From a virus, in the IMG/VR virus record IMGVR_UViG_3300032116_000004, positions 248,001 to 312,000 of that record: a stretch of DNA of 64,000 nucleotides; one strand, written 5' to 3'. Shown here piece after piece: positions 1-64,000 of the stretch (the first letter of the stretch is position 1; every line of letters begins with the position of its first letter). Both the position numbers and the translations under genes were made by a program. The notes beneath the pieces are model-generated. The model saw only the letters and a program-made list of their open reading frames with translations, ran no database searches and was not told the DNA's origin.

Positions 1-804
1 CAGGGCATACCTATTCCCCCCTTGACTCCTAGAGATTGGCAAATCACCCTCGGACAAAAACTGCTACGTATGTTGTCAATACCCGAACTCGATGATGTTT
101 GTGATCTTTACAAAGATCAAGTGGTGAATCCTCACGACAATGATCAAAATTTAAATGATAATCAAAATTTCGATGAGAATTGCACGCTGAATGGTGCCAG
201 TGCCAGCTGCATAGTTCGGGTTGGCAGAGACATATTTTTTGACAATTCAGAATTTTTAAAACCAGAACAGAGTCGATGGATCGTTGAAAATCTACTAGGA
301 CCAGAATATCGTATACACGAAGCTGTCACTGATGGGCACGGGGATGCTGTGTTTGCCATCCTCAAACCTGGAGTTATATTAAGTAGCAAGCACGATAGCA
401 ATTTAGATTTCGGCAGAGATTTTCCCGGTTGGGAAGTGTGCAAGGTTTGGGATAGCTCAATTTGGGCAGCCATGGAGGTTGGCAAGTTCAAAGAAGATAA
501 CTTTAACGGCCGCTGGTATGTGCAAGGTCAAACACCCACCGAAGAATTCACGAAATTCGTAGATGAATATCTCAACAAATGGACGGGATTTGTGAGTGAA
601 ACAGTGTTTGATGTTAACTGTCTGGTGCTAGACGAATCACATGTAATCTTCTCGGCATACAACAAACCAGTATTTGATTTCTGTAAACAGCATAAAATTG
701 AACCTATCATCTCGGAATTGCGTCACAGCTATTTCTGGGATGGGGGTGTTAGCTGTTGCACACAAGACATCCGGCGACGCGGTGGCTTAGAGACTTATCT
801 CTAG
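1..804 (+). CDS. Glycine-amidinotransferase-like enzyme (5' partial)
   Basis: The reading frame is open to the left edge of the window, so the true start lies upstream and the TTG at 22 is probably internal. The visible N-terminus has the PPLTPRDW segment typical of arginine:glycine amidinotransferases. A middle DGHGDAVF block followed by KPGVIL corresponds to the catalytic His region (HxD-A-x-F..PG in the family). The C-terminus, GGVSCCTQDIRRRG then LETYL, closely resembles the active-site Cys loop of the family (GGxxCxTxDxRRRG); the first Cys of the CC pair aligns with the nucleophile. Family members move an amidino group from arginine to an amine through a Cys-amidino intermediate. It is the only plus-strand gene of the island and converges on the carbamoyltransferase, the two stop codons sharing one CTAG. 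The substrate is unknown: glycine, another amine, an aminosugar or a modified base are all possible. Confidence 0.82.
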   Translation, partial: QGIPIPPLTPRDWQITLGQKLLRMLSIPELDDVCDLYKDQVVNPHDNDQNLNDNQNFDENCTLNGASASCIVRVGRDIFFDNSEFLKPEQSRWIVENLLGPEYRIHEAVTDGHGDAVFAILKPGVILSSKHDSNLDFGRDFPGWEVCKVWDSSIWAAMEVGKFKEDNFNGRWYVQGQTPTEEFTKFVDEYLNKWTGFVSETVFDVNCLVLDESHVIFSAYNKPVFDFCKQHKIEPIISELRHSYFWDGGVSCCTQDIRRRGGLETYL

Positions 805-2288
805 TTGCAAACTTTTACACCGTATAGTTTTTCAAACCGATCAGCATCGTCTCTATCATTGACCATAGGCTCACCGCGTATGTTTAGACTGGTGTTAAGC
901 AACATAGGACATCCTGTTTCTACATACCAACGTTCTAACAGTTCTCGTATACCTGACCCACAGTCCTTGCTTACTGTTTGAACACGACTGGTCTTATCTA
1001 CATGTATGATAGCAGGAAAATGATCCGGATGGCGACAACGTGCTACCACTTGCATGTAAGGGCTACTGGTATATCCTTGGGGCATCTCAAAATAATCGTT
1101 GACACATTCTTCTAGTATCACAGGTGCAAACGGTCTAAACTGTTGTCTGCGTTTGATCGCATTGACTTTCTCCTTGATCTCGCTGCCTCTAGGGTCTGCA
1201 AGGAGGCTACGGTTTCCGAGTGCGCGGGGACCGAACTCAGCTCTGCCGGAGGCAACTCCCACAATCTGTTCATTAAGTAGCCGAGCCACAAGCTCATCAA
1301 CAGGATAAGGGCCAGGTATATTATACCCAAGATAAGGACTGGTCCAGTTAACTCTATGCCCATGAGCCAAAGCGGCAGCACCAAGGCTGCTACCAGCATC
1401 ACCAGGATTAGGCATGATCCAAATATTTTCATAGATGTCTCCAAGATTTCTATTGGCTAAACAGTTGAGAGCAACACCTCCCATGTATACAAGATTGGTT
1501 TCGCCTGTGAGTTCGCGAGCTTTTTTCATTACACTCATTATGAGATCTTCAGCCACTAACTGCGTAGCGCACGCAATATCTTCATTGGTAGCCGATTCTA
1601 AAAATGTTGAGTCAACTCCTATATGGAAGTTTTCATTGAGTTCAATGCTGTTGTAGTCTTTGATCACGCGATTGCTCAAGGCTTGGTACCACGTATCTCG
1701 ACCCCAGGCGGCCATGCCCATAGTAATGTATTCTTCGTCCATGGGTTTTAGTCCCACACGATCAGTCATGGCGCTGTAGAATAATCCAATTGAGTGTGGA
1801 TACATTTGGCGCCATAGTCTCTGGTATTGTGCCCGACCCTTGTTGTTGTAACATGCACGATAGATGCTAACAGTATCTAACTCACCAATGGCATCTATAA
1901 CAACAACTACTGCACGGTCAAATGGTGATGTTTGAAAACCTGCGGCTGCATGGCTGAGATGATGGCTGGTGCTGACTTCGTTACGAGCCGGATTTTGATA
2001 CCAAGACCCGAGATGCTTTTTCAATGCACCGCGTGTGGTCCAAGGGCCAAAGTTGCGTTGCCCAGAAAATATCTGCTGTATGTTGTGCATCCATGGATGT
2101 TCATAGAACGCCACTGTATCGTATTCCCACTCACACAGTTCTTTGAGCAGTCCAGGAGCAATAGTAGGATCGTTTTTCTTTTTACTATATCGTTCTGAGT
2201 GGCCGGCAAAAACTATTTCACCATCTGACCTGATGACAGTGGCTGCCGCATCATGGAACCCTGCACTGATACCAAGTATGTGTTTCAT
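801..2288 (-). CDS. Carbamoyltransferase (NodU/CmcH/TobZ family)
   Basis: A 495-residue protein with full-length family architecture. The N-terminal Kae1/YgjD-like ASKHA domain starts MKHILGISAGFHDAAA and carries the metal-binding HHLSHA motif near residues 108-113. GGVALN near 269 and a C-terminal YrdC-like half with GRAEFGPRALGNRS, FRPFAP and LLNTSLN are also present. Such enzymes use carbamoyl phosphate and ATP to make carbamoyl-AMP and transfer the carbamoyl group to a hydroxyl on a sugar, an antibiotic or, in some phages, a hydroxymethylated base. Its ATG overlaps the stop of the 33-residue peptide gene as ATGA, so it is probably translated by coupling from that gene's strong ribosome site. 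It is the last gene of the minus-strand island. The fold assignment is firm; the acceptor is unknown. Confidence 0.93.
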   Translation of the reverse strand: MKHILGISAGFHDAAATVIRSDGEIVFAGHSERYSKKKNDPTIAPGLLKELCEWEYDTVAFYEHPWMHNIQQIFSGQRNFGPWTTRGALKKHLGSWYQNPARNEVSTSHHLSHAAAGFQTSPFDRAVVVVIDAIGELDTVSIYRACYNNKGRAQYQRLWRQMYPHSIGLFYSAMTDRVGLKPMDEEYITMGMAAWGRDTWYQALSNRVIKDYNSIELNENFHIGVDSTFLESATNEDIACATQLVAEDLIMSVMKKARELTGETNLVYMGGVALNCLANRNLGDIYENIWIMPNPGDAGSSLGAAALAHGHRVNWTSPYLGYNIPGPYPVDELVARLLNEQIVGVASGRAEFGPRALGNRSLLADPRGSEIKEKVNAIKRRQQFRPFAPVILEECVNDYFEMPQGYTSSPYMQVVARCRHPDHFPAIIHVDKTSRVQTVSKDCGSGIRELLERWYVETGCPMLLNTSLNIRGEPMVNDRDDADRFEKLYGVKVCN

Positions 2289-2386
2289 TTATAGATAAAC
2301 GGATCTCTTTTGCGTAACTCTTTTAGTTTTTTGCGATAGCGTATTTCAAGTTTGATCCGGTTGATCAAGTTTGTTAACCATTTCAT
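2285..2386 (-). CDS. Small basic peptide (33 aa)
   Basis: A short ORF beginning MKWLTNLINRIKLEIRY and ending RKRDPFIYK. It is preceded by a perfect AGGAGG with a five-base A spacer, the best ribosome site in the island. Twelve of 33 residues are Lys or Arg against three acidic ones. The hydrophobic residues are spaced as in an amphipathic helix. Its first 41 bases lie inside the 3' end of the upstream 374-residue gene in another frame, and its TGA stop overlaps the ATG of the carbamoyltransferase. From memory, near-identical peptides occur in other marine T4-like phages; this needs a search. Function unknown. A structural or membrane-associated helix, a translational-coupling leader, or a modification substrate are all possible. 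Confidence 0.75.
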   Translation of the reverse strand: MKWLTNLINRIKLEIRYRKKLKELRKRDPFIYK

Positions 2387-3470
2387 TTTTTCCTCCTATG
2401 ATTTGTATCTGTCGAGTTTGATAATCAGGATCACTCCAGCAATAGTCATAGACACATTCGGCATCACTGGTTTTAACTCTGTAGACATCTAGATGAGTAT
2501 TTAAACGGCTCCATATGGATTGATAATCATTTGTCCAAAAGGTATCAATGAGATCCACTTGACCGATTTGCGGATGCCCAATAGTTAAACTTTTGTCATT
2601 GGGATCAAATCCATTCACTGTTAGCCATTCACGGAACTCTTGTAATCTTATCTTTTGCCATTCGTAGTTGCCAGGATTGTTAGCCCACTCTATATCAAAG
2701 TCTCCTGCTGCCTCAGTCTGGCTACGCATGGTAGTTGAAATTAACTCACCCACACGACTGTCACGTCCTTCATCCTGGAACACTTCCCAATGATGTTTGC
2801 CCACTGCTTTGTTCACACCTACAAATACTCCGCCTATGGGTCGATTGATAGTTTCTATACCAAACAGCTCGTAGTCTTTTTCGTCTAACACAAATCTTGG
2901 TGCATTAAGCCAACACATCAGTTGACTGGGCCTTTGCCAAGCGGGCGCTTCAATCTGTTTTCGATAACTGAGAGCCCAAGATTCAAATTCGTGACACAAT
3001 AAATTCAATTGCCGGATATGCCAGCGTGTGGCAGCATTAGCTTTTAGATAGTATTCTTTGGGAGAGCCGCTGACACCTTGTAAATCTTCAAAATATCTAT
3101 GCAACCAGTTGAACTTGTCATGTATGATATTGCGACCGGCTGCGCGACCATCTATAGGTGTATCTGTGATACAATTCGCCATATCAAAATAGTCGTCGAT
3201 GTGATAACCAAGATTGGCTTGATTGATTGCCGCTATACTGAGATTGACCTGCTCTAGTATATAGGAACCGTTGCGAGCATGATCGACAAACCCAAAGAAA
3301 CAATAGTTTTTTTCTAGATGATAATCTTTCCGCAATAGATCATTGAGTGCTGACAGCCATTTATGACTGAGAGAGTTATCATAGATGTCCACATATACTG
3401 GCAGTAGATCGCCAGTATGACGATTTTGTAGATCAATCTGCAATCTATCTAATATCTTGCCACCAATCAT
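2346..3470 (-). CDS. Conserved phage-type protein of unknown function
   Basis: A soluble protein of 374 residues from the chosen start (MIGGKILDRLQ). I chose this ATG because AGGA lies five bases upstream and it cuts the overlap with the preceding radical SAM gene to 26 bases; the frame stays open to an ATG at 3521, which would add 17 residues. Visible segments include SHKWLSALNDLLRKDYHLEK with NYCFFGF after it, CITDTPIDGRAAGRN, and a C-terminal part rich in Trp and Tyr. No signal peptide, membrane segment or catalytic motif was recognised. It sits directly downstream of four tandem radical SAM genes, so a partner or substrate role is conceivable. No function can be assigned. Confidence 0.75.
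   Translation of the reverse strand: MIGGKILDRLQIDLQNRHTGDLLPVYVDIYDNSLSHKWLSALNDLLRKDYHLEKNYCFFGFVDHARNGSYILEQVNLSIAAINQANLGYHIDDYFDMANCITDTPIDGRAAGRNIIHDKFNWLHRYFEDLQGVSGSPKEYYLKANAATRWHIRQLNLLCHEFESWALSYRKQIEAPAWQRPSQLMCWLNAPRFVLDEKDYELFGIETINRPIGGVFVGVNKAVGKHHWEVFQDEGRDSRVGELISTTMRSQTEAAGDFDIEWANNPGNYEWQKIRLQEFREWLTVNGFDPNDKSLTIGHPQIGQVDLIDTFWTNDYQSIWSRLNTHLDVYRVKTSDAECVYDYCWSDPDYQTRQIQIIGGKNEMVNKLDQPDQT
2392..2397 (-). promoter_or_regulatory. Consensus Shine-Dalgarno of the 33-aa peptide gene
   Basis: AGGAGG on the minus strand, five bases before the ATG at 2386. Most neighbouring genes start inside the preceding gene with weak or no Shine-Dalgarno, so this full consensus stands out and supports the short ORF being real. 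Confidence 0.8.
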
Positions 3471-4731
3471 ACATGTCCTGATTTTGTTGTAATATATGTG
3501 CCATGGTATATTGATCACCACGTATCTTTTCTAGTTCTAAAATCCTGCGCTTGCCTTTGATCAATCCTGCTTGATATTGATCAGGCCATTGTTCCGCAAA
3601 CGTGGGTCTTTGCTTGAGTTGTAGTAAAACATCTCGTAGTGCGCCACGTGTGGCAGGCACTATCTCATCCACTTTGCGATGTAATATTTCTCTAGGCAAT
3701 GCCAGCGGACTCATTAAAATGTCCGGAGTAAAACTAAACACAACTTTGGCCAAGATGTCAACACCTAGTTCATCGGCTGTGCGTTGCATCGACTCAACTT
3801 CAAACAAACCTGGCAGAGTCAAAGTAAAGTCCAATCGCATCTGTCTGCGATGTCGTGCGATTTCTAGGCCACGTTTAAAGTTTTCTAAAAATACGGGCCA
3901 GGCCAAACCGGTTCTGATGTATTCTCCGATGGGTCCTGTTCCATCGATGCTTGCACAGATTTGGAAGTCTCGTATATTTGCCAGCAAATCACGATAAAGA
4001 CTAATCCCATTATAATCCACGCGGCTAAGGTTGGTATTGTATCTTGCATAAAGTCTTGGGCCATCACCCAGTTCAATGATTCTTTTCATATAGCGCCAAT
4101 GCTGTTCATACATCAGCGGCTCTCCGCCCACCCAATAGATTTCTTCTACACGATGTTCTTCTACTGCTTGAGCAAACTCTGCTTCTACCTGTGTGTCCTG
4201 GAACTGTATGATTTCACGTTTGACATCAGGCCGCATCCAGTTGTTTTTGGGATTTGACCAGTCTACCATGTCGTGTTTTTTCTCTTCAGTTTCCCAAGAG
4301 CTGGAAAGCATGTCTCCGCACATGCGACATTTAAAGTTGCAAAGATTACTAAATCTGTAGTCCCAGCTCACTGGTTTCAGTGTGGTTACACCGTCGGGTG
4401 TGGTGGCTGCCATGGCTTCCTCATACTTGTGACCAAACAGTCCCCAAAAGTAACTGCGATAGACATCTGTATTCAATAACTTCTCATTGCACACCGCACA
4501 CTCTGGCAAGGTCTCTCCGGCCATCATGCGCCGTCTCACAGATTTCATGTGTTCACTGTTCCAATGTTCATCCAGTGTGATGGGAATATAACGTCCGCTG
4601 CCGGCGGCTGTGTCTATATACTGTTCAAAGTTCTGTGCAGGCTCACGACTGGCACAACACATCCTCCTCTCGGTCTGTGGCGAGAGATATGTGTGTGTCC
4701 ACGGAGCCATGCACAGTGTTTCAGACTTCAT
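3445..4731 (-). CDS. Twitch/SPASM-type radical SAM protein A1
   Basis: A 428-residue radical SAM enzyme. Unlike classical SPASM proteins, the auxiliary-cluster-like cysteines lie N-terminal to the core: C7 in CMAPW, C25-C26, then C78-x2-C81. The radical SAM CxxxCxxC is C131-NFK-C135-RM-C138, after DYRFSNL. A GGEPL segment (SAM binding) and an ASIDGTGPIGEYIR strand follow. Proteins like this reductively cleave SAM to a 5'-deoxyadenosyl radical; most known relatives with extra clusters modify peptides or sugars. It overlaps the next gene upstream by 11 bases and ends IRGDQYTMAHIL..WWQDIR, a variant of the R-x-x-x-F....P tail shared by its paralogues. The substrate is unknown. Confidence 0.9.
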   Translation of the reverse strand: MKSETLCMAPWTHTYLSPQTERRMCCASREPAQNFEQYIDTAAGSGRYIPITLDEHWNSEHMKSVRRRMMAGETLPECAVCNEKLLNTDVYRSYFWGLFGHKYEEAMAATTPDGVTTLKPVSWDYRFSNLCNFKCRMCGDMLSSSWETEEKKHDMVDWSNPKNNWMRPDVKREIIQFQDTQVEAEFAQAVEEHRVEEIYWVGGEPLMYEQHWRYMKRIIELGDGPRLYARYNTNLSRVDYNGISLYRDLLANIRDFQICASIDGTGPIGEYIRTGLAWPVFLENFKRGLEIARHRRQMRLDFTLTLPGLFEVESMQRTADELGVDILAKVVFSFTPDILMSPLALPREILHRKVDEIVPATRGALRDVLLQLKQRPTFAEQWPDQYQAGLIKGKRRILELEKIRGDQYTMAHILQQNQDMYDWWQDIR

Positions 4732-5932
4732 AATCTATCACTCGTGCTAACTCCGGCGCTATCTGTGAAAGGTTCTGACGACGCCTTAGATCTAGATCTT
4801 TTATCTTTATCTTCAAAAGATTTCCATCAGTGCTGGCACCATTGATCATGAAATCTACCACGCGATCAAACTCAGATCGGAATGACTCGGGCACCCATTC
4901 ACTTGACAATCTCTGTCGAACTGCCTGTTTAGCACGTTCGGGCAGGTTAGCAATACTGAAATAATAAGGATCATGCAACATGTTCCAGTAGACAAAATCA
5001 AACTTTTGACGATCGATCCATTGTGCCACGTCTGACAGATACATCACGTTGAACGCATTGATGGTGCAACACACCTGTAGAGTGATGTTTGAAATCCTAG
5101 ATCTCATCTGTCGGAACAGTTCGATATTGTGATTGATTTCCGACCAGCCAGCATTGCTACGTTGATATTCAAATCTCTCACCTACGTCATCCACAGAAAA
5201 AGCGATTTCAACATGCCGGAAATGGCACCAGATGTCTTCGGCTTCTTCGGGATATTGTGTGCCGTTGGTGTTGTAGTGTATTTCAATTTGATGAGCATAT
5301 CCACGGTCTACCAGGCGGCGCAGTAGATCAAAATGCTCTCGGATCATGAAAGGTTCGCCACCAGTGAACTCAATGTATCGGACTTGGGCCATGGCCGAAT
5401 CCAGTTCGTGCCAAAACTGCTCGCTGTTGCGCGGCCATGCTCCATCACGTAACATTTGATAATGGAAACTTTTCTTTTTATCTTCTCTATCAACAATAAA
5501 GTTCAACTCTTCTGAAGCAAAAGTCGACGAAGACCATGAACCACAGATGCGGCATTTGAGATTACAGATATTACCTAATTTGAGATCCAAAAACATCAAA
5601 GGTTTAGCATCTGCTGTCCAATTGTCAGAAATGCCCATATGTTTGAGCCTATCTAGAGTATGCATCCTTTTACTGGTACGACCGGCACGTTCTTCTTGCC
5701 AACATCTACGACAGGTCTGTGGTTGCTGGCCATCTAAAAACTGCTGACGCAGATTTTTTAGATGTTGGCTGTTCTGTATCTGGTCAAAGGTAGAGTTTGT
5801 AAGTTGGAATTTTTTCCCTTGATCATCTACTATCTCGTCCATGGCCAAACAGCAAGGTCTCACTGTGCCTATGGGACTGGTTTCTAAGCTAACCCACGGT
5901 AACACACAGAATTTCTCGTGTGGTATTTTCAT
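4721..5932 (-). CDS. Twitch/SPASM-type radical SAM protein A2
   Basis: 403 residues with the same layout as its neighbours. C9 lies in FCVLPW, C27-C28 in RPCC, and a CRRCWQEE pair near residue 75; the radical SAM motif CNLKCRIC is near residues 122-129 after LDLKLGNI. GGEPF and a FSVDDVGERFEYQR segment follow. The C-terminus reads LRRRQNLSQIAPELARV, a form of the tail motif also seen in A3. It overlaps A1 by 11 bases and A3 by four (ATGA-type), implying co-expression and translational coupling. Of the tandem four it most resembles the rSAM between gp47 and gp46 (both have LDLKxxN and FSxDxVGxxFExQR). The substrate is unknown. Confidence 0.9.
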   Translation of the reverse strand: MKIPHEKFCVLPWVSLETSPIGTVRPCCLAMDEIVDDQGKKFQLTNSTFDQIQNSQHLKNLRQQFLDGQQPQTCRRCWQEERAGRTSKRMHTLDRLKHMGISDNWTADAKPLMFLDLKLGNICNLKCRICGSWSSSTFASEELNFIVDREDKKKSFHYQMLRDGAWPRNSEQFWHELDSAMAQVRYIEFTGGEPFMIREHFDLLRRLVDRGYAHQIEIHYNTNGTQYPEEAEDIWCHFRHVEIAFSVDDVGERFEYQRSNAGWSEINHNIELFRQMRSRISNITLQVCCTINAFNVMYLSDVAQWIDRQKFDFVYWNMLHDPYYFSIANLPERAKQAVRQRLSSEWVPESFRSEFDRVVDFMINGASTDGNLLKIKIKDLDLRRRQNLSQIAPELARVIDYEV

Positions 5933-7197
5933 TGCAAGGCCTCCAGTTCGGGTATCACAGACAGCAGATTCTGTCCGCGGATGGCGTCTAGTTCGTGAGT
6001 CTTGCGCCAGAATACCTCCAGTAATTGAGTGTTATCTGACCCCATCATAAAATTGATAGCCGATTCAAAACCCACCGTGGCACGTTGCAAAGGATCTTGT
6101 GTTCTCAACCAATCAAGGTGCTCTTCAAAGCGTATCCTTAGACGTTGTTTGTATTTCATAGGTGCTATGTCTATTCTATAGTGTGCTGGATCTTGCAAGA
6201 TATTGACATTGAGATCCTGCGCACGTATCAGTCCTTGCTCTACCCAAGATTTATGAAAATCAGGTAGATGCCATGCGTTCATGATACTCAGCGTAGGAGA
6301 AATATAGAAATCTACGTTGGGGCAGATATCTATCATCCTACGACGATTATCTTCTACTGTGTTCCAATTGGTACCATTGCGTATGTATTCAGCACGCAAG
6401 TCCATGGCATCCAGGCTGGCTCCTACTGCTACACTCTTAAACTTTTTCCAATAGTCAAACACATATCGATCTTTGAGTTTGACTTGCGTGAAGTTTGTAT
6501 TGTAGATCAGGCGCACATCAAATCGTTCTCTGCGTTCTAATTCTTCCAGGATGCGATAGTGCTCATCCATCATCAGAGGCTCGCCACCTGCAAAATATAT
6601 CTGCTCTACATAATCAATATGCGGTAACAATTGGTTCCACATATCTTCGGGATCGCGACCTGCAATGTTCAAAGGTCTATTGTGTTTGGCCCATTCAGGA
6701 CCGGCTAACTTGATCTGATCTTGATACCATGAACTGGAAAAGATATGCCCACAACTGCGACAACTGAGATTGCAAAGATTACTGAAACGTATATCCCAAT
6801 AAGTCATCTCAAACGGATTGCTTTCTAATTTCTTGATGTGATGACCGTGATGTTTGTTGGCTGATCTCCGACCTGAAAAAAATCCCGATTCCTCTTGTTC
6901 ATAGCATCGACCACAGGCCGGGTTGGGCCGTTCGGCTAACATGTCTTCTCGCAACTGTGTCATGGACGGACCTTGCCAAATTTCGGCCAAGGTATTCTTT
7001 CTGCAATCGCCCACTGGGTATCGCATCTCTGCATGACAGCAAGGATAGGCTTCACCTGTGGGATAAGCATGCAGGTGTATCCAAGGATAGATACAGAATG
7101 TTTTGCTGTCTTTCAGCAGAAATTGTTCGCGATCGTTGAGATCCGTTGGTCGGACTAAATCTGCGGAATTATATTGATATTGTGTCATACCACTCAC
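5929..7197 (-). CDS. Twitch/SPASM-type radical SAM protein A3
   Basis: 422 residues. A roughly 30-residue leader precedes FCIYPW; then come YPCCHAE, a CGRCYEQEE pair, and the core CNLSCRSC near residues 140-148 after YWDIRFSNL. GGEPLM and ASLDAMDLRAEYIRNGTNW follow. The C-terminus LDAIRGQNLLSVIPELEAL is the clearest example of the shared tail. A second in-frame ATG lies three codons after the first, so the start is uncertain by a few residues; the chosen one gives a 29-base overlap with the upstream gene. It is predicted to bind a SAM-cleaving [4Fe-4S] cluster plus at least one auxiliary cluster. The target is unknown. Confidence 0.9.
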   Translation of the reverse strand: MSGMTQYQYNSADLVRPTDLNDREQFLLKDSKTFCIYPWIHLHAYPTGEAYPCCHAEMRYPVGDCRKNTLAEIWQGPSMTQLREDMLAERPNPACGRCYEQEESGFFSGRRSANKHHGHHIKKLESNPFEMTYWDIRFSNLCNLSCRSCGHIFSSSWYQDQIKLAGPEWAKHNRPLNIAGRDPEDMWNQLLPHIDYVEQIYFAGGEPLMMDEHYRILEELERRERFDVRLIYNTNFTQVKLKDRYVFDYWKKFKSVAVGASLDAMDLRAEYIRNGTNWNTVEDNRRRMIDICPNVDFYISPTLSIMNAWHLPDFHKSWVEQGLIRAQDLNVNILQDPAHYRIDIAPMKYKQRLRIRFEEHLDWLRTQDPLQRATVGFESAINFMMGSDNTQLLEVFWRKTHELDAIRGQNLLSVIPELEALQ

Positions 7198-8527
7198 TCA
7201 ATGCAGGAAAAGTCCTGCGGAAATTTTTGCCACGGCGCCGATCATATTGCTCGTAAAATTGTTTAAAATCGTTGTGCAATCGCGGCATATCAAATGCATC
7301 TGAATGCGGAGTCTTGACCACGTCAAGATAATCTATCAATCGTTGCATGTGATTGCGTTCGTGTTCATGCATCATGACATTGTCAGTCCAGCGATCTAAC
7401 CAGGCCTGCAATCGATCTCTATGACGCATACGGATGTGATCAGGCAAAACCAGTGGTGATTGGAAACTGGGAAATCTCAGGATGTTCAGCGTGAAGTTAG
7501 GAAAGTCCGAACCATGGTCCTGTTTCCATAACATGAGATAGGTCAGGAACTCTGGCAGGCTTTCCAGGCACAAGGCATTAATGGTACACATCACATGCAA
7601 GCCTCGCAGTTTTTTACTCTGCATGATGCGTTCCATGTTGTCGGTCCACTGTCCATAGTTCAAACCATCGCGGATATATTCAGCATGAGGACCGATGCTC
7701 TCATTGGAAGTATACAGATCCAGTTCTACATCTTCGCAGGCATTGATAGCACGTTCTATCACATCATATTCCATGCCAAGATTTGAGTTGATGGCCAGGC
7801 GTGTTTGCGAACGTCCGCGATTTTGTTGGAACCAATCCAACAACTTCCAGGTATATCCGCTCATCAGTGGTTCACCACCGGTGATGCGCAGTTCTTTCAG
7901 TGTTCTATGTAGGTCTGATTCCCACCACTGGAAAAATGCGTCCACATAAGGATTCCGATCATTGAATGTATACAACTGACTGCTGTCATGAGCGTGAGTG
8001 AAATGATTACGACCATCTGATACCAGGCCGGTGTAAGCACCGTGTTGTTTAATATCCCGAACCCATGTAGAACTAAAAGCAGGATTGCAATAAGAACAAG
8101 CGAACTGGCAAGTCCTATCAAAGGCGATTTCCAAGGTTTGTAAATCCACGTCTTGGTCCGCTGGAGTATGGTATGCATCATCAAGGTCCTCGTCTGAATA
8201 TATCACTGTCTTATACACACGGTCGCTGACGTTGTCTCGACCTATGTCTTCAATCTTCCAGCAGTATTCGCACCCTTGTGGGCGCTCGCCGCGTTGCATC
8301 ATGCCTCGTTCGGATTTTTTTTTGGCAGTATTGTGCAAGGCTTTGGGATTGGCTTCTGCATCTTCTACGCTGACTTTGTGAGGCAGCGGGTGATGGCAAC
8401 TGGTAGTCATGCCGGAGCCTAGCCAAATAGTAGCGTTATACCATTTGGCTCCACAAAAACTATCGGATTTGATATCGATCACCCGACGTTTGTATTCAAT
8501 ATCTGTTTCGTTGTCTTTACGTGGCAT
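7169..8527 (-). CDS. Twitch/SPASM-type radical SAM protein B1
   Basis: 452 residues, belonging to a second subfamily together with the gene at 13891-15339. The N-terminal Cys block differs: SFCGAKW, then TTSCHHPLPHK instead of a CC pair, then CEYCWKIED. The radical SAM motif CQFACSYC is near residues 138-146, followed by NPAFSSTW, ITGGEPLMSG and a long middle region. The C-terminus has YDRRRGKNFRRTFPALSEWY. The His-rich TSCHHP segment may supply different ligands for an auxiliary cluster; this is inference. It starts 11 bases inside the upstream TEKTxKP gene. The role is as unknown as for the A-type paralogues, but the distinct N-terminus suggests a different substrate. Confidence 0.88.
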   Translation of the reverse strand: MPRKDNETDIEYKRRVIDIKSDSFCGAKWYNATIWLGSGMTTSCHHPLPHKVSVEDAEANPKALHNTAKKKSERGMMQRGERPQGCEYCWKIEDIGRDNVSDRVYKTVIYSDEDLDDAYHTPADQDVDLQTLEIAFDRTCQFACSYCNPAFSSTWVRDIKQHGAYTGLVSDGRNHFTHAHDSSQLYTFNDRNPYVDAFFQWWESDLHRTLKELRITGGEPLMSGYTWKLLDWFQQNRGRSQTRLAINSNLGMEYDVIERAINACEDVELDLYTSNESIGPHAEYIRDGLNYGQWTDNMERIMQSKKLRGLHVMCTINALCLESLPEFLTYLMLWKQDHGSDFPNFTLNILRFPSFQSPLVLPDHIRMRHRDRLQAWLDRWTDNVMMHEHERNHMQRLIDYLDVVKTPHSDAFDMPRLHNDFKQFYEQYDRRRGKNFRRTFPALSEWYDTISI

Positions 8528-9536
8528 GCATGAACTTTTGGAATTTTACAGTAAATGTTTTCTGTTGGTTAGTATGTAGTTCTTGGGCGTGCTGTTGGTT
8601 ATATAAACAGATGTCTCGTGTTTCGATCCAAAATTGGTCTAGATCTTGATCGCATAACCACTGGACTTCTTGTATCAATCTGTCCAGTCTCCCCTTACCA
8701 TCTATTATAGTATCAAACGATTCATCGATCAACGATCCGAATGTTCTAAATCCCATGCGATGTAGGTCTCGATAGAATCCCATGTTGGCACAAATAACAA
8801 AAGGATGTGCCGCTAATATTGGCTTGTAGGTTTTCTCTGTGCGGAAACTGTGCGGATATTCAAACACAGTTTCACTGACTACGCTGAAGTAAGTGTCATT
8901 GAACTGTGGTGCATAGATCACGCCATCTAACCATGATGGTTCTGGTTGAATTTCATACCGTGATGGCAAAGATTTTTCGGATAAATCCATATGCTCAACA
9001 TAGACTCTGTTGAAATCTCTATGCCCCCATGTATCATAGTTCTCTAGACAAGACCACAATGCTCGATCCAACAATCCAAAAAATTTCAATTTGGCGATCA
9101 AGTATTTCCTATGCGGACGCAGTTTTCGATTGGTAAAAAGAAATTTATAAGGTCGAGTAACCTGTTGGCTTAATACCAGGTTGGTTTCTTGGCTGCCGAT
9201 AGTGGCCCGTAAAAAATGCTCGTTGTTGAGATTTTGTATATCCGGATCAGAATCACCGCCTGTTATCCATCTAAGAGATCCTCTTTGGAACCATGTATAG
9301 TAGAGATGATGTTTGACTATGTGCCACTGAGTGGCCACTGATTCATCTGTTTTTTCTACAGCGATAGTGCTGCCATTTTCCAAACTCTTGATCACCAACT
9401 CTGGTCGCATAACCAGAGTCTTCAAGGATATAGCATAACACCCTTGTCGATCACTTAGATAGTCAACAACGATGTCATCTGCTGTATCGAGATACCCAAG
9501 TGGCAGTCCAGGCTCAACAATAATATTACCATTCAT
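8517..9536 (-). CDS. Fucosyltransferase-like TEKTxKP family protein 1
   Basis: 339 residues. The C-terminal third contains SVVSETVFEYPHSFRTEKTY then KPILAAHPFV (TEKT near residue 232), followed by GFYRDLHRMGFRTFGSLIDESFD. The order SE...TEK..kpi...PFv resembles the nucleotide-binding end of GT10 (alpha-1,3-fucosyltransferase-like) enzymes, where a yvTEK...al..g.vPV segment binds the GDP-sugar. Two paralogues lie at 9889 and 15323. The N-terminal two thirds are poorly conserved between them, as expected for acceptor-binding domains. It overlaps the cupin gene by four bases and sits beside GDP-sugar synthesis genes, which fits a GDP-sugar donor. The family resemblance is by eye, so glycosyltransferase is a reasoned guess. 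Confidence 0.62.
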   Translation of the reverse strand: MNGNIIVEPGLPLGYLDTADDIVVDYLSDRQGCYAISLKTLVMRPELVIKSLENGSTIAVEKTDESVATQWHIVKHHLYYTWFQRGSLRWITGGDSDPDIQNLNNEHFLRATIGSQETNLVLSQQVTRPYKFLFTNRKLRPHRKYLIAKLKFFGLLDRALWSCLENYDTWGHRDFNRVYVEHMDLSEKSLPSRYEIQPEPSWLDGVIYAPQFNDTYFSVVSETVFEYPHSFRTEKTYKPILAAHPFVICANMGFYRDLHRMGFRTFGSLIDESFDTIIDGKGRLDRLIQEVQWLCDQDLDQFWIETRDICLYNQQHAQELHTNQQKTFTVKFQKFMHAT

Positions 9537-9892
9537 GCCTGATTATCGCCTGGAACGATTCTATAATTGTCTTCCACAGAATCTGGTGTGCTGACTTCTA
9601 TGATTGTTCCTGCTTCAATACAGATCAACTGATGAGGCTGGCAAGGTGGATTGTGCCAAGTTGCCCCTTCATTTAATTCTTTTTCATGAGATTCAGCGGT
9701 ATCAGTATCTATCCAACGAATTAGAAATTTGCCATTTTGGACATACCAAGTTTCATCTTTGTCTCGATGGAAATGCATACTGAAGCGGGCACCGGTCTCA
9801 AAATTTAAAAACTTTGCACAATATTGGTTATTAGTTGCCCAAATAAATTCAGATCCCCATTTTTTAGGAACCAGTCCTGTCAATCTGGTCAT
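9533..9892 (-). CDS. Cupin-domain protein (ManC/PMI C-terminal type)
   Basis: A single-domain cupin of 119 residues. It begins with a KKWGSEFIW segment like the KPWG opening of type II phosphomannose isomerase cupins. Cupin motif 1 gives metal ligands H40, H42 and E47 (FSMHFHRDKDETWYVQNG), and motif 2 has H87 in PCQPHQL. Such domains either isomerise or epimerise sugars or regulate sugar-nucleotide synthesis. The gene is wedged with four-base overlaps between two TEKTxKP genes, next to fcl-, kinase- and gmd-like genes, so it most likely acts in supplying the GDP-sugar donor. Length and motifs fit a ManC-like cupin better than a longer RmlC-type 3,5-epimerase, but an epimerase role is not excluded. 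Confidence 0.78.
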   Translation of the reverse strand: MTRLTGLVPKKWGSEFIWATNNQYCAKFLNFETGARFSMHFHRDKDETWYVQNGKFLIRWIDTDTAESHEKELNEGATWHNPPCQPHQLICIEAGTIIEVSTPDSVEDNYRIVPGDNQA

Positions 9893-10944
9893 GATTCAAA
9901 TACATGATGCATTTTGTGATATTGTTCACGACTAAACTCAATGAACCTTTCACGGTTATAGCGAAGATCGGGCAACATATCTTGATAGATGTCTTCGATC
10001 TCTGACAGAGTCATATCGCATAACCAATGTAATACACTCATCACACTACCATGCTGGTCCTCTGAGGTTTCTATATCAACATGTGGCCAATAATGGTTAA
10101 ATGTTTTAAATCCTCGATTACGCAACCATGGATATATCCTAGTCTGCCCATGTATGACAAAAGGTCTTAATCCAATCATTGGTTTCCATGTTTTCTCAGT
10201 TACAAACAAGGGATGCCAATTGTTAAACTCTGTTTCGCTGACCACATGTAAAAAATGATTTTTCCACACAGTTAGAGGACCTAGTCCAAACAAATCGCAA
10301 GGAATTCCACCACAGTCATCCTCTGTAATAAAATCATCTAAGTTCTCACCCAATGTTATGTTAGGGCCCATCATACCATCAGCATAGATATCTGCATGTT
10401 CTTTTGATCCGCCACCTAAAGTAATGATTCCCCTACGATCAAGACGAGATGCCAATATAAGATTAGTGAGCTCCACACGGTGTAGTCTTGGTTTGCGTTG
10501 TAGACAAACGAATACGTGTTTAACTGATTGAAGGCTGATTTGATCCAAAGTGGGTATGGTCATTAACTTATAGGCGGCTGCCGCGTGCCAATTCCATTGA
10601 TACTTTTGATTTTCCCATGTGCCGATGCGTATTACTTTCTCGCACTTGATTTGATTGATAATACTATCTATTAGATCTTCGCGCAGATACACAGGATCGA
10701 TTGTAGATAACAAAAACAAATTGTCAAATTTAGCGCAATCTTTGTAGATCAATTTTTCTAACTTTTGCCATTGTCCGTTATCAAACTGAGGACCAAACCA
10801 AGTCATATTCAATAATAAATTCTTTTCATCTTTGAACTTAGACTCAATTTGTTCTGCAGTCTTTTGCAATACTTCTCGTTCCAAAGGCCCATAGTGATAA
10901 GCAAGTGGGAACGTGGTTCCAATAACAGTTATCATGATAGACAA
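9889..10944 (-). CDS. Fucosyltransferase-like TEKTxKP family protein 2
   Basis: 351 residues and the second paralogue. The C-terminal block reads FLHVVSETEFNNWHPLFVTE then KTWKPMIGLRPFVI (TEKT near residue 250), followed by YPWLRNRGFKTFNHYW. The N-terminal half is unrelated by eye to paralogue 1 and includes NLFLLSTIDPVYLREDLI and HVFVCLQRKPRLHRVELTNL, the latter with the look of a GT10-type mid-domain. It overlaps the cupin gene by four bases and fcl by 13, so it sits inside the GDP-sugar block. The prediction is transfer of a sugar from GDP to an unknown acceptor in the host cytoplasm, by family resemblance only. Confidence 0.62.
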   Translation of the reverse strand: MSIMITVIGTTFPLAYHYGPLEREVLQKTAEQIESKFKDEKNLLLNMTWFGPQFDNGQWQKLEKLIYKDCAKFDNLFLLSTIDPVYLREDLIDSIINQIKCEKVIRIGTWENQKYQWNWHAAAAYKLMTIPTLDQISLQSVKHVFVCLQRKPRLHRVELTNLILASRLDRRGIITLGGGSKEHADIYADGMMGPNITLGENLDDFITEDDCGGIPCDLFGLGPLTVWKNHFLHVVSETEFNNWHPLFVTEKTWKPMIGLRPFVIHGQTRIYPWLRNRGFKTFNHYWPHVDIETSEDQHGSVMSVLHWLCDMTLSEIEDIYQDMLPDLRYNRERFIEFSREQYHKMHHVFES

Positions 10945-11867
10945 TTTTGTTTATACCATTGGATTGTGATATCTATACCCTGTGATAAATTATATTTTGG
11001 TTGCCACCCCATGGATTTTATTTTACTGTTGTCTAAAGTTCTAACAATAGTAGCTGTTGGTTTTGTGATATCCCATTGTATATCCCCTGCAAAACCAGAT
11101 AAGTGCTTTACTAGATCGGCGGCAGTCTTAAGGTTAACTGGATTACCGGCAGAAAGATTTATTGGCTCACTGGCAGAATAATTTTGCATACAAAAAATAC
11201 AAGCGTCGGCAGCGTCGTCCACAAACATAAAATCTCTTACCTGACTTCCATCTCCCCAAAGAGATACTGCGGCGTCTTGACGTTTGACAGCATTGACAAA
11301 TTTGCTTATAAAATCACTCATGACATGAGATTTGACATTATCAAAAGTATCGTTAGGCCCGTAAAGGTTACCGGGCATCACTGTGATAAAATCACATCCC
11401 CATTGTTTTCTAAAATACTGAGCCATTTTGATCCCAGCAATTTTTGCCACGGCGTAGGCTTCGCTAATTGGTTCTAAATATCCAGATAAAAGTTGATCTT
11501 CAGTGATAGGTATTTGACAGTCTTTGGGATAGGCAGAACTACTACCAGTAAACAAAAGTTTTTTACACTGATATTTGCGAGACACATCAAAAACATTGTT
11601 TTGTATTTCTAAGTTATACAGCATTGTTTCTCCCCAATCCTGACTCAAAAGTCCTATCAACTTAGCCGCTACTAAAAATACATACTCTGGCCTATGCCGA
11701 TTGAACCAAGCATCGACCTGTGTTTTATTTCTCAGATCTAATTCTTCGGGACTAGGATATAGTATGTTAGTATATCCTTGTGATCGTAATTGTCTCACTA
11801 TAGCCGATCCAAGGTGTCCACGAAATCCACCTGCTACAAATATTTTAGACTGTTTTTCCATGTTCAT
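10932..11867 (-). CDS. fcl: GDP-L-fucose synthase-like epimerase/reductase
   Basis: 311 residues, an extended short-chain dehydrogenase. The Rossmann motif GFRGHLG spans residues 14-20 and the catalytic pair is Y138-x3-K142 (EAYAVAK). EPEELDL-like and MPGNLYGPNDTF segments are diagnostic of the GDP-fucose synthase (Fcl/WcaG) family. The family turns GDP-4-keto-6-deoxymannose into GDP-fucose by 3,5-epimerisation and NADPH reduction. Here the conserved GSSCIYP segment reads GSSSAYP, so the Cys that serves in epimerisation in E. coli Fcl is Ser, while a downstream SHVM His is kept. It may therefore act mainly as a reductase or make a different deoxysugar. Four-base overlap with the kinase gene indicates coupling. 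Alternative: the reductase of a GDP-6-deoxyheptose route. Confidence 0.85.
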   Translation of the reverse strand: MNMEKQSKIFVAGGFRGHLGSAIVRQLRSQGYTNILYPSPEELDLRNKTQVDAWFNRHRPEYVFLVAAKLIGLLSQDWGETMLYNLEIQNNVFDVSRKYQCKKLLFTGSSSAYPKDCQIPITEDQLLSGYLEPISEAYAVAKIAGIKMAQYFRKQWGCDFITVMPGNLYGPNDTFDNVKSHVMSDFISKFVNAVKRQDAAVSLWGDGSQVRDFMFVDDAADACIFCMQNYSASEPINLSAGNPVNLKTAADLVKHLSGFAGDIQWDITKPTATIVRTLDNSKIKSMGWQPKYNLSQGIDITIQWYKQNCLS

Positions 11868-12859
11868 CTGTCCTGATTGTCGTAATAAATTATCTGACTA
11901 CCTAGATATTCAAATAAAATTGGCACACTGGTCAATCCTAGTGCCTCTTCAACTTTTTGTTTGGCATCCAGCGGTGTGACAAAAAGCATAAATCCACCAC
12001 CGCCTGCCCCCAACAACTTACCTCCCAGAGCTCCTGCTGTTAGAGCACGATCATATATTTCATCAATTTTCTGATTGGTCGATTCGGGCTGTATTGCCTT
12101 TTTTAGAATCCATTGTTCGTTTAGAGCCTCGGCAAAGTCTGTCAGTCTGTTTTGATTTGCATCAAACAATATACTCTGCGCTCGATCAGTTAAAGCATTC
12201 ATATCCTGCAATTTTTTTTCTTGTTGCCCAAGTAAAGCAATAGTTTTTTTCGCTAACTGACCGCTCTCTCTGCAATCTTGTGTATGAAACATCTGCATTG
12301 ATGATTCCAATTCTCGGTGTATGCCAGAATCAAGTATCAAGGGATTGACCGTAAAATCTTGATGTCCACCAAAATTGATTTTATTGAAACCACCAAATGC
12401 GGCGGCCACCTGATCTTGGCTACCCACATCTTGTTTCAAAACTTTCTGCTCGATATACAAGGCATCTAATGCTAACTGACGTTTAGTCTTGAGTTGATTA
12501 GTCAAGGTATAGAGACCGTGTAGAAGACCTACTGTGAAACTACTGCTAGAACCTATGCCTGTGCGATTAGGCAAATCTCCGTGATGTGTAATATCGATAC
12601 CAAAATCAATATTACAAAACTTCAAACATTCTCTGATCACAGGAATAGATATTTCATCTATGGAATTGGTTTCTTGTACCTCATAATATCTTATGCGATA
12701 TTTGTAATCAAACACTTGAGGCAATTTCCTAATAACAATAAAACTATATTTGTTAATAGTGGTGCTGATTACTGATCCCGGATGATACTCATACCAATCT
12801 GGATAGTCGGTCATGCCTCCGAAAAAACTTACTCTATAAGGAGTTCTAACTATGATCAT
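11864..12859 (-). CDS. GHMP-family sugar kinase (HddA-like)
   Basis: 331 residues with all three GHMP signatures. Motif 1 is RTPYRVSFFGGMTDYP at the N-terminus, motif 2 is LPNRTGIGSSSSFTVGLL (ATP phosphate loop), and motif 3 is LLGAGGGGFMLF near the C-terminus. The closest pattern I know is D-glycero-D-manno-heptose-7-phosphate kinase (HddA) and related sugar-1-kinases of polysaccharide clusters. It would phosphorylate the anomeric carbon of a sugar before guanylyl transfer. No guanylyltransferase was found in the window, so a host enzyme or a gene outside would be needed. It overlaps its neighbours by four bases on both sides and is markedly AT-rich compared with the radical SAM genes. Confidence 0.85.
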   Translation of the reverse strand: MIIVRTPYRVSFFGGMTDYPDWYEYHPGSVISTTINKYSFIVIRKLPQVFDYKYRIRYYEVQETNSIDEISIPVIRECLKFCNIDFGIDITHHGDLPNRTGIGSSSSFTVGLLHGLYTLTNQLKTKRQLALDALYIEQKVLKQDVGSQDQVAAAFGGFNKINFGGHQDFTVNPLILDSGIHRELESSMQMFHTQDCRESGQLAKKTIALLGQQEKKLQDMNALTDRAQSILFDANQNRLTDFAEALNEQWILKKAIQPESTNQKIDEIYDRALTAGALGGKLLGAGGGGFMLFVTPLDAKQKVEEALGLTSVPILFEYLGSQIIYYDNQDR

Positions 12860-13869
12860 CTTATCAAATAATTTTTATTGATCTCGTTAACCTTCTCTCG
12901 CCAATGGTCTAGTAGATCTTGCATGGTCCGATCAAAGGTAATTTCCGGTTTCCATCCAGTATGCTTACGAAATTTTTCTGTGTTTGGTATCTGGAGATCT
13001 GCATCTATTGGACGCAATCGGTCAAGGTCGACTTCTACCCGTATGCTGTCCTGACAGGCACTTAATGATATTAACTTATCAAGGATATCCTGCACTCGGC
13101 ATACATGCGTGCCTCCTATGTTGTAATATTCTCCAGGGACAGGATTTACGGTAACAAGCATAAGATAAGCTCGCACAGCATCTCTGACATCAGCAACAGT
13201 CCGTAAACTATCAAGATTGCCCACCTTGACAACAGGTTCTATTTTACCTTTTTCAATCATAGCGATCTGTTTGGCAAAAGATGATTCAGCAAACACATCT
13301 CCGCGACGCGGACCGGTATGTGTGAACATTCTAGTGGTCATGACTTTTAATCCGTATGCTTCGGCATAAAATCTTCCCAACAAGTCTGTACCAACCTTGC
13401 TAATAGCATATGGCGAGGCTGGATGAAAAGTGCAATTTTCATCTATAGGAAGTTTTTCTTTAGGAACTCGACCAAATACTTCTGAACTAGCACAAACATG
13501 TATTATTGCGTCAGGACAGTGAATTTTACATGCTTCTAACAATCTTGCTGTGCCTTGGATGTTAGTGTTAAGAGTTTCTACAGGACTATCAAAACTAGTC
13601 TTTGGAAAACTTTGTGCCGCAAGGTGGAAAACATAATCGGGCTTTGAATTTTTTATGATTTTTTGCAATGACGGATCATCATTTAAATCACCATACTCGA
13701 GCATGATGCGTTTTTTTTGATTTATATCGGGGATCAAATGATTGATGTTGTCAAGAGGACTCCGCCATCTTATTACACCAACAATATTCCAGTCAGTTTC
13801 TTTAAGGATCAGATCGGCTAGATGGCTTCCGACCATGCCTGTGATTCCGGTGATAAGTGCAGTAGTCAT
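12856..13869 (-). CDS. gmd: GDP-mannose 4,6-dehydratase-like enzyme
   Basis: 337 residues, an extended short-chain dehydrogenase. G8-x2-G11-x2-G14 binds NAD(P). S128-S129-E130 (CASSEVFG) and Y154-x3-K158 (SPYAISK) form the catalytic set expected for a dehydratase, with Glu as the base. TRMFTHTGPRRGDVF and RPIDADLQIPNTEKFR fit the GDP-mannose dehydratase/GDP-6-deoxymannose group. It would make GDP-4-keto-6-deoxymannose, the substrate of the adjacent fcl-like enzyme. The pair therefore gives a two-step route to GDP-fucose, or to a 6-deoxyheptose if the kinase handles heptose. An RmD-type reductase is a less likely alternative. Its start overlaps nothing: 21 AT-rich bases separate it from the upstream radical SAM gene. 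Confidence 0.85.
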   Translation of the reverse strand: MTTALITGITGMVGSHLADLILKETDWNIVGVIRWRSPLDNINHLIPDINQKKRIMLEYGDLNDDPSLQKIIKNSKPDYVFHLAAQSFPKTSFDSPVETLNTNIQGTARLLEACKIHCPDAIIHVCASSEVFGRVPKEKLPIDENCTFHPASPYAISKVGTDLLGRFYAEAYGLKVMTTRMFTHTGPRRGDVFAESSFAKQIAMIEKGKIEPVVKVGNLDSLRTVADVRDAVRAYLMLVTVNPVPGEYYNIGGTHVCRVQDILDKLISLSACQDSIRVEVDLDRLRPIDADLQIPNTEKFRKHTGWKPEITFDRTMQDLLDHWREKVNEINKNYLIR

Positions 13870-13890
13870 TTTGCTTGGTTAATATATAAT

Positions 13891-15339
13891 TTATTGTTTG
13901 ATTAATTGCTTGGCTAGATATCCACAATCGGCCCACCATTCGACCATTTCTGGGAATACTTTGAGAAATCTCGTGCCGCGGCGTCGGTCATGTTCATCGA
14001 AAAATCGGAACCAATCCGCACGCTGACGGCGCACATAATCAGGATCTAGTTTCTTTCCTTCTCGCATCCACGCGATGTCTCTATCCAATCTCTGTAGTTC
14101 GTAATCTTTAAAGCCTTTGAATCGTCGTTCTTCGGTTTCGAGATTTTTCATCATGAAAACCCAAACTTCTTCCAGTTTGTCTGCGTAACTTTCGGGCAAG
14201 ATCTGCAGGCTCTGCCAGGCTGGATTTCTCAACACAGGAGTATCGAACCAAACACGCTGATAAGTGTTAGAATAGATCTGTCTTAATCCCAACATCCCTA
14301 CCATGAGTTCCTGGAAACTAGTCACTGACAAGTTGTTCATGGTTATGATAAATGTGATGGAACTGCGATGTGGTATTTCAGTGAGGAATTGATTCACACG
14401 ATCCCATAACAGGGCAAAATCCATACCATGCCGTATATACTCGGCACGGTCCATCCAAGCATCAAGGCTCACATACTGCATGAAATGCTCCACACGCTCG
14501 TTGTCGCAGATCATTTTCACATAACCTTTGTAGCGTTGCCAAAGACGTTCGTCGGCACAGAAGTTTGATGTTACATTAAGATGCAGTCGCGGATTGTGAT
14601 GAGCCATCACATAGTCAAACACTTTATAAGTGTTCTTGTCCATCATAGGCTCGCCGCCGGTCATACGGAAATGTTCTAGTTCCGGATACAGCGCAGGCCA
14701 CCACTGCCAAAATGCTTCAAGATAGGGATTGTGTTCACGAAAAGGTATGGGTTTGCGATCTCCTTGGAAGTAAGCAGGATCGTTATGAGGTGTAGCAGTG
14801 GGCCAGGCGCCGTGACGTTCTGCTTCTTCCATCCAGGACGTAGAAAATTGTGGACTGCAATAACTACATTTGAGATTGCAAACAGAATTGAAATTGACTT
14901 CCACATAACTAGGAGTGACATCTTGGTCCCATGGCGCGGTCACTATCTTTTCAAAATCACGAGCCGCCCAGGGTTCTCCGGATCTGTAATGACGATCCGA
15001 CATTTCTCCGAGATCTTCCATGTTCCAACAATACTGACATTCGCCCGGGCGTGTGCCTTCTAACATCAATCGGCGTTGCTGTTTTTTGTGTTCAGTATTG
15101 TGGATACCCGATGGACTGCGTTGTATGTCCTCGATGCGTATTTTGTGCAACGGAGGATGATAGCAGGAATTGGTATGGCCAGTGGTGAGATGTAAACTGA
15201 CTTGTTTCCACTTGGCCAAACAAAGACTAGAACTTACAGTATCGAGTTTTTGTTTGATTATTTCTGCATCACTTAAGAATTTTGACTTGAAGTCTTGTAA
15301 TACTTCATCGCCTTTGTTTTGTTCAGACAATATTGACAA
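13891..15339 (-). CDS. Twitch/SPASM-type radical SAM protein B2
   Basis: 482 residues, paralogue of the gene at 7169-8527. They share AKW, TTGHTNSCYHPPLHK versus GSGMTTSCHHPLPHK, IHNTEHKKQQRR, a CQYCWNMEDLG pair, a SDRHYR segment and a C-terminal DRRRGTRFLKVFPEMVEWW. The radical SAM motif CNLKCSYC is near residues 152-159, followed by SPQFSTSW and MTGGEPMM. A roughly 40-residue hydrophilic N-terminal extension precedes the first Cys. It overlaps the upstream TEKTxKP gene by 17 bases. Each TEKTxKP gene is thus close to a radical SAM gene (8517 beside B1, 15323 beside B2), suggesting matched pairs of modifier and transferase. Substrate unknown. Confidence 0.88.
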   Translation of the reverse strand: MSILSEQNKGDEVLQDFKSKFLSDAEIIKQKLDTVSSSLCLAKWKQVSLHLTTGHTNSCYHPPLHKIRIEDIQRSPSGIHNTEHKKQQRRLMLEGTRPGECQYCWNMEDLGEMSDRHYRSGEPWAARDFEKIVTAPWDQDVTPSYVEVNFNSVCNLKCSYCSPQFSTSWMEEAERHGAWPTATPHNDPAYFQGDRKPIPFREHNPYLEAFWQWWPALYPELEHFRMTGGEPMMDKNTYKVFDYVMAHHNPRLHLNVTSNFCADERLWQRYKGYVKMICDNERVEHFMQYVSLDAWMDRAEYIRHGMDFALLWDRVNQFLTEIPHRSSITFIITMNNLSVTSFQELMVGMLGLRQIYSNTYQRVWFDTPVLRNPAWQSLQILPESYADKLEEVWVFMMKNLETEERRFKGFKDYELQRLDRDIAWMREGKKLDPDYVRRQRADWFRFFDEHDRRRGTRFLKVFPEMVEWWADCGYLAKQLIKQ

Positions 15340-16273
15340 TCTCCGTTGAATACTTTTGATCTAGCAGAAGATTGTAGTTATGATCTAGAATAGATTGCAT
15401 ATCCTGATACATGTGATACAATTCTGACTTAGATTTTTTGACCAAGTCATCAATGAGTTTTAGTGTTGATTGCAATCTATCTTTGGTATCAAACCCATCA
15501 TAGTCTTCGTTCCAAAAATTCCAAAATGTCTTAAACCCCATCTGCCGTAGATACTCTAGATAATTCCGGCTGGCAAAAACAATAAATGGTTTTTTCATCC
15601 ACATCGGTCTAAAAGTCTTTTCGGTAGCATAAAAAGTTTCCCCTGACACATGTGATTCAACTACCACATCAACTAGAATATTTTTATAGTAATTTGTCAG
15701 CGGATCTGAAAAATCATAACCTTCACTGTCAGTGTATCTATCTGGACTAGACAACAACAAAGGAAGATCATCAATCAACACACTGGCGTCTTTGACACTT
15801 TCAATGCGATAAGATAATAGTTTGTCAAATTCAAAATGCACCAAATCATCCACACCGGTATTAGCCGAGAAATGTATCAGGCTTTTACGGCCGTGATAGC
15901 GTCTTAAATGTCCTGCAATAGCCAGTCGAGCCGCTGTGGGTCTCCCAAACAATGCATAGAAGACATGCGTTTGATCCCAAGAATGCATGCTGTTATCTAT
16001 GGATTCAATTTTTTTTGGCCAGTGATTTTCTAAAAATTTTATATGATAATAAGGATGTGATTCCAATGGATTGGCCGTGATAACAGTAACATTTTTATGT
16101 TCCATGGATTCTAATAATCGATAAACTCCCAAAGTTTTCATGCTCACAGCTTCGGGGGCCACAGTAATCTCAATCGGAAGACCTTGATTAGCAAACAAAA
16201 ATCTAACAAATTCATCTTTGTTCCAAAACTTATCACTGGTTGCAAGGATCTGGAAAGATACTGTCATTACCAC
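15323..16273 (-). CDS. Fucosyltransferase-like TEKTxKP family protein 3
   Basis: 316 residues and third paralogue. The diagnostic C-terminal block is VVVESHVSGETFYATEKTF then RPMWMKKPFIVFAS (TEKT near residue 219), followed by YLRQMGFKTFWNFWNEDYDG and DRLQSTLKLIDDL. The C-terminal halves align with the other two over GF-x-TF...E-x-YD...R, while the N-terminal halves differ. It lies between radical SAM B2 and a GT-A-like gene with short overlaps. The predicted role is a cytoplasmic glycosyl transfer from a nucleotide sugar; the acceptor and even the activity are unproven. Confidence 0.62.
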   Translation of the reverse strand: MVMTVSFQILATSDKFWNKDEFVRFLFANQGLPIEITVAPEAVSMKTLGVYRLLESMEHKNVTVITANPLESHPYYHIKFLENHWPKKIESIDNSMHSWDQTHVFYALFGRPTAARLAIAGHLRRYHGRKSLIHFSANTGVDDLVHFEFDKLLSYRIESVKDASVLIDDLPLLLSSPDRYTDSEGYDFSDPLTNYYKNILVDVVVESHVSGETFYATEKTFRPMWMKKPFIVFASRNYLEYLRQMGFKTFWNFWNEDYDGFDTKDRLQSTLKLIDDLVKKSKSELYHMYQDMQSILDHNYNLLLDQKYSTEIVNIV

Positions 16274-17196
16274 CCCTCTTGTCGTCGGATCACATCAATC
16301 TCACGTGTCATTACGCCGAGATTCTGCCAGTTAGATCTGTAATGATCCTTGAAAAATGCGCTCTGGAACGGGGGCATGAACGCCATGGGTAATCCCAATT
16401 GTGTGCTCAATGGATCGGTATAAAAATCAATCACCCCTGCTGGGTCTTGTTCAGCCACTGTGGATTCCCATATCGTTTTTAGAGTATCAAACCACTGCAC
16501 TTCTCGATAGTCCCAGTCAGAAAGCATGGTCATGTATGTGCCTTGACGGGCACCGGCTATGGCCCAAAATCCATTTTCAACATCGCAGCCTATGTTGTGC
16601 CATATCGTGAGATGATCGAAATTGCGTTTATGCACACGATCCTTGAATTCACTCACTGTGGGACGGCGCCCACGATCCAGGCACATCTTGACGCCTTCTC
16701 GGAACCCTGCACGCCAGGCATGGAATGGTGATCCATTGGGATAGGTTGTTGAATAGCAATCATGCATGGGCCAATACAGTGGATCAAAGCAGAATTCTAC
16801 CACTGTTTCGTCTCGCCCATCTGTGGATTCATGGGTTTTCATGTTGAGAACGAAATCTCGGGTCCACGAACTCAACCCACCGTTGCCATACATCAGACCA
16901 TTGACATGATTGCGAGCACGCCACCGCAACACAGCACGCTCCCATGATTCATCTGGAAATTCCAGTGTGAGATTGAAAAAGTTTTCTTGGGGAAGATTGT
17001 CTCCATCTATCAAGATGAAACGCTCGGTTTCTGATGCGTCGGCTGCGGCCTTGTGTGCGGCATCTGATCCTTTGACGCTGTCCACACGTTTGGCCCAGGG
17101 GACCATGTTGCGTATTTTGACCCAAAATTCTTCTTTGAGAGGCTCGTCATAGGACAGGTAGACGACGTCAAGATCTGCTATATCAACTTTCTTCAT
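16267..17196 (-). CDS. GT-A-like glycosyltransferase, DGDN type
   Basis: 309 residues. The N-terminus reads LDVVYLSYDEPLKEEFW, then PWAKRVDSVKGSDAAHKAA and RFILIDGDNLPQENFF. The IDGDN segment occupies the place of a GT-A DxD metal and sugar-nucleotide motif. A middle FDPLYWPMHDCYSTTYPNGS segment and HNIGCDVENGFW follow. Proteins with this SYDEP...DGDN pattern occur in marine T4-like phages and are usually left unnamed. No membrane segment is seen. It overlaps its neighbours by seven and 14 bases. It could transfer the second sugar of a glycan built together with the two other GT-A-like enzymes nearby. Confidence 0.65.
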   Translation of the reverse strand: MKKVDIADLDVVYLSYDEPLKEEFWVKIRNMVPWAKRVDSVKGSDAAHKAAADASETERFILIDGDNLPQENFFNLTLEFPDESWERAVLRWRARNHVNGLMYGNGGLSSWTRDFVLNMKTHESTDGRDETVVEFCFDPLYWPMHDCYSTTYPNGSPFHAWRAGFREGVKMCLDRGRRPTVSEFKDRVHKRNFDHLTIWHNIGCDVENGFWAIAGARQGTYMTMLSDWDYREVQWFDTLKTIWESTVAEQDPAGVIDFYTDPLSTQLGLPMAFMPPFQSAFFKDHYRSNWQNLGVMTREIDVIRRQEGW

Positions 17197-17530
17197 TGGT
17201 CACGGTTACTTTCCAAAATTTCTTTTGAGTATAGGTGGTTGGCACAACGATACAAACATCGTCGGCATGGCAAGCATATTCGCCATGATCTGCTGGTGCC
17301 AATCGCCAACTGCTCTGTTGTGTTATTTTAATCAATTTTCCATCGCGCACTTTGAGATCCATGCGCACTTGTTCAAAGGTATGACGATCCACTACAATGT
17401 ATGTGCCAGGAAGATCTTCCATGGAATAGCAAGTGATGGTTCCGGAATCGTCATAGTAGATGCGGAATTCGGCTCGATTTTCGGGCACGGTCCAATCATG
17501 CTGTGTGGCGGCTTGCCAAAAGGCATCCAT
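17183..17530 (-). CDS. Unknown protein between glycosyltransferase genes
   Basis: 115 residues beginning MDAFWQAATQHDWTVPENRA. GAGGAG lies four bases before the ATG, a strong ribosome site that fixes the start even though the gene begins 35 bases inside the preceding one. It contains FRIYYDDSGTITCYSMEDLP, TYIVVDRHTF and a C-terminal YACHADDVCIVVP. The first half looks like a small beta-rich domain (two hairpins). Not recognised as any named family. Its fixed place between two GT-like genes suggests an accessory or scaffold role in the same process. Confidence 0.7.
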   Translation of the reverse strand: MDAFWQAATQHDWTVPENRAEFRIYYDDSGTITCYSMEDLPGTYIVVDRHTFEQVRMDLKVRDGKLIKITQQSSWRLAPADHGEYACHADDVCIVVPTTYTQKKFWKVTVTNEES

Positions 17531-18335
17531 AATGCTCCTCCAATTCTAGTGCCAGGGGTTTGTGATGATAATGCACAACCCCATGCTGTTCTATGGTGTT
17601 GATGCGCAGTCTTCCATCTACCAATTCGTAGACAAATTCGTCGGTCCATGGGCGTGCGTCTGTCTTGAGATAGTTGACTGCGGGCTTCATGTGTATCATG
17701 CTGGGCCATGCGTCGGGCAAAGTCACAAGATCCTCGCCCATATACTTGGCCGCCATGGCATAGATCATATCAGTGTTGGCAGGAATGCTATCACAATATT
17801 TCAATGTTTTACGAGCCTCGGGCCACTTTTCAAACAGCACACGCACCAGTTCAAAAAATTCCGATGCCGTGCGACTCAATCTCCAATATGTGATGGCATT
17901 GTAGAGATCTGGAAGATCATTGTCGTCCCAGTGTCTACGATAAGCGCGGCAATCACTGACGTTGTTGAGATAGTTACGCATACCACGACTGACTACGACA
18001 TCTCGATGTTCGAACCAAGACCACCAATGGTCGATGGATCCGTTGACTATCATATCAGATTCGAGTTTGATCGTTTCGCGGAATGGAGAAGCATGGAATG
18101 CTTGCCAGTCGTTGGCCAACTTCCATGTGTCGTTGGCAGCTTGATCTCCATGAGGGAAAGGTTTGATGATATCAAACACCGGATCTGATTCTTCGGCGTC
18201 TGTGACCAAACATATCCTACAATCTGGCATCCACCAACGTAGGCTCTTGGCCAGTGCTCGAGCACAGGCTACGTAGTCATCGCGACCGTTGTTGCTGGCT
18301 ATGATTAGATATCCACGTTCAAATAGCACTGGCAC
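17496..18335 (-). CDS. GT-A-like glycosyltransferase, ESD type
   Basis: 279 residues. It opens GYLIIASNNGRDDYVACARA, a nucleotide-sugar-binding first strand and helix, followed by RICLVTDA. KLESDMIV near residue 92 supplies a DxD-like (E-S-D) motif, and a C-terminal HGVVHYHHKPL carries the His usually closing the GT-A metal site. The YNAITYWRLSRTASEFF segment resembles the acceptor loop in GT8-like enzymes. It is followed by a related gene with the same opening (LLFAFNN.RVDYV). Cytoplasmic; donor and acceptor unknown. Confidence 0.7.
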   Translation of the reverse strand: MPVLFERGYLIIASNNGRDDYVACARALAKSLRWWMPDCRICLVTDAEESDPVFDIIKPFPHGDQAANDTWKLANDWQAFHASPFRETIKLESDMIVNGSIDHWWSWFEHRDVVVSRGMRNYLNNVSDCRAYRRHWDDNDLPDLYNAITYWRLSRTASEFFELVRVLFEKWPEARKTLKYCDSIPANTDMIYAMAAKYMGEDLVTLPDAWPSMIHMKPAVNYLKTDARPWTDEFVYELVDGRLRINTIEQHGVVHYHHKPLALELEEHYGCLLASRHTA

Positions 18336-19140
18336 AGATTTTCCCCAGATCAGGTTTGTTCATGACATGGAGATCACAATCCTCCAATAACATGCGTTGG
18401 TGACGCTCTTGATTATCAACCATCCTCACATAGTTCAGTTGGAATCTATCGGGCTCCAATTGATTCAAATACACATCATAAAAACTGGTAAACAAAGGCC
18501 ACGGAATGCTGGGTATAGAATCCTCGACGTGCCCATAAACAGTGTTGAGAGCGATGCTGATAGCGTAGTCATTGCGATAGAGATCTTGGCTGAATTTATA
18601 GATGCGACTGTAATGATACCAGTTATCTTCGATCATGTGCATCATCTCAAACACAGATTGTGCCAACGCACTCTTCCGGAAATACAGTACCGTGGCCCAC
18701 CACATGGGCATTTCTACCGATCCAAATCTAGTATCGGCAGCAAAGTTCCTGCGTTCTGTGACATCTAACACATAACGATGGCATAAAATATCTTGATCGG
18801 TTTCAAACAGGATTTTCAGTCTATCTGAAGCAACGATATAATCTGTATCAAGCACCAAGGTCTGATCATAAGGACTCAAATCATAGGCCCTGCATCTACC
18901 TCGATTGAACCATGTGGCTGATGAATCCGCATTCATATGATCGTATTTGCGTGTGCCTCCACTGCGACTTTCGGCCGTGATCACTTGATCAAACATCGTG
19001 ACATCGTTGGGCGCTGAATCAGTGATCAATGTGACTGGTAATCCAAGATGTCTGTTGATCCTGGGTGCGGACCATTGTGCTTGTTGCACATAATCCACAC
19101 GATCATTGTTGAACGCGAATAATAGAACGCCTTGAGTCAT
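18319..19140 (-). CDS. GT-A-like glycosyltransferase, LDTDY type
   Basis: 273 residues from the chosen ATG at 19140, which overlaps the upstream stop as ATGA; the frame stays open for 19 more codons upstream, inside that gene. It opens GVLLFAFNNDRVDYVQQA, then LPVTLITDS. YDQTLVLDTDYIV has a clear DxD motif at the end of a hydrophobic strand, as in GT-A enzymes. MPMWWATVLYFRKSALAQ and NDYAISIALN correspond to the acceptor-side elements of GT8-like folds. It is a divergent paralogue of the following gene (17496-18335). Role inferred as glycan building in the modification island. Confidence 0.72.
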   Translation of the reverse strand: MTQGVLLFAFNNDRVDYVQQAQWSAPRINRHLGLPVTLITDSAPNDVTMFDQVITAESRSGGTRKYDHMNADSSATWFNRGRCRAYDLSPYDQTLVLDTDYIVASDRLKILFETDQDILCHRYVLDVTERRNFAADTRFGSVEMPMWWATVLYFRKSALAQSVFEMMHMIEDNWYHYSRIYKFSQDLYRNDYAISIALNTVYGHVEDSIPSIPWPLFTSFYDVYLNQLEPDRFQLNYVRMVDNQERHQRMLLEDCDLHVMNKPDLGKICASAI

Positions 19141-19448
19141 CGTTGTTGAGATAATTGTTGATGCTCGATCAACCAAGCCGTCATCTGCTCCTGCCAACGA
19201 TCATGCGCCAGGTGCTGTAATTCCAACACATTGATCTGCACAGGAGTGCCATAAAGATCCTCTATGACTGCGTCTTCAGTGGGACAACTCTGTAACAGGG
19301 CCAAGAGTTCAGGACCTGCCCGCCACATACCGCCGGCAAAGGCAAAGGTCATTTTGGAATGGTATTTTTCTTTCAGCAGGCGTTTCTGCGTGGCATGATC
19401 AAAACGGCTACGGATTTGTTTGACTAGTTGTTCTGGATCCAAGTTCAT
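19137..19448 (-). CDS. Small conserved phage protein, first gene of the island operon
   Basis: 103 residues, all-helical in appearance: MNLDPEQLVKQIRSRFDHAT, then TFAFAGGMWRAGPELLALL and LYGTPVQINVLELQHLAHDR. The short AFAGGMWRAGPELLALL stretch recalls small unnamed T4-like phage proteins. It is the first gene of the minus-strand island and lies directly downstream of a promoter-like sequence, with GGAG one base before the ATG. If that promoter is used the transcript would begin at about the start codon. Function unknown. Confidence 0.7.
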   Translation of the reverse strand: MNLDPEQLVKQIRSRFDHATQKRLLKEKYHSKMTFAFAGGMWRAGPELLALLQSCPTEDAVIEDLYGTPVQINVLELQHLAHDRWQEQMTAWLIEHQQLSQQR

Positions 19449-19453
19449 ACTCC

Positions 19454-19480
19454 ATTATAACAGAGTATGTAGCAAAACAA
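19454..19480 (-). promoter_or_regulatory. Possible sigma-70 extended -10 promoter for the island
   Basis: On the minus strand TTGTTT, 15 bases, then TGTTATAAT, i.e. a perfect TATAAT with an extended TGn. The spacer is short. Transcription would start at about the ATG at 19448, so a leaderless message or a chance match are both possible. The -35 part overlaps the foot of the terminator stem. Confidence 0.4.
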
Positions 19481-19503
19481 AAGGGCCCGGAGGCCCTTTT
19501 TTT
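19479..19503 (+). terminator. Intrinsic terminator, likely bidirectional
   Basis: AAAAGGGCC - CGGA - GGCCCTTTT gives a nine-base-pair perfect stem with a four-base loop, followed on the plus strand by more Ts. On the minus strand the downstream tract is TTTTGTTTTG. It lies 17 bases after the last gene of the minus-strand structural operon, so its job is to stop late transcription before the island. It is the clearest terminator in the window. Confidence 0.85.
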
Positions 19504-19519
19504 ACCGATTGACGATGTT

Positions 19520-20497
19520 TTATGATCCAGTTTGTGATCCAGCCAGTGTGGGTGTTCCCCAACTGGTCGTGGTAAGATATGTGGTAGCACTGGGGATCAG
19601 TGTGAGGGTAGATGTAAGTGTACCATCTACTGTGGTCAAACCGCCGGGTTTGGCGATGGTGGAGGCAATGGTTATTACTGAACCAGCATCAGCGTTGGAA
19701 CCTTGTGTACCGTTGCTCTTGATGTTTACAGTGATTGAGTTACCTTCATAGCCATAGTAAGAACTGGCCGATTGTGTGAATACCTGCACATTGGCAGTGG
19801 TGAGATCGTAGTATCCAGTGTTAGCGGAGATAGTCGGAGATCCAGATCCACCAGTTTTCACAGTTCCGGTATAACTACCGCCTGCGATGGTCTGTGTTCC
19901 TGTTCCTGCTGTGTAGTTAAGTGTTCCGCATGCAGTGCAAAGGTTGGTGATAGCAGTGTTTTGATCGCTGACTGAACCGCCGGTGCGGCTCCAGGTCTGG
20001 GTGATACGTCCACCGGCGTTAAAGAAATAACGTGCGGCATCTCCAGATGCAAAGGTCACTGTTTGTGTAAATATCACCGACGAGGTCCAGGAGGTAGCAC
20101 GACTTACAGCACCACCGGCAGTGATCGATGTGCCCACAGCGGCGCAGTTCAATCTGTTGTTAAAAATCGTGGTGATGTTGGTCGACAGAGCTGCATAGGC
20201 ACTGATCGTGTCCCCTGCCACCGGGCTAGAGATCGCAGTGATCGATGATCCTTGTTGGCTGGCTGCACTGGATATACGTGCCAGCATGGTCGACCATTGC
20301 GTAGCTGTCACTGTTTGTCCTGCTGACACTGCGCTCAAAACTGGTAAAGTGGTCTGACCATATCCTTTGTCACCTGTGCCCACACCCCATACAGTGTTGA
20401 CGTTTGCGACGTTGTTGTCACCTGTGCCGGCAGCATTACCTGTGGCAAAGATGTTGTAATCGTCGTCTAATATTACTGATCCGGTCGAGTAGGCCAT
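19520..20497 (-). CDS. Virion structural protein, probable fibre or appendage
   Basis: 325 residues, rich in Ser, Thr, Gly and Ala and almost free of charged residues, as in beta-structured phage fibres. It begins MAYSTGSVILDDDYNIFATG. A helical ARISSAASQQG region is followed by NAGGRITQTWSRTGG and a C-terminal set of short beta repeats (TGTVKTGGSGSPTI, SITVNIKSNGTQGSNADAG). Its first residues (MAYS) echo the next gene (MAYT). AAGGA nine bases before the ATG supports the start. It is the last gene before the terminator. Receptor binding or capsid/tail decoration is possible; no catalytic motif is seen. Confidence 0.7.
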   Translation of the reverse strand: MAYSTGSVILDDDYNIFATGNAAGTGDNNVANVNTVWGVGTGDKGYGQTTLPVLSAVSAGQTVTATQWSTMLARISSAASQQGSSITAISSPVAGDTISAYAALSTNITTIFNNRLNCAAVGTSITAGGAVSRATSWTSSVIFTQTVTFASGDAARYFFNAGGRITQTWSRTGGSVSDQNTAITNLCTACGTLNYTAGTGTQTIAGGSYTGTVKTGGSGSPTISANTGYYDLTTANVQVFTQSASSYYGYEGNSITVNIKSNGTQGSNADAGSVITIASTIAKPGGLTTVDGTLTSTLTLIPSATTYLTTTSWGTPTLAGSQTGS

Positions 20498-20508
20498 TCT
20501 TGTTATCC

Positions 20509-21936
20509 TTAATTAATCGTGACGATCGCTTCTACTGTGCCTTCGTCTTCGGTCAGTTTATCACGGATCGCGCGACCAATAACATTATATGCTGTCCATT
20601 CATTACGAGAGGCTGATCTTGCTAGTCCGTTTCCTGCTGAAACCAAGCGATCACCTTTACGCACCTTGCCGATCACACGCACAGGCACACGACCTGTCAT
20701 AGCGATAGGTGGATGTGTGGCGTCGTCACCAGCGGCACCGTTCATGGTGTAGGCCGGACGTGTTGATATCACACCAAACACTTCATCGGTGGCATCTTCC
20801 ATGGCAGCAGTGATTTCTTTGGCACCACCAAGCATGACCACTGTTCCGGGAGGATATGTGGTATCTGCTTCAAATCTTTCAGCCAAGTCAGCGTATTCAG
20901 CCGATGTGGCTTTGGCGAATATTGTGTTGAAATATCCCGAAGATGTTCCAATGTTGCCTATGCCGTTGGCATTGTTGTTAATGATACTGCCCAAAGACAC
21001 AGCGGCTGTTCCAAAATTCACTGTTCCGCCTGTTGACGCAATCTGCCCTGTGACCACTAGATTTGTGTTTATATTAACGTTAGATGTAGCACCATCGAGC
21101 GTCATACAAGTGGTGGTAGAACCTCCATCGTTGACCTGGAATATGATATCGCCATCCAGTGTTTGATTGCGGAGATATACGTCGGTTCCTGAGACAAACA
21201 AACGAGCATCTGAGTCACCGCCCACATATAGACCAGTATCATTGAGTATACTCAATGTGCCTGTGGTGGATGTGGCTGCGTCTGTGCGCATGAAAGAAGT
21301 CGAGTTCAGATTATCCAACAGGTCAGCGTTGGTAGCCGTGCCTTTCATTGTAGGGTAGTCTGTGCTCATGTTCAAGCCAGGCCCAATGGTTGCAAAACCT
21401 GTCAGTGCCGCGGCTGGAGTAAATGTTGGGTCTTTGGAGAATATAGCGACGATAGCATTATTGACAAACATTTTGACAACAACGTGATCGCTACCCGGTG
21501 ATGAATCGGTAATGGTGTCGACTATGGCGCCAGAAGTTCCAGTGCCCGATGTAAAGGCCGGACCTACTAAGATGAAACTGGATCCATTGTAGACCTTGAG
21601 CTGGGCGTTCACTGTGTCAAACCACAGGTCACCTGTGACATTCGATGTCGGAGCAGATGCGCTGGCAGTGGCGCTGGAAATCACTTTGAAAGTGGTTCCG
21701 TTGTAGACTTTCATCACACCATTGGTCTTGTCCCACCAAAGTTGTCCTACCAAAGGGTCCCCTGGGGCAGTGGTATTGCTACCACTTTCCAACAAGTGGA
21801 TGAAGTTTTCATCTAGGAATTCGCCATAGCCAGCATAGTTTTTGCCCACTAGGGTCATGCTGGAATCGCTGTTGATGGTTCCGTCCGCGATTACCGCGAA
21901 TATGGTGCCATCTGTTAAGTTAATCGTATATGCCAT
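20509..21936 (-). CDS. Tail fibre-like protein with C-terminal chaperone/autocleavage-like domain
   Basis: 475 residues. The N-terminus has two bead repeats of the kind G-x-LWWDKTNGVMKVYNGTTF and G-DLWFDTVNAQLKVYNGSSF, which attach fibres in many marine T4-like phages. A beta-rich shaft follows (GLYVGGDSDARLFVSG, IASTGGTVNFGT). The C-terminus, from about residue 350, has YADLAERFEADTTYPPGTVV, DEVFGVISTRPAY, GRVPVRVIGKVRKGDRLVSA, the pattern of the peptidase-G2-like intramolecular chaperone domain that trimerises and may cleave fibres. Charge is low throughout. A late-type promoter box and a GGAG ribosome site precede it. Probably a trimeric fibre; its target is unknown. Confidence 0.8.
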   Translation of the reverse strand: MAYTINLTDGTIFAVIADGTINSDSSMTLVGKNYAGYGEFLDENFIHLLESGSNTTAPGDPLVGQLWWDKTNGVMKVYNGTTFKVISSATASASAPTSNVTGDLWFDTVNAQLKVYNGSSFILVGPAFTSGTGTSGAIVDTITDSSPGSDHVVVKMFVNNAIVAIFSKDPTFTPAAALTGFATIGPGLNMSTDYPTMKGTATNADLLDNLNSTSFMRTDAATSTTGTLSILNDTGLYVGGDSDARLFVSGTDVYLRNQTLDGDIIFQVNDGGSTTTCMTLDGATSNVNINTNLVVTGQIASTGGTVNFGTAAVSLGSIINNNANGIGNIGTSSGYFNTIFAKATSAEYADLAERFEADTTYPPGTVVMLGGAKEITAAMEDATDEVFGVISTRPAYTMNGAAGDDATHPPIAMTGRVPVRVIGKVRKGDRLVSAGNGLARSASRNEWTAYNVIGRAIRDKLTEDEGTVEAIVTIN

Positions 21937-21957
21937 TCTCTTTACTCCGCTTTAGGA

Positions 21958-21990
21958 TATTTACCACGGTTTAATATACTCATATTTATG
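21958..21990 (-). promoter_or_regulatory. Late promoter boxes before the fibre gene
   Basis: On the minus strand CATAAATA at 21990-21983 (seven of eight to the T4 late consensus TATAAATA), and a second TAAATA at 21963-21958. GGAG follows nine bases before the ATG at 21936. The first box overlaps the stop of the upstream gene. Confidence 0.6.
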
Positions 21991-22588
21991 TAGAGCTCAA
22001 ATTTGTTAAGGTTTGTATCCGCACTGTATAATCTATCTGTATCTGGCGGTTCAAACTCTTTTGCACCGGGTGGAAGATCACATGAGTGATCAACCGTAAA
22101 TCTGTAGGACTACCGTTCCAGGTTTTTAAACCCAGTTCGTCAAACACATATTCACCATTGAAATTGGTTGAATTGTCAAAGGCTTGTTGGCCAGCGGGTT
22201 CACCGTAGTCCAACAAGCAACTTACTAAGATATCAGTGTAAACAGTGCCCGTGGTATGCAGGATAGTCATGTTGTTCCTGCTGGGATCTGTATTGGCCGC
22301 TGAATTGTTATCTACTACCTTGGCATAGGTAGGATTGTAAAGATCAGCATTCTGACCTGTGGTGTTAGGGGGCAAATATGTGATCACTCCAGTGGGATCC
22401 ACGGATGATCCACCGTTGCCAAAAGCCATGAGATATATCTGTCCAACGGTCTTGTTGGCTAGGGTATTGGCCATGCTGATAGATATGTTTTCATAGTGGA
22501 TGGCATTTTTCTTATCCACAAATACTTCTTGAGTGTTGGGATCAAATATCCGGACGAAACCCTCGATTTTTACTGGAACTTGCATCAT
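21986..22588 (-). CDS. Virion structural protein with GFVxIFDPNT motif
   Basis: 200 residues starting MMQVPVKIEGFVRIFDPNTQ. NAIHYENISISMANTLAN, GQIYLMAFGNGGSSVDPTG and a C-terminal LRLITHVIFHPVQKSLNRQI then QIDYTVRIQT follow, a likely beta-sandwich virion protein. I have seen similar unnamed proteins in marine T4-like baseplate regions. Its ATG overlaps the stop of the preceding 50-residue protein, whose C-terminus carries the same GFVKIFDPNTKE stretch; the shared motif suggests a common interaction surface or an ancient duplication. Possibly a short fibre or baseplate periphery protein. Confidence 0.75.
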   Translation of the reverse strand: MMQVPVKIEGFVRIFDPNTQEVFVDKKNAIHYENISISMANTLANKTVGQIYLMAFGNGGSSVDPTGVITYLPPNTTGQNADLYNPTYAKVVDNNSAANTDPSRNNMTILHTTGTVYTDILVSCLLDYGEPAGQQAFDNSTNFNGEYVFDELGLKTWNGSPTDLRLITHVIFHPVQKSLNRQIQIDYTVRIQTLTNLSST

Positions 22589-22737
22589 GCTCGGGTCTCC
22601 AGGATGGTTTCTTTGGTATTTGGATCGAATATTTTCACGAAACCCGAAACCGCTATACCACCCACTTCATTGGGTTTGCGACGTGGCTGTGGTTGAGACT
22701 GCGGCGGAGTTGGTGTAGACTGTTGTTTATTATCCAT
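22585..22737 (-). CDS. 50-residue Pro/Gln-rich protein with GFVKIFDPNT motif
   Basis: Starts MDNKQQSTPTPPQSQPQPRR and ends VSGFVKIFDPNTKETILE then TRA. The first half is a low-complexity Pro/Gln/Ser linker; the second repeats the opening motif of the next protein. I took the ATG at 22737; the frame stays open to 22773, inside the giant gene. A TAAATACT late-type box lies six bases upstream. Stop and next start overlap (ATGA). Probably a tethering peptide for the same partner as the following protein; function unproven. Confidence 0.65.
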   Translation of the reverse strand: MDNKQQSTPTPPQSQPQPRRKPNEVGGIAVSGFVKIFDPNTKETILETRA

Positions 22738-22740
22738 GGT

Positions 22741-22750
22741 AGTATTTAGC
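22741..22750 (-). promoter_or_regulatory. Late promoter-like TAAATACT box
   Basis: GCTAAATACT on the minus strand, core at 22748-22743, three bases plus CC before the ATG at 22737. It matches the T4 late core and its usual CT extension. The same arrangement recurs before gp25 and the 72-residue gene after gp20. Confidence 0.5.
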
Positions 22751-22756
22751 ATGGCT

Positions 22757-25700
22757 TCAGACCCTTCCTTCAATGAACCAAGCAGCTTCGGTATTCTGTT
22801 CCTGTAAAGGTATACCGTTGCTGGCTGTGTTTATGCCTTGGGCGTATAACACCTTGGCTTGGACGATGAATATGACCACTTCCACACCCGACTGCGGTGC
22901 TGTGGCAAATGTTATCGTGATTGGATCCACAGATGATACGCTGTATTCTGAAGCATCAACTATAGTTCCGCCCACGCTGACCTGTATGGGTCTGGTCACT
23001 GATATATCTGTGACAAAAGTGTCTGTGGCCACATCTGCTTGGGTGATAAAGAATGTGTTGCTGTTGAGATCATTGATCACTACCACACGCTCGGCTGGAA
23101 TCACTGTGTCAAATTGCACAGTGATTGGGTTGAGATCAGTGACGTCATAGACCGTTTCTGGCTGTAACACTAAATCAGTAGCAGAGAAGGCAGCGGCCCA
23201 ACGGCTGGTTGAGCCTGTGGTGGGCACGGTCAGTGTAGAAACAGGACCAGAAATTGGCGTATATGTCACGCGGAACTGTAATCCAGCATCAGGAACAAAA
23301 TTCAGTTGCACAGTTATAGGATTCACACTGATGATAGTGAAATCGTCTTGAGGTATCTCTACCAGGGTGCCAATGGTAGGTCCAAGGTAGCACTGGATAG
23401 ATCCACCAAGATACACATCAATTTCGTTGACATAGCCAAATTCTGCGTTGTATGTGGTAGTGCTACCGTCGGCCAAGAACGTCTGTTCCAATGTGTTTTG
23501 TTGGTAGACATTTGGTAGCAATTCGCCTCGACCGATGCTGAGCACAGGTGCATCTATTGCATGAGAATCTGCACCAGTTCCTGCTGTGCCGCGTCGCAGT
23601 CCGCTGACTGTATTGGCCCAGTCGTCTCGTTCGCGATAGGTAATGCGTTCACCGTTGACAGTAATCTGTCCAAAGATATTGTTGGGTAGATTGGGTTCAT
23701 CGAGATTCTTGGCATCTCTGACATAGATGATGTCGTCTGTGGCCGACAATGCTTGCGTGAGAACAGTAGAAGTGTCAGGCAATATCCGATAGATCTTCTG
23801 TATCCCCAGCATGTCCTGGAAGATACGGAAAGCAATAGCCTCAGGAACCACAGTCTGTGTGAACGAAGTTATAGCGACCACATCTCCTGGACCAATGATA
23901 CTGCCACTGATGGTCACTACACTACCGCTGACCGTGAATCCATTACCGGCCAGCAGTCGCCAACCATTGAGGGTGACCCAGAGGCGTTCAGTGTCCAAGA
24001 TTGGACGACCAGTGTCAAAATTGTTGGTTTCAATCACAGCGCCCGCAGAATAATCGTAACTGCCCGGGAGTCCTGTGACATCTCCTGCATCAAAATTGGT
24101 GCTGTCATAGGGCTCACCAATTGTGGTTCCGGTCTGTGTGGGTCCTACAAATACCTGGGTCAATAATCCTTGTTCTTGTGTGTCATTCCATGTAGTTATA
24201 CCAATCACTGCACCAACAGAAGCACCTACTCGCAATATCAATTGATCGTTGTTGACTATGTAATCTGCATCTGTGGTAAGTGCTATCACTATTGTAGTTC
24301 CAGGAGCAGGCGCGGTATTGAACTGCACATAACGATCACTGCTGCCATCCCATGGACTCACAGTGTAATCAACTGCCAGGAACAATCGTTCTTGATCTAC
24401 ATAGACTTCGACATCGTTGTCGCTGATCAAGCCTTGATTGACTTGTCCACGAGTGGGCAGATAAAATGGTCCTGCGCTGGATCCATCGCCAAAGTATTCC
24501 ACGCTCTCTGCGGGACGCAAGCGGTTACCGTCACGTTCTACGATGAGGTTGATATCGTTGGTGCCTTGGAGACTGTTGTCCAAAATATAGGTATCAGTGC
24601 TGCCATCATATATGAAATACTGTGTGAGAGGGAAACTCCATGTTTTCTGAGGAGTGGTGATGCCCATCACAGTGACCACTACCCAATCATTGATGCCATA
24701 GGTATCAGCAAAGGTAACTGTGGTGGTTTGACCGCCTGAACTAGAAGCGTAATTGTAGTTCGTGATGATCGCACCGTTGACCACGATATTGAGTTCGTAA
24801 ATTTCGTTGTAGGCCACGGGCAACAACAAACTGTTGCCCACTAGGTTGCCTGGATAGCTTTCTTTGTAGAGTTGGCTTCCGCCTCCGATGCCATAGATTT
24901 CTATGGATACAATATCTCCGGCAGCGGCGCCTGCCGTCACAGTCACTACCTGGCTGGGCCAATTTACGGTATATTGTTCTTGGGGTATGAGACTTACTCT
25001 ATTGGTGATATTGACCACTCTCACTGCCACAGCATGCGCCATGGCATCAGCAAAGCTCACGGATGCGTTGCTGGGTGTCCATGCGAGATTCACGGTCTTG
25101 ATATTGAAACCGTGCCCGTCGCCGGTCCAGTCTGAACCAGGGCGTGTATACACACGCATGTCCAAGGTGTCAAACGTGGCACCGGGAACCAATTCTTCTG
25201 GTGCATGGCTGGAATAGGTGTCTATGAAAGCGCCGCCGGCCACGTTTATATCCGTAGTGCGTTCACCGAGATAGGTGTCAAGGAATGAACTTTCATAGAT
25301 CGCATCTAGGATCGCTGGATCGTATGTGGGACGGCCTTCCGGACCGTAGTCGATGTTATCAAACGGATTGATGTCAAAATTGCCCACATCAAATCCGGTG
25401 TTCTGATCAAATCCAGGACCTTTGACTTGCACTCCTGGGTAGTCAATGCCCACGATAACCTGGGCCAATTCTCTGCCGGGTTCATTGGGGGTAGGTGCAT
25501 ACAGACCTATCACACGATCGGCAGCGGCCAGTGTGGCAGGATCAACCAAAGTATAATCTTCAGGATCAAATATAGAACCACTGTCCAGTTCTGAACTGTC
25601 ATCTACTTCGTTGACACTGTAGACTTGATCTTGGAAACGCACCAACTGACCTTCAGCATACTTGGTATTAGGCTCCCAATCCAAGACTTGGCTGGTATAT

Positions 25701-28700
25701 TCATAGCGGTCAAACTTGATGGTAGTGGTGAAATTACGCACCAATTCATTGCCCATCACGGCCACTACACGGGCACCTGATCCATTGCCACCCGTTATGG
25801 TGATGGCAGGAGTTATGGTATAACCTGTGCCCGGATCTACCACGATCACTTGCACCAATTGTCCACCGGTATTCACCCGAGCCACAGCCAATCCAGGAGC
25901 ACCAGACCAAGCCAAAGTCAAAGTGCCATTGGTTTCGGTGCCTTCGGTAAATGTAGGTGCCAAGGTTCCTGATGTGCCATCGATCTGCACAGTGTATAAG
26001 TTACTGCGATAGAATATCTGTTGGCCTGCTGTGTAAACAGTATTGGTCTGCCATTCAGCACCAATAACTACCTGAGGCGCGATGGTATAACCTGCTCCGG
26101 GTTCTATGACATCTACGGCTTGGAGTTCAAGAGTATAGTGCTGATACCATTGGTTCCAGGGCAGAGTCTGCCAGATTGGTGCTGTGCTAGGAGTGCTAGA
26201 AACAGGATCCAACGGTGGTTCGCCGTCATCCAATATGGGGCTCACAAACTGGTTGTAAGTGGTATCAAAGTAGGCCGGACAATCAAAATCCGTGACACTG
26301 CCTTGATAGGTATCAATGCCTTCGTATTTGAGATTGAACTCTTTTATCTTGACGTGATACGGTTTGACTTCTTTGATGTATTCCAACACAAAGTCCTGGT
26401 TGTCTTGGCGGAAGATCTGATAGGGCAAAAGGTCACGTATCTTGTGATTGACATCAATCAACGAAGTCTTGAACAGCCACTCTGGTGCCACTTGTTCTTG
26501 CAAGATAAAGTCAAACATCAGCATCAAGAGATTGTTTCGGAATATCAACAGTTCGCCAGTGAGCAATTCTTCGTTGATAGCACGTATGATCTGGCGTGTT
26601 TCTGTGCCAGGGAATGTGTCAAAGTATTGGCTGTCAAAGGTTTCGATATCAAAACCAAAGCGTCCCAACGCATAGTCCCAGATCTCGGCCTTGACTGCGA
26701 TGGTTCCATCTTCCAGCACCACTCTATTCCATGTGCCATCCAACAATTGGTAGATTTCAAATTTGCCAAAACTGTTACGTGTGACTTTCACACTGGAACC
26801 TTCGGGCAGGGTCAATCTAGCAAGATCGCTGAAAGTGGCCACTTCGGCGGCAGGTCTCTGTGATGTATTGTAACCAGGTTTGACCCAATCAATATACTCC
26901 CAGAATTTTTTAGTATCATAGTTCTGCACTCGGCTTAGCAACAATTCTTTGGGTGACCCGATCAGAGCAGATCCCAAGACCACTGTGTATATGGTCCAAA
27001 GACCGTTTTGTGTGGAATCAGATGCCACTAGGTATTTGTATCCTGGTGCGACTTCGTCGAGATTTTGATATGTCAATTCAGCATAGGTCAATACACGCTT
27101 GTTCCATTCACCAGATGCTGATGTAGGCTCGGGCTCTTCGCTGTTCAGTAACGTGAATGGCCGGCTGTCGCTGATAGGAAACTGCGCCAGTATAGCATTG
27201 GCACGTTGGAGATAGTTTTCCAGTGCCAGGAAACGGTCGACAAAGAAACTCTGACGAGGGCGGAATTGCACACCATACAATTCTGCAGGACTCAGTGTGG
27301 GATCTGGAACCTTGTTTCCTATGGTATCTTCGCCGCAGAACGAATCCAGCAGTTTGCGATACAGTCCACCACTCAAGAAACTGTTGGGGTTGTCTGTGGC
27401 AATGAGATCGTATTCCACGTGGACATTGTCATCATTGGCTATGCGATCAAACTCTACGTGCAATATGGTATCTTGGGCCGATATGAATGATCTACCATTG
27501 TAGATGGCAGTGGTGCTGGGGCTGATAAACGCCACATAAGGTATGCCGGAACTGCGAGGATTTTCGATGTATTGGGCCACGGCCTGCACACTCAATGTCT
27601 TTTTCACTTGGGTAGCCACTTCGCGTATGCCCTTGACCCAGAAGAAATAACGAGCCGCAAACAATCCATCAGGATTGAGTTTGCTGGTCACTGTATAGCT
27701 GGTAGTGCTGTAAACTTCGCCTGGACCTTGATAGGCAGCCGGTGGTGTAGGACTTTCTATCCACTGATAGACATCCACTGTGGATCCCGGGAACAGTTGA
27801 CTCCAACGGCGCGAACGATATGCTATGGAATCCTGATGATAATCAATGAATCGCACTGTGGATAAGTCCCACCATATCTCTCCAAGATGGTTGTCAGTCC
27901 AGGTATCTCCATAGTTGTTCACTAATCCAGTGTTATAGGCTGCAGGATCCAGTGCGCCAAGATAATCAATATTCTGTCTAGCGGCACCTAAAATTTTGCC
28001 TTGTAGTGGATCAATAAAGTCAAAATACTGTGTGATCTTGCTTTCCAGTCGATCATACATGAACACCGAGTTCATGAGATTGACATCTACTATAGGAGTC
28101 TGGCGATAGACCACGTTCCAGGCTGGCAATCTATCAATGTTGTTGAGTTGTGCCACACGCCCAAAATCTCCCACGCTGTCATCCAAATCGTCTTGGGGAC
28201 TGCCTACCAATAGCACACCACCTTGATAACTAACAGCCGTTCCGAATTCGTCCAAGGATCCAAGATCTTCATCATAGATCTGTTGTCCAAACACAAACTT
28301 GGAAGGATTGGTTACGCTGCCATTGGCCGCGGATAGCAAATCAAATGTATAGACCACGCCGCTTTCGGGCAATGGATCAAAGAATTCTGTGGACTTGCTG
28401 TCAAAAAATGTAGTGCCTTCATCAAAGGTTGTGGGTTTGGCCGCTGTGCCTTGTGGCGAACCGACGATCAATGTAGTGGCTTCGTCGGATATATTGAGGC
28501 TGGCTCCAAAATGCGCATAAGCGATAGGCAACGGAGCTTCTATGGTCTGGGTATAGACCATGGGCTCTAACCCAAGATCATAGTATGCTGTGCCCAGGCC
28601 TGGCATGACCAACAGTTGTGTAAACGGAACAGCGGCATCGTGGTTAGCGATGGTTATATTGAGATAGCCGTCAGTGGTGAATGCGTTGACGTTGGGTAAA

Positions 28701-31700
28701 TTGGCAGTGACAATATCAGCGGCATACAAAGCGGCCCAATCGCTGGCTTGCCAATATGTGGTGTCCGTCAATGCCGCGCCCACTGGCACAGTGCGGATGC
28801 TACGATAGATATCACTACCTGATATCACGAAAGTATTTGCGGCCCAGCCAATAGCACTGTTCCAACTAGCAGGAGTCGATACTGCGACATCAACATTGTT
28901 GATCCGTATGGTATCTCCCGGAGTCAATGTGGGATCTTGTGTGATGCCTTGGATGGATCCATAGAGACGATTTTGATTAACGAATCTTTCCACACTGCCT
29001 GCTTCAGGCAACACAGTGGAATCGTTGGGCTGACCAATGTATAAGCTACAATTGGTAGGACACTGATCTACCACTCGACCAAATGCGGCGGCAGCCACAG
29101 GTGCGTTGCTCTGCACCGCTTGCATGAGTTTGAAAGTGTTGGTAGAAATCTCCACTACATCGCCCACGTTCAAGGGTGCAGTGATAGTGACTTCGTTGGT
29201 CAGATAATCCACAGAGAACTCACCGTTGTTGTTGCCATTGGCATCTGGCACTAGATAGGTAGCATTGACTTTGACAGTGAACGGTGTATAGGCTCGCACA
29301 GTGCCGGTGCCAGATCCTGTTCCAGTGGCACGGAATATTTCGCCCACGGTGTTGGTATCAGCACCAATGGCCACATAGTTGGTAGTTCCCACAGTGAGTA
29401 TGCGATATACTTTACCTATTTCGATTGTTGTAGCATTTTGTATCACCGGCCTCAGAGTGGTAAACGTATCCTCACCCGCTGTGGTAACTGTGAAACTTTC
29501 AATGCTACGATCGATCACATAGGTTTTGCCAGCCAGTAATTTAGCATCAGCGGTGTCATCAGGCGCACCTACCACTACCTGAGCACCGTCAGTGGTAGTG
29601 GTCACACTGTGTCCAAATCTGCCACCCGACAATCCTGGTGTTTCAATGAAATCAATGTATTCCCAATAAGTTCCGCTGGTGAACAGTATGGTGCCAGTGG
29701 GTGGTGTCAACAAGAAAGTTACTACCTTGGTAGATTCGTCAAAACTGTAGTCCATATTAGGACGTTGCAACACATCATTGACATACACACTGAAACTGCT
29801 GAGATTGCTCACGGTATACAATTCAGAGATATCAAATGTAGCCTGCGGCGAAGTAGTGATAAATGTTTTGCTTTGCAATCTTGTGCATCTGACTACGTCA
29901 CCGTCGTTGGGTGGTGCGTCAAACACAACAGTGCCATTGGAATAGTTGTATTCAACTCCGGCTGTCTTAGGAATATTATTGACCACAACACCAATTTGCG
30001 TGGCACCAATACCGCCATCGGCAGAGTCATCATCTACCACTATCACATCGCCTACATAAAATTCTGTTGTTGACCCATCACCAGTGAATGATTTGGCTTG
30101 GAACTGTATGTTTACACGATTGTATGCATACACCCGATCGCCCGATGGAGCACCCACATACATCCAGCGTTCATCAGTGCTGATGGCCACACTGTATCCA
30201 TACTCATCAAACAAAAAGATATTGACTGTTTCGCCACCAGCCAGAGGTGTGGTCAGCACCACGTTGGGTGCGCTGTAGGTCCAGTCAACACCACGGATCA
30301 ATACAGTGTCATCGACTACCACTCCCACGTCAGCGGGATCAGTTATGGTGATAGAACCCGAAGGATTGAATGTGGTTTGGCTGGCGCTGGCCGTGGTCTG
30401 ATACAATCGATATGGAACTTCAGTGATCAGTTGGCTTTGCAAGAAACTGCCTGTGTTTTGATTGCGGGTGATGGCCACGCTGTAGCCTTGTTTGGCCCAA
30501 CTGTCGGGAGCCCCGGCCACTGCCCACTGGAGATTGCCAGTGGCCACGCTGGCACCATAGCCCTGCAGATTGTTAGCGTTCATGGTCAACTGCTGGGTTT
30601 CAACATAGGTCGCGGTAGATGCTTTGCTAAAACCATACAGCGCACCTGCTCCTGAGTTTGCACCTGGGGCACCTACTAGACAGGCTAGATTGTTGAAACC
30701 TTGAGATATGGCTGTGCCAAATCGTCCATTGGTTTCTGGTTCCTGAGGAACTAATTCAGCAGGCGAACCAAAGGGATCGATCTTTTCTAACACTACCCAG
30801 TGTCCTGTGCCATCATCGTCTACCCAGGCTTGATTGCCAGGCAACAAGCGATTGGCATAACTGAGAGCACTGACATCAGCGGCTTGTCGCACACGCATGC
30901 TTTCCAGCACAAAACACACACCATTGCCCGTGATTTGGGTAGCAGGCGCTGGAATAGCCAGGATCACTGTGACTGTGAACAAACTAGGTATCGATAACAC
31001 ACGATATGCACCATCAACTACACTACCAAAATATTTGATCACGATCTGTTGGTTGACTTCAAGATCGTGCGGACCGGCAAATGTTAGGGTGCAAGTTCCG
31101 TTGAGATTGTCTCGGACCTGGGTGACAGGATAACTTACCAGATTGCTACGATAGATATTCCAATCATAGGCGTTGTCTTTGGCTACCCAGAAACTGGTGC
31201 CAACCAAGATGTTGTCAATGTCTGCGATGATAGGTGTGAGATCTTCAAAACTAAACACTTTGACATCGGCGTCGTCCCAGTTCACATAACCAGCATTGGG
31301 CAACTGTAGATCCGGTTGATTCAGCGTGATCACGGGCAGTATCTCAGGATCAGTTATCTTGTAACTTTCTTTCCAGAGTTTGTCGACCTGCACTGTCTGA
31401 TCTGCATCGCTGAATTGTTGTGGTTCAATGATCTGGATGGTAGAAGGATTACCCAGCAACAATGCCTCGTTGAGGCGCAGTTCATAGTAACTGCGATTGG
31501 CATTAGCACCGTAGATAGAGCGCAGTATGGCCCAGTTTTCAAATATTTCATATTCGGCTACTTCTTTGCCAAGATTGGCTTTGCCAAAGATATCTGTGGC
31601 CTGTGTGGTGCCTTTGGTGCCCAGGAACTGGCTATAGAGATTAACTTGGCTGATATCGTCCAAGTTGAGATTCTGCATGTATCTGCGAGGGCGGAAACCT

Positions 31701-34700
31701 ATCAGGCCAAACGCAAACAGGTCGGCATCACGTTCTAGATTAGCGGAATATTTGTCATAGAAATTGCGGATGTTTTCAGCCTGGGTGGCAGCATTAGGCA
31801 ACAGGCCTTTCTGTATCTGATCATAGTCGCTCTTGAGCCACTTAGCAAAGTCAAAAACAGATTCCGGAGGAATGATCTCTACCGCGGCCCAGTAAGCATC
31901 TTTGTATTTGACGATCTGTCCTTTGCTGTAACTGGTGTTGGGAACCCATGGCAAGATGTTGTCTTGATTGAGTATGAAACCTTGTGCGTCAAGGCTGCCA
32001 TCCCAATCGTAGGTGGTGTAGCCCACAAACAACAGGCGACTCTGGCGAGCTCCGGTGGCAGGATCATAGATCAGATCAGCAAACACAGATTGATTGTCAA
32101 GCACGATCATGTGTTCATAGGCACTGAACTTGGCATTGAGGTAACTGAATGTGTTGTTGTTCACTCCACGCAGTGTGAGATCATTGCCAAAGCGTTCAAC
32201 CACATAGTCCTGCCCTTGCAGGGCCTGCTTGTTCTGATTGAGCAGGATGTCTTCGGGCGCCGTGACACTGAGTGGTTCAGCCACTAGATCAGGTTTGAAT
32301 ACATTGAGTTTGTTGGCCACGGGGTTGATATTGATCAACGATCCTGGTGCCCATCCTTGCTGGCTCCAGTAGATGAACTCTTGTGCCATCTGTGTCCAAT
32401 TCAGTATACGGCTGCCGGCTTGATCTTCAAAGGTCATGCCTTGTGCTTCCATGAAACGACCATAACTCAACAAGAAGTCAACCACAGATGATATACCTGT
32501 AAACTCATATCCATAAGGAACTTGCACCACGGTGTTGCTGTAATCCTGTGGTGCGCGAACTACTGTGTCGGCCGCTGTGATAATACGGAAATTGCCATTG
32601 GGGATGGATGCAAATATTTCAAAGTATGGACGTGTGGTCGAATAGCCATACACAGCGTAACCAGTCTGTGTTTTTTGGATGATCACAGAACTCCAGGTCA
32701 ACTGTGCCGATGTAGGATTGCGATACAGCAACAGTTGATAACTTTCATCCGGCAACAAAAGACTGGTATTGAGACTGTTGGGGCTTGACTTCTCTGTGAA
32801 TATCTTGATGTATTGTTTGTCACTGAAAGCAGCCATTCTATAACACAATCTCACGTCTAGATTTTCTAGTTTGATTTCAAGATCTCTAGTAGAATCCAAC
32901 CCTGTCTGTCGATTGTAGTCAACGATCCAGTTGATGTAACTGTTCTTGATGGTGCCATTGCCGTAGATTTCCAACTGGCTGGGCTGTATGCGGAATCTAT
33001 TGTCGTAAAGATACTGTCCAAATTGTTCATTGTAACGATAGAGATCTCTATCGGCAAACAGGGCAAAATATTCTGCCGGCCTTGTCAACGCCAACAAGCG
33101 TTGCACAGCAAAAGGCCATGATGATGACTTGCGCCATGATGCTTCTACCGGTCCATCGTCGCCCACTGTCCAACTCTTGCGGAAGCTTCCGGTGTCGTAT
33201 TCGCCAACCATGACATCAAAAGGTGACAGCAACTGACCCTCTGATCCGGCTGGAACCACGCCGGTCAGTCCAGGACGTTTGTATTTTTCAATCACGTATG
33301 GACCCATGGGATCCAGGACTAGACCATTCTCGAGATCTTCCCACAGAACCAAGTTACCAGATGTATATGGTGCAGGACCATATTCTAATTCCCACCATGT
33401 GGGTTTCTCTGAGAAACCCAACATCTCCCAAGGTCTGGTATTGGGTGCGTCGGTGTCATAGAAATATTCGTAGATACCGCGCCAATTGCCCAACAGCAAT
33501 TGACGGTTGAGTTTGTTTTGGCTTGCGCTGTAATTCCAAGTAAATTGGTTGTCAGGAATGTAATCTTGTTCTCTATAGGCCAACTTATTAGCACCCACCC
33601 AGGCCAAAAAGCTCACACCCAGGATCTGATTGACCTCAGCGAGACTGTAATCTGTAGTGCGGAACTGTCCTGGAACCACATCCGTATAGGTCAGTGGTAT
33701 AGGATTATCATTGGGGCCATGAGTAGGGCATTTGAGATTGTTAAAAATGCGTTTTTCAAATTCTAGCAAAACTTGATCACGTATGTCTTCATAGGCCACA
33801 GTGATAGATCCATCGTGCCCGCGGATGACCAGTGTGGGTTCTACATAAGCATCATCGAGATAAATTTCAGGCATGAATGAAGCATATAATCCCAACTTGG
33901 TTGGTGTTGACGGAACAAAATTACCATAAGTGGTAGTGTATTCTCGAATGGTGATGGTATCACCAATGGTCAATGGCACCAAGATAGTCACACGAGGACC
34001 GTCGACGGCCACAGTGTAGTCAATATCGCCGCCCAACAATAATGTATCATTGAGATATATCAAGATAGCACGATAATTGGCCGAGTCAAAATCATAACTG
34101 TAGAGAGTATCAAAGGTATCGTCAGTGATAGGTGTGACCGTATACACTGTTTGTTCGTAGGTCTCACCTGTGGGCAGACTGTCAGTCCAGTAAAACGGTG
34201 TGAGTTCATTCTTGCCAAGATTGATCAACTCCACGCATTCGTCCAGTATCTGCGCTGTGGTCATGTTTTGCCAGTCGTAGCGGACCACAGTATCCATCAA
34301 GACATTTTTGAATTTTTCATACTGCTGGGCGCTGAATTCCAATGATTTAAAGAAATCAAATCCGGGATCATTGATAAACGTCGAAGCCAGAGTCAGCGGA
34401 GAACCTTGTTGCAGTATGATCTGGCCGTAAGGGATAAGATTGCCTAGGTCTCTAGTGTTGTTTGGACCGGCTATGTCTCCGGTAAAAGGAATGAGATTCT
34501 GGCAGATGCTACCATAATGATTGCGCACAGTGCCCAGAGTCACTTGAGGAACATCAGCATTGATCGCATTGTTTTCTAGGTTTACCGGCACGGTGTAAAA
34601 GCCCACAGGACTGGCAACCTGGCTGATCACGCTGACTTCCACGATGTCGCCCATGGCCGGAGGAGTGATGAAAGTGATCACAGTGGAACGGTTGGCCTGC

Positions 34701-37264
34701 ACAGCATAGGTGTAGGCATCAGTATCTACGAAAATAGAATTTGCAAAAACCTTGACCGGAATGGCTTGGCTGGCAGTATCTACCGGAACATCTACCACTA
34801 GGTCTTCGCCTTGATAGGTAAATCTAAAAGTCTGGCGGCTCACTGTATCTGTATAGGCAGTCTGCCATCCCAGAAGTTGGCGGAAAGTGTCTCGAGTGAT
34901 GTATTGTCGCACCACACCGCTGTTGATAGGTGTGGTCACACTCACTGTGTCTTGCACATAAACGAATTCATCCACAGTGAGATTGTTATCAAACACAATG
35001 TCGCCCACGTTGTTGATGGAGAGATACTTGAGTGGTTGACCAATTATGCTGTCTGTGACACCTTCGCCCACGGCATAACTAAACAATTTGGAACCCGAAA
35101 AGTTAGAACTGGGGTATGCCACTTGGTCTGCGAAACTCACTCCATTTTCGTCGAACACATCAAAGAATGGTGCTTGGTTCACACCAGTTTTTTGTTGTGC
35201 TGGCATCCAGGTGTCGCCGTTGAAATAGAAAGATCGACCTTGCTGGGTGATGCCACTCAGGCACACGGTATTTTGATTGATCAGTGCATCAGGAGTGTTG
35301 AGATCGGCTGGTTGCAGATCGATGATGGGTGTGCCTGTGCCTGTGGGTTGGATCAGTTGCACTGAGTAGATTTTGTTGCGCACTTCTGGATCACGGTCAG
35401 CGGCAAAAATAACTCGAGATCCACTCTGGAATGCGTAGCCATCCACACTGTAGCCCACTGAGCCGTTGATGTTGCTCATGGCATCTGTTTCGCGGAAATC
35501 TATGATGTTGATAGGATCCACTGCTTGAGTGCCCATTTCAAACAGTTTTATGTCTGCTCGGAATTCAATGATAGGTCGCTTGGCACGTTGTATGTTGTCG
35601 ACCACGGCCACTTGATTGTTGTATTCAGCCGTGGCGTTGATGATGTCCACGTGGAACCAACGATTTGAACGGCTCCATGCATTGTAATCAAAACTGGCGC
35701 GATTGATGGTGATGTAATCTTGATCCACTGGTGCGTTGAGACTCTCATCAAATGGAGTAGAATCGTAGGGCACCGAATCATAGGGCACAGTGCTGGATCT
35801 GGTATAGGTTTCTGGAGTGACGAATTTTGTTACCGGCAACAGATCGATGGCTGTGCCCACACCTTCAACGTAGTATTCTTTGCCGGCGTATGAGGCCGGA
35901 TTAGTGGTCCCTTGGAACTGTATTTTTAATCCGTTAGACAACACCACACCATTGGGACTGGTATAATTTTTCTTGCCAATGATGTCAGCGATATCTATGG
36001 TCTGATCTCCAGAACTGTCAACCAGTTTGATCACGCCAAACAATTCTGGATTGTCGGCGTCTTGATAGTAGAGGAAATCAAGATCCGCAGTGATAAGCGG
36101 AATGCGTTCAAATGCAGTGCCTCCAGAGTTTTTATAAAAACTGATGTTGGAATATTCAGCACCATACAATACCAGCAGTTTACTGAGAGGATTTACCGGC
36201 CTATCCACAGTGAGTTTGATATAGGGATTTAGTGCATCATCGTAGATCAAATTGATGCGCCATACGCTGTAACGTTGGCTGTCTAAACCTATCTCTACTG
36301 TTTCATCAAAAGGTGTGGAATCATAGGGTTGACCTGCACTGTCATACAAGCCAGTGAAGAACCATCCACCGTTGGTCAAGAAAATGATGGTGCGATTGTT
36401 GATGTCAGTGATACCATCAATTCCGCCATACTTCTCTACGAATTCGCTGAAGTAGACATTGTTGATGTCGTCAAACTGTATGGATGTGGCGAAATCTACT
36501 GATCCCGCATCGGCCAGTTGATAGTAGAAATTCTGTGCTGATTTGGCAGGCACGTTGAACGTGATAGTTCCATTGTCATCACCATTGTTCTCTACTCCCA
36601 ATACCTCGCGACTGCTTTGGTTGGGAGTCTGTGGCAACACACCCGATGTGCCTGGCACACTCTGTATCCAGAATCGATGGCCGGTCTGTTGCACATCGAA
36701 GGTATAAGAACCTTGGCGCACCAGAATGATTGTGGGATTCTGTCCTGCTACACCGCTGAAGGTGTAAGCGGATGTGCCGCGCTTGACCTGGAAGTCGTCG
36801 GTGAGTGGTACGGGAGTGGCAAAGATATCAACTGAATCTGGGCCTTCGGGCAGCCAATAATACTGGCTGAAGTTTACAAATTTGTCAAAGTCTACGAAAG
36901 GATCCCAGCTATAGTATTGGCTGGTAAACAGCCGATCCTGGCGTGTGGTGTTGCCACCCTTGACAGCAATAGAATCGATCAGTCCTGGGTATGTCAATGC
37001 ACCGGTAACGGTATTGGTGTTAGGTTCAAGGAACACAGTGCCCGGCTCAAGTTGATAATCTGTTCTAGTGCGAGTAGGCTCTAACACATAATTGTCTTCA
37101 GGATTTACTCCCGGACCAAGACGACGACCAATATAACCCTGGGTGGGCTTGAGTTTGGGATCCTGCACCAATTGATCCAATGTGGCATGCAAGAACTGCC
37201 GATTGGTATTGGTCCTGAATATCTCAGGCAGGAAATCTACTGTGCGTATTCTAGTAGTCGCCAT
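22757..37264 (-). CDS. Giant virion structural protein (4,835 aa) with FG-GAP-like propeller
   Basis: The largest gene, about 14.5 kb and one uninterrupted frame. The N-terminus (MATTRIRTVDFLPEIFRTNT then LVQDPKLKPTQGYIGRR) matches the start of the long structural protein found after gp6 in marine T4-like phages, in the place of T4 gp7/gp8. Around residues 2175-3040 seven repeats follow the pattern FG-x-(S/A)-V....(L/V)-(V/I)-G-(A/S)-P, for example FGTAISQ..LVGAP, YGYSVAIS..YVGAP, FGHSVT..VVGAP and FGTAVSY..LVGSP: the signature of a seven-blade integrin-like beta-propeller. Interspersed fibre modules of the kind V-x-V......VDY......V-x-F..PP..GD occur before and after. It is Ser/Thr/Gly/Asp-rich without membrane segments. 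Likely a baseplate-wedge-anchored, extended tail component. It ends 19 bases before the 50-residue gene. Confidence 0.88.
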   Translation of the reverse strand: MATTRIRTVDFLPEIFRTNTNRQFLHATLDQLVQDPKLKPTQGYIGRRLGPGVNPEDNYVLEPTRTRTDYQLEPGTVFLEPNTNTVTGALTYPGLIDSIAVKGGNTTRQDRLFTSQYYSWDPFVDFDKFVNFSQYYWLPEGPDSVDIFATPVPLTDDFQVKRGTSAYTFSGVAGQNPTIILVRQGSYTFDVQQTGHRFWIQSVPGTSGVLPQTPNQSSREVLGVENNGDDNGTITFNVPAKSAQNFYYQLADAGSVDFATSIQFDDINNVYFSEFVEKYGGIDGITDINNRTIIFLTNGGWFFTGLYDSAGQPYDSTPFDETVEIGLDSQRYSVWRINLIYDDALNPYIKLTVDRPVNPLSKLLVLYGAEYSNISFYKNSGGTAFERIPLITADLDFLYYQDADNPELFGVIKLVDSSGDQTIDIADIIGKKNYTSPNGVVLSNGLKIQFQGTTNPASYAGKEYYVEGVGTAIDLLPVTKFVTPETYTRSSTVPYDSVPYDSTPFDESLNAPVDQDYITINRASFDYNAWSRSNRWFHVDIINATAEYNNQVAVVDNIQRAKRPIIEFRADIKLFEMGTQAVDPINIIDFRETDAMSNINGSVGYSVDGYAFQSGSRVIFAADRDPEVRNKIYSVQLIQPTGTGTPIIDLQPADLNTPDALINQNTVCLSGITQQGRSFYFNGDTWMPAQQKTGVNQAPFFDVFDENGVSFADQVAYPSSNFSGSKLFSYAVGEGVTDSIIGQPLKYLSINNVGDIVFDNNLTVDEFVYVQDTVSVTTPINSGVVRQYITRDTFRQLLGWQTAYTDTVSRQTFRFTYQGEDLVVDVPVDTASQAIPVKVFANSIFVDTDAYTYAVQANRSTVITFITPPAMGDIVEVSVISQVASPVGFYTVPVNLENNAINADVPQVTLGTVRNHYGSICQNLIPFTGDIAGPNNTRDLGNLIPYGQIILQQGSPLTLASTFINDPGFDFFKSLEFSAQQYEKFKNVLMDTVVRYDWQNMTTAQILDECVELINLGKNELTPFYWTDSLPTGETYEQTVYTVTPITDDTFDTLYSYDFDSANYRAILIYLNDTLLLGGDIDYTVAVDGPRVTILVPLTIGDTITIREYTTTYGNFVPSTPTKLGLYASFMPEIYLDDAYVEPTLVIRGHDGSITVAYEDIRDQVLLEFEKRIFNNLKCPTHGPNDNPIPLTYTDVVPGQFRTTDYSLAEVNQILGVSFLAWVGANKLAYREQDYIPDNQFTWNYSASQNKLNRQLLLGNWRGIYEYFYDTDAPNTRPWEMLGFSEKPTWWELEYGPAPYTSGNLVLWEDLENGLVLDPMGPYVIEKYKRPGLTGVVPAGSEGQLLSPFDVMVGEYDTGSFRKSWTVGDDGPVEASWRKSSSWPFAVQRLLALTRPAEYFALFADRDLYRYNEQFGQYLYDNRFRIQPSQLEIYGNGTIKNSYINWIVDYNRQTGLDSTRDLEIKLENLDVRLCYRMAAFSDKQYIKIFTEKSSPNSLNTSLLLPDESYQLLLYRNPTSAQLTWSSVIIQKTQTGYAVYGYSTTRPYFEIFASIPNGNFRIITAADTVVRAPQDYSNTVVQVPYGYEFTGISSVVDFLLSYGRFMEAQGMTFEDQAGSRILNWTQMAQEFIYWSQQGWAPGSLININPVANKLNVFKPDLVAEPLSVTAPEDILLNQNKQALQGQDYVVERFGNDLTLRGVNNNTFSYLNAKFSAYEHMIVLDNQSVFADLIYDPATGARQSRLLFVGYTTYDWDGSLDAQGFILNQDNILPWVPNTSYSKGQIVKYKDAYWAAVEIIPPESVFDFAKWLKSDYDQIQKGLLPNAATQAENIRNFYDKYSANLERDADLFAFGLIGFRPRRYMQNLNLDDISQVNLYSQFLGTKGTTQATDIFGKANLGKEVAEYEIFENWAILRSIYGANANRSYYELRLNEALLLGNPSTIQIIEPQQFSDADQTVQVDKLWKESYKITDPEILPVITLNQPDLQLPNAGYVNWDDADVKVFSFEDLTPIIADIDNILVGTSFWVAKDNAYDWNIYRSNLVSYPVTQVRDNLNGTCTLTFAGPHDLEVNQQIVIKYFGSVVDGAYRVLSIPSLFTVTVILAIPAPATQITGNGVCFVLESMRVRQAADVSALSYANRLLPGNQAWVDDDGTGHWVVLEKIDPFGSPAELVPQEPETNGRFGTAISQGFNNLACLVGAPGANSGAGALYGFSKASTATYVETQQLTMNANNLQGYGASVATGNLQWAVAGAPDSWAKQGYSVAITRNQNTGSFLQSQLITEVPYRLYQTTASASQTTFNPSGSITITDPADVGVVVDDTVLIRGVDWTYSAPNVVLTTPLAGGETVNIFLFDEYGYSVAISTDERWMYVGAPSGDRVYAYNRVNIQFQAKSFTGDGSTTEFYVGDVIVVDDDSADGGIGATQIGVVVNNIPKTAGVEYNYSNGTVVFDAPPNDGDVVRCTRLQSKTFITTSPQATFDISELYTVSNLSSFSVYVNDVLQRPNMDYSFDESTKVVTFLLTPPTGTILFTSGTYWEYIDFIETPGLSGGRFGHSVTTTTDGAQVVVGAPDDTADAKLLAGKTYVIDRSIESFTVTTAGEDTFTTLRPVIQNATTIEIGKVYRILTVGTTNYVAIGADTNTVGEIFRATGTGSGTGTVRAYTPFTVKVNATYLVPDANGNNNGEFSVDYLTNEVTITAPLNVGDVVEISTNTFKLMQAVQSNAPVAAAAFGRVVDQCPTNCSLYIGQPNDSTVLPEAGSVERFVNQNRLYGSIQGITQDPTLTPGDTIRINNVDVAVSTPASWNSAIGWAANTFVISGSDIYRSIRTVPVGAALTDTTYWQASDWAALYAADIVTANLPNVNAFTTDGYLNITIANHDAAVPFTQLLVMPGLGTAYYDLGLEPMVYTQTIEAPLPIAYAHFGASLNISDEATTLIVGSPQGTAAKPTTFDEGTTFFDSKSTEFFDPLPESGVVYTFDLLSAANGSVTNPSKFVFGQQIYDEDLGSLDEFGTAVSYQGGVLLVGSPQDDLDDSVGDFGRVAQLNNIDRLPAWNVVYRQTPIVDVNLMNSVFMYDRLESKITQYFDFIDPLQGKILGAARQNIDYLGALDPAAYNTGLVNNYGDTWTDNHLGEIWWDLSTVRFIDYHQDSIAYRSRRWSQLFPGSTVDVYQWIESPTPPAAYQGPGEVYSTTSYTVTSKLNPDGLFAARYFFWVKGIREVATQVKKTLSVQAVAQYIENPRSSGIPYVAFISPSTTAIYNGRSFISAQDTILHVEFDRIANDDNVHVEYDLIATDNPNSFLSGGLYRKLLDSFCGEDTIGNKVPDPTLSPAELYGVQFRPRQSFFVDRFLALENYLQRANAILAQFPISDSRPFTLLNSEEPEPTSASGEWNKRVLTYAELTYQNLDEVAPGYKYLVASDSTQNGLWTIYTVVLGSALIGSPKELLLSRVQNYDTKKFWEYIDWVKPGYNTSQRPAAEVATFSDLARLTLPEGSSVKVTRNSFGKFEIYQLLDGTWNRVVLEDGTIAVKAEIWDYALGRFGFDIETFDSQYFDTFPGTETRQIIRAINEELLTGELLIFRNNLLMLMFDFILQEQVAPEWLFKTSLIDVNHKIRDLLPYQIFRQDNQDFVLEYIKEVKPYHVKIKEFNLKYEGIDTYQGSVTDFDCPAYFDTTYNQFVSPILDDGEPPLDPVSSTPSTAPIWQTLPWNQWYQHYTLELQAVDVIEPGAGYTIAPQVVIGAEWQTNTVYTAGQQIFYRSNLYTVQIDGTSGTLAPTFTEGTETNGTLTLAWSGAPGLAVARVNTGGQLVQVIVVDPGTGYTITPAITITGGNGSGARVVAVMGNELVRNFTTTIKFDRYEYTSQVLDWEPNTKYAEGQLVRFQDQVYSVNEVDDSSELDSGSIFDPEDYTLVDPATLAAADRVIGLYAPTPNEPGRELAQVIVGIDYPGVQVKGPGFDQNTGFDVGNFDINPFDNIDYGPEGRPTYDPAILDAIYESSFLDTYLGERTTDINVAGGAFIDTYSSHAPEELVPGATFDTLDMRVYTRPGSDWTGDGHGFNIKTVNLAWTPSNASVSFADAMAHAVAVRVVNITNRVSLIPQEQYTVNWPSQVVTVTAGAAAGDIVSIEIYGIGGGSQLYKESYPGNLVGNSLLLPVAYNEIYELNIVVNGAIITNYNYASSSGGQTTTVTFADTYGINDWVVVTVMGITTPQKTWSFPLTQYFIYDGSTDTYILDNSLQGTNDINLIVERDGNRLRPAESVEYFGDGSSAGPFYLPTRGQVNQGLISDNDVEVYVDQERLFLAVDYTVSPWDGSSDRYVQFNTAPAPGTTIVIALTTDADYIVNNDQLILRVGASVGAVIGITTWNDTQEQGLLTQVFVGPTQTGTTIGEPYDSTNFDAGDVTGLPGSYDYSAGAVIETNNFDTGRPILDTERLWVTLNGWRLLAGNGFTVSGSVVTISGSIIGPGDVVAITSFTQTVVPEAIAFRIFQDMLGIQKIYRILPDTSTVLTQALSATDDIIYVRDAKNLDEPNLPNNIFGQITVNGERITYRERDDWANTVSGLRRGTAGTGADSHAIDAPVLSIGRGELLPNVYQQNTLEQTFLADGSTTTYNAEFGYVNEIDVYLGGSIQCYLGPTIGTLVEIPQDDFTIISVNPITVQLNFVPDAGLQFRVTYTPISGPVSTLTVPTTGSTSRWAAAFSATDLVLQPETVYDVTDLNPITVQFDTVIPAERVVVINDLNSNTFFITQADVATDTFVTDISVTRPIQVSVGGTIVDASEYSVSSVDPITITFATAPQSGVEVVIFIVQAKVLYAQGINTASNGIPLQEQNTEAAWFIEGRV

Positions 37265-37266
37265 GT

Positions 37267-40200
37267 TTATACCACGCCACTGTTAGGAGCAGTTCTCAAT
37301 TCGCTGGATGTCAACGCATCAATGACCTCAATGTCATTGACCGTGGCAGCATTCACAAATATCTCATTGGCTGCACAGCGTATTTCAAATAGATCGCCAA
37401 AACTCTTGAGAGGATCTTGTGGCACCAACACCACGGTAGAAATGATATCTCCTAGTTCTTTGTGTAGATAGGCTGCCAACTCTGAGAAGAAAAAGGTCAA
37501 GCCAAAATCCCATTTGTCTATGGTAAAGTATTCATTGAGAGCGGCCACCACACGACTCTTTATCTCACTCACCGACACCACTGAGTTGTTGGCGCGGATC
37601 ACTTTCAGCGTGGCTCGCAGTTCAGGGTCACTCTTTAGACCAAACAAAGGTTTGAATACCACAGAGTTAAGGATCACGTTGTCAGAAATCATTTTGTATC
37701 TTTGCAAACTGTTGTATGCTGTGGACAGTTCGTCGATGGTAGGAGGGCTGGGCTCGGGTATAGTTCCAGTGGAGTCTTTGATATAATTTTGATAGGCATT
37801 GTAGTAGGCCGTGGTTACCACATAGATGTCGATGATGTTGCTTGATCCAGGGTCGATGCGACGGCTCAATGGTGCATTGTGTCTGTATTGGAAATACAAC
37901 CCCTGGCGGCCGACCCTGGCTATCAATGAATCAATTTGGGTCAGAGTGCGCACGCCGTTGAAGGCCACGTTTAATTCGTAGAACAAGCCCGCAGTGTAAG
38001 CGTAGAAGAATTGTCCGTCACCATATTCGGCTTTGGCCAACTCAATCTGATCCAAGGTGCCATACTCGCTGACCACTGCTCCAGCTGCCAACGGTAAAAA
38101 TCTCTCAAGATTGTCAAAGTCCACAGTGCGCTGGAAGAACACATATTTCTGTGTGGGGTTCACATCTGGTGCGACCAGTGTCTGGAAGTAGTCAGGATCG
38201 TCGGCCACGCCGTCGTTGTCGCTGTCTCGGAAACTGATGCGCACTTCAAAATCGTTGACAAAACCATCGGCCTGCACGGGCTGTCCAATGATGTCCATGA
38301 CAATGTCAGAATTCTGCGGCAGACTCACGTCTGGCAAGTTATTGGTCTTGAGAGAATTGATGAAGTCATTGATCACTGTGCCAGTGCGTGGATCATATAC
38401 TTGCTGTGTGCCGTCGTAGAAGAATCGTGTCTGAAGGATACTGCCCCAGAATCGTTGCAGGCTGCGGCTGGTCACTGTGTATGTGACGCCGTCGGTTTCA
38501 AATGCTACCAACCAAGAATTATCAAGATTCTGACCGCTCTGATCTTGTGCATAGGTCAGGCTGAAAGTGGTTGCAGGGTTGAGGTTGTTGGCAGTGATTA
38601 CATACCATTCTTGGGTGAGATTATCAAATCCTAGACCAAAGTTGCGATACAATTCTATCTGCTCAGTCATAGACTGCTCTATGCTGGTAGGCAAGTCTGT
38701 GATAAACGTGGCGATGACCTGCGTAGCAATAGCACCTGTGGGTATAAAATCGTTCAGCACCACCGGTCCTTCACCGGATGGCAAATTGCCTGTGCCAAAG
38801 TTTGTGCCGTCCAACAATACTGCACTCACGGTGGCCCAAAGAACCACCTTGTCATTGGGTTGAGATGGCAGTCCTAATTTGAGTCGATTGTTAGGATCAA
38901 AATAGTATCCCGCTGGTGGCACGAATTTGACCAGTGCACCGCGATCGATGTATTTCTTATTGTCGCTGGTGTTTGAACCAATGGGTGCAGGTGCACCGCT
39001 GCCGATGAATTCGAAATAACCTGTTGTTTCGTTGGCCTGGGTGGTGCTTTGTTGCCACTTAAGACCAATAGGAATGAGACTGGGGCGAGGGAAATAATTG
39101 TAATAAAATTCCAGCATGCCTCGGCTGGCCAGCACAGGTTCTACTTCGTTGATTATAACATTGGCAATGTCGTTTTTGTCAATGAATGTAAAAGTGAAAC
39201 TGGGGCTGGCAGAATTTTCATAGATCAGACCGTCGCTGCCAAACACATTGGTCGAAGAGTATTTGCCGGTGATGTCCGTGAGATCCAAATATCTGCTGGT
39301 ACCAATGGAACTGCGATTCACTGCCTTAGATTTGATGATGGTTCCAAACAGCGTGAACGGTAAGTTACTGTAGTCTTCGCCGTTGACCATCCTGTTCTGT
39401 GTGTAGTAACGTGCTGGTGCACGTTCTTTGATAGCGCCAATGGGTTCGCGTGTGGCAGCGTTGCTGACTGGTTGGCTGAGTCCGCAAGTGAACGTGATAG
39501 TTTCCAATCTACCACTGCGGCTGGTGTAGCCGATGGAGATCTGCACAGCCTGCATTTCTTCAGGGTTGATGATGTATTGCAGACCATTGGAAGCACGAAC
39601 ATATGAGCGGAAGGTGCCCACTGGAATCTCAGAAAATACTCCGTCGCCAAAGTTTAGATCGATCTGATCGTTGGTGCGGCTTGACACTGAGAAAAACTTG
39701 CGCACATTTGGTCCCAGTTGTTCCACAGCGGCTGCATAGATACTTTCTACTTTGGTCCATTCCTGTGAGATCTGTCCCACGTCATCCAGTTGATAGAGCC
39801 ACACATCTTCGTTGTTGATACCTTCGATGTTGACACTGACCACACGATTGGAAATACGTTCGCCAAGATTGAAGTCTTGATTCTGCAAACTGCCTTGTTT
39901 GAAATAAAAGAAAAATCCTGTGTTAGGGCTGGCAAAGCCCAAGCGATCGTTGCGGAACAGCACGTTGAATATGCCCGACGGTCTCGGTGCGGGTTCATAC
40001 ACATAGTCTCGGTCCTGGAAGGTAGAACTCACTGCTTCAAATGTCATTGATGTGCCGTCTACTGTGGAAGTGAAAGGGACCACGGGCAAATAGCCGGGCA
40101 CAAGATTGAGACTGTATTCCGATGTTTCCACGCCCAAGATGTTTTTGGTAGCCCCAGGTTTGCCGAAACGCTGGCTGTCAACCAAGGCCGCATTGACGAT

Positions 40201-40674
40201 GACTGTGAACTGTTCCTGCCAAGACACGTTGGTAGGATCGTTCCAGTTGACAGTGACCCCAGACAGATTCACACCATTGTAATCTATGACATTCTCTGTG
40301 GTTGATACGTTGAACACTTTGAGATAGCCTTGCGCTTCTTCATTGCGCTTGGGTGTGTAACTGACCAACTCGGCCAACTTCACCACTGAATCTCTGCGCT
40401 CTGCTGTGTCTATGAAGTTTTCACGGATGTTTAAATCATTACGGAAAGCCAGAGCCTGACCCATGAAAGCCATGACATCCAAGAGAGCCACGAATTCCGA
40501 ACTTTCAATATAGTCGTTGAAATTTTCCGGGTAATAGATACGGATGTAGTCTATGAAACTCTTGCGCAGGGTCTCAAAATCGTAACTTTGGAAATCAGCT
40601 TCACGATAGGTTGTGTAGATGCGTTTCCAATCTTCTACACCAAATATCGCTGTTTGTCTAGTGGTCTTGGCCAT
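37267..40674 (-). CDS. 6: Baseplate wedge subunit gp6-like
   Basis: 1,135 residues. The N-terminus is characteristic of T4 gp6 homologues in marine phages: FGVEDWKRIYTTYREADFQS, then SFIDYIRIYYPENFNDYIES and VALLDVMAFMGQALAFRND, then ERRDSVVKLAELVSYTPKR. Gp6 dimers form the continuous inner ring of the baseplate and trigger its hexagon-to-star change. The C-terminus holds LTFFFSELAAYLHKELGD, near the gp6-gp6 contact region, followed by VPQDPLKSFGDLFEIRCA. It is longer than T4 gp6 (about 660 residues), as is usual in marine relatives. Its stop is two bases before the giant gene's start; upstream lies a CATAAATA late box and an AAGG ribosome site. Confidence 0.92.
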   Translation of the reverse strand: MAKTTRQTAIFGVEDWKRIYTTYREADFQSYDFETLRKSFIDYIRIYYPENFNDYIESSEFVALLDVMAFMGQALAFRNDLNIRENFIDTAERRDSVVKLAELVSYTPKRNEEAQGYLKVFNVSTTENVIDYNGVNLSGVTVNWNDPTNVSWQEQFTVIVNAALVDSQRFGKPGATKNILGVETSEYSLNLVPGYLPVVPFTSTVDGTSMTFEAVSSTFQDRDYVYEPAPRPSGIFNVLFRNDRLGFASPNTGFFFYFKQGSLQNQDFNLGERISNRVVSVNIEGINNEDVWLYQLDDVGQISQEWTKVESIYAAAVEQLGPNVRKFFSVSSRTNDQIDLNFGDGVFSEIPVGTFRSYVRASNGLQYIINPEEMQAVQISIGYTSRSGRLETITFTCGLSQPVSNAATREPIGAIKERAPARYYTQNRMVNGEDYSNLPFTLFGTIIKSKAVNRSSIGTSRYLDLTDITGKYSSTNVFGSDGLIYENSASPSFTFTFIDKNDIANVIINEVEPVLASRGMLEFYYNYFPRPSLIPIGLKWQQSTTQANETTGYFEFIGSGAPAPIGSNTSDNKKYIDRGALVKFVPPAGYYFDPNNRLKLGLPSQPNDKVVLWATVSAVLLDGTNFGTGNLPSGEGPVVLNDFIPTGAIATQVIATFITDLPTSIEQSMTEQIELYRNFGLGFDNLTQEWYVITANNLNPATTFSLTYAQDQSGQNLDNSWLVAFETDGVTYTVTSRSLQRFWGSILQTRFFYDGTQQVYDPRTGTVINDFINSLKTNNLPDVSLPQNSDIVMDIIGQPVQADGFVNDFEVRISFRDSDNDGVADDPDYFQTLVAPDVNPTQKYVFFQRTVDFDNLERFLPLAAGAVVSEYGTLDQIELAKAEYGDGQFFYAYTAGLFYELNVAFNGVRTLTQIDSLIARVGRQGLYFQYRHNAPLSRRIDPGSSNIIDIYVVTTAYYNAYQNYIKDSTGTIPEPSPPTIDELSTAYNSLQRYKMISDNVILNSVVFKPLFGLKSDPELRATLKVIRANNSVVSVSEIKSRVVAALNEYFTIDKWDFGLTFFFSELAAYLHKELGDIISTVVLVPQDPLKSFGDLFEIRCAANEIFVNAATVNDIEVIDALTSSELRTAPNSGVV

Positions 40675-40691
40675 AATACCTTCCGTTTGAG

Positions 40692-40699
40692 TATTTATG
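40692..40699 (-). promoter_or_regulatory. Late promoter box before gp6
   Basis: CATAAATA followed by CT on the minus strand, seven of eight to the T4 late consensus, 17 bases before the ATG at 40674. GGAAGG lies between, giving a normal leader with a ribosome site. This is the best-placed late promoter on the minus strand. Confidence 0.65.
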
Positions 40700-40720
40700 G
40701 TTTAGAAAAACTGGGTAGTT

Positions 40721-41095
40721 TTAGACGTAGGAGGCAGTGCGTGTTTGCTGGTCAAAAAACACAGCTAATCGCTGGGCGTTTTGCCCTTGCACAGTCTGGA
40801 TTTCCAGTTCGACCAAGATACCATTGACCTGTGGATAGGCATCGGCTGTGGTGAGATAGATGCGAGGATCTTGTCCCACAATCCTTTGCAGTTCTTGGAG
40901 CACTAACTCTGCGGTAGATTCAGTCTGGGGCTCAAATACCAAGTTCCACATAGTGGTTCCTACGTCAGGACGCCCCACTTTTTCACCCTGACGTATGTTA
41001 AGGTAGTTTAAAAGATCGCGCTTGATCAGTTCAAAGTCGACCAAGGTGAACTTTTTGTATTGATTGATGGTGTTGAATCCGATGAATGTAGGCAT
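40721..41095 (-). CDS. 25: Baseplate wedge subunit gp25-like
   Basis: 124 residues with the gp25/GPW fold pattern: FTLVDFELIKRDLLNYLNIR, then GEKVGRPDVGTTMWNLVFEP and ELVLQELQRIVGQDPRIYLT. The GRPDVG..W.lvFEP strand is the hallmark. Gp25 sits in the wedge core beside gp6 and gp53 and contacts the sheath at the start of contraction. The length fits the family (about 130). The start is five bases after a TTAAATACT late-type box with no Shine-Dalgarno. Confidence 0.94.
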   Translation of the reverse strand: MPTFIGFNTINQYKKFTLVDFELIKRDLLNYLNIRQGEKVGRPDVGTTMWNLVFEPQTESTAELVLQELQRIVGQDPRIYLTTADAYPQVNGILVELEIQTVQGQNAQRLAVFFDQQTRTASYV

Positions 41096-41100
41096 GACAG

Positions 41101-41106
41101 TATTTA
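41101..41106 (-). promoter_or_regulatory. Late promoter-like TAAATACT box before gp25
   Basis: TTAAATACTGTC then ATG on the minus strand. The box also overlaps the end of the gp5 gene upstream. The spacing would give an essentially leaderless transcript. Confidence 0.45.
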
Positions 41107-43446
41107 AGCCGTGTTAATGGGTGGCAATCCACGACGAGCACGTTCTTCGTTGATGCGGGCTCGCACTATCTCATCATCACCCGAATAGGTGAGATCTGAA
41201 TCAGACACATTGGAATATAGATTAAACGTGCTAGTGAAAACAGGTATGGGCACTTTGGGATTTCCTATCACTTGTCCCACGGCTTGATCAACTGCTGAGC
41301 GAATAGTAGTGCCAGTGGCCGACGGGGAAGTTGTGGAAAATCCCTGCACTGCCAGGCTGATCTTTTGGTTCACCAAGTCCACAGCATATTGCCCGCCGCG
41401 CACCAGTTTGTTGACGTTATCCAACAATGTGGCGTCGCCCACAGTGCCGTTGATCCAACTTTTCACTGTATCAGCACCATATTTGGCGCCGGCATTCACC
41501 AATCCTGCTAGTTTGCTGGGATTTTCTGTGCCCGTAACAACACCTTGACCTCTGAGATCCACCAGCGATTTCTGTAGCAAATCGGCCTGTATGTCATCTT
41601 GCAGTTTGGGATCGTTCAAGAGATCGGCTGCATTGTTGACGCCGGCATATCCAGTCCATACCGTGGGATTGTTCAGGATATCAGTGACATCGGTTTCACT
41701 GTCGGCCAGATAAAATTCATAGGTTCCGGGCTTGAGATATCCAGCAGCCTCCAACTGTTGAGGACTGAGTCCATACTTGCCCACACCATACTCGTTGCTG
41801 ATTTCTATGGCGTCTTGAGGCACATCTTTGCTGGCCTGTGCCAGCATGCCTGTCACTTGCTCGGGTTCTATGGATCCCACGCTCACAGTGGCCGGAGTTT
41901 GTTCTTCATAATCAGTTTCATTGATGGCGTCAAATTCAGTGTTTTGTATTTCTACATAGCGAGTTTCAATTTCAGTGGGCAACAATGATTCTGCATCAGC
42001 GAAGGTATCAATACTGGTCTGGGCCTGGATACCACGATTGGCAAAAGGATAAGGCATGTGCGTGGGCGCACGAGTCACTGCTGTCTTGATCGCACCACCT
42101 TCTACTATCCATCCTTGGTTCTGTTCAAACTTCACGTCAGGAAGATTCTGTATGGAAAGGTTATTGGGTTTGGGCACATCAGGAGCAGAGCCGCCATTGA
42201 GGCTGATACAACCTGCGGACAGCACCATGTTTGATCCTGCGTCCCAGGTTCCGGCTTTTGTTGATTTCATGCTCAAGGTTCCATCGCTCTTGATACCAAT
42301 GAAACTGTCTGCGTATTGCAACATGGCTTTTTTGCTGTTGAGCTGGATGAGATTTTCACTTTCTGCTGTGACTGATCGTTCGCCGCGGATGTTGATGGAG
42401 TTCCGGGCATTCATGTTGATGTTGCGATCAGCGTGCAAGTTGATGTCACCTTGGCTGCGCAAGTTGATACTGTTGGTAGAATAGATGTCCACTGTGCCCT
42501 GGCTGCCAAACTCCAACCATGACTGACCATTGGCATGGGTGATAAAGAAACAATCGCCGGTGTCTGACATGGTTATCTGATGACCTTTGGCAGTGCGTAT
42601 GCGCACTAGGGCATCCTGTCCAGTGAGATCGCCGTCGTCCATCACGAGGCTATGGCCACCACGTCGGCCAATCACTTGCACATCTTGCGGTAACAATAGA
42701 CCTTGCTCCAACTGTTGGCGTATGTTTTGTTCGCTCAGTCCACCAGCATAGATCGGTCTTCCTGGTGTGGATATGCCGTAAACCGAACTGGGACTCTCTC
42801 GTTGGGCATTGGATCCAATGGGACCGCGCAAGGGATCATTGATCAAGCCCTGCTGTAACAGCGTGGCAGCGACCACGCCGTGTACCGGTTTGGTCTGATC
42901 AAAGAATCTGGGATTTTCGCTCAGTGTTTGATTGTCGTCATTGAATTCTACCACTGGCAGTTGAGGACTGTTTTGGAAATAAGAACTTTGATTGTTGTTG
43001 TCTAGTTTGAATTTCCTACTGGCACCGATAGCCGGCAACATGTGATTGAGTCCGGGTTGCACGATGCAACCGAGATAATAGCCGCTGTTGGCATCCCCCG
43101 AAGCAAACACGCAAACTACTTGTGTGCCGATATCCGGCGGAGTGAACCACATGCCGTAACTTTGGCGGTTACCTATGTAGCTGCCTTCACCAGTGTCTTG
43201 TTCGGTGGTAGGATTTGTGGTTCCATAAAAAGGACTCACAGGGCTCACTGTGCGCCAAAGGTCGGGATTGTTTTTGTCTGGGCCGGCAAAGTCTTCAATC
43301 CAGACCTGCACTCGACCGCCACGAACCTGAGAATCTACCACGGATCTCACTTCGCCTATGTAGATGCCCACCTGAGTGGGAGCGTTGCCTCTGTCTAGTT
43401 TGTAGGCACCGGGTATGCCCGAGGTGCGTTGGACGTTTTCTGCCAT
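41104..43446 (-). CDS. 5: Baseplate hub/spike protein gp5-like
   Basis: 780 residues. The N-terminal OB-fold domain (about 25-140) reads VGIYIGEVRSVVDSQVRGGR, then VQVWIEDFAG, YGMWFTPPDIGTQVVCVFAS and GYYLGCIVQPGLNHMLP, as in gp5/VgrG. From about residue 330 a beta-helix with octad-like repeats (INLRSQGDINLHADRNINM, SINIRGERSVTAESENLIQL) forms the membrane-piercing needle. No lysozyme domain was recognised between the two, unlike T4 gp5. The C-terminus carries ISNEYGVGKYGLSPQQLEAA then GYLKPGT and WTGYAGVNNAADLLNDPKL, a domain seen in marine gp5 proteins and of uncertain job. AAGGA seven bases before the ATG fixes the start. It should lie at the tip of the tail tube. Confidence 0.9.
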   Translation of the reverse strand: MAENVQRTSGIPGAYKLDRGNAPTQVGIYIGEVRSVVDSQVRGGRVQVWIEDFAGPDKNNPDLWRTVSPVSPFYGTTNPTTEQDTGEGSYIGNRQSYGMWFTPPDIGTQVVCVFASGDANSGYYLGCIVQPGLNHMLPAIGASRKFKLDNNNQSSYFQNSPQLPVVEFNDDNQTLSENPRFFDQTKPVHGVVAATLLQQGLINDPLRGPIGSNAQRESPSSVYGISTPGRPIYAGGLSEQNIRQQLEQGLLLPQDVQVIGRRGGHSLVMDDGDLTGQDALVRIRTAKGHQITMSDTGDCFFITHANGQSWLEFGSQGTVDIYSTNSINLRSQGDINLHADRNINMNARNSINIRGERSVTAESENLIQLNSKKAMLQYADSFIGIKSDGTLSMKSTKAGTWDAGSNMVLSAGCISLNGGSAPDVPKPNNLSIQNLPDVKFEQNQGWIVEGGAIKTAVTRAPTHMPYPFANRGIQAQTSIDTFADAESLLPTEIETRYVEIQNTEFDAINETDYEEQTPATVSVGSIEPEQVTGMLAQASKDVPQDAIEISNEYGVGKYGLSPQQLEAAGYLKPGTYEFYLADSETDVTDILNNPTVWTGYAGVNNAADLLNDPKLQDDIQADLLQKSLVDLRGQGVVTGTENPSKLAGLVNAGAKYGADTVKSWINGTVGDATLLDNVNKLVRGGQYAVDLVNQKISLAVQGFSTTSPSATGTTIRSAVDQAVGQVIGNPKVPIPVFTSTFNLYSNVSDSDLTYSGDDEIVRARINEERARRGLPPINTA

Positions 43447-43455
43447 TGTTTTCCT

Positions 43456-46419
43456 TTATGGTGCTATGATATCTGATATCTGCGGGGCATCATCGCTGAC
43501 CACTCTGGACCCTGGTTTGGGTGGTACTTCGCTGACTCGACTGCCCGTCGCATTACTTACTGCATCAGGATCACTGGATGCACCAAACTCTAACTCCAAC
43601 AAACTGGGTGCAGGCACAGTGTTGGTAGACTGGCTGGCATCTCGAGCGGCAATCTCGTTGTCCACGCGACGCACATCAGCCTGGCTGAATCGGCTGCCTT
43701 GGGTGGGCTGTGCCTGTCCCAGCAGAGGTTTAACACCCTTGCTGAGATCAAAGTTCTTGATATTTCCTGCCAATCGCTGTGTGAATTTACCACCTTTGAA
43801 CATGCTCCAGATAGTGTGTGCAGAGAACACAGAACTTTCACTGGGCAAGTTGCGCTCTCCGGTGCTCTGGCTATAGGCAGTGTTGTTGGCATTGACCTGG
43901 GCCAAGCCTGTTGAGATATTGTAGTCTGCCACAGGATTGAATCGCAGTTCATACAGGATTTCTGATGCATCGGCGTTGACACTGCCGTCGGGCATGCTTT
44001 GGGCTAGACTAAATGATCCCGTGTAAAACACATCGCTCTGCACCAACCAATCTGGATCTCCAATGATCACCACTTGAGAATTGGCAATGTCCGTATCTTG
44101 ATACAGTCGATCGGCCAGATTGGCCGCGATTGAATTGGTATCGCCGGGGCCGCCAGTGCCTTCCATGTTGGGCTTGTTCTGATACACCACTTTTTCGTAG
44201 AGCCTACCGCTGCCACCCACCAAGGGTTGTGCCACTCTGTTCTGGTTGTTGCCAAATATGGTCACATAGTTGGCATTGACATTGATTTCAAAATCCATCA
44301 CTTCGCTGTTGAGTCCCGTGAACCAATAGTTGTAGATCTTGTGTGCGCCGCGATAGCCTGCTGTGGGGAACTCAGCGATGCGAGGATCGTTGATCTGATA
44401 TCGGCTGATGAGATATATGATCTTGTTGGCATACTGCCGGCGTTTTTTGTCATACTGATCTTGAGGTTCTATGCGGCAACGGATCTTATACCACTGCACT
44501 GTTTTCACAGGAGTCTGCACTTTCCATTGCCGTGTTTTTTCGTCCTGGATGAGATTCTGTTGGCTGACGATGTAACTGCTGTTGCGCATGATCAGATCGA
44601 TCAACTGCACGATCTGCGTTCCTCGGGTGACAGAAAAATTCTTGTTGTCTTTGTTATAGCTGCTGGTCCGCATCAAAAGGTCATCTCGGGCGTTCTGTCC
44701 AGGCACAAACGCTGTGCGGCTCTTGTCTTGTTTGGCCGGGCGTGCTATTTTTGCATCGGCCAGGCCAGCCACATTTTCAATCCTGATCTCATAGATGTCC
44801 GCAGTTTCTTGTGCGCCAGATTTTTGTAATTCCAGTTGGTGCTGATTCAGCGCCTCACAAAGACCCTGTGTGTAAGTCTTGCGGGCAGAAAGTTCACTGG
44901 CCTTGGCTGGTGCTTGGCTGGATGATTCAAGATCTCTAATCTCATCTTGATTCAATTGCCGCTGTGTGGCAGTGACCGGTGCCAGCAGAGGTCTGCCATT
45001 GAGCAAGGTTGCTATGTCTGGAGCCTTGAGTTCAAAGTCAAAGGGTATGGTTCCATAGGACTGGCTGAATCCCACTGTGGTCTGAGGTATAGAAGCCTTC
45101 ACGAGATATTCCACGTTGCGACTGGCTATCTTGTAAGTGAGTTCAGATATGGTGAAAGGTATCCATTTTTCCACGATGCTGTCTCGATCGCTGCCAATTT
45201 CGGTCTGTCCTAATTGGCTGCCGTTGATCAGCTGTCCGTTGGCGTCATAGCCATAGAATCTAATGACCATGAGGTAGTTGCACGTAGTGTAACTCACTGT
45301 GGGATCACTGTTCTTGAGATGTGCTCTCACGGCATCCCTCAGCGTGGGCAGGAAGGTGATACCATTGGGTTCAATGATCTTGAACTCCATCTCTACTGCG
45401 TTGTGTGCCCTGGCGCCGCTCTGCGTGCCGATCTGGCTCATTATAGTGAGATCATCAAAATAGTAATCATATTTGAAAAAAGGATTACGACGTCCTACTC
45501 CCTGGATGGGAGTTCCGTCAATGCCACCGCTCTGCACGATCAGAGATTCTGTGGTTATGGACTTGCGTTGGCTGTTCAGCATGTTCACATACTCACGAGG
45601 TGTCATTATATACCAGCTCACTGTATAAGTCATGGATGCCAGCTTGGCCAGTGGATTGGGGCGTGCGTCAATGGGCGACAGGAATTCCGGCGCGATAGCG
45701 GGCCTTCCGTCGGTAGATGCCGTGCCGCCCACATTGACCGTGGTAGTGTCGCGTTGATCGTCACCTCCATCGGCAGGACCAGATTGAGTTTGATTCACAG
45801 TGACCACTGGTCTAGCACCGCCTACCGTGGTAGAACCTTGGTCTAGCCCAAGATCCGCATTGTTCAGCAGTTGCGGTTGGTCGGCATTGGATTCCCGACT
45901 GTAGCCAGGATTGGCATCTACTAGATTGCCGTCATCGTCAAAGGTTTGGAGCGGCAGTGGCGGGGACGATACGTTGGCATCTTCTTGATTGCCTCGCTGT
46001 GCGTTGACCACTTCGTCGCCGGCGCTGTCAGCTGATGCCTGTGGACGATTGTTGGCTTCATCGTAGCGCACTGTATTGAGACGATTGATCAATGCACTGG
46101 CTTCTCTACGGGTTCCGTCAATGCCGGCCTGAACAGCGTCATAACGGGCACTGAGGCTCCGGGTATTTTGACGCTCTAGTTCATTGGTGCTCTGGCGGCC
46201 CATGTCTTGTATTTGGGCGAATGCTCGACTGTTGCTGGATTCGGCCAGCCCCAGATAGGTATTGACCTGCCCAAACAGATTCTCTGCACGGGTGACGGAT
46301 CGCGTGGCCACAGCAGCTCCAAGATCGCCAGTGAGCCTCACTGCTGTGCCCAATTGCCGATCGGCTTGATCTAGATCGACAATGGCCGCGGACTGGCTCA
46401 GGATAAAAGTGGCTGCCAT
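43456..46419 (-). CDS. Large baseplate-region structural protein
   Basis: 987 residues. Residues 1-130 are helical and coiled-coil-like (LDQADRQLGTAVRLTGDLG, QIQDMGRQSTNELERQN). A Pro/Asp/Gly-rich linker runs to about 250. A globular part then starts LASMTYTVSWYIMTPREYVN, with RNPFFKYDYYFDDLTIMSQI, EMEFKIIEPNGITFLPTLRD, TFTISELTYKI-like and QWYKIRCRIEPQDQYDKKRR segments, and a C-terminal linker. Position between gp5 and gp53 suggests a hub component, perhaps filling the gp27 or gp29-adjacent place, but the sequence alone does not settle this. Conserved among marine T4-like phages as far as I recall. Confidence 0.78.
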   Translation of the reverse strand: MAATFILSQSAAIVDLDQADRQLGTAVRLTGDLGAAVATRSVTRAENLFGQVNTYLGLAESSNSRAFAQIQDMGRQSTNELERQNTRSLSARYDAVQAGIDGTRREASALINRLNTVRYDEANNRPQASADSAGDEVVNAQRGNQEDANVSSPPLPLQTFDDDGNLVDANPGYSRESNADQPQLLNNADLGLDQGSTTVGGARPVVTVNQTQSGPADGGDDQRDTTTVNVGGTASTDGRPAIAPEFLSPIDARPNPLAKLASMTYTVSWYIMTPREYVNMLNSQRKSITTESLIVQSGGIDGTPIQGVGRRNPFFKYDYYFDDLTIMSQIGTQSGARAHNAVEMEFKIIEPNGITFLPTLRDAVRAHLKNSDPTVSYTTCNYLMVIRFYGYDANGQLINGSQLGQTEIGSDRDSIVEKWIPFTISELTYKIASRNVEYLVKASIPQTTVGFSQSYGTIPFDFELKAPDIATLLNGRPLLAPVTATQRQLNQDEIRDLESSSQAPAKASELSARKTYTQGLCEALNQHQLELQKSGAQETADIYEIRIENVAGLADAKIARPAKQDKSRTAFVPGQNARDDLLMRTSSYNKDNKNFSVTRGTQIVQLIDLIMRNSSYIVSQQNLIQDEKTRQWKVQTPVKTVQWYKIRCRIEPQDQYDKKRRQYANKIIYLISRYQINDPRIAEFPTAGYRGAHKIYNYWFTGLNSEVMDFEINVNANYVTIFGNNQNRVAQPLVGGSGRLYEKVVYQNKPNMEGTGGPGDTNSIAANLADRLYQDTDIANSQVVIIGDPDWLVQSDVFYTGSFSLAQSMPDGSVNADASEILYELRFNPVADYNISTGLAQVNANNTAYSQSTGERNLPSESSVFSAHTIWSMFKGGKFTQRLAGNIKNFDLSKGVKPLLGQAQPTQGSRFSQADVRRVDNEIAARDASQSTNTVPAPSLLELEFGASSDPDAVSNATGSRVSEVPPKPGSRVVSDDAPQISDIIAP

Positions 46420-46422
46420 CGA

Positions 46423-46722
46423 TTAGAATCCCAGGGCGGCTTTGAGGGTGGTTATCTTGGGCAAGTAGATCTGCACACCATCACGGAAATCATACAGCGG
46501 ATCAGGCAGAGTGTTGGGATTGCGCTGGGCAAACACCCACCACAGACCAGCATCTTGATAAAGGTCATAGGCCAAGAGATCCGGGCGCAGATTGTAAGTG
46601 GCATTGATGCGGAACAGGATGTCGTCGGCCTGTTTGGGGATGGGCCGATTGGTCATGAAGTCAAGATACACACCATTTTTGGGCGTGGTAAAATAAGCAC
46701 TAGTGCTTGCATATATGGCCAT
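46423..46722 (-). CDS. 53: Baseplate wedge subunit gp53-like
   Basis: 99 residues: RINATYNLRPDLLAYDLYQD then AGLWWVFAQRNPNTLPDPLY and a final VQIYLPKITTLKAALGF. The YNLRPDLLAYDLY..LWW..A..N motif is the LysM-like core of gp53 in marine T4-like phages. Gp53 clamps the wedge core (gp6, gp7, gp25). It is shorter than T4 gp53 (about 196 residues), lacking the T4-specific C-terminal part. It overlaps the previous gene by one base. Confidence 0.9.
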   Translation of the reverse strand: MAIYASTSAYFTTPKNGVYLDFMTNRPIPKQADDILFRINATYNLRPDLLAYDLYQDAGLWWVFAQRNPNTLPDPLYDFRDGVQIYLPKITTLKAALGF

Positions 46723-48428
46723 TACCAGAATCCTCCTTTGAGCAAGTTACCATTGGCATAACGATCAAGGCTGAACTGTTGCGTGACTTGACTGCGTGTG
46801 GGCATGGGCAACAGTGTCAGTATGGCCTGCATCTTGGTGGGCACATAGGTGGGAGAATTCAATCCAAGATTGGGCGGCGCCGGGGGATAATTTATAGCTC
46901 CCTTGGGCAAGTTGGCTCCAGTCAATCTGGACCAGATGTTTGATAGGCTGTAACTGTTGGTTGGTCCGCCAGTCTGTTGTCTGCGCCACAGCAGACCATT
47001 GCCGCCTTGTGTGACACCGGCCGATGTTGACTGGCGTCCTCGAGACCGGATGTAGTCCACATCATTGGGCAAGTTGTAGTTGAACTGGCTGATCACGCAG
47101 GGATGTTCATTGAATTGGAATTCGCCCAACCCTGTGAGGAATACCAAGGGCGGTGGGGCTCCGCGATCGTCGTCTTGACCGTAGAACATCTTGGTGCATG
47201 ATCTGAAAAAGTGTATGGTGGCCAATAGGTAATCGGCCTCGGCCGAATCCTGTGCTGTGAAATCTGCCGTGATCGTCACTTCGCCTACCCGGCTGCCTTT
47301 GTAGAAATAGCCACGATAGTTGGAATGCACCAAATCTGTGGGATTGTAATCTGCGTTATAACTCATGTCGATGCGCGGTGTATAAGGAAATACCACGCCA
47401 TCGGTGTTGCGCAGGGGTTCCATGATACCTGCGCCTTCGGGATTCTTGTAGAGATAGGTAGCGTAAGGTGCCAGGCGCAAGCGCACACGCCAGTCGCCAT
47501 CGCCCACTGCTTTGCCATTGGCCTTGCGTATTTCCGACACTTCGGCTTGCTGGCGGGCCTGTGACAACAGTGCTTGCGCTTGCGAGGCCAGGGCCACATC
47601 ATCATCGGTAGCTACTCGAACAAGATCGCTATCGTTTGGATCATCTTCATCTCGCTGGGAAAAATATGCAGGATCGCCTTCGGACAATTCGCCGGCCAAT
47701 CTAGTGGCTTGGGCGTCAGTGAGTCCTGATTGCACTGTTTCACCAGTGTCAAGATTTTCTACGTTGAACTTGCCAGTTTCGGGATCATATACCGCGGTAA
47801 ATCTGCCGCCCAACGGACCTGGCTGGACATTGATCACTCTGTTGAATTCCGCATCGGCTTCGCGTCGTTCAAACTCGATCTGTTGTGCTACCACGCTGTC
47901 GGCTGGTAACAGTTCGCCATTGGCATCAAAAACAAATTGTCCAGGTCTGGAGATTGTGGCCAATGGCTCAGCGTTGGGATCTCTCTGCGGACCTTGATCC
48001 ACGGGCAGAGGAGAAGCAGTGATGTTGGATATTGTCACTGGACTGGTAACTGCTGGTTCAACGGTGGGATCGGGGGGATTGCCTTGTGGTGGTGCCGCGG
48101 AGGTCAGCGGCGGAGGTGGTGGTAGCGCAGGTGGGTTGTTGTTGACCTGTGGGTTCTGTGCGGCATCGGTGTCGGGCTGGTTGAACACCGTGGTATAGTT
48201 CTGTAGGGCCGCTTGCGAGGCATTGACGGCCTGTTCCAGTCGCGCCGCGGCCTGGGTGACTCCGTCTTGTGCTTGTGCCAGCAGACCGGGATCAACGTCT
48301 GATCCTGCTTCTTGTGCTCGTGCCAGGATACGCTGTGCTCGATTCAGCGCACCTAGCGCATCTAGCCTTTCTTGGTTTGCTCGCTGTAGTGCGAGATCCG
48401 CTTGATTTGTTTGGGCCTGTGTAGACAT
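46722..48428 (-). CDS. Virion structural protein, first gene of the tail operon
   Basis: 568 residues from the chosen ATG (MSTQAQTNQADLALQRANQE), which has AAGGA eight bases upstream; the frame stays open to 48473, but those codons cover the late-type promoter box. Residues 1-90 are an Ala/Gln-rich coiled coil and 90-180 a Pro-rich linker (PPALPPPPPLTS). From about 310 comes a conserved globular domain: WRVRLRLAPYATYLYK, FPYTPRIDMSYNADY, LVHSNYRGYFYKGSRVGEVT, ADYLLATIHFFRSCTKMFYG, CVISQFNYNLPNDVDYIR. That block is common to marine T4-like phages, possibly a tube-initiator or baseplate-tube junction protein (gp48/gp54 place). The exact T4 counterpart is uncertain. Confidence 0.8.
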   Translation of the reverse strand: MSTQAQTNQADLALQRANQERLDALGALNRAQRILARAQEAGSDVDPGLLAQAQDGVTQAAARLEQAVNASQAALQNYTTVFNQPDTDAAQNPQVNNNPPALPPPPPLTSAAPPQGNPPDPTVEPAVTSPVTISNITASPLPVDQGPQRDPNAEPLATISRPGQFVFDANGELLPADSVVAQQIEFERREADAEFNRVINVQPGPLGGRFTAVYDPETGKFNVENLDTGETVQSGLTDAQATRLAGELSEGDPAYFSQRDEDDPNDSDLVRVATDDDVALASQAQALLSQARQQAEVSEIRKANGKAVGDGDWRVRLRLAPYATYLYKNPEGAGIMEPLRNTDGVVFPYTPRIDMSYNADYNPTDLVHSNYRGYFYKGSRVGEVTITADFTAQDSAEADYLLATIHFFRSCTKMFYGQDDDRGAPPPLVFLTGLGEFQFNEHPCVISQFNYNLPNDVDYIRSRGRQSTSAGVTQGGNGLLWRRQQTGGPTNSYSLSNIWSRLTGANLPKGAINYPPAPPNLGLNSPTYVPTKMQAILTLLPMPTRSQVTQQFSLDRYANGNLLKGGFW

Positions 48429-48444
48429 CGTGGATTCCTTGATG

Positions 48445-48450
48445 TATTTA
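48445..48450 (-). promoter_or_regulatory. Late promoter-like TAAATA box of the tail operon
   Basis: GGTAAATACATC on the minus strand, 16 bases before the ATG at 48428 with AAGGA between. It matches the late core apart from the first two bases. It would start the 29-kb minus-strand structural operon. Confidence 0.5.
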
Positions 48451-48488
48451 CCGGATGTCAAAACGGCTAACATAATGATTGAAATGAT

Positions 48489-48516
48489 TTGACAAAGATG
48501 CCAAATGTTGTATAAT
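48489..48516 (+). promoter_or_regulatory. Consensus sigma-70 promoter for gp55
   Basis: TTGACA at 48489-48494, 16 bases, TATAAT at 48511-48516: both hexamers are perfect. Transcription would begin near 48523, before the AGGAG at about 48528-48532 and the ATG at 48544. It is the strongest host-type promoter in the window and faces away from the late minus-strand operon. Confidence 0.88.
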
Positions 48517-48543
48517 AACTACAATATAGGAGAATCATCAACG

Positions 48544-49431
48544 ATGTCTATCAAGACTCCAGCCAAGACCAATTATCTCAACAACAAAGATATATTGAAA
48601 GAAATACACCACAGCAAGAATTCATACTGCACCTATGTGAACCCACAAATGGATCATCAGTATGACATCATCTTGCCTTCGCTGTCCAAGATCAATCAGC
48701 GAACCATAGCCGAAGCCCGGCGCAACAGGGCTGATAGGATCAAAAAAGAAACCGGCGAAGCAGTCAACGAAAAGAAGATTCCGCACACCGATCTTGTGTT
48801 CCGTATCACTACCTGGGAACACATACCCATGGCACCCAAAAAGCAAACCAAAGCCCAGGCCAAAAAAGCCAAGATGGAGGAACTGCTGGAACTGGATGAC
48901 ACCCAGGAAAGCGACGGGCTCGAGGACATCGTAGATGTGCCTGTGCTGGATACTGCACATGTCAGATTGAATTTTCCGCCGTTTTGGCACTATCGTTTGG
49001 ACGAAGAAAAACAGCCGTTTGTGGTGGGTAAATCACACTGGCGGGGTAGTCTAGACGGGGGCGAGTTCTGCAGGGAACATGGCAAAATGACCCCAAAATT
49101 GGCGCACATGTTTATCAAACTGTGCGAAAGATACGCTACAAGGAGCAATTGGCGTGGATACACCTACAACGAAGAAATGCGGGGTCAGGCCCTGCTACAG
49201 CTCAGCCAGATCGGATTGCAGTTCGATGAATCAAAATCGCAGAACCCTTTTGCGTATTATACTGCCGCTATCACTAATAGCTTCACTCGTGTGTTGAACA
49301 TAGAAAAGAAGATGCAGAACATACGCGATGATATCTTGGAAATGAACGGACTCAATCCTTCGTGGACTAGACAGTATTCGGAAAGCCATAACAAAGCAGC
49401 CGAAGCGGTCGCATCTCCTTCAGAAGAATAG
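48544..49431 (+). CDS. 55: Late-transcription sigma factor gp55-like
   Basis: 295 residues. The ATG at 48544 is chosen because the -10 box of the promoter lies in the open frame upstream. The N-terminus NYLNNKDILKEIHHSKNSY matches the NYVNNKDF start of T4-like gp55, and the C-terminal part KLCERYATRSNWRGYTYNEE then MRGQALLQLSQIGLQFDESK and NPFAYYTAAITNSFTRVLNI is the sigma region 2-like core that binds RNA polymerase beta-prime and recognises TATAAATA. A charged Lys/Glu-rich insert lies near residues 95-125. Gp55 redirects host polymerase to late promoters. Longer than T4 gp55 (185 residues), mostly because of the insert and N-terminal part. Confidence 0.9.
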   Translation: MSIKTPAKTNYLNNKDILKEIHHSKNSYCTYVNPQMDHQYDIILPSLSKINQRTIAEARRNRADRIKKETGEAVNEKKIPHTDLVFRITTWEHIPMAPKKQTKAQAKKAKMEELLELDDTQESDGLEDIVDVPVLDTAHVRLNFPPFWHYRLDEEKQPFVVGKSHWRGSLDGGEFCREHGKMTPKLAHMFIKLCERYATRSNWRGYTYNEEMRGQALLQLSQIGLQFDESKSQNPFAYYTAAITNSFTRVLNIEKKMQNIRDDILEMNGLNPSWTRQYSESHNKAAEAVASPSEE

Positions 49432-49445
49432 TATACTGCTACTCT

Positions 49446-50594
49446 ATGGATAGTGGAATTTATTGTTCGGCTCCCTGGAGAGGAGTGACCGTGAGAGAAA
49501 ATGGAGACGTCAAAACCTGTTGTTCAGGCAAAACATCTCTGGGCAATCTCAATTCCAAATCTATTAGAGAGATATTGCACCACTCTGACGCTTTGGAAGA
49601 AATAAAATCCTATCTGTTGGACGGTCGTGAGCATAGCAACTGTGCCGAATGCATCATGCACGACAAACAACACAACACGGCTTCATTGCGACAGCATTAC
49701 CAAACTCACTATCCGTTGGATGATTTTACCCACAAACTGAGATTCGTTGATGTGAGATGGAACAACAAATGTAACCTTGCGTGTCAGTATTGTTCGCCTA
49801 CATTCAGCAGTGTTTGGGAAGATCGAATGGGAGTATCCACAACCTCTCCTCGTAAAAGCTATCAGGATGATTTGTTACAATGGGTGCTTGAAAAATCACA
49901 CGAACTCAAGGAATTAATGTTAGTGGGCGGTGAGCCCATGTTGATGAAACAAAATTATGAGTTGCTAAAACAATTACCACAAGATTGTAGGATCAGCATC
50001 ATAACCAATTTTGCCTACGACCTAGCCACGCTGCCATGTTTTGAAGATCTGCTACGGCGACCTCGAAACAATGTCATATGGAACATCAGCATCGAGAATA
50101 TTGGACAGCAATTGGAGTATGTGCGCAACGGCATACAATGGGATAGATTTCTTGCCAACTTAAAGTTGGTGTTACAGTATTGGCCCGACAGCGTGAGTTT
50201 CAACATGGTTTACAGCATGTTCAATGCGTTGGATCTTTACGATATCGTGCGATACTATCATGAACACGGTGTGAAAAAAATAACGTTGATGCCGATCGCC
50301 GGACATCCTGAAATCAGTGCGTTCAACATGCCAACTCCTATCAAACAACAACTGGTGAACGTTCTGGATCGCATATCAACCTGGCACGCACAGACCCATG
50401 GCATAGATGCTGATCTATATCCTATCTCTGGGTTACAGTCGATTCGCCAAGGGCTGATCGAATCTCACAGCAAAAACACTGTCAACAAAAAGAATTTCTA
50501 TGAAAAAGTTCAGTGGTATGACTCCTGGTCAGATCTAAAGTTCAACGTTTTATGGCCGGATACCATTGATATGATCGAAAGATATCTACAATAA
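49446..50594 (+). CDS. Twitch/SPASM-type radical SAM protein A4
   Basis: 382 residues. The auxiliary Cys set is YCSAPW, KTCCSGK and CAECIMHDK; the radical SAM motif CNLACQYC is near residues 109-116, after FVDVRWNNK, followed by SPTFSSVWEDR and LVGGEPMLM. The C-terminus is KVQWYDSWSDLKFNVLWPDT, a loose form of the shared tail. It lies between gp55 and gp47, two core genes that have no obvious need for radical chemistry. It is separated from gp47 by one base, so it is expressed with the recombination genes. Probably an insertion that has been kept; substrate unknown. Confidence 0.9.
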   Translation: MDSGIYCSAPWRGVTVRENGDVKTCCSGKTSLGNLNSKSIREILHHSDALEEIKSYLLDGREHSNCAECIMHDKQHNTASLRQHYQTHYPLDDFTHKLRFVDVRWNNKCNLACQYCSPTFSSVWEDRMGVSTTSPRKSYQDDLLQWVLEKSHELKELMLVGGEPMLMKQNYELLKQLPQDCRISIITNFAYDLATLPCFEDLLRRPRNNVIWNISIENIGQQLEYVRNGIQWDRFLANLKLVLQYWPDSVSFNMVYSMFNALDLYDIVRYYHEHGVKKITLMPIAGHPEISAFNMPTPIKQQLVNVLDRISTWHAQTHGIDADLYPISGLQSIRQGLIESHSKNTVNKKNFYEKVQWYDSWSDLKFNVLWPDTIDMIERYLQ

Positions 50595-50595
50595 C

Positions 50596-51612
50596 ATGAC
50601 CAATCTATTTAAAAAAGCCATAGTCTTCACTGACATCCATTTTGGACTGAAATCGAATAGCCTGTTGCACAATCAAGATTGCGAGCAGTTTGTAGATTGG
50701 ATCATCGCCCAGGGCAAGGAACACGGTTGCGAAACCGGCATGTTCTTGGGTGACTGGCATCACCATCGTGCGGCTATCAACTTACAAACACTGAACTTCA
50801 GTCTACAAGCATTGGAAAAACTAAGCAAAGCATTCTCTCAGTTCTTTTTTATTCCGGGCAATCACGATCTGTATTATCGCGACAAACGGGATATCCACGG
50901 TGCGGCCTGGGCCCGGCACTTGCCCAACATACATATCTGCAACGATTGGTTCCAAGAAGGTGATGTTGTCATTGCTCCTTGGTTGGTCGGAGACGAACAC
51001 CGACGCATCGAAAAATTGAATGCCAAATACATGTTTGGTCATTTTGAACTGCCACACTTCAAAATGAATGCCATGGTAGAAATGCCCGATCATGGAACCA
51101 TACAGGTAGATCATTTTGGACATATCGATCAAGTGTTTTCTGGTCACTTTCATCTTCGACAACACAAAAACAACATCAACTACATTGGCAATGCGTTTCC
51201 GCACAACTTTGCCGATGCTGGTGATGCCAATCGTGGCTGCATGATATTGGAGTGGGGCAAGCAACCCGAATATCATGCATGGCCCGAACAGCCCTTATAC
51301 AATGTCTGGGATCTCAGCCATGTCATTGACAACGCTGAACAAATCTTGAAGCCCAACATGCATGTGCGTGTGCAACTAGACATCGAAATATCCTATGAAG
51401 AAGCCACTTTCATCAAAGACACATTTATCGTCAAGCATGGCCTGCGAGAAATGGCCCTGATACCCAACAAGCGATCTGCCTTGGAAGAAGACATGGCTCC
51501 CGGAGATGTGAAATTTGAATCAGTGGATCAGATCGTCACAGATCAGATCACCAAGATAGAATCAGAGTTCTACGATCCTAAACTATTACTCCAAATATAT
51601 CAGGCGCTATGA
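50596..51612 (+). CDS. 47: Recombination endonuclease subunit gp47 (Mre11/SbcD-like)
   Basis: 338 residues, a calcineurin-type phosphoesterase with all metal motifs: D13-x-H15 (FTDIHFG), G52-D53-x2-H56 (LGDWHHH), G88-N89-H90-D91, FGHFELP and GHFHLRQH near residue 182. It forms with gp46 the nuclease that resects DNA ends for recombination-dependent replication. It starts two bases after the radical SAM gene. Its stop overlaps (ATGA) the start of another radical SAM gene that separates it from gp46, although the two subunits are normally adjacent or nearly so. Confidence 0.95.
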   Translation: MTNLFKKAIVFTDIHFGLKSNSLLHNQDCEQFVDWIIAQGKEHGCETGMFLGDWHHHRAAINLQTLNFSLQALEKLSKAFSQFFFIPGNHDLYYRDKRDIHGAAWARHLPNIHICNDWFQEGDVVIAPWLVGDEHRRIEKLNAKYMFGHFELPHFKMNAMVEMPDHGTIQVDHFGHIDQVFSGHFHLRQHKNNINYIGNAFPHNFADAGDANRGCMILEWGKQPEYHAWPEQPLYNVWDLSHVIDNAEQILKPNMHVRVQLDIEISYEEATFIKDTFIVKHGLREMALIPNKRSALEEDMAPGDVKFESVDQIVTDQITKIESEFYDPKLLLQIYQAL

Positions 51613-53099
51613 TTATTTCCACCCTAGAGTTAGAACACCAACTAAAGTCAACCCACAACGTCAAAGTAATTCACGATCTTGGCAAGCTGTCAACCGGCCC
51701 CACGGAGTTGTTTAAGCTACTAGACAGTGTTTACCAAACTAGTTACGAGACAAACGATCGGTTGGTTTTTTACACTTCACATTTTATTCCTGAGAGTTTT
51801 CTACAGTTCTTTTACGAAACTATCAATTTTATAGATATCAGCAACTGGTTCATAATGATATGTGGGCCAAAAGAAATTGAGCACGACGTGTTGTCGTGTT
51901 GTAAAAAGTTTTCACTTGACTCTGTTCCAATTTGGTTCCACCCAGTTGAGTTAGACAAACAAACACACAAGATTGAAAACAACTTTAATTTACCCGATAC
52001 TATTTGTTCTATACCCTGGCACAACTTACAGATAACACAAAACGGAACTATTACTCCTTGTTGCATGAACAATCTTGATCTTGGTAACGTCAACCGTATC
52101 AAACTAGATCAAGCGTTCCATGACGAAAAACTACAAAAGTTAAGGGCTAGTTTATTGGCTGGAGAAAAACCAAAAGAGTGCGACAACTGCTGGAAAGTGG
52201 AAGAAAAAAATCTAACTTCTATTAGACTGCACAATGTCAAGCATTTAAAGAGAGAATTTTTAACCAAATATCTTGATCAACCAAGAGTAGCTACATTAGA
52301 TTTGAAGTTTAATAACACCTGTAATTTCAAATGCAGGATATGTAACGGTGGAAACAGCTCGTTGTTTGCCCTTGAAGATCAAAAGTTCCGCGGATCTAAG
52401 TTAGTTGTACAAGATGCTTGGGGGGAGAGTCAAGATTTTATTGATCAAGTTCTAACGTACTTGCCTGACATAAAAAATATTGACATGTTTGGCGGCGAGC
52501 CGTTTTTGATTAAACGTTTTAAATCGGTGTTGGAGATGGCAGTTGAAAAAGACTACGCCAAGGACATTAGATTACACTACAACAGCAACGGATCCATTTG
52601 GCCCAATCATTTGCTACCTGTTTGGCCTAGTTTTAAACTGGTAGACATACATTTTAGTATTGATGCTGTTGGTTCACATTTTGAACTACAAAGAGGCGGT
52701 CAGTGGTCTGAAGTTGAGGACAACATACTAAGGCTCAAAGATTTACAGTTACCCAACCTGTCTATTAGTATCATGCCCACTATCAGTGTCATGAGCGTTT
52801 ACTACATAGACCAAGTCTACGACTGGGCTTGCAAACATGGTTTTCCTATATTTGTTAACCATGTGCAAGGTGAAGGAATGGAGCTACAGGATCTTACAAA
52901 AGAAGCCAAAAAAATTATTATTGACAAGTTTCAAGATCACCCCTGGAATGAAATCCAAAATGTTATTAAGATAATACAAAATTTGCCTGACAGTGATGGC
53001 AAGAAGTTTCAATCTAAAATGCAATATTTTGATCAGGTTCGAAGTGAAAGTTTTTCAGCAAGTCACTCTGAGATTGCAAAAGCCATGAGATATATGTAA
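51609..53099 (+). CDS. Radical SAM protein A5 with extra N-terminal domain, between gp47 and gp46
   Basis: 496 residues. The first 130 form an extra domain without cysteine clusters (DRLVFYTSHFIPESFLQFF, WFIMICGPKEIEHDVL), possibly a Rossmann-like module. Then come ICSIPWHNL, TPCCMNN, CDNCWKVEEKN and the radical SAM CNFKCRIC near residues 237-244, after LDLKFNNT; GGEPF and FSIDAVGSHFELQR follow. It is clearly more AT-rich than its neighbours: one sampled 60-base line (52921) has 18 G/C, against 28 in a sampled gp46 line (53701). This suggests recent acquisition. Overlap with gp47 is ATGA, so insertion kept translational coupling. Substrate unknown. Confidence 0.9.
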   Translation: MIISTLELEHQLKSTHNVKVIHDLGKLSTGPTELFKLLDSVYQTSYETNDRLVFYTSHFIPESFLQFFYETINFIDISNWFIMICGPKEIEHDVLSCCKKFSLDSVPIWFHPVELDKQTHKIENNFNLPDTICSIPWHNLQITQNGTITPCCMNNLDLGNVNRIKLDQAFHDEKLQKLRASLLAGEKPKECDNCWKVEEKNLTSIRLHNVKHLKREFLTKYLDQPRVATLDLKFNNTCNFKCRICNGGNSSLFALEDQKFRGSKLVVQDAWGESQDFIDQVLTYLPDIKNIDMFGGEPFLIKRFKSVLEMAVEKDYAKDIRLHYNSNGSIWPNHLLPVWPSFKLVDIHFSIDAVGSHFELQRGGQWSEVEDNILRLKDLQLPNLSISIMPTISVMSVYYIDQVYDWACKHGFPIFVNHVQGEGMELQDLTKEAKKIIIDKFQDHPWNEIQNVIKIIQNLPDSDGKKFQSKMQYFDQVRSESFSASHSEIAKAMRYM

Positions 53100-53108
53100 A
53101 ATATAAAA

Positions 53109-54872
53109 ATGATACAAATCAAAGACCTAACCGTTAAAAACTTTATGAGTGTGGGCAATGCCACACAAGCCATCAACTTTGATCGTCAAGACCTTACATT
53201 AGTTCTAGGTGAAAACTTAGATTTAGGCGGCGATGGCAGCCGTAACGGCACAGGTAAGACCACTATAATCAATGCACTGAGTTATGCGCTGTATGGTCAA
53301 GCTCTCACCAATATCCGACGCGACAATCTCATCAACAAAGCCAACAGCAAGAACATGTTGGTCAGTTTAGATTTCAACATCAATGGCCGCGACTACCGCA
53401 TCGAGCGTGGTCGCAAACCCAACATACTGAAATTCTACGTCAACAACGAAGAACAGGCAGCAGATGACAACTCGCAAGGCGACAGTCGAGAAACACAAGA
53501 TGCCATAGAGTCTGCCCTGGGCATGACTCACGACATGTTCCGACATGTGCTGGCGCTGAACACATACACAGAACCGTTTTTGAGCTTGAAGGCCAATGAT
53601 CAACGTGTGATCATAGAACAACTGTTGGGTATCACCCTTTTGAGTGAGCGTGCTGAGCGCATCAAAGAACTCAATAGAGAAACCAAAGATGCCATTGCTC
53701 AGGAAGAAATGCGTATCCGAGCTGTGCAAGAAGCCAACAAGCGTATAGAAGAACAGATCGAAAATCTGCGGCGTAGGCAAACAATGTGGAAGACCAAACA
53801 TGAGGAAGAGACAGATAAAATCCAAAAGGCCTTGGAAGAACTGCGAAAGATCGACATTGACGCAGAGATCCAAGCGCACAAGGACTACAAAATTTGGGAT
53901 CAGAAGCGCAAAGACATCAACGATCTTGCTGGACAAATATCCCGCACGAAACTTGATGTTGATCGCGAGACGAAAAACATTGGCAAACTTAGCAAAGAGA
54001 TTGCGACTCTTGAACAGCATACCTGTCATACATGCGGTCAAGCCTTCCACGACTCAAAGCACCAACAGGTACTGGCAAGCAAGCAGGAGGATTTGGCAAC
54101 AGCAAGAACGTCTTGCCAGGAGCATACACAAACGCTATCAGAAATGGAGGCTGCCCACACCTCCTTGGGCCAGTTAGGAAAACCTCCCAAGATGTTCTAT
54201 GATGCGGAAGAAGATGCCATACAACATCGTGCCAACGTAGACAACCTACAACAACAACTGGACATCAAGGCACAAGAAACAGATCCCTACGGTGAACAGA
54301 TCGAAGAGATGACAGGACAGGCCCTGCAAACAGTGACCTATGACACTCTCAACGAACTCACCCGCTTGCAAGAGCATCAAGACTTCCTGTTAAAACTCTT
54401 GACCAACAAAGACTCATTCATCCGCAAAAAGATTATTGAGCAGAATTTGAGTTATTTGAATGCTCGGTTGACATACTATCTTGATCGCATCGGCTTGCCA
54501 CATTCGGTAATATTCCAAAACGATCTCACTGTGGAAATACAAGAATTGGGACGAGATCTAGACTTTGACAATTTAAGTCGCGGAGAGCGCAATAGACTGA
54601 TCTTGTCAATGTCATGGGCCTTCCGTGATGTATGGGAATCATTGTATCATCCCATCAACGTGCTGTTCATCGACGAACTGGTAGATTCAGGCATGGACAC
54701 ACAGGGTGTGGAAAATTCGTTGGCCTTGCTGAAGAAGATGAGTCGTGAACGGCACAAGTCAATATGGTTAGTATCGCACAGAGACGAACTGGCTGGACGT
54801 GTTGAAAACATCCTGCGTGTGGTCAAAGAAAACGGCTTTACGTCATACAACACCGACATTGACATAGCATGA
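53109..54872 (+). CDS. 46: Recombination endonuclease subunit gp46 (Rad50/SbcC-like)
   Basis: 587 residues, an SMC-type ATPase. Walker A is GDGSRNGTGKTTI with K50. A coiled coil runs from about 170 to 450. The zinc hook is C306-H-T-C309 (EQHTCHTCGQAF). The signature LSRGERNRLILSMSW and Walker B NVLFIDELVDSG near residue 517 complete the site, with SHRDELAGR as the H-loop. It partners gp47 in DNA end resection and T4-type recombination. Length fits the family (T4 gp46 is 560). The stop overlaps the next gene's ATG (ATGA). Confidence 0.95.
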   Translation: MIQIKDLTVKNFMSVGNATQAINFDRQDLTLVLGENLDLGGDGSRNGTGKTTIINALSYALYGQALTNIRRDNLINKANSKNMLVSLDFNINGRDYRIERGRKPNILKFYVNNEEQAADDNSQGDSRETQDAIESALGMTHDMFRHVLALNTYTEPFLSLKANDQRVIIEQLLGITLLSERAERIKELNRETKDAIAQEEMRIRAVQEANKRIEEQIENLRRRQTMWKTKHEEETDKIQKALEELRKIDIDAEIQAHKDYKIWDQKRKDINDLAGQISRTKLDVDRETKNIGKLSKEIATLEQHTCHTCGQAFHDSKHQQVLASKQEDLATARTSCQEHTQTLSEMEAAHTSLGQLGKPPKMFYDAEEDAIQHRANVDNLQQQLDIKAQETDPYGEQIEEMTGQALQTVTYDTLNELTRLQEHQDFLLKLLTNKDSFIRKKIIEQNLSYLNARLTYYLDRIGLPHSVIFQNDLTVEIQELGRDLDFDNLSRGERNRLILSMSWAFRDVWESLYHPINVLFIDELVDSGMDTQGVENSLALLKKMSRERHKSIWLVSHRDELAGRVENILRVVKENGFTSYNTDIDIA

Positions 54873-55492
54873 CATCCCGGATCATACGAGTCACACCTAC
54901 CGAACAATACTTCAGCATCAATTGGCAATTGGCTGTGCGTTGCAACTATGATTGCATGTATTGTTCTCCCATGTGGCATGATGATCATAGCCAGCATCAT
55001 GATCTTGACACTATGAAACAGGCTTGGTTAAACATATTTGAAAAGACCAGCAAACAAAATCTACCCTATAAGATCGCATTTACCGGTGGAGAACTCACTT
55101 CAAACAAACACTTTCTACCGTTTGTCACTTGGTTGCGGAAGGAATATGATCAGCACATATTCAAATTGCTGGCTACCACCAATGGCAGCGCCAATCTCAA
55201 GTATTATCAGAAAATGTTCCAAGCGTTAGACAACATCGCATTCAGTGTGCATTCGGAACACATCAATGAAGAGAAATTTTTTGACATGATCATACAACTT
55301 AAGAAAAGTATCTCACCTGATAAATTCTTGCAGGTCGCTATCATGGATGAATACTGGAATCAAGATCGTATTCCGTTGTATATCAATCTGCTAGAACATC
55401 ACGACATCAGCTACACTGTGAACAAGATAGATTATTCCTATCAGACTCGCACCGTGCCCATATTCAAAGGAAAATTGAATCTTGGAATTTGA
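54869..55492 (+). CDS. Radical SAM core protein (first half of a split rSAM)
   Basis: 207 residues. C25-x3-C29-x2-C32 (RCNYDCMYC) binds the SAM cluster; FTGGELTSNKHF is the GGE motif; LLATTNGS and IAFSVHSEH are later core strands. Unlike the seven longer paralogues in the window there is no N-terminal Cys domain. The polypeptide stops just after the barrel, and the next ORF, overlapping by 11 bases in the +1 frame, supplies Cys-rich sequence that would normally follow in the same chain. Either two subunits assemble, or a frameshift (natural, programmed or an error in the sequence) joins them into a protein of about 310 residues. It is coupled to gp46 by ATGA. Confidence 0.85.
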   Translation: MTSRIIRVTPTEQYFSINWQLAVRCNYDCMYCSPMWHDDHSQHHDLDTMKQAWLNIFEKTSKQNLPYKIAFTGGELTSNKHFLPFVTWLRKEYDQHIFKLLATTNGSANLKYYQKMFQALDNIAFSVHSEHINEEKFFDMIIQLKKSISPDKFLQVAIMDEYWNQDRIPLYINLLEHHDISYTVNKIDYSYQTRTVPIFKGKLNLGI

Positions 55493-55802
55493 AAATCATC
55501 AATACTATAACTGTGAAATAGAACTGTCAGATGGGAGATCGTTCAAGGTCAGTGCCAACTGGATGCACAATAACGATTTAGATCATTGGTCAGGATGGAG
55601 TTGCGATGCAGGTTATCGTCGATTGGATATAGACAAGGATTTCAACGTCTACAGCGCAGTTTGTCAAAACGATCGCTTGGGCAATCTTTTCAAAGAATGG
55701 AGCCCGTTTGATGCTCCCGGAATCTGTCGACGGAATCGATGCACAGGTTGTACCGACGATCTTTTGATTGGAAAACGTGATATTTCTATATCTGAGAAAT
55801 AA
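55482..55802 (+). CDS. SPASM-like Cys-rich half of the split rSAM
   Basis: 106 residues from a TTG start; AAAGGA lies eight bases upstream inside the previous gene, a plausible ribosome site. It contains WSGWSCDAGYRRLDIDKDFN, SAVCQND, GICRRNRCTGCTDD. The order C...G...C......C-x4-C-x2-C matches the auxiliary-cluster region at the C-terminus of SPASM radical SAM proteins. It cannot act as a radical SAM enzyme alone. The upstream part of this frame closes with a stop at 55476-55478, so any frameshift must happen in the 12 bases before the first ORF's stop. Confidence 0.75.
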   Translation: MEFENHQYYNCEIELSDGRSFKVSANWMHNNDLDHWSGWSCDAGYRRLDIDKDFNVYSAVCQNDRLGNLFKEWSPFDAPGICRRNRCTGCTDDLLIGKRDISISEK

Positions 55803-55819
55803 TTGATAATTATGTGCTC

Positions 55820-56260
55820 ATGTCATGGCTTTTCGAATCCCGAGAAATCACAGAGTTACCCGAAACGTGTGTCGGGTTTGTTTATTTGATCACCAATAAA
55901 CTTACCGGCCGGCAGTATATTGGCAAAAAATTAGCAAAGTTCAAGAAAACAACATATCGAGTAGTCAAACTCAAAAATGGCAAAAAGAAACGCAAAAAAA
56001 TCAGAGGCGCGATAGATTCAGATTGGCAGACATATTATGGCAGTTCTCCGGAGTTATCTCGAGATGTTGAACTGCTAGGCACCGAAAACTTCTCACGTGA
56101 AATACTGTATTACTGCCAATCCAAATCGGAATGCAGTTACATAGAGGCTCGCGAACAATTCTCCCGACGTGTATTAGAAAGTGATGACTATTACAACGGA
56201 CACATACAGGTCCGTGTGCATGGCAGTCACATCAAAGGCAAACTAAGCAGTCAAGGCTAG
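55820..56260 (+). CDS. SegE-like GIY-YIG endonuclease
   Basis: 146 residues from ATG (MSWLFESREITELPE); a GTG two codons earlier is an alternative. GFVYLITNKLTGRQYIGKK is the GIY-YIG pair in its phage variant (VYLIT..YIG), with a basic insert KLKNGKKKRKKIRG, then SDWQTYYGSSPELSRDVELL and a catalytic-type Glu in YIEAREQF. Such proteins are solitary homing endonucleases or are exapted for processing host or phage DNA. It lies at the end of the gp55-gp46 block, next to the structured non-coding region, a typical place for a free-standing homing gene. No intron is seen. Confidence 0.82.
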   Translation: MSWLFESREITELPETCVGFVYLITNKLTGRQYIGKKLAKFKKTTYRVVKLKNGKKKRKKIRGAIDSDWQTYYGSSPELSRDVELLGTENFSREILYYCQSKSECSYIEAREQFSRRVLESDDYYNGHIQVRVHGSHIKGKLSSQG

Positions 56261-56693
56261 CACAGGCCAATGTCGTGTGCCCTAGACCTGGATCCAGGAT
56301 CACAGGGATGGAAGACTCACCGCGCTAGTGAGCACTCAATCAGTATCCTTGACAGGACCACGATCGCAAACACCTGCGGTTTGATTGTTTGAATAGAATA
56401 TAAAGGGAAAAAGACGTGCTAGTGATAGCACACGTCAGCATGATATGATAGCGTATGTCGTGTTGGCCGCCGTTGTAATAAAGACGGAGCTCGAGGTATC
56501 GGACAACCGCCTCTGTAATGCTCTAACGCTGTGTGACTGAGTCGACTCGGATGATGACACCTCTTTGCCCTGGGCGGGCAAAGTGTGACCAAACAATCTG
56601 GATGATAACTGTTATCTCGCTTCGCTCGATTATGTAATCAATTCATGAGCGACAGCGAATGAATAGACTTGCGTAGCAAGTCTCAATTGGATG
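56261..56693. other. Non-coding, highly structured convergent intergenic region
   Basis: 433 bases between convergent genes with no credible gene. It is full of inverted repeats: CCTGGATCCAGG (56287-56298), CTCAC/GTGAG (56316-56332), TCCT-TGAC-AGGA (56346-56357), GTGCTA-GTGA-TAGCAC within GAC..GTC (56413-56436), GAGG..CGG-ACAA-CCG..CCTC (56493-56513), GAGTCGACTC (56539-56548), CTTTGCCC/GGGCAAAG (56563-56583), GATAACTGTTATC (56604-56616), ATTCAT/ATGAAT (56641-56664), AGACTTGC-GTA-GCAAGTCT (56665-56683). GAGGT at 56493 can instead pair with ACCTC at 56559-56563, an alternative fold. No hairpin has a U-tract. A 40-codon ORF at 56270-56392 lacks a ribosome site. A structured RNA is the best guess. 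Confidence 0.6.
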
Positions 56694-57029
56694 TTAGAAC
56701 TGATCAGGCCAATCACGGAACAGTGCGTGCTGGATGTTGCCCGAAACAAACTGATTGAAACTTTTGTGTTTTTCTTCGAGTTCGCCTTCCAATGGCGCCA
56801 CACGACGAAATGCTGAGTCCATCTGTGCCATGTCTTTAAACTCCATGATGATCATCCATTCGGGCATGTCTGCGATTGAACGGAATCCCATCTTGCAACG
56901 GGTTATCCTATAACTCATCATCTTGCCCTCAGACATCAGGTGCTCAAAAAAACTTCGCATTCCTGTGACCCAATCAAGGTCTGAGATATCACCTTCTTTG
57001 TCTGCCCATATCGTGTATAAGTCGCTCAT
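56694..57029 (-). CDS. Small conserved protein (DUF6614-like)
   Basis: 111 residues: LYTIWADKEGDISDLDWVTG, MSYRITRCKMGF, WMIIMEFKDMAQMDSAFRRV and SFNQFVSGNIQHALFRDWPD. The pattern of two beta-alpha-beta units with FxDxAQ-x-D-x-AF..V suggests a dimeric ferredoxin-like fold, and it recalls the DUF6614 family found in marine bacteria and phages. No catalytic motif is evident. It is the last gene of a minus-strand block, overlapping the next gene upstream by four bases. Confidence 0.7.
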   Translation of the reverse strand: MSDLYTIWADKEGDISDLDWVTGMRSFFEHLMSEGKMMSYRITRCKMGFRSIADMPEWMIIMEFKDMAQMDSAFRRVAPLEGELEEKHKSFNQFVSGNIQHALFRDWPDQF

Positions 57030-57466
57030 GTCATTGGTCCTAGTATTTCAAATCCTTCTATCTCTTTTTTGTAAAGATGTGCCTGCTCGAGATAGAGATA
57101 ATCAAAGCCCCTTGCTTTGTATATGGCACATTCTGTTTTCATGGTTTCAATGCCCAATCTTGATTGCGGATCATGATATGTCCATGCAAATTGATCACAG
57201 AGAGCATTTTTGTCGTCATACCTTCGTATGAGACTGAATGCTACCATGCGTTCTTGATCAAAATATCCAATGACGTCAGTCATTGGATCGGTATATCGGC
57301 TTCGAAACATGGGTATCACACTACTGAAATGCTTATAGATACAGTAAGTTCTATAGATATTGTCAAGTTCCACCATTTGCTGTTCGGTAGGTATGAGATA
57401 TCCCCACTGGGCTGATGCTTGATAATTGGTTTTTGCTAGATTGATACGGGCAAATTGATAGGTCAT
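57026..57466 (-). CDS. Conserved protein, possibly GNAT-like
   Basis: 146 residues: DVIGYFDQERMVAFSLIRRY, CDQFAWTYHDPQSRLGIETM and YKARGFDYLYLEQAHLYKKE, ending GFEILGP. A strand (VGYFD..MVAFS), then a strand with LGIETM and a helix-strand (ARGFDYLYLE) resembles the core of GNAT acyltransferases, where the LG-x segment would hold the acyl donor, but the pyrophosphate loop is not clear. It overlaps both neighbours by four bases, so the three genes 56694-57966 are co-translated. Function unproven. Confidence 0.65.
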   Translation of the reverse strand: MTYQFARINLAKTNYQASAQWGYLIPTEQQMVELDNIYRTYCIYKHFSSVIPMFRSRYTDPMTDVIGYFDQERMVAFSLIRRYDDKNALCDQFAWTYHDPQSRLGIETMKTECAIYKARGFDYLYLEQAHLYKKEIEGFEILGPMT

Positions 57467-57966
57467 TGTCTTGGGTCCTTTCTATGTTGGAACAGATCTT
57501 TTAGGTATTCTTCTGGCCAAGTGTGGTAGAAGCCTTTCGTGGCCATGGACCGGGCCTTGCTGTCAAGATCACTCACACTCTGGCACAGTGCCAGGGCATA
57601 GGTTCCTTGGTTCATGCACACACCATTTACCCATTCAAGATCTGCAGGATGATCTTCTAGCGCAATGATATCTTGAGGCAAGAGAAATCCAACATTCACA
57701 GAATGAAGATCGCGGGCAAATTGTTCTCTGGGCCATTGCGCGGGATCATATGCATAGATGATGACTTCTTTGTTGCCCAATCCTGTGGTTGCTAGATCCA
57801 TGAGATCGGTGTAAACATCAACACCTATGCGTATTTCGTAACTGCGATCCAAGCGTGCTCGGCGTGCATAAGGGCAAGGTGGCCATCCGCCCAGCGCAGG
57901 ATTAGGGACTTCAACAAAGGTTTCTATCCATCGTTCGATATCTTGTTTTACTTGCTCTAGTTGCAT
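57463..57966 (-). CDS. Conserved protein of unknown function
   Basis: 167 residues beginning MQLEQVKQDIERWIETFVEV. PNPALGGWPPCPYARRARLD is a striking conserved-looking segment, then KEVIIYAYDPAQWPREQFA, GFLLPQDIIALEDHPADLEW and a C-terminal GFYHTWPEEYLKDLFQHRK. A single Cys in the PPCPYAR segment could be functional. It overlaps the GNAT-like gene by four bases and meets the gp51-like gene at one base. Not recognised; accessory metabolism or DNA handling cannot be told apart. Confidence 0.65.
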   Translation of the reverse strand: MQLEQVKQDIERWIETFVEVPNPALGGWPPCPYARRARLDRSYEIRIGVDVYTDLMDLATTGLGNKEVIIYAYDPAQWPREQFARDLHSVNVGFLLPQDIIALEDHPADLEWVNGVCMNQGTYALALCQSVSDLDSKARSMATKGFYHTWPEEYLKDLFQHRKDPRQ

Positions 57967-58262
57967 TAGAAGAATGCCATTCCGGTTTTTTTAGTGGTCT
58001 CGAGATTTTCTTTGATCAATGCACCCACAGATTCTCGCTCACCAAAACTGAGATTGAGTGCTTCTTCATAGGTCAGGCCTCCTCGCATATACCAACACAT
58101 CTTGAATATGTCGTCTTTGATTGCTTTGACTTCACGATCATATCCTTCTACTATTTTGGTGATGCGCTCAGGACTCGAGGTCAGGAGGCGGATACGAAAA
58201 AATTTGAGACATCCAGGGTGAATGGTGTTTCGTATTCTTTCTGGCATTCTGGCCCGTTGCAT
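57966..58262 (-). CDS. 51: Baseplate hub assembly protein gp51-like
   Basis: The coding part that looks real is the C-terminal 72 residues: SPERITKIVEGYDREVKAIK, MCWYMRGGLTYEEALNLSFG, ERESVGALIKENLETTKKTG. The MCWYMRGGxxYxEAxxLSxxER...LIKEN pattern fits gp51 of marine T4-like phages, which helps assemble the hub. The only ATG of this frame (58262) would put the start 81 bases inside gp26 and add a basic segment unlike the family. A CTG at 58184 overlaps the gp26 stop as CTGA, in the manner of ATGA coupling, and would give MTSSPERI. The start is therefore uncertain. Confidence 0.72.
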   Translation of the reverse strand: MQRARMPERIRNTIHPGCLKFFRIRLLTSSPERITKIVEGYDREVKAIKDDIFKMCWYMRGGLTYEEALNLSFGERESVGALIKENLETTKKTGMAFF

Positions 58263-59029
58263 TTGAGTCTCAAGGGTTTGAGTTCGCTGTGCTCACGCAG
58301 TTGTGTGGCATGATCACGTATGGAGTTGAAGATCTCTCTGTCGCAGTTTTGAACAAACTCTTCTATGTGTTCGGGTTCCACCACTATTTCACCATCGGCA
58401 CGGATCATGGAGATCACACCGCTCAGGGCAGACATAGTCATGACCGTGAGTTTCTGGAAGGCCTGTGTGAGCAAGCGTATCTTTTCTTCTTCGGGCAGAT
58501 CGGAATTTGGTAGGCTGTCCAGGATTTTCTGATCCTGGAACTGCTTCATGGAATTGGCGTTGGCCTGTTCATAACTCAGCGGCCGGAAAAATATCTCTAC
58601 GTCGCCGTGTTTGATAGATTCGCTGTAGTCACCGGCTTTGATGTTGTCCAAGACTTGTCGGAGATCTAGGCCAAATGAGTTCTCGTTGTTGCAGTGCGGG
58701 CAGTTGCTTTCAAAATCCATTTCGTGTCCATAACTGGCGATACGGATAGCGATCAACAGTGTGTCAAGATCCATCTGCGGAACATGCCATGCGTTCTTGA
58801 TGGCAGGAATGCAACTCTGGATCACATTGACCAATGCTGATCCATTGAACAATGCATCTGCTGTGCGATAAGTTATTTCATCGATGGCAGTCATGGGATA
58901 CACTGGCAGCTCTCGATTTGGGGGCAGTTCGAGCGAACCTTGAGGGTAGTAGTTTCCATCCGACGGCAGGCGGATGTAAATGGCCGGCTGACGGAAAAAT
59001 TTGCGTAACGGATTAGAGGTTTCTGGCAT
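58181..59029 (-). CDS. 26: Baseplate hub subunit gp26-like
   Basis: 282 residues from the ATG at 59029 (MPETSNPLRKFFRQPAIYIR). The open frame runs on to 59890, but that stretch is antisense to the tape measure gene and is rejected. Typical segments are LPSDGNYYPQGSLELPPN, YPMTAIDEITYRTADALFNG, SCIPAIKNAWHVPQMDLDTL and IRIASYGHEMDFESNCPHC with a second pair (CNGPECQ) near the C-terminus, suggesting a zinc-binding module at CPHC. This is the marine form of gp26, a hub component near the gp5-gp27 core. It is followed by gp51, the usual partner. Confidence 0.85.
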   Translation of the reverse strand: MPETSNPLRKFFRQPAIYIRLPSDGNYYPQGSLELPPNRELPVYPMTAIDEITYRTADALFNGSALVNVIQSCIPAIKNAWHVPQMDLDTLLIAIRIASYGHEMDFESNCPHCNNENSFGLDLRQVLDNIKAGDYSESIKHGDVEIFFRPLSYEQANANSMKQFQDQKILDSLPNSDLPEEEKIRLLTQAFQKLTVMTMSALSGVISMIRADGEIVVEPEHIEEFVQNCDREIFNSIRDHATQLREHSELKPLRLKCNGPECQKEYETPFTLDVSNFFVSAS

Positions 59030-59040
59030 ATTTGGGCACC

Positions 59041-59047
59041 ATAAATA
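59041..59047 (+). promoter_or_regulatory. Late promoter box before the tape measure gene
   Basis: CCATAAATA, i.e. CATAAATA (seven of eight to the late consensus) ending at 59047, 28 bases before the ATG at 59076. It starts the plus-strand head and tail genes at the divergent junction with gp26. Confidence 0.65.
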
Positions 59048-59075
59048 ATTGATACAATACTTATCGGCGTAGATA

Positions 59076-61454
59076 ATGGACGAATCAGAAAAACTAATCA
59101 AGATGATGCAAGAGGCCATGGCGGAATTCCGCAAAAGCGGCAGCAACAGCGCCGAAACCATGGCCAAACTCAACAAGGCCATCAATACCAATACCAAAGC
59201 ACAAGACGAGAATACCAAAGCACAAGACGAGCATACCCAGCAGACCATGAAAGCTGCCGAGGCCATGGAAAAGTTCAAAGACACCACTCGAGCAGTGTTG
59301 TCTGGGTTGGGATCAGCTGCGCAAGGTGCTAGAGACAATCGCGAAGATTTCCGTTCATTAAAACCAGCAGTGGGTGCCGCAGGCACTGCGCTCAAAAACA
59401 TGACCGGTGGACTGGGCACTGCCATAGATGCCCTGGGCCAGGCCGTTTCGGGCATATCGTCATTTGGAATAATGCTGGGTCCCAAGGGTGCGATTGCCAG
59501 CATGATAGGCATGGGCCTTGGTTCAGTGACGTCAGTGATTGGCAAGGCTATCAAGGCACACGGTAAAGATGTAGTAGACGCAGGCACTGCTTTCATGAAC
59601 TTCTCGTTGGACGAAACCCAACGTGTGGTCGGAGCCTTCCAAGAACTCAGCAAGATTGGTGGTGTCACTGGCAACAGTTTCCAAGGACTGCAACAGGCTG
59701 CTCTGGAAACTGGGCTCAGCATGGATTCCTTTGCCCGCGTCATTGCCAAGAACAGCCGAGGTCTGGCCCTTGCAGGTGGATCGGTCACACAGGGCATGCG
59801 AGCAGTGGTGGACATCACCAAGGCCAGCAAAGGATTTGAAGACCAGTTTCTTAAGTTGGGAATTGGCTTTGAAGAACAGCGAGATCTCACAGCACAGTTC
59901 CTGAGTTATCAGCGCACCCAGACAGGAGTCAATCTCCGCGACACTCGCTCACTGGCTGATGCGTCTAAAGAATACATCTTGCAATTGGATCAACTGGCCA
60001 GACTCACAGGCATGAGCCGACAAGAAGTTGCGTCTCGGTTGGAACAACAAAATCGAGAGTTGAAATTTGGCGCTGTGTTGGCTGATGCTGGTAAACGTGG
60101 TAAATCATTTGCAGATGCGATCAGTGGTGCCGCAACAATGTTGGAAGCTAAAGGGTTGAAAACTATGGCCCAAGGTTTCAAAGACAGCTTTGACAATCTA
60201 GGCACTAAAGAAGCACAGTTGTTCTTCCAGGCCACTGGTGGTGCTGGACCAGAACTGGTCAATTTCTTGGAACGCACCGGCGATCTAGCCACGTTCATGG
60301 AACGACTAGGGCAAGCCACAGCCGCAACGTATGAAACCATGGGCGGTACCAAGCAGGAACGCATGGTGGGAGGCCTGGGCACATACTTTGATCCTGTATA
60401 CGCCGAAATGCGCCTTGTGACCAATGGCATCCTTGGAACGGCAGAAGCTATAAATGCCGTGGGTAAAGAGCAAAAAGATGCCAAGAACAATCAAAGTGAC
60501 CTCACAAACACAGTGGTTGGCGCACAAAAATCGCTGAGAAATTTTGCAGTGGGCATAGACAGCGTGGTAGTGCAACAGTTTCCCAAGATGGCAGGTGCTG
60601 TGGGAATGTTTACCGATTCACTGGCCTCTGGTGCCAGCGCACTGGACAAAATATTAGGCACAGGTATCACCAGAGGTGCACCTCCCGGCTCCTACAGTCG
60701 CACCCAGGGAGCGGGGCCGCCTGGAACAGCAGGTGGTCCTCCTGGTAAACCACCCATGACAGGATCAGCTGGACTCATGGGTGCTGCCGCAAAGAATCTC
60801 AATCCTGGCAATCTACGTTTTGCAGGCCAGGACAAAGCCACAGTGGGCACCGGCGGATTTGCCAAATTTGAAACTGTGGACGATGGTCTGGTAGCATTGG
60901 CCCGTCAGTTAGATCTTTACCTGACAGGTAAAAGCCGTAGTGGCAAAAGAGATACCATCTCCAGCATCATTTCGGCTTACGCACCGCCCAATGAAAACGA
61001 CACCAGATTGTATATCGAGCAAATGGCCCGCTTCATGGGCAAAGGTGCTGATGAAGTCCTGCCCAGAGATCCAGCCACCATGGCCAAACTCATGGTAGGT
61101 ATCATTGGCAAGGAAAGCATGGGCGGTCTGGAAAAAGGTTACAACATGCGCGGGGGCATACAGTTTGCTGTGGCCCAGGCGCTGGGCATAGAACCCAGCA
61201 AGGTAGGGAATTTCCAATATGGTGGCATAGCATCTGGTCCAAAGTCGGGATATGCGGCCATGCTACACGGCACAGAAGCAGTGGTTCCCCTGGCTGGCGG
61301 CAGATCCATACCGGTAGAGATGACTGGCATGACTGACACCATGGGCCAACAAGTGACCATGATGGGCGAGCAGTTGAGCCGATTTGATACCATGATTGGT
61401 CTGCTACAGAACAACGTGGACATATCTCGCAAGTTACTGTCAGCAACCCGCTGA
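59076..61454 (+). CDS. Tail tape measure protein (gp29-like) with murein-type domain
   Basis: 792 residues. Residues 1-90 are coiled coil with a duplicated NTKAQDE unit. A Gly/Ala-rich hydrophobic stretch lies at about 115-165 (GIMLGPKGAIASMIGMGLGS). The C-terminus has FQYGGIASGPKSGYAAMLHG then TEAVVPLAGGRSIPVE, the GGIA.GP..GY...LHGTEAVvPL signature of tape measure proteins. Before it, about 570-660, NPGNLRF...GGFAKFETVDDGLVALARQL, then SSIISAYAPPNENDTRLYIE resembles the NPGN-type murein-processing domain of virion proteins (structural protein P5-like). Tape measure proteins set tail length and are ejected on infection. In T4 the counterpart is gp29 (590 residues). Confidence 0.85.
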   Translation: MDESEKLIKMMQEAMAEFRKSGSNSAETMAKLNKAINTNTKAQDENTKAQDEHTQQTMKAAEAMEKFKDTTRAVLSGLGSAAQGARDNREDFRSLKPAVGAAGTALKNMTGGLGTAIDALGQAVSGISSFGIMLGPKGAIASMIGMGLGSVTSVIGKAIKAHGKDVVDAGTAFMNFSLDETQRVVGAFQELSKIGGVTGNSFQGLQQAALETGLSMDSFARVIAKNSRGLALAGGSVTQGMRAVVDITKASKGFEDQFLKLGIGFEEQRDLTAQFLSYQRTQTGVNLRDTRSLADASKEYILQLDQLARLTGMSRQEVASRLEQQNRELKFGAVLADAGKRGKSFADAISGAATMLEAKGLKTMAQGFKDSFDNLGTKEAQLFFQATGGAGPELVNFLERTGDLATFMERLGQATAATYETMGGTKQERMVGGLGTYFDPVYAEMRLVTNGILGTAEAINAVGKEQKDAKNNQSDLTNTVVGAQKSLRNFAVGIDSVVVQQFPKMAGAVGMFTDSLASGASALDKILGTGITRGAPPGSYSRTQGAGPPGTAGGPPGKPPMTGSAGLMGAAAKNLNPGNLRFAGQDKATVGTGGFAKFETVDDGLVALARQLDLYLTGKSRSGKRDTISSIISAYAPPNENDTRLYIEQMARFMGKGADEVLPRDPATMAKLMVGIIGKESMGGLEKGYNMRGGIQFAVAQALGIEPSKVGNFQYGGIASGPKSGYAAMLHGTEAVVPLAGGRSIPVEMTGMTDTMGQQVTMMGEQLSRFDTMIGLLQNNVDISRKLLSATR
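59190..59231 (+). repeat. Perfect 21-base tandem duplication
   Basis: Unit AATACCAAAGCACAAGACGA+G at 59190-59210, repeated at 59211-59231. It duplicates one NTKAQDE heptad in the coiled coil of the tape measure protein, keeping the heptad register. Confidence 0.9.
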
Positions 61455-61460
61455 TAGCGG

Positions 61461-61466
61461 TAAATA
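61461..61466 (+). promoter_or_regulatory. Late promoter-like TAAATA box before gp20
   Basis: GGTAAATATAACACT then ATG. The box ends seven bases before the start codon, just after the tape measure stop, with no Shine-Dalgarno between. Confidence 0.5.
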
Positions 61467-61473
61467 TAACACT

Positions 61474-63255
61474 ATGTCATGGAAAAAATATTTTAAAGTC
61501 GCTGATGTTTCAGGACAGTTCAGCCCAATTTCGGGGCAGGTTCCACGCGGTCCCAGTTATGGCACAGGCTACGGTGTAGACGACAAAGCCCATGCGGAAT
61601 TTGCCTTCCGCAACTATGCCAGCAGACTGCCAGAGGTCTACACTGGCCATCCCAACAGGATGGAACGCTACAATCAATACGAGAACATGGATGGCGATTC
61701 GGAAATCAATGCCTGCCTTGACATCCTAGCCGAATTTTCCACACAGACCTGTGAGGCCAACGACACACCTTTTGAAATAGGTTTCACAGAAACACCCACT
61801 GAGCACGAAGTAGACATCATCAAGAAACAGCTCCAGCAATGGACCAAACTCAACAAGTTTGACAATCGCATGTTCAAGATGTTCCGCAATACTCTGAAGT
61901 ATGGCGATCAAGTGTTTGTGCGTGATCCTGAAACCTTTGAACTCTACTGGGTGGATATGACCAAAGTGGCCCGTGTGATCGTGAACGAAAGCGAAGGCAA
62001 GCGTCCTGAACAGTATGTGATCCGAGACATCAATCCCAATTTCCAATCCATGTCAGTGGCGGCCAAGACCACCAATGACTACAACACACAGCCACCATCG
62101 GGTGGGTATTCAGCACCCTACAACTACACAGCACCCAATGCTCCTAACTCGTCAGGACAGAGTCGATTCCAGCGTTCTGTGAACGAAACCTGCATCGATG
62201 CCAAGCACGTGGTGCATCTCAGCCTGAGCGAAGGTTTGGACTACTATTGGCCATTTGGACAGTCAGTGCTGGAGATGATATTCAAGGTATTCAAGCAAAA
62301 AGAATTGCTGGAAGATGCTATCCTGATCTATCGCATATCTCGTGCGCCAGAACGCAGGATATTCAAAATTGATGTGGGCAACATGCCCAGCCATTTGGCC
62401 ATGCAGTTCGTGGAACGTGTGAAAAATGAAATCCATCAGCGACGTATTCCGTCTAATACAGGTGGTCGTGAAAATATCATGGATACCACATACAATCCGC
62501 TGTCAATCAACGAAGACTACTTCTTTCCGGTCACAGCCGAAGGTCGTGGCTCGGATGTTACTACCCTGCAAGGCGGACAGAATCTAGGCGAGATCGACGA
62601 CTTAAAATATTTCAACAACAAGATGTGCCGCGGTCTGCGTGTGCCGTCATCATATCTACCCACTGGGCCAGATGATTCTGATCGCCCTATGAATGACGGG
62701 CGTGTGGGCACTGCGCTGATACAGGAATATCGTTTCAATCAATACTGCGAGCGTATGCAACGTCAGATCGTGCAGAAACTGGATGACGAGTTCAAGATGT
62801 TCCTGCGCTGGAGAGGTTTCAACATTGACTCTGGCCTGTTCAATATCAAGTTTGCACCGCCACAGAATTTTGCCAGTTATCGCCAGGCTGAACTGGACAC
62901 CACACGGATGACAGCGTTCAGCGGGCTAGAACAGTTGCCCTATTTGAGCAAGAGATTCCTGATGAAACGCTATCTTGGACTGTCTGAAGAAGAGATTGCA
63001 GACAACGAAAAACTATGGAAAGAAGAGCGAGATCAACCCGAACTGAGCACGCAAGGTGGTCAAGATCTGCGTTCAGTAGGCATCAGCCCTGCTGATATCG
63101 AAGCAGACATCACAGCTGGTGAAGAGATCGCAGGTGCCGCAGGTGCACCCGAAGGTGCTGTGGCACCCATGGCTCCAGGCATGGCCGGTGCTCCTGGCGC
63201 TGCCGCAGCTGGCGCAGGACCTGCCGGTGGTGCCGCTCCTGTGCCCACTATCTAA
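61474..63255 (+). CDS. 20: Portal vertex protein gp20
   Basis: 593 residues from the ATG at 61474 (MSWKKYFKVADVSGQFSPIS); the open frame upstream lies inside the tape measure gene. Typical portal segments: NRMERYNQYENMDGDSEINA, LDILAEFSTQ, RDPETFELYWVDMTKVARVI, KHVVHLSLSEGLDYYWPFGQ, LEDAILIYRISRAPERRIFK then IDVGNMPS, and RGLRVPSSYLPTGPDD. The C-terminus is Ala/Pro/Gly-rich. Gp20 forms the dodecameric portal that starts prohead assembly and DNA packaging. This gene is widely used to classify marine T4-like phages, so the full sequence should place the virus well. Confidence 0.96.
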   Translation: MSWKKYFKVADVSGQFSPISGQVPRGPSYGTGYGVDDKAHAEFAFRNYASRLPEVYTGHPNRMERYNQYENMDGDSEINACLDILAEFSTQTCEANDTPFEIGFTETPTEHEVDIIKKQLQQWTKLNKFDNRMFKMFRNTLKYGDQVFVRDPETFELYWVDMTKVARVIVNESEGKRPEQYVIRDINPNFQSMSVAAKTTNDYNTQPPSGGYSAPYNYTAPNAPNSSGQSRFQRSVNETCIDAKHVVHLSLSEGLDYYWPFGQSVLEMIFKVFKQKELLEDAILIYRISRAPERRIFKIDVGNMPSHLAMQFVERVKNEIHQRRIPSNTGGRENIMDTTYNPLSINEDYFFPVTAEGRGSDVTTLQGGQNLGEIDDLKYFNNKMCRGLRVPSSYLPTGPDDSDRPMNDGRVGTALIQEYRFNQYCERMQRQIVQKLDDEFKMFLRWRGFNIDSGLFNIKFAPPQNFASYRQAELDTTRMTAFSGLEQLPYLSKRFLMKRYLGLSEEEIADNEKLWKEERDQPELSTQGGQDLRSVGISPADIEADITAGEEIAGAAGAPEGAVAPMAPGMAGAPGAAAAGAGPAGGAAPVPTI

Positions 63256-63261
63256 TAAATA
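63256..63261 (+). promoter_or_regulatory. Late promoter-like TAAATACT box after gp20
   Basis: TAATAAATACTGCC then ATG. ATAAATACT is a near-full late consensus; it lies right after the gp20 stop and five bases before the next start. Confidence 0.55.
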
Positions 63262-63266
63262 CTGCC

Positions 63267-63485
63267 ATGAACCTCTTTGAATTTTTCCACAAAGATCCTG
63301 CTGGTTACCAAGATCTTGCTGATGACAACAGCCAACCTCAGTTGGGCAAACTGCGCAAGACCAAACTCACGCTCAAGCAGATCAACAAACTGCGTCGCAT
63401 GAACGATGTGCGGTCATACGAATACAAAGAAAAACTCCGAGATATCCGCAAGCAATATCAGCCTCCGGCCGCTCCGGCCCTGTAG
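63267..63485 (+). CDS. Small prohead-region protein (72 aa)
   Basis: MNLFEFFHKDPAGYQDLADD at the start, LRKTKLTLKQINKLRRMNDV in the middle and YKEKLRDIRKQYQPPAAPAL at the end. It is basic and helical, and sits between portal and core-protein genes, as do short conserved proteins of marine T4-like phages. It may belong to the prohead core (a gp68 place) but no clear similarity to T4 gp68 is visible. No Shine-Dalgarno; a TAAATACT box abuts the start. Confidence 0.75.
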   Translation: MNLFEFFHKDPAGYQDLADDNSQPQLGKLRKTKLTLKQINKLRRMNDVRSYEYKEKLRDIRKQYQPPAAPAL

Positions 63486-63562
63486 AACCGGTCTTATCTC
63501 GGTTTCACAGTCATTTTCTACCACTTTTACCCCATAAACCGCATAGATTTAGGTGTGTGTCG

Positions 63563-63568
63563 TAAATA
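63563..63568 (+). promoter_or_regulatory. Late promoter-like TAAATA box of the gp67-like gene
   Basis: CGTAAATATC at 63561-63570, 31 bases before the ATG at 63600, with a strong GGAGG in between. The 114 bases from 63486 to 63599 otherwise hold a weak AACCG/CGGTT hairpin and no gene. Confidence 0.45.
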
Positions 63569-63599
63569 TCACACAGAGCCATAACATTGGAGGAACCTC

Positions 63600-64000
63600 A
63601 TGAACAAATTTGAACAGCTCATTGAATTCGTTATCAATGACGAAGAGCAGAAAGCCCGCGATCTTTTCCATGAGATCGTAGTAGAAAAAAGCCGTGCCAT
63701 CTATGAAGACTTGATGGCCGAAGAAGAAATTGAAGAAGCCAAAGACGAAGAAGAACTCGACGAAGCCAAGGACAAAGACGAAGAAGAACTCGACGAAGCC
63801 AAGGACGAAATGGAAGAGTCTGATTCTTTGGAAGAAGACAGCGATGACGCCATGGGCCGTATGGATCAATACGATGAAACCATGGGCGGTGATCAAGCAG
63901 ATCAACTGATCGACGAAATCGAAGTGGAAGAAGAAGGTCTTTCCATGGAAGGTGAAGGCGAAGAAGAGGCTGCTGATGATCTAGAAGATCGCGTTGTAGA
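63600..64000 (+). CDS. 67: Prohead core protein gp67-like (3' partial)
   Basis: The frame runs off the right edge; 133 codons are visible. It opens MNKFEQLIEFVINDEEQKAR, DLFHEIVVEKSRAIYEDLM, then a very acidic Glu/Asp-rich region. T4 gp67 has the same plan: a short helical head (xxARxLFxEA.....I..) followed by an acidic tail. GGAGG six bases before the ATG fixes the start. Gp67 is part of the scaffold core and is cut by the gp21 protease; protease, scaffold and capsid genes should follow outside the window. A perfect 33-base duplication lies in the acidic part. Confidence 0.8.
   Translation, partial: MNKFEQLIEFVINDEEQKARDLFHEIVVEKSRAIYEDLMAEEEIEEAKDEEELDEAKDKDEEELDEAKDEMEESDSLEEDSDDAMGRMDQYDETMGGDQADQLIDEIEVEEEGLSMEGEGEEEAADDLEDRVV
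63741..63806 (+). repeat. Perfect 33-base tandem duplication in the gp67-like gene
   Basis: Two identical units at 63741-63773 and 63774-63806, each encoding KDEEELDEAKD. The preceding bases (EEEIEEA) look like a third, decayed copy. Being a multiple of three it lengthens the acidic tail by 11 residues without a shift. Confidence 0.92.

What the first reader, a model, noticed from the sequence alone, without database searches (positions are those of the whole stretch)
1..19448. Dense modification island combining amidino-, carbamoyl-, radical and glycosyl-transfer genes
Seen: about 20 genes with almost no gaps, nearly all on one strand, bounded on one side by a strong terminator and promoter-like sequence. 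Known: members are an amidinotransferase-like enzyme, a NodU/TobZ carbamoyltransferase, five twitch radical SAM proteins, gmd/fcl/GHMP kinase/cupin genes, three GT10-like and three GT-A-like proteins. Inference: they act together on one target. Such a set would be unusual for a lytic phage and resembles a natural-product or surface-glycan cluster. The target could be a phage virion glycan, host lipopolysaccharide, a peptide, or DNA.
Basis: partly seen in the sequence, partly recalled or inferred. Interest (0 to 1): 0.78.

Follow-up and report, generated by a model that had tools for sequence, protein, structure and literature searches.

The report
Conserved sugar-decorating gene island, jumbo phages
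A giant bacteria-infecting virus carries a tightly packed set of sugar-building and sugar-modifying genes whose core recurs, in the same order, in dozens of other uncultured giant viruses, so the viruses probably make an unusual decorated sugar of their own, although what the sugar is attached to is not known.

Summary
Window 801-19448 holds 19 minus-strand genes, 99.6% coding, convergent with a plus-strand amidinotransferase that starts 252 bases before the window. The window is part of a 315.8-kb jumbo myophage record. The island continues upstream with a dehydratase/epimerase-like gene, a DegT sugar aminotransferase and three more (putative) glycosyltransferase genes. Its core is four or five twitch radical-SAM enzymes, the orphan U391, a NodU/TobZ-type carbamoyltransferase and U534, plus, in about 70% of loci, the amidinotransferase. 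It recurs in conserved order: of 44 dereplicated loci found through U391, 44 have R1, 41 the carbamoyltransferase and 42 U534.

Corrections: the 'gmd/fcl/GHMP' block resembles GDP-6-deoxyheptose more than GDP-fucose enzymes and is a low-GC accessory cassette of this species. The 'GT10-like' proteins form one GT-B-like superfamily, not confirmed as GT10.

Best reading: a cytosolic, phage-specific machine that makes an amino/guanidino-, carbamoyl- and radical-modified sugar, most likely placed on virion fibre proteins encoded next door; host LPS is the main rival. Some related islands add a SAM synthetase plus an MTA/SAH-type nucleosidase, which fits active radical-SAM chemistry. No hydroxymethylase for 5hmC/5hmU-type DNA modification was found. 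The target remains inferred. Looser clusters of this kind are known in T4-like phages.

The parts
1..804 (+). AMT: arginine amidinotransferase-like protein (3' part; full gene is 351 aa, starts 252 bases before the window)
   Evidence: profile A6 against PDB: L-arginine:glycine amidinotransferase 4e-24, HsvA, SxtG, StrB; catalytic-type motifs RVGRD, GHGD, SCCTQDIRR conserved
801..2288 (-). CARB: NodU/TobZ-type O-carbamoyltransferase
   Evidence: Pfam Carbam_trans_C 2.5e-51 and Carbam_trans_N 1.7e-34; 72 viral relatives; dN/dS 0.05-0.08
2346..3470 (-). U391: orphan conserved island protein (longest ORF to 3521; conserved start near 3470)
   Evidence: no Pfam, PHROG or PDB match; AF2 pLDDT 86.7, no PDB fold; at least 538 viral stretches, 1 cellular contig
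3445..4731 (-). R1: twitch radical-SAM enzyme
   Evidence: NF033640 284 bits; present in 44/44 U391 loci
4721..5932 (-). R2: twitch radical-SAM enzyme
   Evidence: NF033640 343 bits
5929..7197 (-). R3: twitch radical-SAM enzyme
   Evidence: NF033640 391 bits
7169..8527 (-). R4: twitch radical-SAM enzyme
   Evidence: NF033640 297 bits
8517..9536 (-). GTa: putative glycosyltransferase of the island's GT-B-like superfamily
   Evidence: homologous to U352 and U417; the U352 model has a GT-B-like fold
9533..9892 (-). cupin, accessory heptose-type cassette
   Evidence: Cupin_2 1.5e-6; 1/44 loci
9889..10944 (-). GTb: putative glycosyltransferase of the same superfamily, accessory cassette
   Evidence: alignment A5, cross-profile comparison
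10932..11867 (-). WcaG/Fcl-like 4-keto-6-deoxy NDP-sugar epimerase/reductase, accessory cassette
   Evidence: best NCBIfam GDPFucSynFcl 315 bits, under its cut-off of 500; PDB 8du0 7e-69
11864..12859 (-). HddA-like sugar kinase (GHMP), accessory cassette
   Evidence: NCBIfam HddA model 2e-36, under cut-off; PDB heptose kinases 6e-31
12856..13869 (-).
   Evidence: PDB 7us5 2.5e-106 against GDP-mannose dehydratases about 1e-39
13891..15339 (-). R5: twitch radical-SAM enzyme
   Evidence: NF033640 306 bits
15323..16273 (-). GTc: putative glycosyltransferase of the GT-B-like superfamily
   Evidence: cross-profile comparison
16267..17196 (-). U309: GT-A-like candidate, related to the C-terminal part of U534
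   Evidence: hhalign 99.4% probability with U534; GT-A by DxD-like motif only
17183..17530 (-). small conserved protein of unknown function
   Evidence: present in a few relatives
17496..18335 (-). GTd: GT-A-like candidate
   Evidence: homologous to GTe (hhalign 98.3%); phrog_1903 1e-5
18319..19197 (-). GTe: GT-A-like candidate
   Evidence: homologous to GTd; DxD-like motif only
19137..19448 (-). small conserved first gene of the island, next to the fibre genes
   Evidence: same position in L008, L009, L010, L031
19479..19500 (-). terminator-like hairpin between the fibre operon and the island
   Evidence: 9-bp stem plus T-rich tail; hairpins at the same junction in L008 and L009
19520..21936 (-). 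two neighbouring fibre/virion genes (19520-20497, 20509-21936), candidate substrates
   Evidence: the second has PHROG tail-fibre and virion matches; both adjacent to the island in L005-L010, and the first also in L031

Best explanation
The island is a cytosolic pathway, specific to a group of T4-related jumbo phages, that builds and decorates an unusual sugar. Inferred steps: the dehydratase/epimerase-like protein and the DegT enzyme just upstream of the window make an amino-sugar nucleotide; the amidinotransferase turns its amine into a guanidino group with arginine as donor; five homologous GT-B-like transferases and the U534/U309/GTd/GTe proteins transfer sugars; twitch radical-SAM enzymes alter sugar carbons; the NodU/TobZ-type enzyme adds carbamoyl groups. 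The product is most likely put on the phage's own virion fibre proteins, whose genes lie directly beside the island. In this species a low-GC cassette adds a GDP-6-deoxyheptose-type sugar. Shown: enzyme families, conserved core and order, selection. Inferred: order of reactions, the guanidino-sugar product, the role of U391, and the target.
For: Families. Conserved co-occurrence and order in loci found through two independent anchors. Purifying selection, dN/dS 0.04-0.09 where dS is measurable. Related islands carry a SAM synthetase (MetK, 434 bits, cut-off 309) and, in all 12 such loci, an MTA/SAH-type nucleosidase, i.e. cosubstrate supply and by-product removal for radical-SAM enzymes. Variable tailoring genes in related islands (SGNH/GDSL hydrolase-like, APS kinase-like, weak Stf0 sulfotransferase-like, FkbM methyltransferase) are typical of glycan decoration. 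No island protein has a hydrophobic stretch of transmembrane type (19-aa maximum 1.49), so no flippase or polymerase is encoded. Position next to fibre genes. A radical-SAM/carbamoyltransferase/U534 core kept between phages whose carbamoyltransferases are only about 50-60% identical fits a target carried by the phage better than a fast-changing host surface (inference).
Against: No direct evidence for the target. Co-occurrence changed only a few times on the tree, so linkage could be passive. The radical-SAM family has no known substrate. U391 has no known fold relative. The amidinotransferase is absent from about 30% of loci and its acceptor is unknown. No GmhA-type or NTP_transferase gene for the heptose branch was found in the record. 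Published work on pelagimyophages favours host O-chain modification for similar GT genes (PMC7029224).
Confidence: 0.45

Rival explanations
1. The island modifies host lipopolysaccharide or another surface glycan during infection, so that related phages cannot superinfect or new virions do not stick to debris; cytosolic transferases act on lipid-linked or core intermediates and the host supplies flippase and polymerase.
For: LPS-type clusters in cyanophages and pelagimyophages were read this way (PMC3037559, PMC7029224). A heptose-type cassette and fast-evolving GTs (51-54% identity for GTa against 83-90% for the carbamoyltransferase in the same relatives) fit a host-specific surface sugar.
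Against: No membrane protein, flippase, polymerase or lipid-linked initiating transferase in the island. The invariant core across divergent phages is unlike a fast-changing host target.
Confidence: 0.28
2. The island hypermodifies phage DNA: sugars, carbamoyl and amidino groups are attached to a modified base to block restriction.
For: A phage carbamoyltransferase of the TobZ type carbamoylates 5-hydroxymethylcytosine (PMC8670742), and jumbo-like phage YerA41 has a roughly 1-kDa, oligosaccharide-like group on thymidine (PMC9023294). dCMP-deaminase-like genes occur in some related loci.
Against: No thymidylate-synthase-family hydroxymethylase and no C5 DNA methyltransferase in the 315.8-kb record; Tet_JBP gave nothing, but its control also gave nothing. 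In PMC8670742 carbamoyltransferases of unmodified contigs sat beside unrelated genes such as glycosyltransferases. The record may be incomplete.
Confidence: 0.12
3. The radical-SAM proteins and U391 modify a peptide or protein directly (RiPP-like chemistry on a virion protein), and the sugar genes are a separate neighbouring set.
For: SPASM/twitch radical-SAM enzymes often modify peptides (general knowledge); several in a row with an orphan partner resemble a multi-step maturase; R1-R5 and U391 stay together where sugar genes vary.
Against: No precursor-like gene is conserved inside the core, although ORFs under 110 aa were not clustered. Carbamoyltransferase and U534 stay with the radical-SAM block in 41-42 of 44 loci.
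Confidence: 0.1

Closest known systems
LPS/sugar gene clusters of T4-like cyanophages (P-SSM2, S-SSM7, S-SM2) and host-recognition clusters of pelagimyophages
   Same: Sugar and glycosyltransferase genes in clusters; in pelagimyophages beside tail fibres, with radical-SAM cassettes in some; carbamoyltransferase genes also occur in cyanophages (PMC3037559, PMC7029224).
   Different: There the content is reported as variable; here a core of radical-SAM enzymes, U391, carbamoyltransferase and U534 keeps its order across dozens of phages. U391 and U534 have no match among 50,697 phage records.
Vibrio phage K566/K567 radical-SAM cluster
   Same: Named 255-kb phage with a tight cluster of twitch radical-SAM genes: two over the family cut-off, three more below it.
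   Different: No detectable carbamoyltransferase, amidinotransferase, U391 or island GT profile match there.
Aeromonas phage 332-Vera
   Same: Eight radical-SAM genes inside the structural gene cluster (PMC12390700).
   Different: Assigned to Chimallinviridae in the paper; the passages read describe no island of this make-up.
Marine virus AG-345-D19 contig MH319727
   Same: Amidinotransferase on one strand, carbamoyltransferase and radical-SAM on the other, on one 8-kb contig.
   Different: Short unannotated fragment, 27-51% identity; rest of the island unknown.
Streptomycin-type guanidino and carbamoyl sugar pathways (StrB, DegT aminotransferases, TobZ)
   Same: Same enzyme families: DegT aminotransferase, arginine amidinotransferase, O-carbamoyltransferase.
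   Different: Resemblance of families only; substrates untested, and the partner proteins are phage-specific.

Membership tests
Twitch radical-SAM family NF033640 | score over curated cut-off (170 bits) | tested here: met
   284-391 bits for R1-R5; 12 such genes in the whole record
Twitch radical-SAM family NF033640 | CX3CX2C cluster motif and N-terminal twitch cysteines | tested here: met
   all five island proteins
NodU/TobZ O-carbamoyltransferase | both Carbam_trans N and C domains | tested here: met
   the NodU equivalog cut-off itself is not met (139 against 1000 bits)
Arginine amidinotransferase | family profile match and conserved Cys/His/Asp motifs | tested here: met
   acceptor specificity not testable
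CAZy GT10 fucosyltransferase | match to the family by sequence profile | tested here: not met
   no Pfam match; PDB profile search of U352 family gave nothing relevant
CAZy GT10 fucosyltransferase | GT-B fold like alpha-1,3-fucosyltransferase | tested here: inconclusive
   U352 model pLDDT 90.8 matches GT-B enzymes weakly: SdgB E 3.7e-3, WaaG 6e-3, FucT 2nzw 2.8e-2
GDP-L-fucose pathway (Gmd + Fcl) | equivalog cut-offs for gmd and fcl | tested here: not met
   178 against 415 and 315 against 500 bits
GDP-6-deoxyheptose pathway | heptose-specific dehydratase and kinase plus GmhA and nucleotidyltransferase | tested here: inconclusive
   dehydratase and kinase nearest to heptose enzymes; HddA cut-off not met (126 against 600); SIS_2 and NTP_transferase not found
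T4-like host-recognition / LPS cluster | sugar genes beside tail-fibre genes | tested here: met
T4-like host-recognition / LPS cluster | hypervariable content | tested here: not met
   the core is conserved in 41-44 of 44 loci; accessory content varies
Wzx/Wzy-type surface polysaccharide locus | membrane flippase, polymerase or initiating transferase | tested here: not met
   no transmembrane-type stretch by hydropathy
5hmC-type DNA carbamoylation system | thymidylate-synthase-family hydroxymethylase in the same genome | tested here: not met
   PF00303 absent from the record; the record may be incomplete
RiPP cluster | conserved short precursor gene | not tested
   only unassigned ORFs of 110 aa or more were clustered

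The most novel reading that the evidence does not exclude
A phage-specific, multi-step pathway in which four or five radical-SAM enzymes and a protein with no known fold relative (U391) build a new kind of guanidino- and carbamoyl-bearing sugar for virion proteins, a modification that I found described for no virus.
Probability: 0.3. Interest if true: 0.85.

Novelty: new variant of a known kind. Interest (0 to 1): 0.62.

Why it matters
If right, hundreds of uncultured jumbo phages share an old, phage-owned sugar chemistry that includes radical-SAM steps, with a protein family (U391) found almost only in viruses. It would give substrates to a radical-SAM family that, to my knowledge, has none, offer new glycan-tailoring enzymes, and show that phages invest about 25 kb in decorating something, probably their own fibres, which bears on host range and escape from surface defences.

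Tried and rejected
DNA hypermodification through 5-hydroxymethyl pyrimidines: no PF00303 or PF00145 in the record; the Tet_JBP search was uninformative because its control was empty. GDP-fucose synthesis: rejected in favour of a heptose-type route. Natural-product cluster of cellular origin: the U391 profile found one relative among 84,980 cellular genomes, on a 9-kb MAG contig that may itself be viral. T4 late promoters: TATAAATA absent from the window. PDB profile searches for U352, U391 and U534 gave nothing usable. The U391 fold search gave nothing in PDB and ten uncharacterised phage proteins in BFVD, one from Agrobacterium phage Atu_ph07, though sequence profile A4 does not reach that genome. 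Independent-pairs test of co-occurrence: too few changes on the tree to decide. Literature: no paper found that names twitch radical-SAM proteins with phage or a guanidino sugar in a phage.
Full report
What is there. The window is bases 248001-312000 of a 315,778-base virus record. PHROG matches show a T4-related myophage: late sigma factor, SbcCD, baseplate wedge, tail lysozyme, portal. The portal is about 50% identical to that of the Pseudomonas PA5oct group and of Agrobacterium phage Atu_ph07. The claimed stretch is real: 19 minus-strand ORFs at 801-19448, 99.6% coding, 16 of 18 junctions overlapping, facing a plus-strand amidinotransferase gene cut by the window edge.

Extent. The island continues upstream: the amidinotransferase (351 aa), U417, U352, then U534 on the minus strand, a DegT aminotransferase and a dehydratase/epimerase-like gene. 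DegT scores best against UDP-4-amino-sugar and scyllo-inositol transaminases; the dehydratase/epimerase gene resembles dTDP-glucose 4,6-dehydratase and related enzymes but meets no equivalog cut-off.

Families. R1-R5 are twitch radical-SAM enzymes; the whole record holds 12 over the cut-off, and none of 14 control genomes holds one over it. The carbamoyltransferase has both TobZ-type domains. The amidinotransferase profile matches arginine:glycine amidinotransferase, HsvA, SxtG and StrB, with Cys, His and Asp motifs conserved. GTa, GTb, GTc, U352 and U417 are one superfamily, and the U352 model (pLDDT 90.8) has weak but consistent GT-B matches, among them alpha-1,3-fucosyltransferase. U309 is related to the C-terminal part of U534, and GTd to GTe; their GT-A label rests on DxD-like motifs only.

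The heptose-type cassette. The cassette (9533-13869) has 39.0% G+C against 44-45% for the rest of the island, is missing between R5 and GTa in the close relatives L014 and L016, and occurs in 1 of 44 loci. It is accessory and probably acquired recently. No GmhA-type or NTP_transferase gene was found in the record, so host enzymes would have to fill in, or the assignment is incomplete.

Conservation. A search with the carbamoyltransferase gave 72 viral loci. Their usual order is R5 GTa R4 R3 R2 R1 U391 carbamoyltransferase, facing amidinotransferase U417 U352, with U534, DegT and the epimerase-like gene behind. Among 44 dereplicated loci of at least 17 kb: R1 44, R4 44, R3 43, U534 42, carbamoyltransferase 41, R2 40, R5 40, GTa 33, U352 32, amidinotransferase 30, DegT 30, U417 29. 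These 44 come from the 80 best-scoring loci, so they lean towards close relatives. dN/dS is 0.04-0.09 where dS is not saturated. On a tree of 38 carbamoyltransferases the presence states changed only 3-7 times: the block is mostly inherited together, and statistical independence cannot be claimed.

U391. It has no Pfam, PHROG or PDB relative, a confident model (pLDDT 86.7, pTM 0.85) and no PDB fold match. BFVD gives ten uncharacterised phage proteins. One relative was found among 84,980 cellular genomes. It is a phage protein family of unknown function.

Mechanistic clues from relatives. Unassigned ORFs inside related islands include a SAM synthetase (434 bits, cut-off 309) in 12 loci, all 12 of which also carry an MTA/SAH-type nucleosidase (below its cut-offs); an FAD/NAD oxidoreductase; an SGNH/GDSL-like family in 50 loci; APS-kinase-like, weak sulfotransferase-like and FkbM methyltransferase genes; and a tryptophan-halogenase-family gene. 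SAM supply and by-product removal fit active radical-SAM chemistry (inference from established biochemistry). The 12 loci hold only 4 distinct MetK sequences, so this is probably one clade.

Target. No island protein has a transmembrane-type stretch, so the pathway looks cytosolic and lacks flippase or polymerase. The island lies beside fibre genes, separated by a hairpin. The core is constant while GTs vary. I therefore favour virion fibre protein (0.45), then host surface glycan (0.28), DNA (0.12) and direct peptide modification (0.10). None is shown.

Known work. Clusters of sugar genes are known in cyanophages (PMC3037559) and, with radical-SAM cassettes, beside fibres in pelagimyophages (PMC7029224). 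Eight radical-SAM genes in Aeromonas phage 332-Vera were called highly unusual (PMC12390700). U391 and U534 have no match in 50,697 phage records, and I found no paper describing this island. Hence: a new variant of a known kind.

Noticed in passing
window 49446-50594, 51609-53099, 54869-55492 (+): Three further radical-SAM genes alternate with SbcD and SbcC genes behind the late sigma factor; in PA5oct the corresponding genes appear to stand together without them.
   Followed up: partly
window 56255-56390 (+): Polynucleobacter-1 RNA (RF01718, 113 bits, gathering 37) in the phage, hinting at a freshwater betaproteobacterial host.
   Followed up: no
L004:12410-18602 and L004:17566-17893: Array of about 25 tRNA genes and a tmRNA (tag ANDELYALAA) about 21-28 kb upstream of the window.
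   Followed up: no
L004 and L002, window coordinates about -37400 to -11900: Host-type genes read from translations only: TctA-like and TctC-like transporter parts, PstS-like, peroxiredoxin-like, Gram-negative porin-like, MoxR-like ATPase.
   Followed up: no
window 22757-37264 (-): 4,835-aa virion protein (phrog_10938, 4e-296), its start weakly related to virion proteins of PA5oct-type phages; a possible glycan carrier.
   Followed up: partly
L104:14757-16004 and relatives: Tryptophan-halogenase family gene (306 bits), and an AMP-binding ligase, in some related islands.
   Followed up: no
L046, L048 and ten other loci: Phage-encoded SAM synthetase always together with an MTA/SAH-type nucleosidase inside the radical-SAM island.
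   Followed up: partly
G000:C1 at 21685, 36301, 99701, 124502, 146103: Five more twitch radical-SAM genes over the cut-off scattered in the same genome.
   Followed up: no

What the first reader, a model, noticed from the sequence alone, without database searches (positions are those of the whole stretch)
3445..8527. Four tandem twitch radical SAM genes, eight radical SAM loci in the window
Seen: CxxxCxxC cores at 3445, 4721, 5929, 7169, 13891, 49446, 51609 and 54869, seven of them with an N-terminal auxiliary Cys set (CxxPW or CxAKW, CC or C-H-rich, CxxC). Known: radical SAM enzymes with auxiliary clusters often modify peptides or sugars. Eight in 64 kb is exceptional, and their overlaps imply joint expression. 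Divergence between them suggests different substrates or successive steps.
Basis: partly seen in the sequence, partly recalled or inferred. Interest (0 to 1): 0.75.

Follow-up and report, generated by a model that had tools for sequence, protein, structure and literature searches.

The report
Probable phage radical-SAM glycan cassette
A giant virus of bacteria carries a conserved run of five radical-chemistry enzymes inside a cluster of sugar-modifying genes, and it most likely uses them to rework sugars on a surface glycan; viruses with many such enzymes were known, but not this conserved line-up.

Summary
All eight CxxxCxxC cores exist. Seven carry an N-terminal four-Cys auxiliary set and pass NCBIfam NF033640, N_Twi_rSAM. 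The window is part of a 315,778-base T4-like phage record with 14 radical SAM matches, 12 of them N_Twi. The eighth (R8) is different: a 207-aa core whose relatives have an overlapping Cys-rich ORF behind them in 76 of 76 loci examined, apparently a two-gene enzyme.

R1-R4 plus R5 are the conserved core of a cassette in 80 kept viral loci (R3 80, R2 79, R4 78, R5 75, R1 73; misses are mostly cut loci). They are under purifying selection, with cluster Cys kept in all orthologues but for two R5 positions at 58 of 59. Around them lie a NodU/TobZ carbamoyltransferase, an amidinotransferase, sugar epimerases and a variable family of probable glycosyltransferases. Two of five bacterial relatives found sit in O-polysaccharide export operons; one gene there is fused to Wzt.

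Best reading: sequential radical tailoring of a glycan (0.55). Substrate and destination are not shown. Multi-radical-SAM phages are already in print: a new variant of a known kind.

The parts
1..804 (+). C-terminal part of an amidinotransferase-family protein (full ORF G000:C1:247749-248804, 351 aa; window = C1:248001-312000)
   Evidence: phmmer: arginine:glycine amidinotransferase E=1.1e-15, SxtG 6e-11, inosamine-phosphate amidinotransferase 8e-10; no Pfam match; next to NodU on the opposite strand in 34 of 55 relatives with at least 800 bases beyond NodU
801..2288 (-). NodU/TobZ-type O-carbamoyltransferase
   Evidence: PF16861 174 bits, PF02543 120 bits; decarbamoylnovobiocin carbamoyltransferase 3.7e-52, TobZ 4e-34
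2346..3470 (-). hyp391 (374 aa from ATG at 3470): conserved protein of unknown function; predicted fold contains a cyclophilin-like barrel with a helical insert
   Evidence: 73 of 80 loci; model pLDDT 87, pTM 0.86; best VIA-align Z 9.2 to cyclophilin A, rmsd 3.2 over 141 residues; no Foldseek PDB hit at E<=0.001
3445..4731 (-). R1, N-twitch radical SAM
   Evidence: NF033640 284 bits; 7 cluster Cys conserved in 54 of 54 distinct orthologues
4721..5932 (-). R2, N-twitch radical SAM
   Evidence: NF033640 343 bits; N-terminal SPASM PF13186 29.6 bits; cluster Cys 58 of 58
5929..7197 (-). R3, N-twitch radical SAM
   Evidence: NF033640 391 bits; SPASM 47.2 bits; cluster Cys 63 of 63; 173 viral stretches encode relatives, best 80 kept
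7169..8527 (-). R4, N-twitch radical SAM of the CxAKW/SCH subtype
   Evidence: NF033640 297 bits; cluster Cys 61 of 61
8517..9536 (-). GTa, member of the variable probable glycosyltransferase family (GTx)
   Evidence: 113 family ORFs in 65 of the 80 loci; 11 matches in 10 frames of the record; no Pfam family matches more than 2 of 40 members: the glycosyltransferase label is inference
9533..9892 (-). cupin
   Evidence: PF07883 28.3 bits
9889..10944 (-). GTb, GTx family
   Evidence: matched by the family profile, of which it is a row
10932..11867 (-). NAD-dependent sugar epimerase (fcl-like)
   Evidence: PF01370 1.4e-48
11864..12859 (-). GHMP-family sugar kinase
   Evidence: PF00288 and PF08544 above cut-off
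12856..13869 (-). GDP-mannose 4,6-dehydratase-like
   Evidence: PF16363 4e-73; best bacterial relatives 74% identical
13891..15339 (-). R5, N-twitch radical SAM, CxAKW subtype
   Evidence: NF033640 306 bits; cluster Cys 58 or 59 of 59
15323..16273 (-). GTc, GTx family
   Evidence: matched by the family profile, of which it is a row
16267..17196 (-). hyp309, conserved cassette gene, probable GT-A glycosyltransferase (read from sequence)
   Evidence: 50 of 80 loci at 69-78% identity over more than 70% of its length; no Pfam family
17496..18335 (-). hyp279, probable glycosyltransferase (read from sequence)
   Evidence: 42 of 80 loci; no Pfam
18319..19197 (-). hyp292, probable glycosyltransferase (read from sequence)
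   Evidence: 32 of 80 loci; no Pfam
49446..50594 (+). R6, accessory N-twitch radical SAM
   Evidence: NF033640 212 bits; 17 loci
51609..53099 (+). R7, accessory N-twitch radical SAM with about 130 extra N-terminal residues
   Evidence: NF033640 276 bits from residue 130; 9 loci; groups with R2
54869..55492 (+). R8, short radical SAM core without auxiliary Cys
   Evidence: 100 viral stretches encode relatives, best 80 kept; family median 208 aa, range 204-393
55482..55802 (+). R8 partner: 106-aa Cys-rich ORF, proposed separate auxiliary-cluster subunit, start overlaps R8 by 11 bases
   Evidence: such an ORF found in 76 of 76 R8 loci examined, of 80 fetched; C41, C61, C82, C87 invariant and C90 95% in 77 sequences; SPASM homology not shown

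Best explanation
R1-R5 are five distinct radical SAM enzymes whose twitch (auxiliary Fe-S) domain lies before, not after, the core. They work as successive tailoring steps of a phage-encoded glycan pathway. Probable glycosyltransferases, variable between phages, join sugar units. The conserved enzymes then alter them: C-H abstraction by the radical SAMs (epimerisation or dehydrogenation are the likeliest chemistries), O-carbamoylation by the NodU-type enzyme, and, where present, amination and guanidino transfer. The product would be a diversified surface glycan, on the virion (the cassette adjoins genes that I read as tail-fibre-like) or on the host envelope.

Shown: gene content, order, conservation, motif integrity, purifying selection, bacterial contexts. 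Inferred: catalysis, substrate class, reaction types, destination.
For: The order hyp309-(GTx)-R5-(GTx)-R4-R3-R2-(GTx)-R1-hyp391-NodU recurs in the 80 loci, allowing for cut ends. GTx genes and nucleotide-sugar genes vary between them. Representatives of the variable genes include GDP-mannose dehydratase, epimerases, UDP-glucose dehydrogenase, a DegT aminotransferase, GDSL hydrolases and methyltransferases (59 of 62 representatives scanned).

Left of the window the same record adds a DegT aminotransferase, an epimerase and three more GTx genes.

Independent lineages: Vibrio phage K566 interleaves N-twitch genes with two Pfam GT8 genes. Marine virus AG-345-D19 has an amidinotransferase-like gene, two genes that I read as SGNH-like, NodU and an N-twitch gene in a row.

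Bacteria: of five genomes found with the family, two have it between Wzm/Wzt-type transporter genes and a WbsX-type gene, and in one of them a single ORF joins ABC_tran, Wzt_C, SPASM and Radical_SAM.

Cluster Cys kept in 54 to 63 distinct orthologues per gene; dN/dS medians 0.08-0.10. Each of the five also keeps at least one Cys outside the cluster motifs (R1 C259, R2 C288, R3 C292, R4 C320 in all; R5 C278 in 58 of 59), as expected if some donate an H atom.
Against: No substrate is identified. GTx, hyp309, hyp279 and hyp292 match no Pfam family, so their glycosyltransferase role is my reading. hyp391, as widely kept as R1, looks cyclophilin-like, which hints at a protein substrate or partner. 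Six of the twelve N-twitch genes of the record (R6, R7 and four scattered ones) stand beside genes that I read as replication, recombination, protease or cofactor genes, not in a glycan cluster. One of five bacterial loci (L216) shows no glycan cluster, and L212 and L217 are glycan contexts only by my reading. KVP40 has N-twitch-like genes (below cut-off) near a QueC-like gene. The Wzt fusion is one ORF in one genome. GDP-sugar genes occur in only 5 of 80 loci; the amidinotransferase is absent in 21 of 55.
Confidence: 0.55

Rival explanations
1. The cassette modifies a protein or peptide: R1-R5 alter residues of a virion protein (tail fibre) or a ribosomal peptide, and the sugar enzymes decorate the same protein.
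For: Several SPASM/twitch enzymes of known function act on peptides (PMC6231123, passages). hyp391 beside R1 has a cyclophilin-like barrel, best Z 9.2, ten listed rows at Z 8.0 or more. ORFs that I read as tail-fibre-like lie just upstream, and relatives of one are seen there in some loci.
Against: Two of five bacterial loci are Wzm/Wzt polysaccharide operons and one gene there is fused to Wzt. The overlapping operon leaves little room for a precursor gene, but I made no RRE or precursor search. The cyclophilin match is by fold only, with no Foldseek hit at E<=0.001.
Confidence: 0.2
2. The radical SAM genes are accessory host-takeover or fitness genes that multiply in the genome and act in unrelated pathways; their clustering has little meaning.
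For: 14 matches spread over the record, several beside genes that I read as replication or protease genes; R6 and R7 have few relatives; the CP220 authors call their radical SAM region an interchangeable module, likely non-essential, perhaps useful at low oxygen (PMC2853527, passages).
Against: R1-R5 order and content are kept in 73-80 of 80 loci under purifying selection; orthologue groups are monophyletic.
Confidence: 0.15
3. The enzymes hypermodify phage DNA, as radical SAM and sugar enzymes do in some phages (recalled).
For: T4-like phages can carry glycosylated DNA (recalled); KVP40 N-twitch-like genes lie near a QueC-like gene; R6 and R7 flank genes that I read as recombination nucleases.
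Against: Cassette genes are nucleotide-sugar and small-molecule tailoring enzymes; two of five bacterial loci are polysaccharide export operons; I recognised no DNA-base pathway gene in the cassette.
Confidence: 0.06

Closest known systems
NCBIfam NF033640 N_Twi_rSAM (twitch domain-containing radical SAM protein)
   Same: R1-R7 and five scattered copies pass its cut-off
   Different: I found no paper naming the family or a reaction for it. Here it forms a conserved five-gene set inside a sugar-gene cassette.
Campylobacter phages CP220/CPt10
   Same: 11 and 12 radical SAM proteins, radical SAM clusters with a putative glycine amidinotransferase (PMC2853527, passages); the group is distantly T4-like (PMC3322345, passage)
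   Different: CP220 has 7 weak NF033640 matches, none over the cut-off: other kinds of radical SAM. Its authors suggest a benefit at low oxygen.
T4-like TARA_ERS488813_N000010 and Aeromonas phage 332-Vera
   Same: 12 and 8 radical SAM genes (PMC5332604 and PMC12390700, one passage each); Vera's lie in a cluster of structural and tail-fibre genes
   Different: Those passages propose no specific pathway. I did not test whether theirs are N-twitch.
Cyanophage LPS clusters (P-SSM2, S-SSM7, S-SM2)
   Same: Large LPS gene clusters, and carbamoyltransferases, in T4-like cyanophages (PMC3037559, passages); polymorphic glycosyltransferase clusters proposed to diversify O-antigen (PMC7824862, passages)
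   Different: 'Radical SAM' does not occur in the main text of either paper.
BtrN, butirosin twitch dehydrogenase
   Same: Four Cys for one auxiliary cluster (PMC6231123, passages); its residues 166-239 align to our N-terminal profile positions 11-80 (E=0.03)
   Different: The order is swapped: twitch after the core in BtrN, before it here. The match is weak.

Membership tests
NF033640 N_Twi_rSAM | whole-protein score over 170 bits | tested here: met
   R1-R7 score 212-391 bits; R8 fails at 29.4
Radical SAM superfamily | CxxxCxxC plus GGE motif, conserved | tested here: met
   eight cores; core Cys and G-G-E invariant in 12 paralogues; core Cys in all 54-63 orthologues of each of R1-R5
Radical SAM superfamily | Pfam PF04055 gathering score 29.5 | tested here: inconclusive
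   R1 31.9, R2 43.5, R6 41.4, R7 39.1 pass; R3 26.2, R4 21.7, R5 21.5, R8 28.3 fall short
SPASM/twitch domain PF13186 | gathering score 21.5 and Cys set | tested here: inconclusive
   R2, R3, R6, R7 pass, R1 19.7 just below, R4 and R5 no match; the four auxiliary Cys are present in all seven
SPASM/twitch radical SAM enzymes of the usual order (BtrN, SkfB, anSME) | auxiliary domain C-terminal to the core | tested here: not met
   SPASM matches lie N-terminal to Radical_SAM in R1, R2, R3, R6, R7 and in the four bacterial relatives scanned
SPASM/twitch radical SAM enzymes | an auxiliary Fe-S cluster actually bound | not testable with these tools
   needs purified protein and EPR or Moessbauer
RiPP maturases | precursor peptide and RRE domain | not tested
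   no precursor or RRE search was made
Prokaryotic viperin (for R8) | NF038283 score over 180 | tested here: not met
   56.7 bits
NodU/TobZ carbamoyltransferase | both Pfam domains over cut-off | tested here: met
   PF16861 174, PF02543 120 bits
Amidinotransferase family (AGAT/StrB) | sequence relationship to solved members | tested here: met
   E=1.1e-15 to arginine:glycine amidinotransferase; no Pfam match
Amidinotransferase family (AGAT/StrB) | catalytic residues | tested here: inconclusive
   a C-terminal Cys aligns with one in the AG-345-D19 relative; its catalytic role is recalled, other residues not mapped
Cyclophilin (hyp391) | cyclophilin fold and active-site residues | tested here: inconclusive
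   Z up to 9.2 but no Foldseek support; active-site residues not mapped

The most novel reading that the evidence does not exclude
A widespread clade of T4-like jumbo phages carries a fixed line of five permuted-twitch radical SAM enzymes that, with an amidinotransferase, an aminotransferase and an O-carbamoyltransferase, builds a guanidinylated and carbamoylated glycan by chemistry like that of aminoglycoside antibiotics. The glycan armours the virion or reseals the host surface, and a cyclophilin-like protein is an integral part of the machine.
Probability: 0.25. Interest if true: 0.82.

Novelty: new variant of a known kind. Interest (0 to 1): 0.6.

Why it matters
Phages with eight to twelve radical SAM genes were called highly unusual in 2010 and again in 2025, and the passages I saw give no established role. 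A conserved five-enzyme set fixed beside sugar-tailoring genes gives a defined, testable target: which sugar is changed, and where it ends up. It would show that oxygen-sensitive radical chemistry is used by viruses to diversify surface glycans. It also points to a large enzyme family: 5 to 12 members over the cut-off per phage in 14 related records (my count), against 5 genomes with the family in 1,452 sampled Pseudomonadota (draws may overlap). The permuted domain order and the apparently split R8 enzyme bear on how auxiliary clusters are wired to radical SAM cores.

Tried and rejected
The second and last job went to hyp391.

First tree contained bact_G106_4 read out of frame; rejected and rebuilt after also dropping 12 rows (near-duplicates and long-branch radical SAM rows from the 80 loci; 83 rows became 71). 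Long branches remain (S2, S3, S5, K566, KVP40), so their placement is unsure.

Viperin for R8: rejected, far under cut-off. CP220 as a carrier of the family: rejected. Frameshifting to fuse R8 with its partner: considered. Of 76, 60 have a TTG and 16 an ATG start near the R8 stop, and 69 have an SD-like triplet before it (no chance control, and such triplets are common), which favours a coupled second gene; frameshifting is not excluded. The R8 loci were 80; 4 were left out because their R8 ORF was outside 190-230 aa. SPASM homology of the R8 partner: not shown by Pfam, PDB profile or hhalign, and its profile found no match in longer phage radical SAM ORFs; it rests on Cys spacing alone.

hyp391 relatives outside the clade: BFVD gives 10 phage proteins at E<=0.001, all named uncharacterised; none by sequence in Atu_ph07, K566, KVP40 or CP220 or in INPHARED. 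Atu_ph07 has one weak NF033640 match. T4 late-promoter octamer: 0 in the window, 1.4 expected by chance. R8 in INPHARED: none. Porin as a host clue: the genome-contig scan gave no relative. 16 bacterial genomes carrying gmd relatives: 0 N_Twi at E<=1e-20. Paper searches that gave no function for N-twitch enzymes.

Full report
What is there. The window is bases 248,001-312,000 of a 315,778-base virus record. The ORF at 61471-63255 is 51-53% identical to annotated portal genes of jumbo phages such as PA5oct and Atu_ph07, and its more distant matches are largely phages of hosts such as Escherichia, Synechococcus and Klebsiella, which I take for T4-like. All eight CxxxCxxC cores are real and are the only ones in open stretches of 100 aa or more. 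R1-R7 pass NF033640; R8 does not. The whole record has 14 radical SAM matches (8 over the Pfam cut-off), and 12 NF033640 matches over that family's cut-off, so the eight in the window are part of a genome-wide expansion.

Anatomy of the enzymes. In 12 paralogues the invariant residues include the three core Cys, G-G-E and four N-terminal Cys (C35, C54, C95, C98 in R3 numbering). Pfam SPASM matches this N-terminal part in R2, R3, R6 and R7 over cut-off and in R1 just below it, and in the four bacterial relatives scanned. A weak PDB match aligns it with residues 166-239 of BtrN, behind that enzyme's core (E=0.03). R4 and R5 form a subtype with CxAKW and no Pfam SPASM match. Across 54, 58, 63, 61 and 59 distinct orthologues of R1-R5 the seven cluster Cys are kept in all, except that two positions in R5 are 58 of 59. 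Each enzyme also keeps at least one Cys outside the motifs.

One cassette, not four genes. R3 was used to fetch relatives: 173 stretches encode one, and the best 80 were kept. In those 80 loci full-length orthologues number R3 80, R2 79, R4 78, R5 75, R1 73, hyp391 73 and NodU 60. The loci lacking R1, R2 or R4 are all shorter than a full locus; two of the five lacking R5 (L077, L078) hold a partial R5. The order hyp309-R5-R4-R3-R2-R1-hyp391-NodU recurs with changing insertions. Median dN/dS is 0.08 to 0.10 for R1-R5, 0.12 for hyp391 and 0.13 for NodU, from pairs at 3-25% nucleotide divergence; median dS is 0.8-1.5, so many pairs are near saturation. In the tree (window plus five or six relatives) R1 to R5 are each monophyletic; R4 and R5 join the scattered copies S1 and S4, R2 joins R7, and R1 and R3 join one bacterial sequence. 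The duplications that made the five are thus older than the split of these relatives.

The surroundings are sugar genes. In the window: NodU/TobZ carbamoyltransferase, cupin, epimerase, GHMP kinase and GDP-mannose dehydratase. Just left of it: an amidinotransferase running into the window, a DegT aminotransferase and another epimerase. A family I call GTx (R143, E234, K235 invariant in 40 members) supplies 113 ORFs in 65 loci and 11 matches in this record. It has no Pfam or PDB family, so its glycosyltransferase label is my inference from motif and context. Of 59 representatives of the variable genes (62 listed), Pfam names nucleotide-sugar enzymes, an aminotransferase, GDSL hydrolases, methyltransferases and more radical SAMs; many have no name. 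In several relatives R5 carries an extra N-terminal domain (ORFs of 638-649 aa) with a P-loop-like start that I read as sulfotransferase-like; Pfam does not name it.

The association recurs elsewhere. Vibrio phage K566 has four N-twitch genes interleaved with two Pfam GT8 genes and a GT4-like gene below cut-off; two of the four pass the NF033640 cut-off. Marine virus AG-345-D19, a 7,955-base record, shows an amidinotransferase-like gene (E=4e-46 to ours), a sulfotransferase-like gene (Pfam below cut-off), two genes that I read as SGNH-like, NodU and an N-twitch gene. Among sampled Pseudomonadota the family is rare: 2 of 398, 1 of 300, 1 of 369 and 1 of 385 genomes at E<=1e-25 (draws may overlap, and only the best four or five candidates per genome were scored, so these are lower bounds). 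Of these five, two (L211, L213) have Wzt genes, a second transporter gene and a WbsX-type gene around the N-twitch genes; in L211 one ORF joins ABC_tran, Wzt_C, SPASM and Radical_SAM (the WbsX and membrane genes of L213 are my reading). Two are near sugar-like genes by my reading (L212, L217), and one has no glycan cluster (L216).

hyp391. This gene is as widely kept as R1 and has no sequence relatives in INPHARED or PDB. Its model is good (pLDDT 87). VIA-align lists ten rows at Z 8.0-9.2 (eight by the tool's own first count). Seven of the first fourteen rows are titled cyclophilin or peptidyl-prolyl isomerase; the others are chains of large complexes, some of which I recall to be cyclophilins. 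The next row falls to 5.9. The tool warns that Z near 8 can be a common arrangement, and Foldseek found nothing at E<=0.001. I hold a cyclophilin-like barrel with a helical insert as likely but unproven. It is the main hint that a protein may be involved.

R8. This gene differs from the rest: 100 viral stretches encode relatives, the best 80 kept, with a median of 208 aa, short for a full enzyme. In 76 of 76 loci examined (80 fetched) an overlapping Cys-rich ORF of about 102 aa follows. Its C41, C61, C82 and C87 are invariant and C90 is 95%. Its spacing resembles a twitch domain, but homology was not shown. I propose a naturally split radical SAM enzyme, core and cluster subunit on separate chains.

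Mechanism. Most likely the GTx and other transferases build a glycan, and R1-R5 abstract hydrogen atoms from its sugars in sequence, with the twitch cluster passing electrons. Epimerisation and dehydrogenation are known chemistries of such enzymes on sugars and cyclitols (BtrN, a dehydrogenase; epimerases recalled). NodU adds carbamoyl groups and the amidinotransferase would add guanidino groups. I recognised no export genes in the window ORF lists by eye, so the product would be made on virion proteins or be passed to host export. Gene content and conservation are shown; every reaction step is inferred.

Against what is known. High radical SAM numbers in phages are in print: CP220/CPt10 with 11 and 12 and an amidinotransferase per cluster (passages), a T4-like ocean phage with 12 (one passage), Aeromonas phage 332-Vera with 8 among structural genes (one passage). 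Phage LPS clusters are also in print (passages). The conserved N-twitch quintet within such a cluster, the permuted domain order there, and the link to Wzt were not found in my searches. The library holds open-licence papers only.

Noticed in passing
L109 7845-8984 and 9005-9943 (G000:C1:231344-233442): The phage record carries a Gram-negative porin (Porin_4, 133 bits) and a TctC-like periplasmic receptor (23.8 bits, below cut-off), downstream of another radical SAM gene. By recall these resemble Burkholderiales proteins, a host hint; a genome scan with the porin found no relative.
   Followed up: partly
window 54869-55802: R8 plus an overlapping Cys-rich ORF: an apparently split radical SAM enzyme, seen in 76 of 76 viral loci examined; the gene before it is often one that I read as UvsX or gp46.
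   Followed up: yes
window 49446-55492: R6, R7 and R8 alternate with genes that I read as gp47 and gp46 recombination nucleases, with overlaps or gaps of a few bases; R6 and R7 have few relatives.
   Followed up: partly
L053 3626-5575, L060 3690-5618, L086 3615-5564: In several relatives R5 is fused to an N-terminal domain of about 170 aa with a P-loop-like start (YPGxGGNRY), which also occurs as a separate ORF in other loci.
   Followed up: partly
L211 8579-11143: Bacterial ORF joining a Wzt ATPase, Wzt_C, SPASM and radical SAM domains; three more N-twitch genes lie next to it.
   Followed up: yes
L104, L105, L106, L107, L108: Five further N-twitch genes of the record lie beside genes that I read as UvsX, UvsW, ClpP, NAD synthetase and a clamp-loader region; genes that I read as SGNH-like are near two of them.
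   Followed up: partly
L211 4235-5959, L212 7421-9199: Two bacterial N-twitch proteins have over 150 extra residues inserted after the core motif, read as a beta-rich domain; no Pfam name.
   Followed up: no
L045 514-1434 and similar ORFs in 9 loci: A family of ORFs of which one representative matches TctC sits inside the sugar cassette of some relatives; the assignment to this family is my reading.
   Followed up: no
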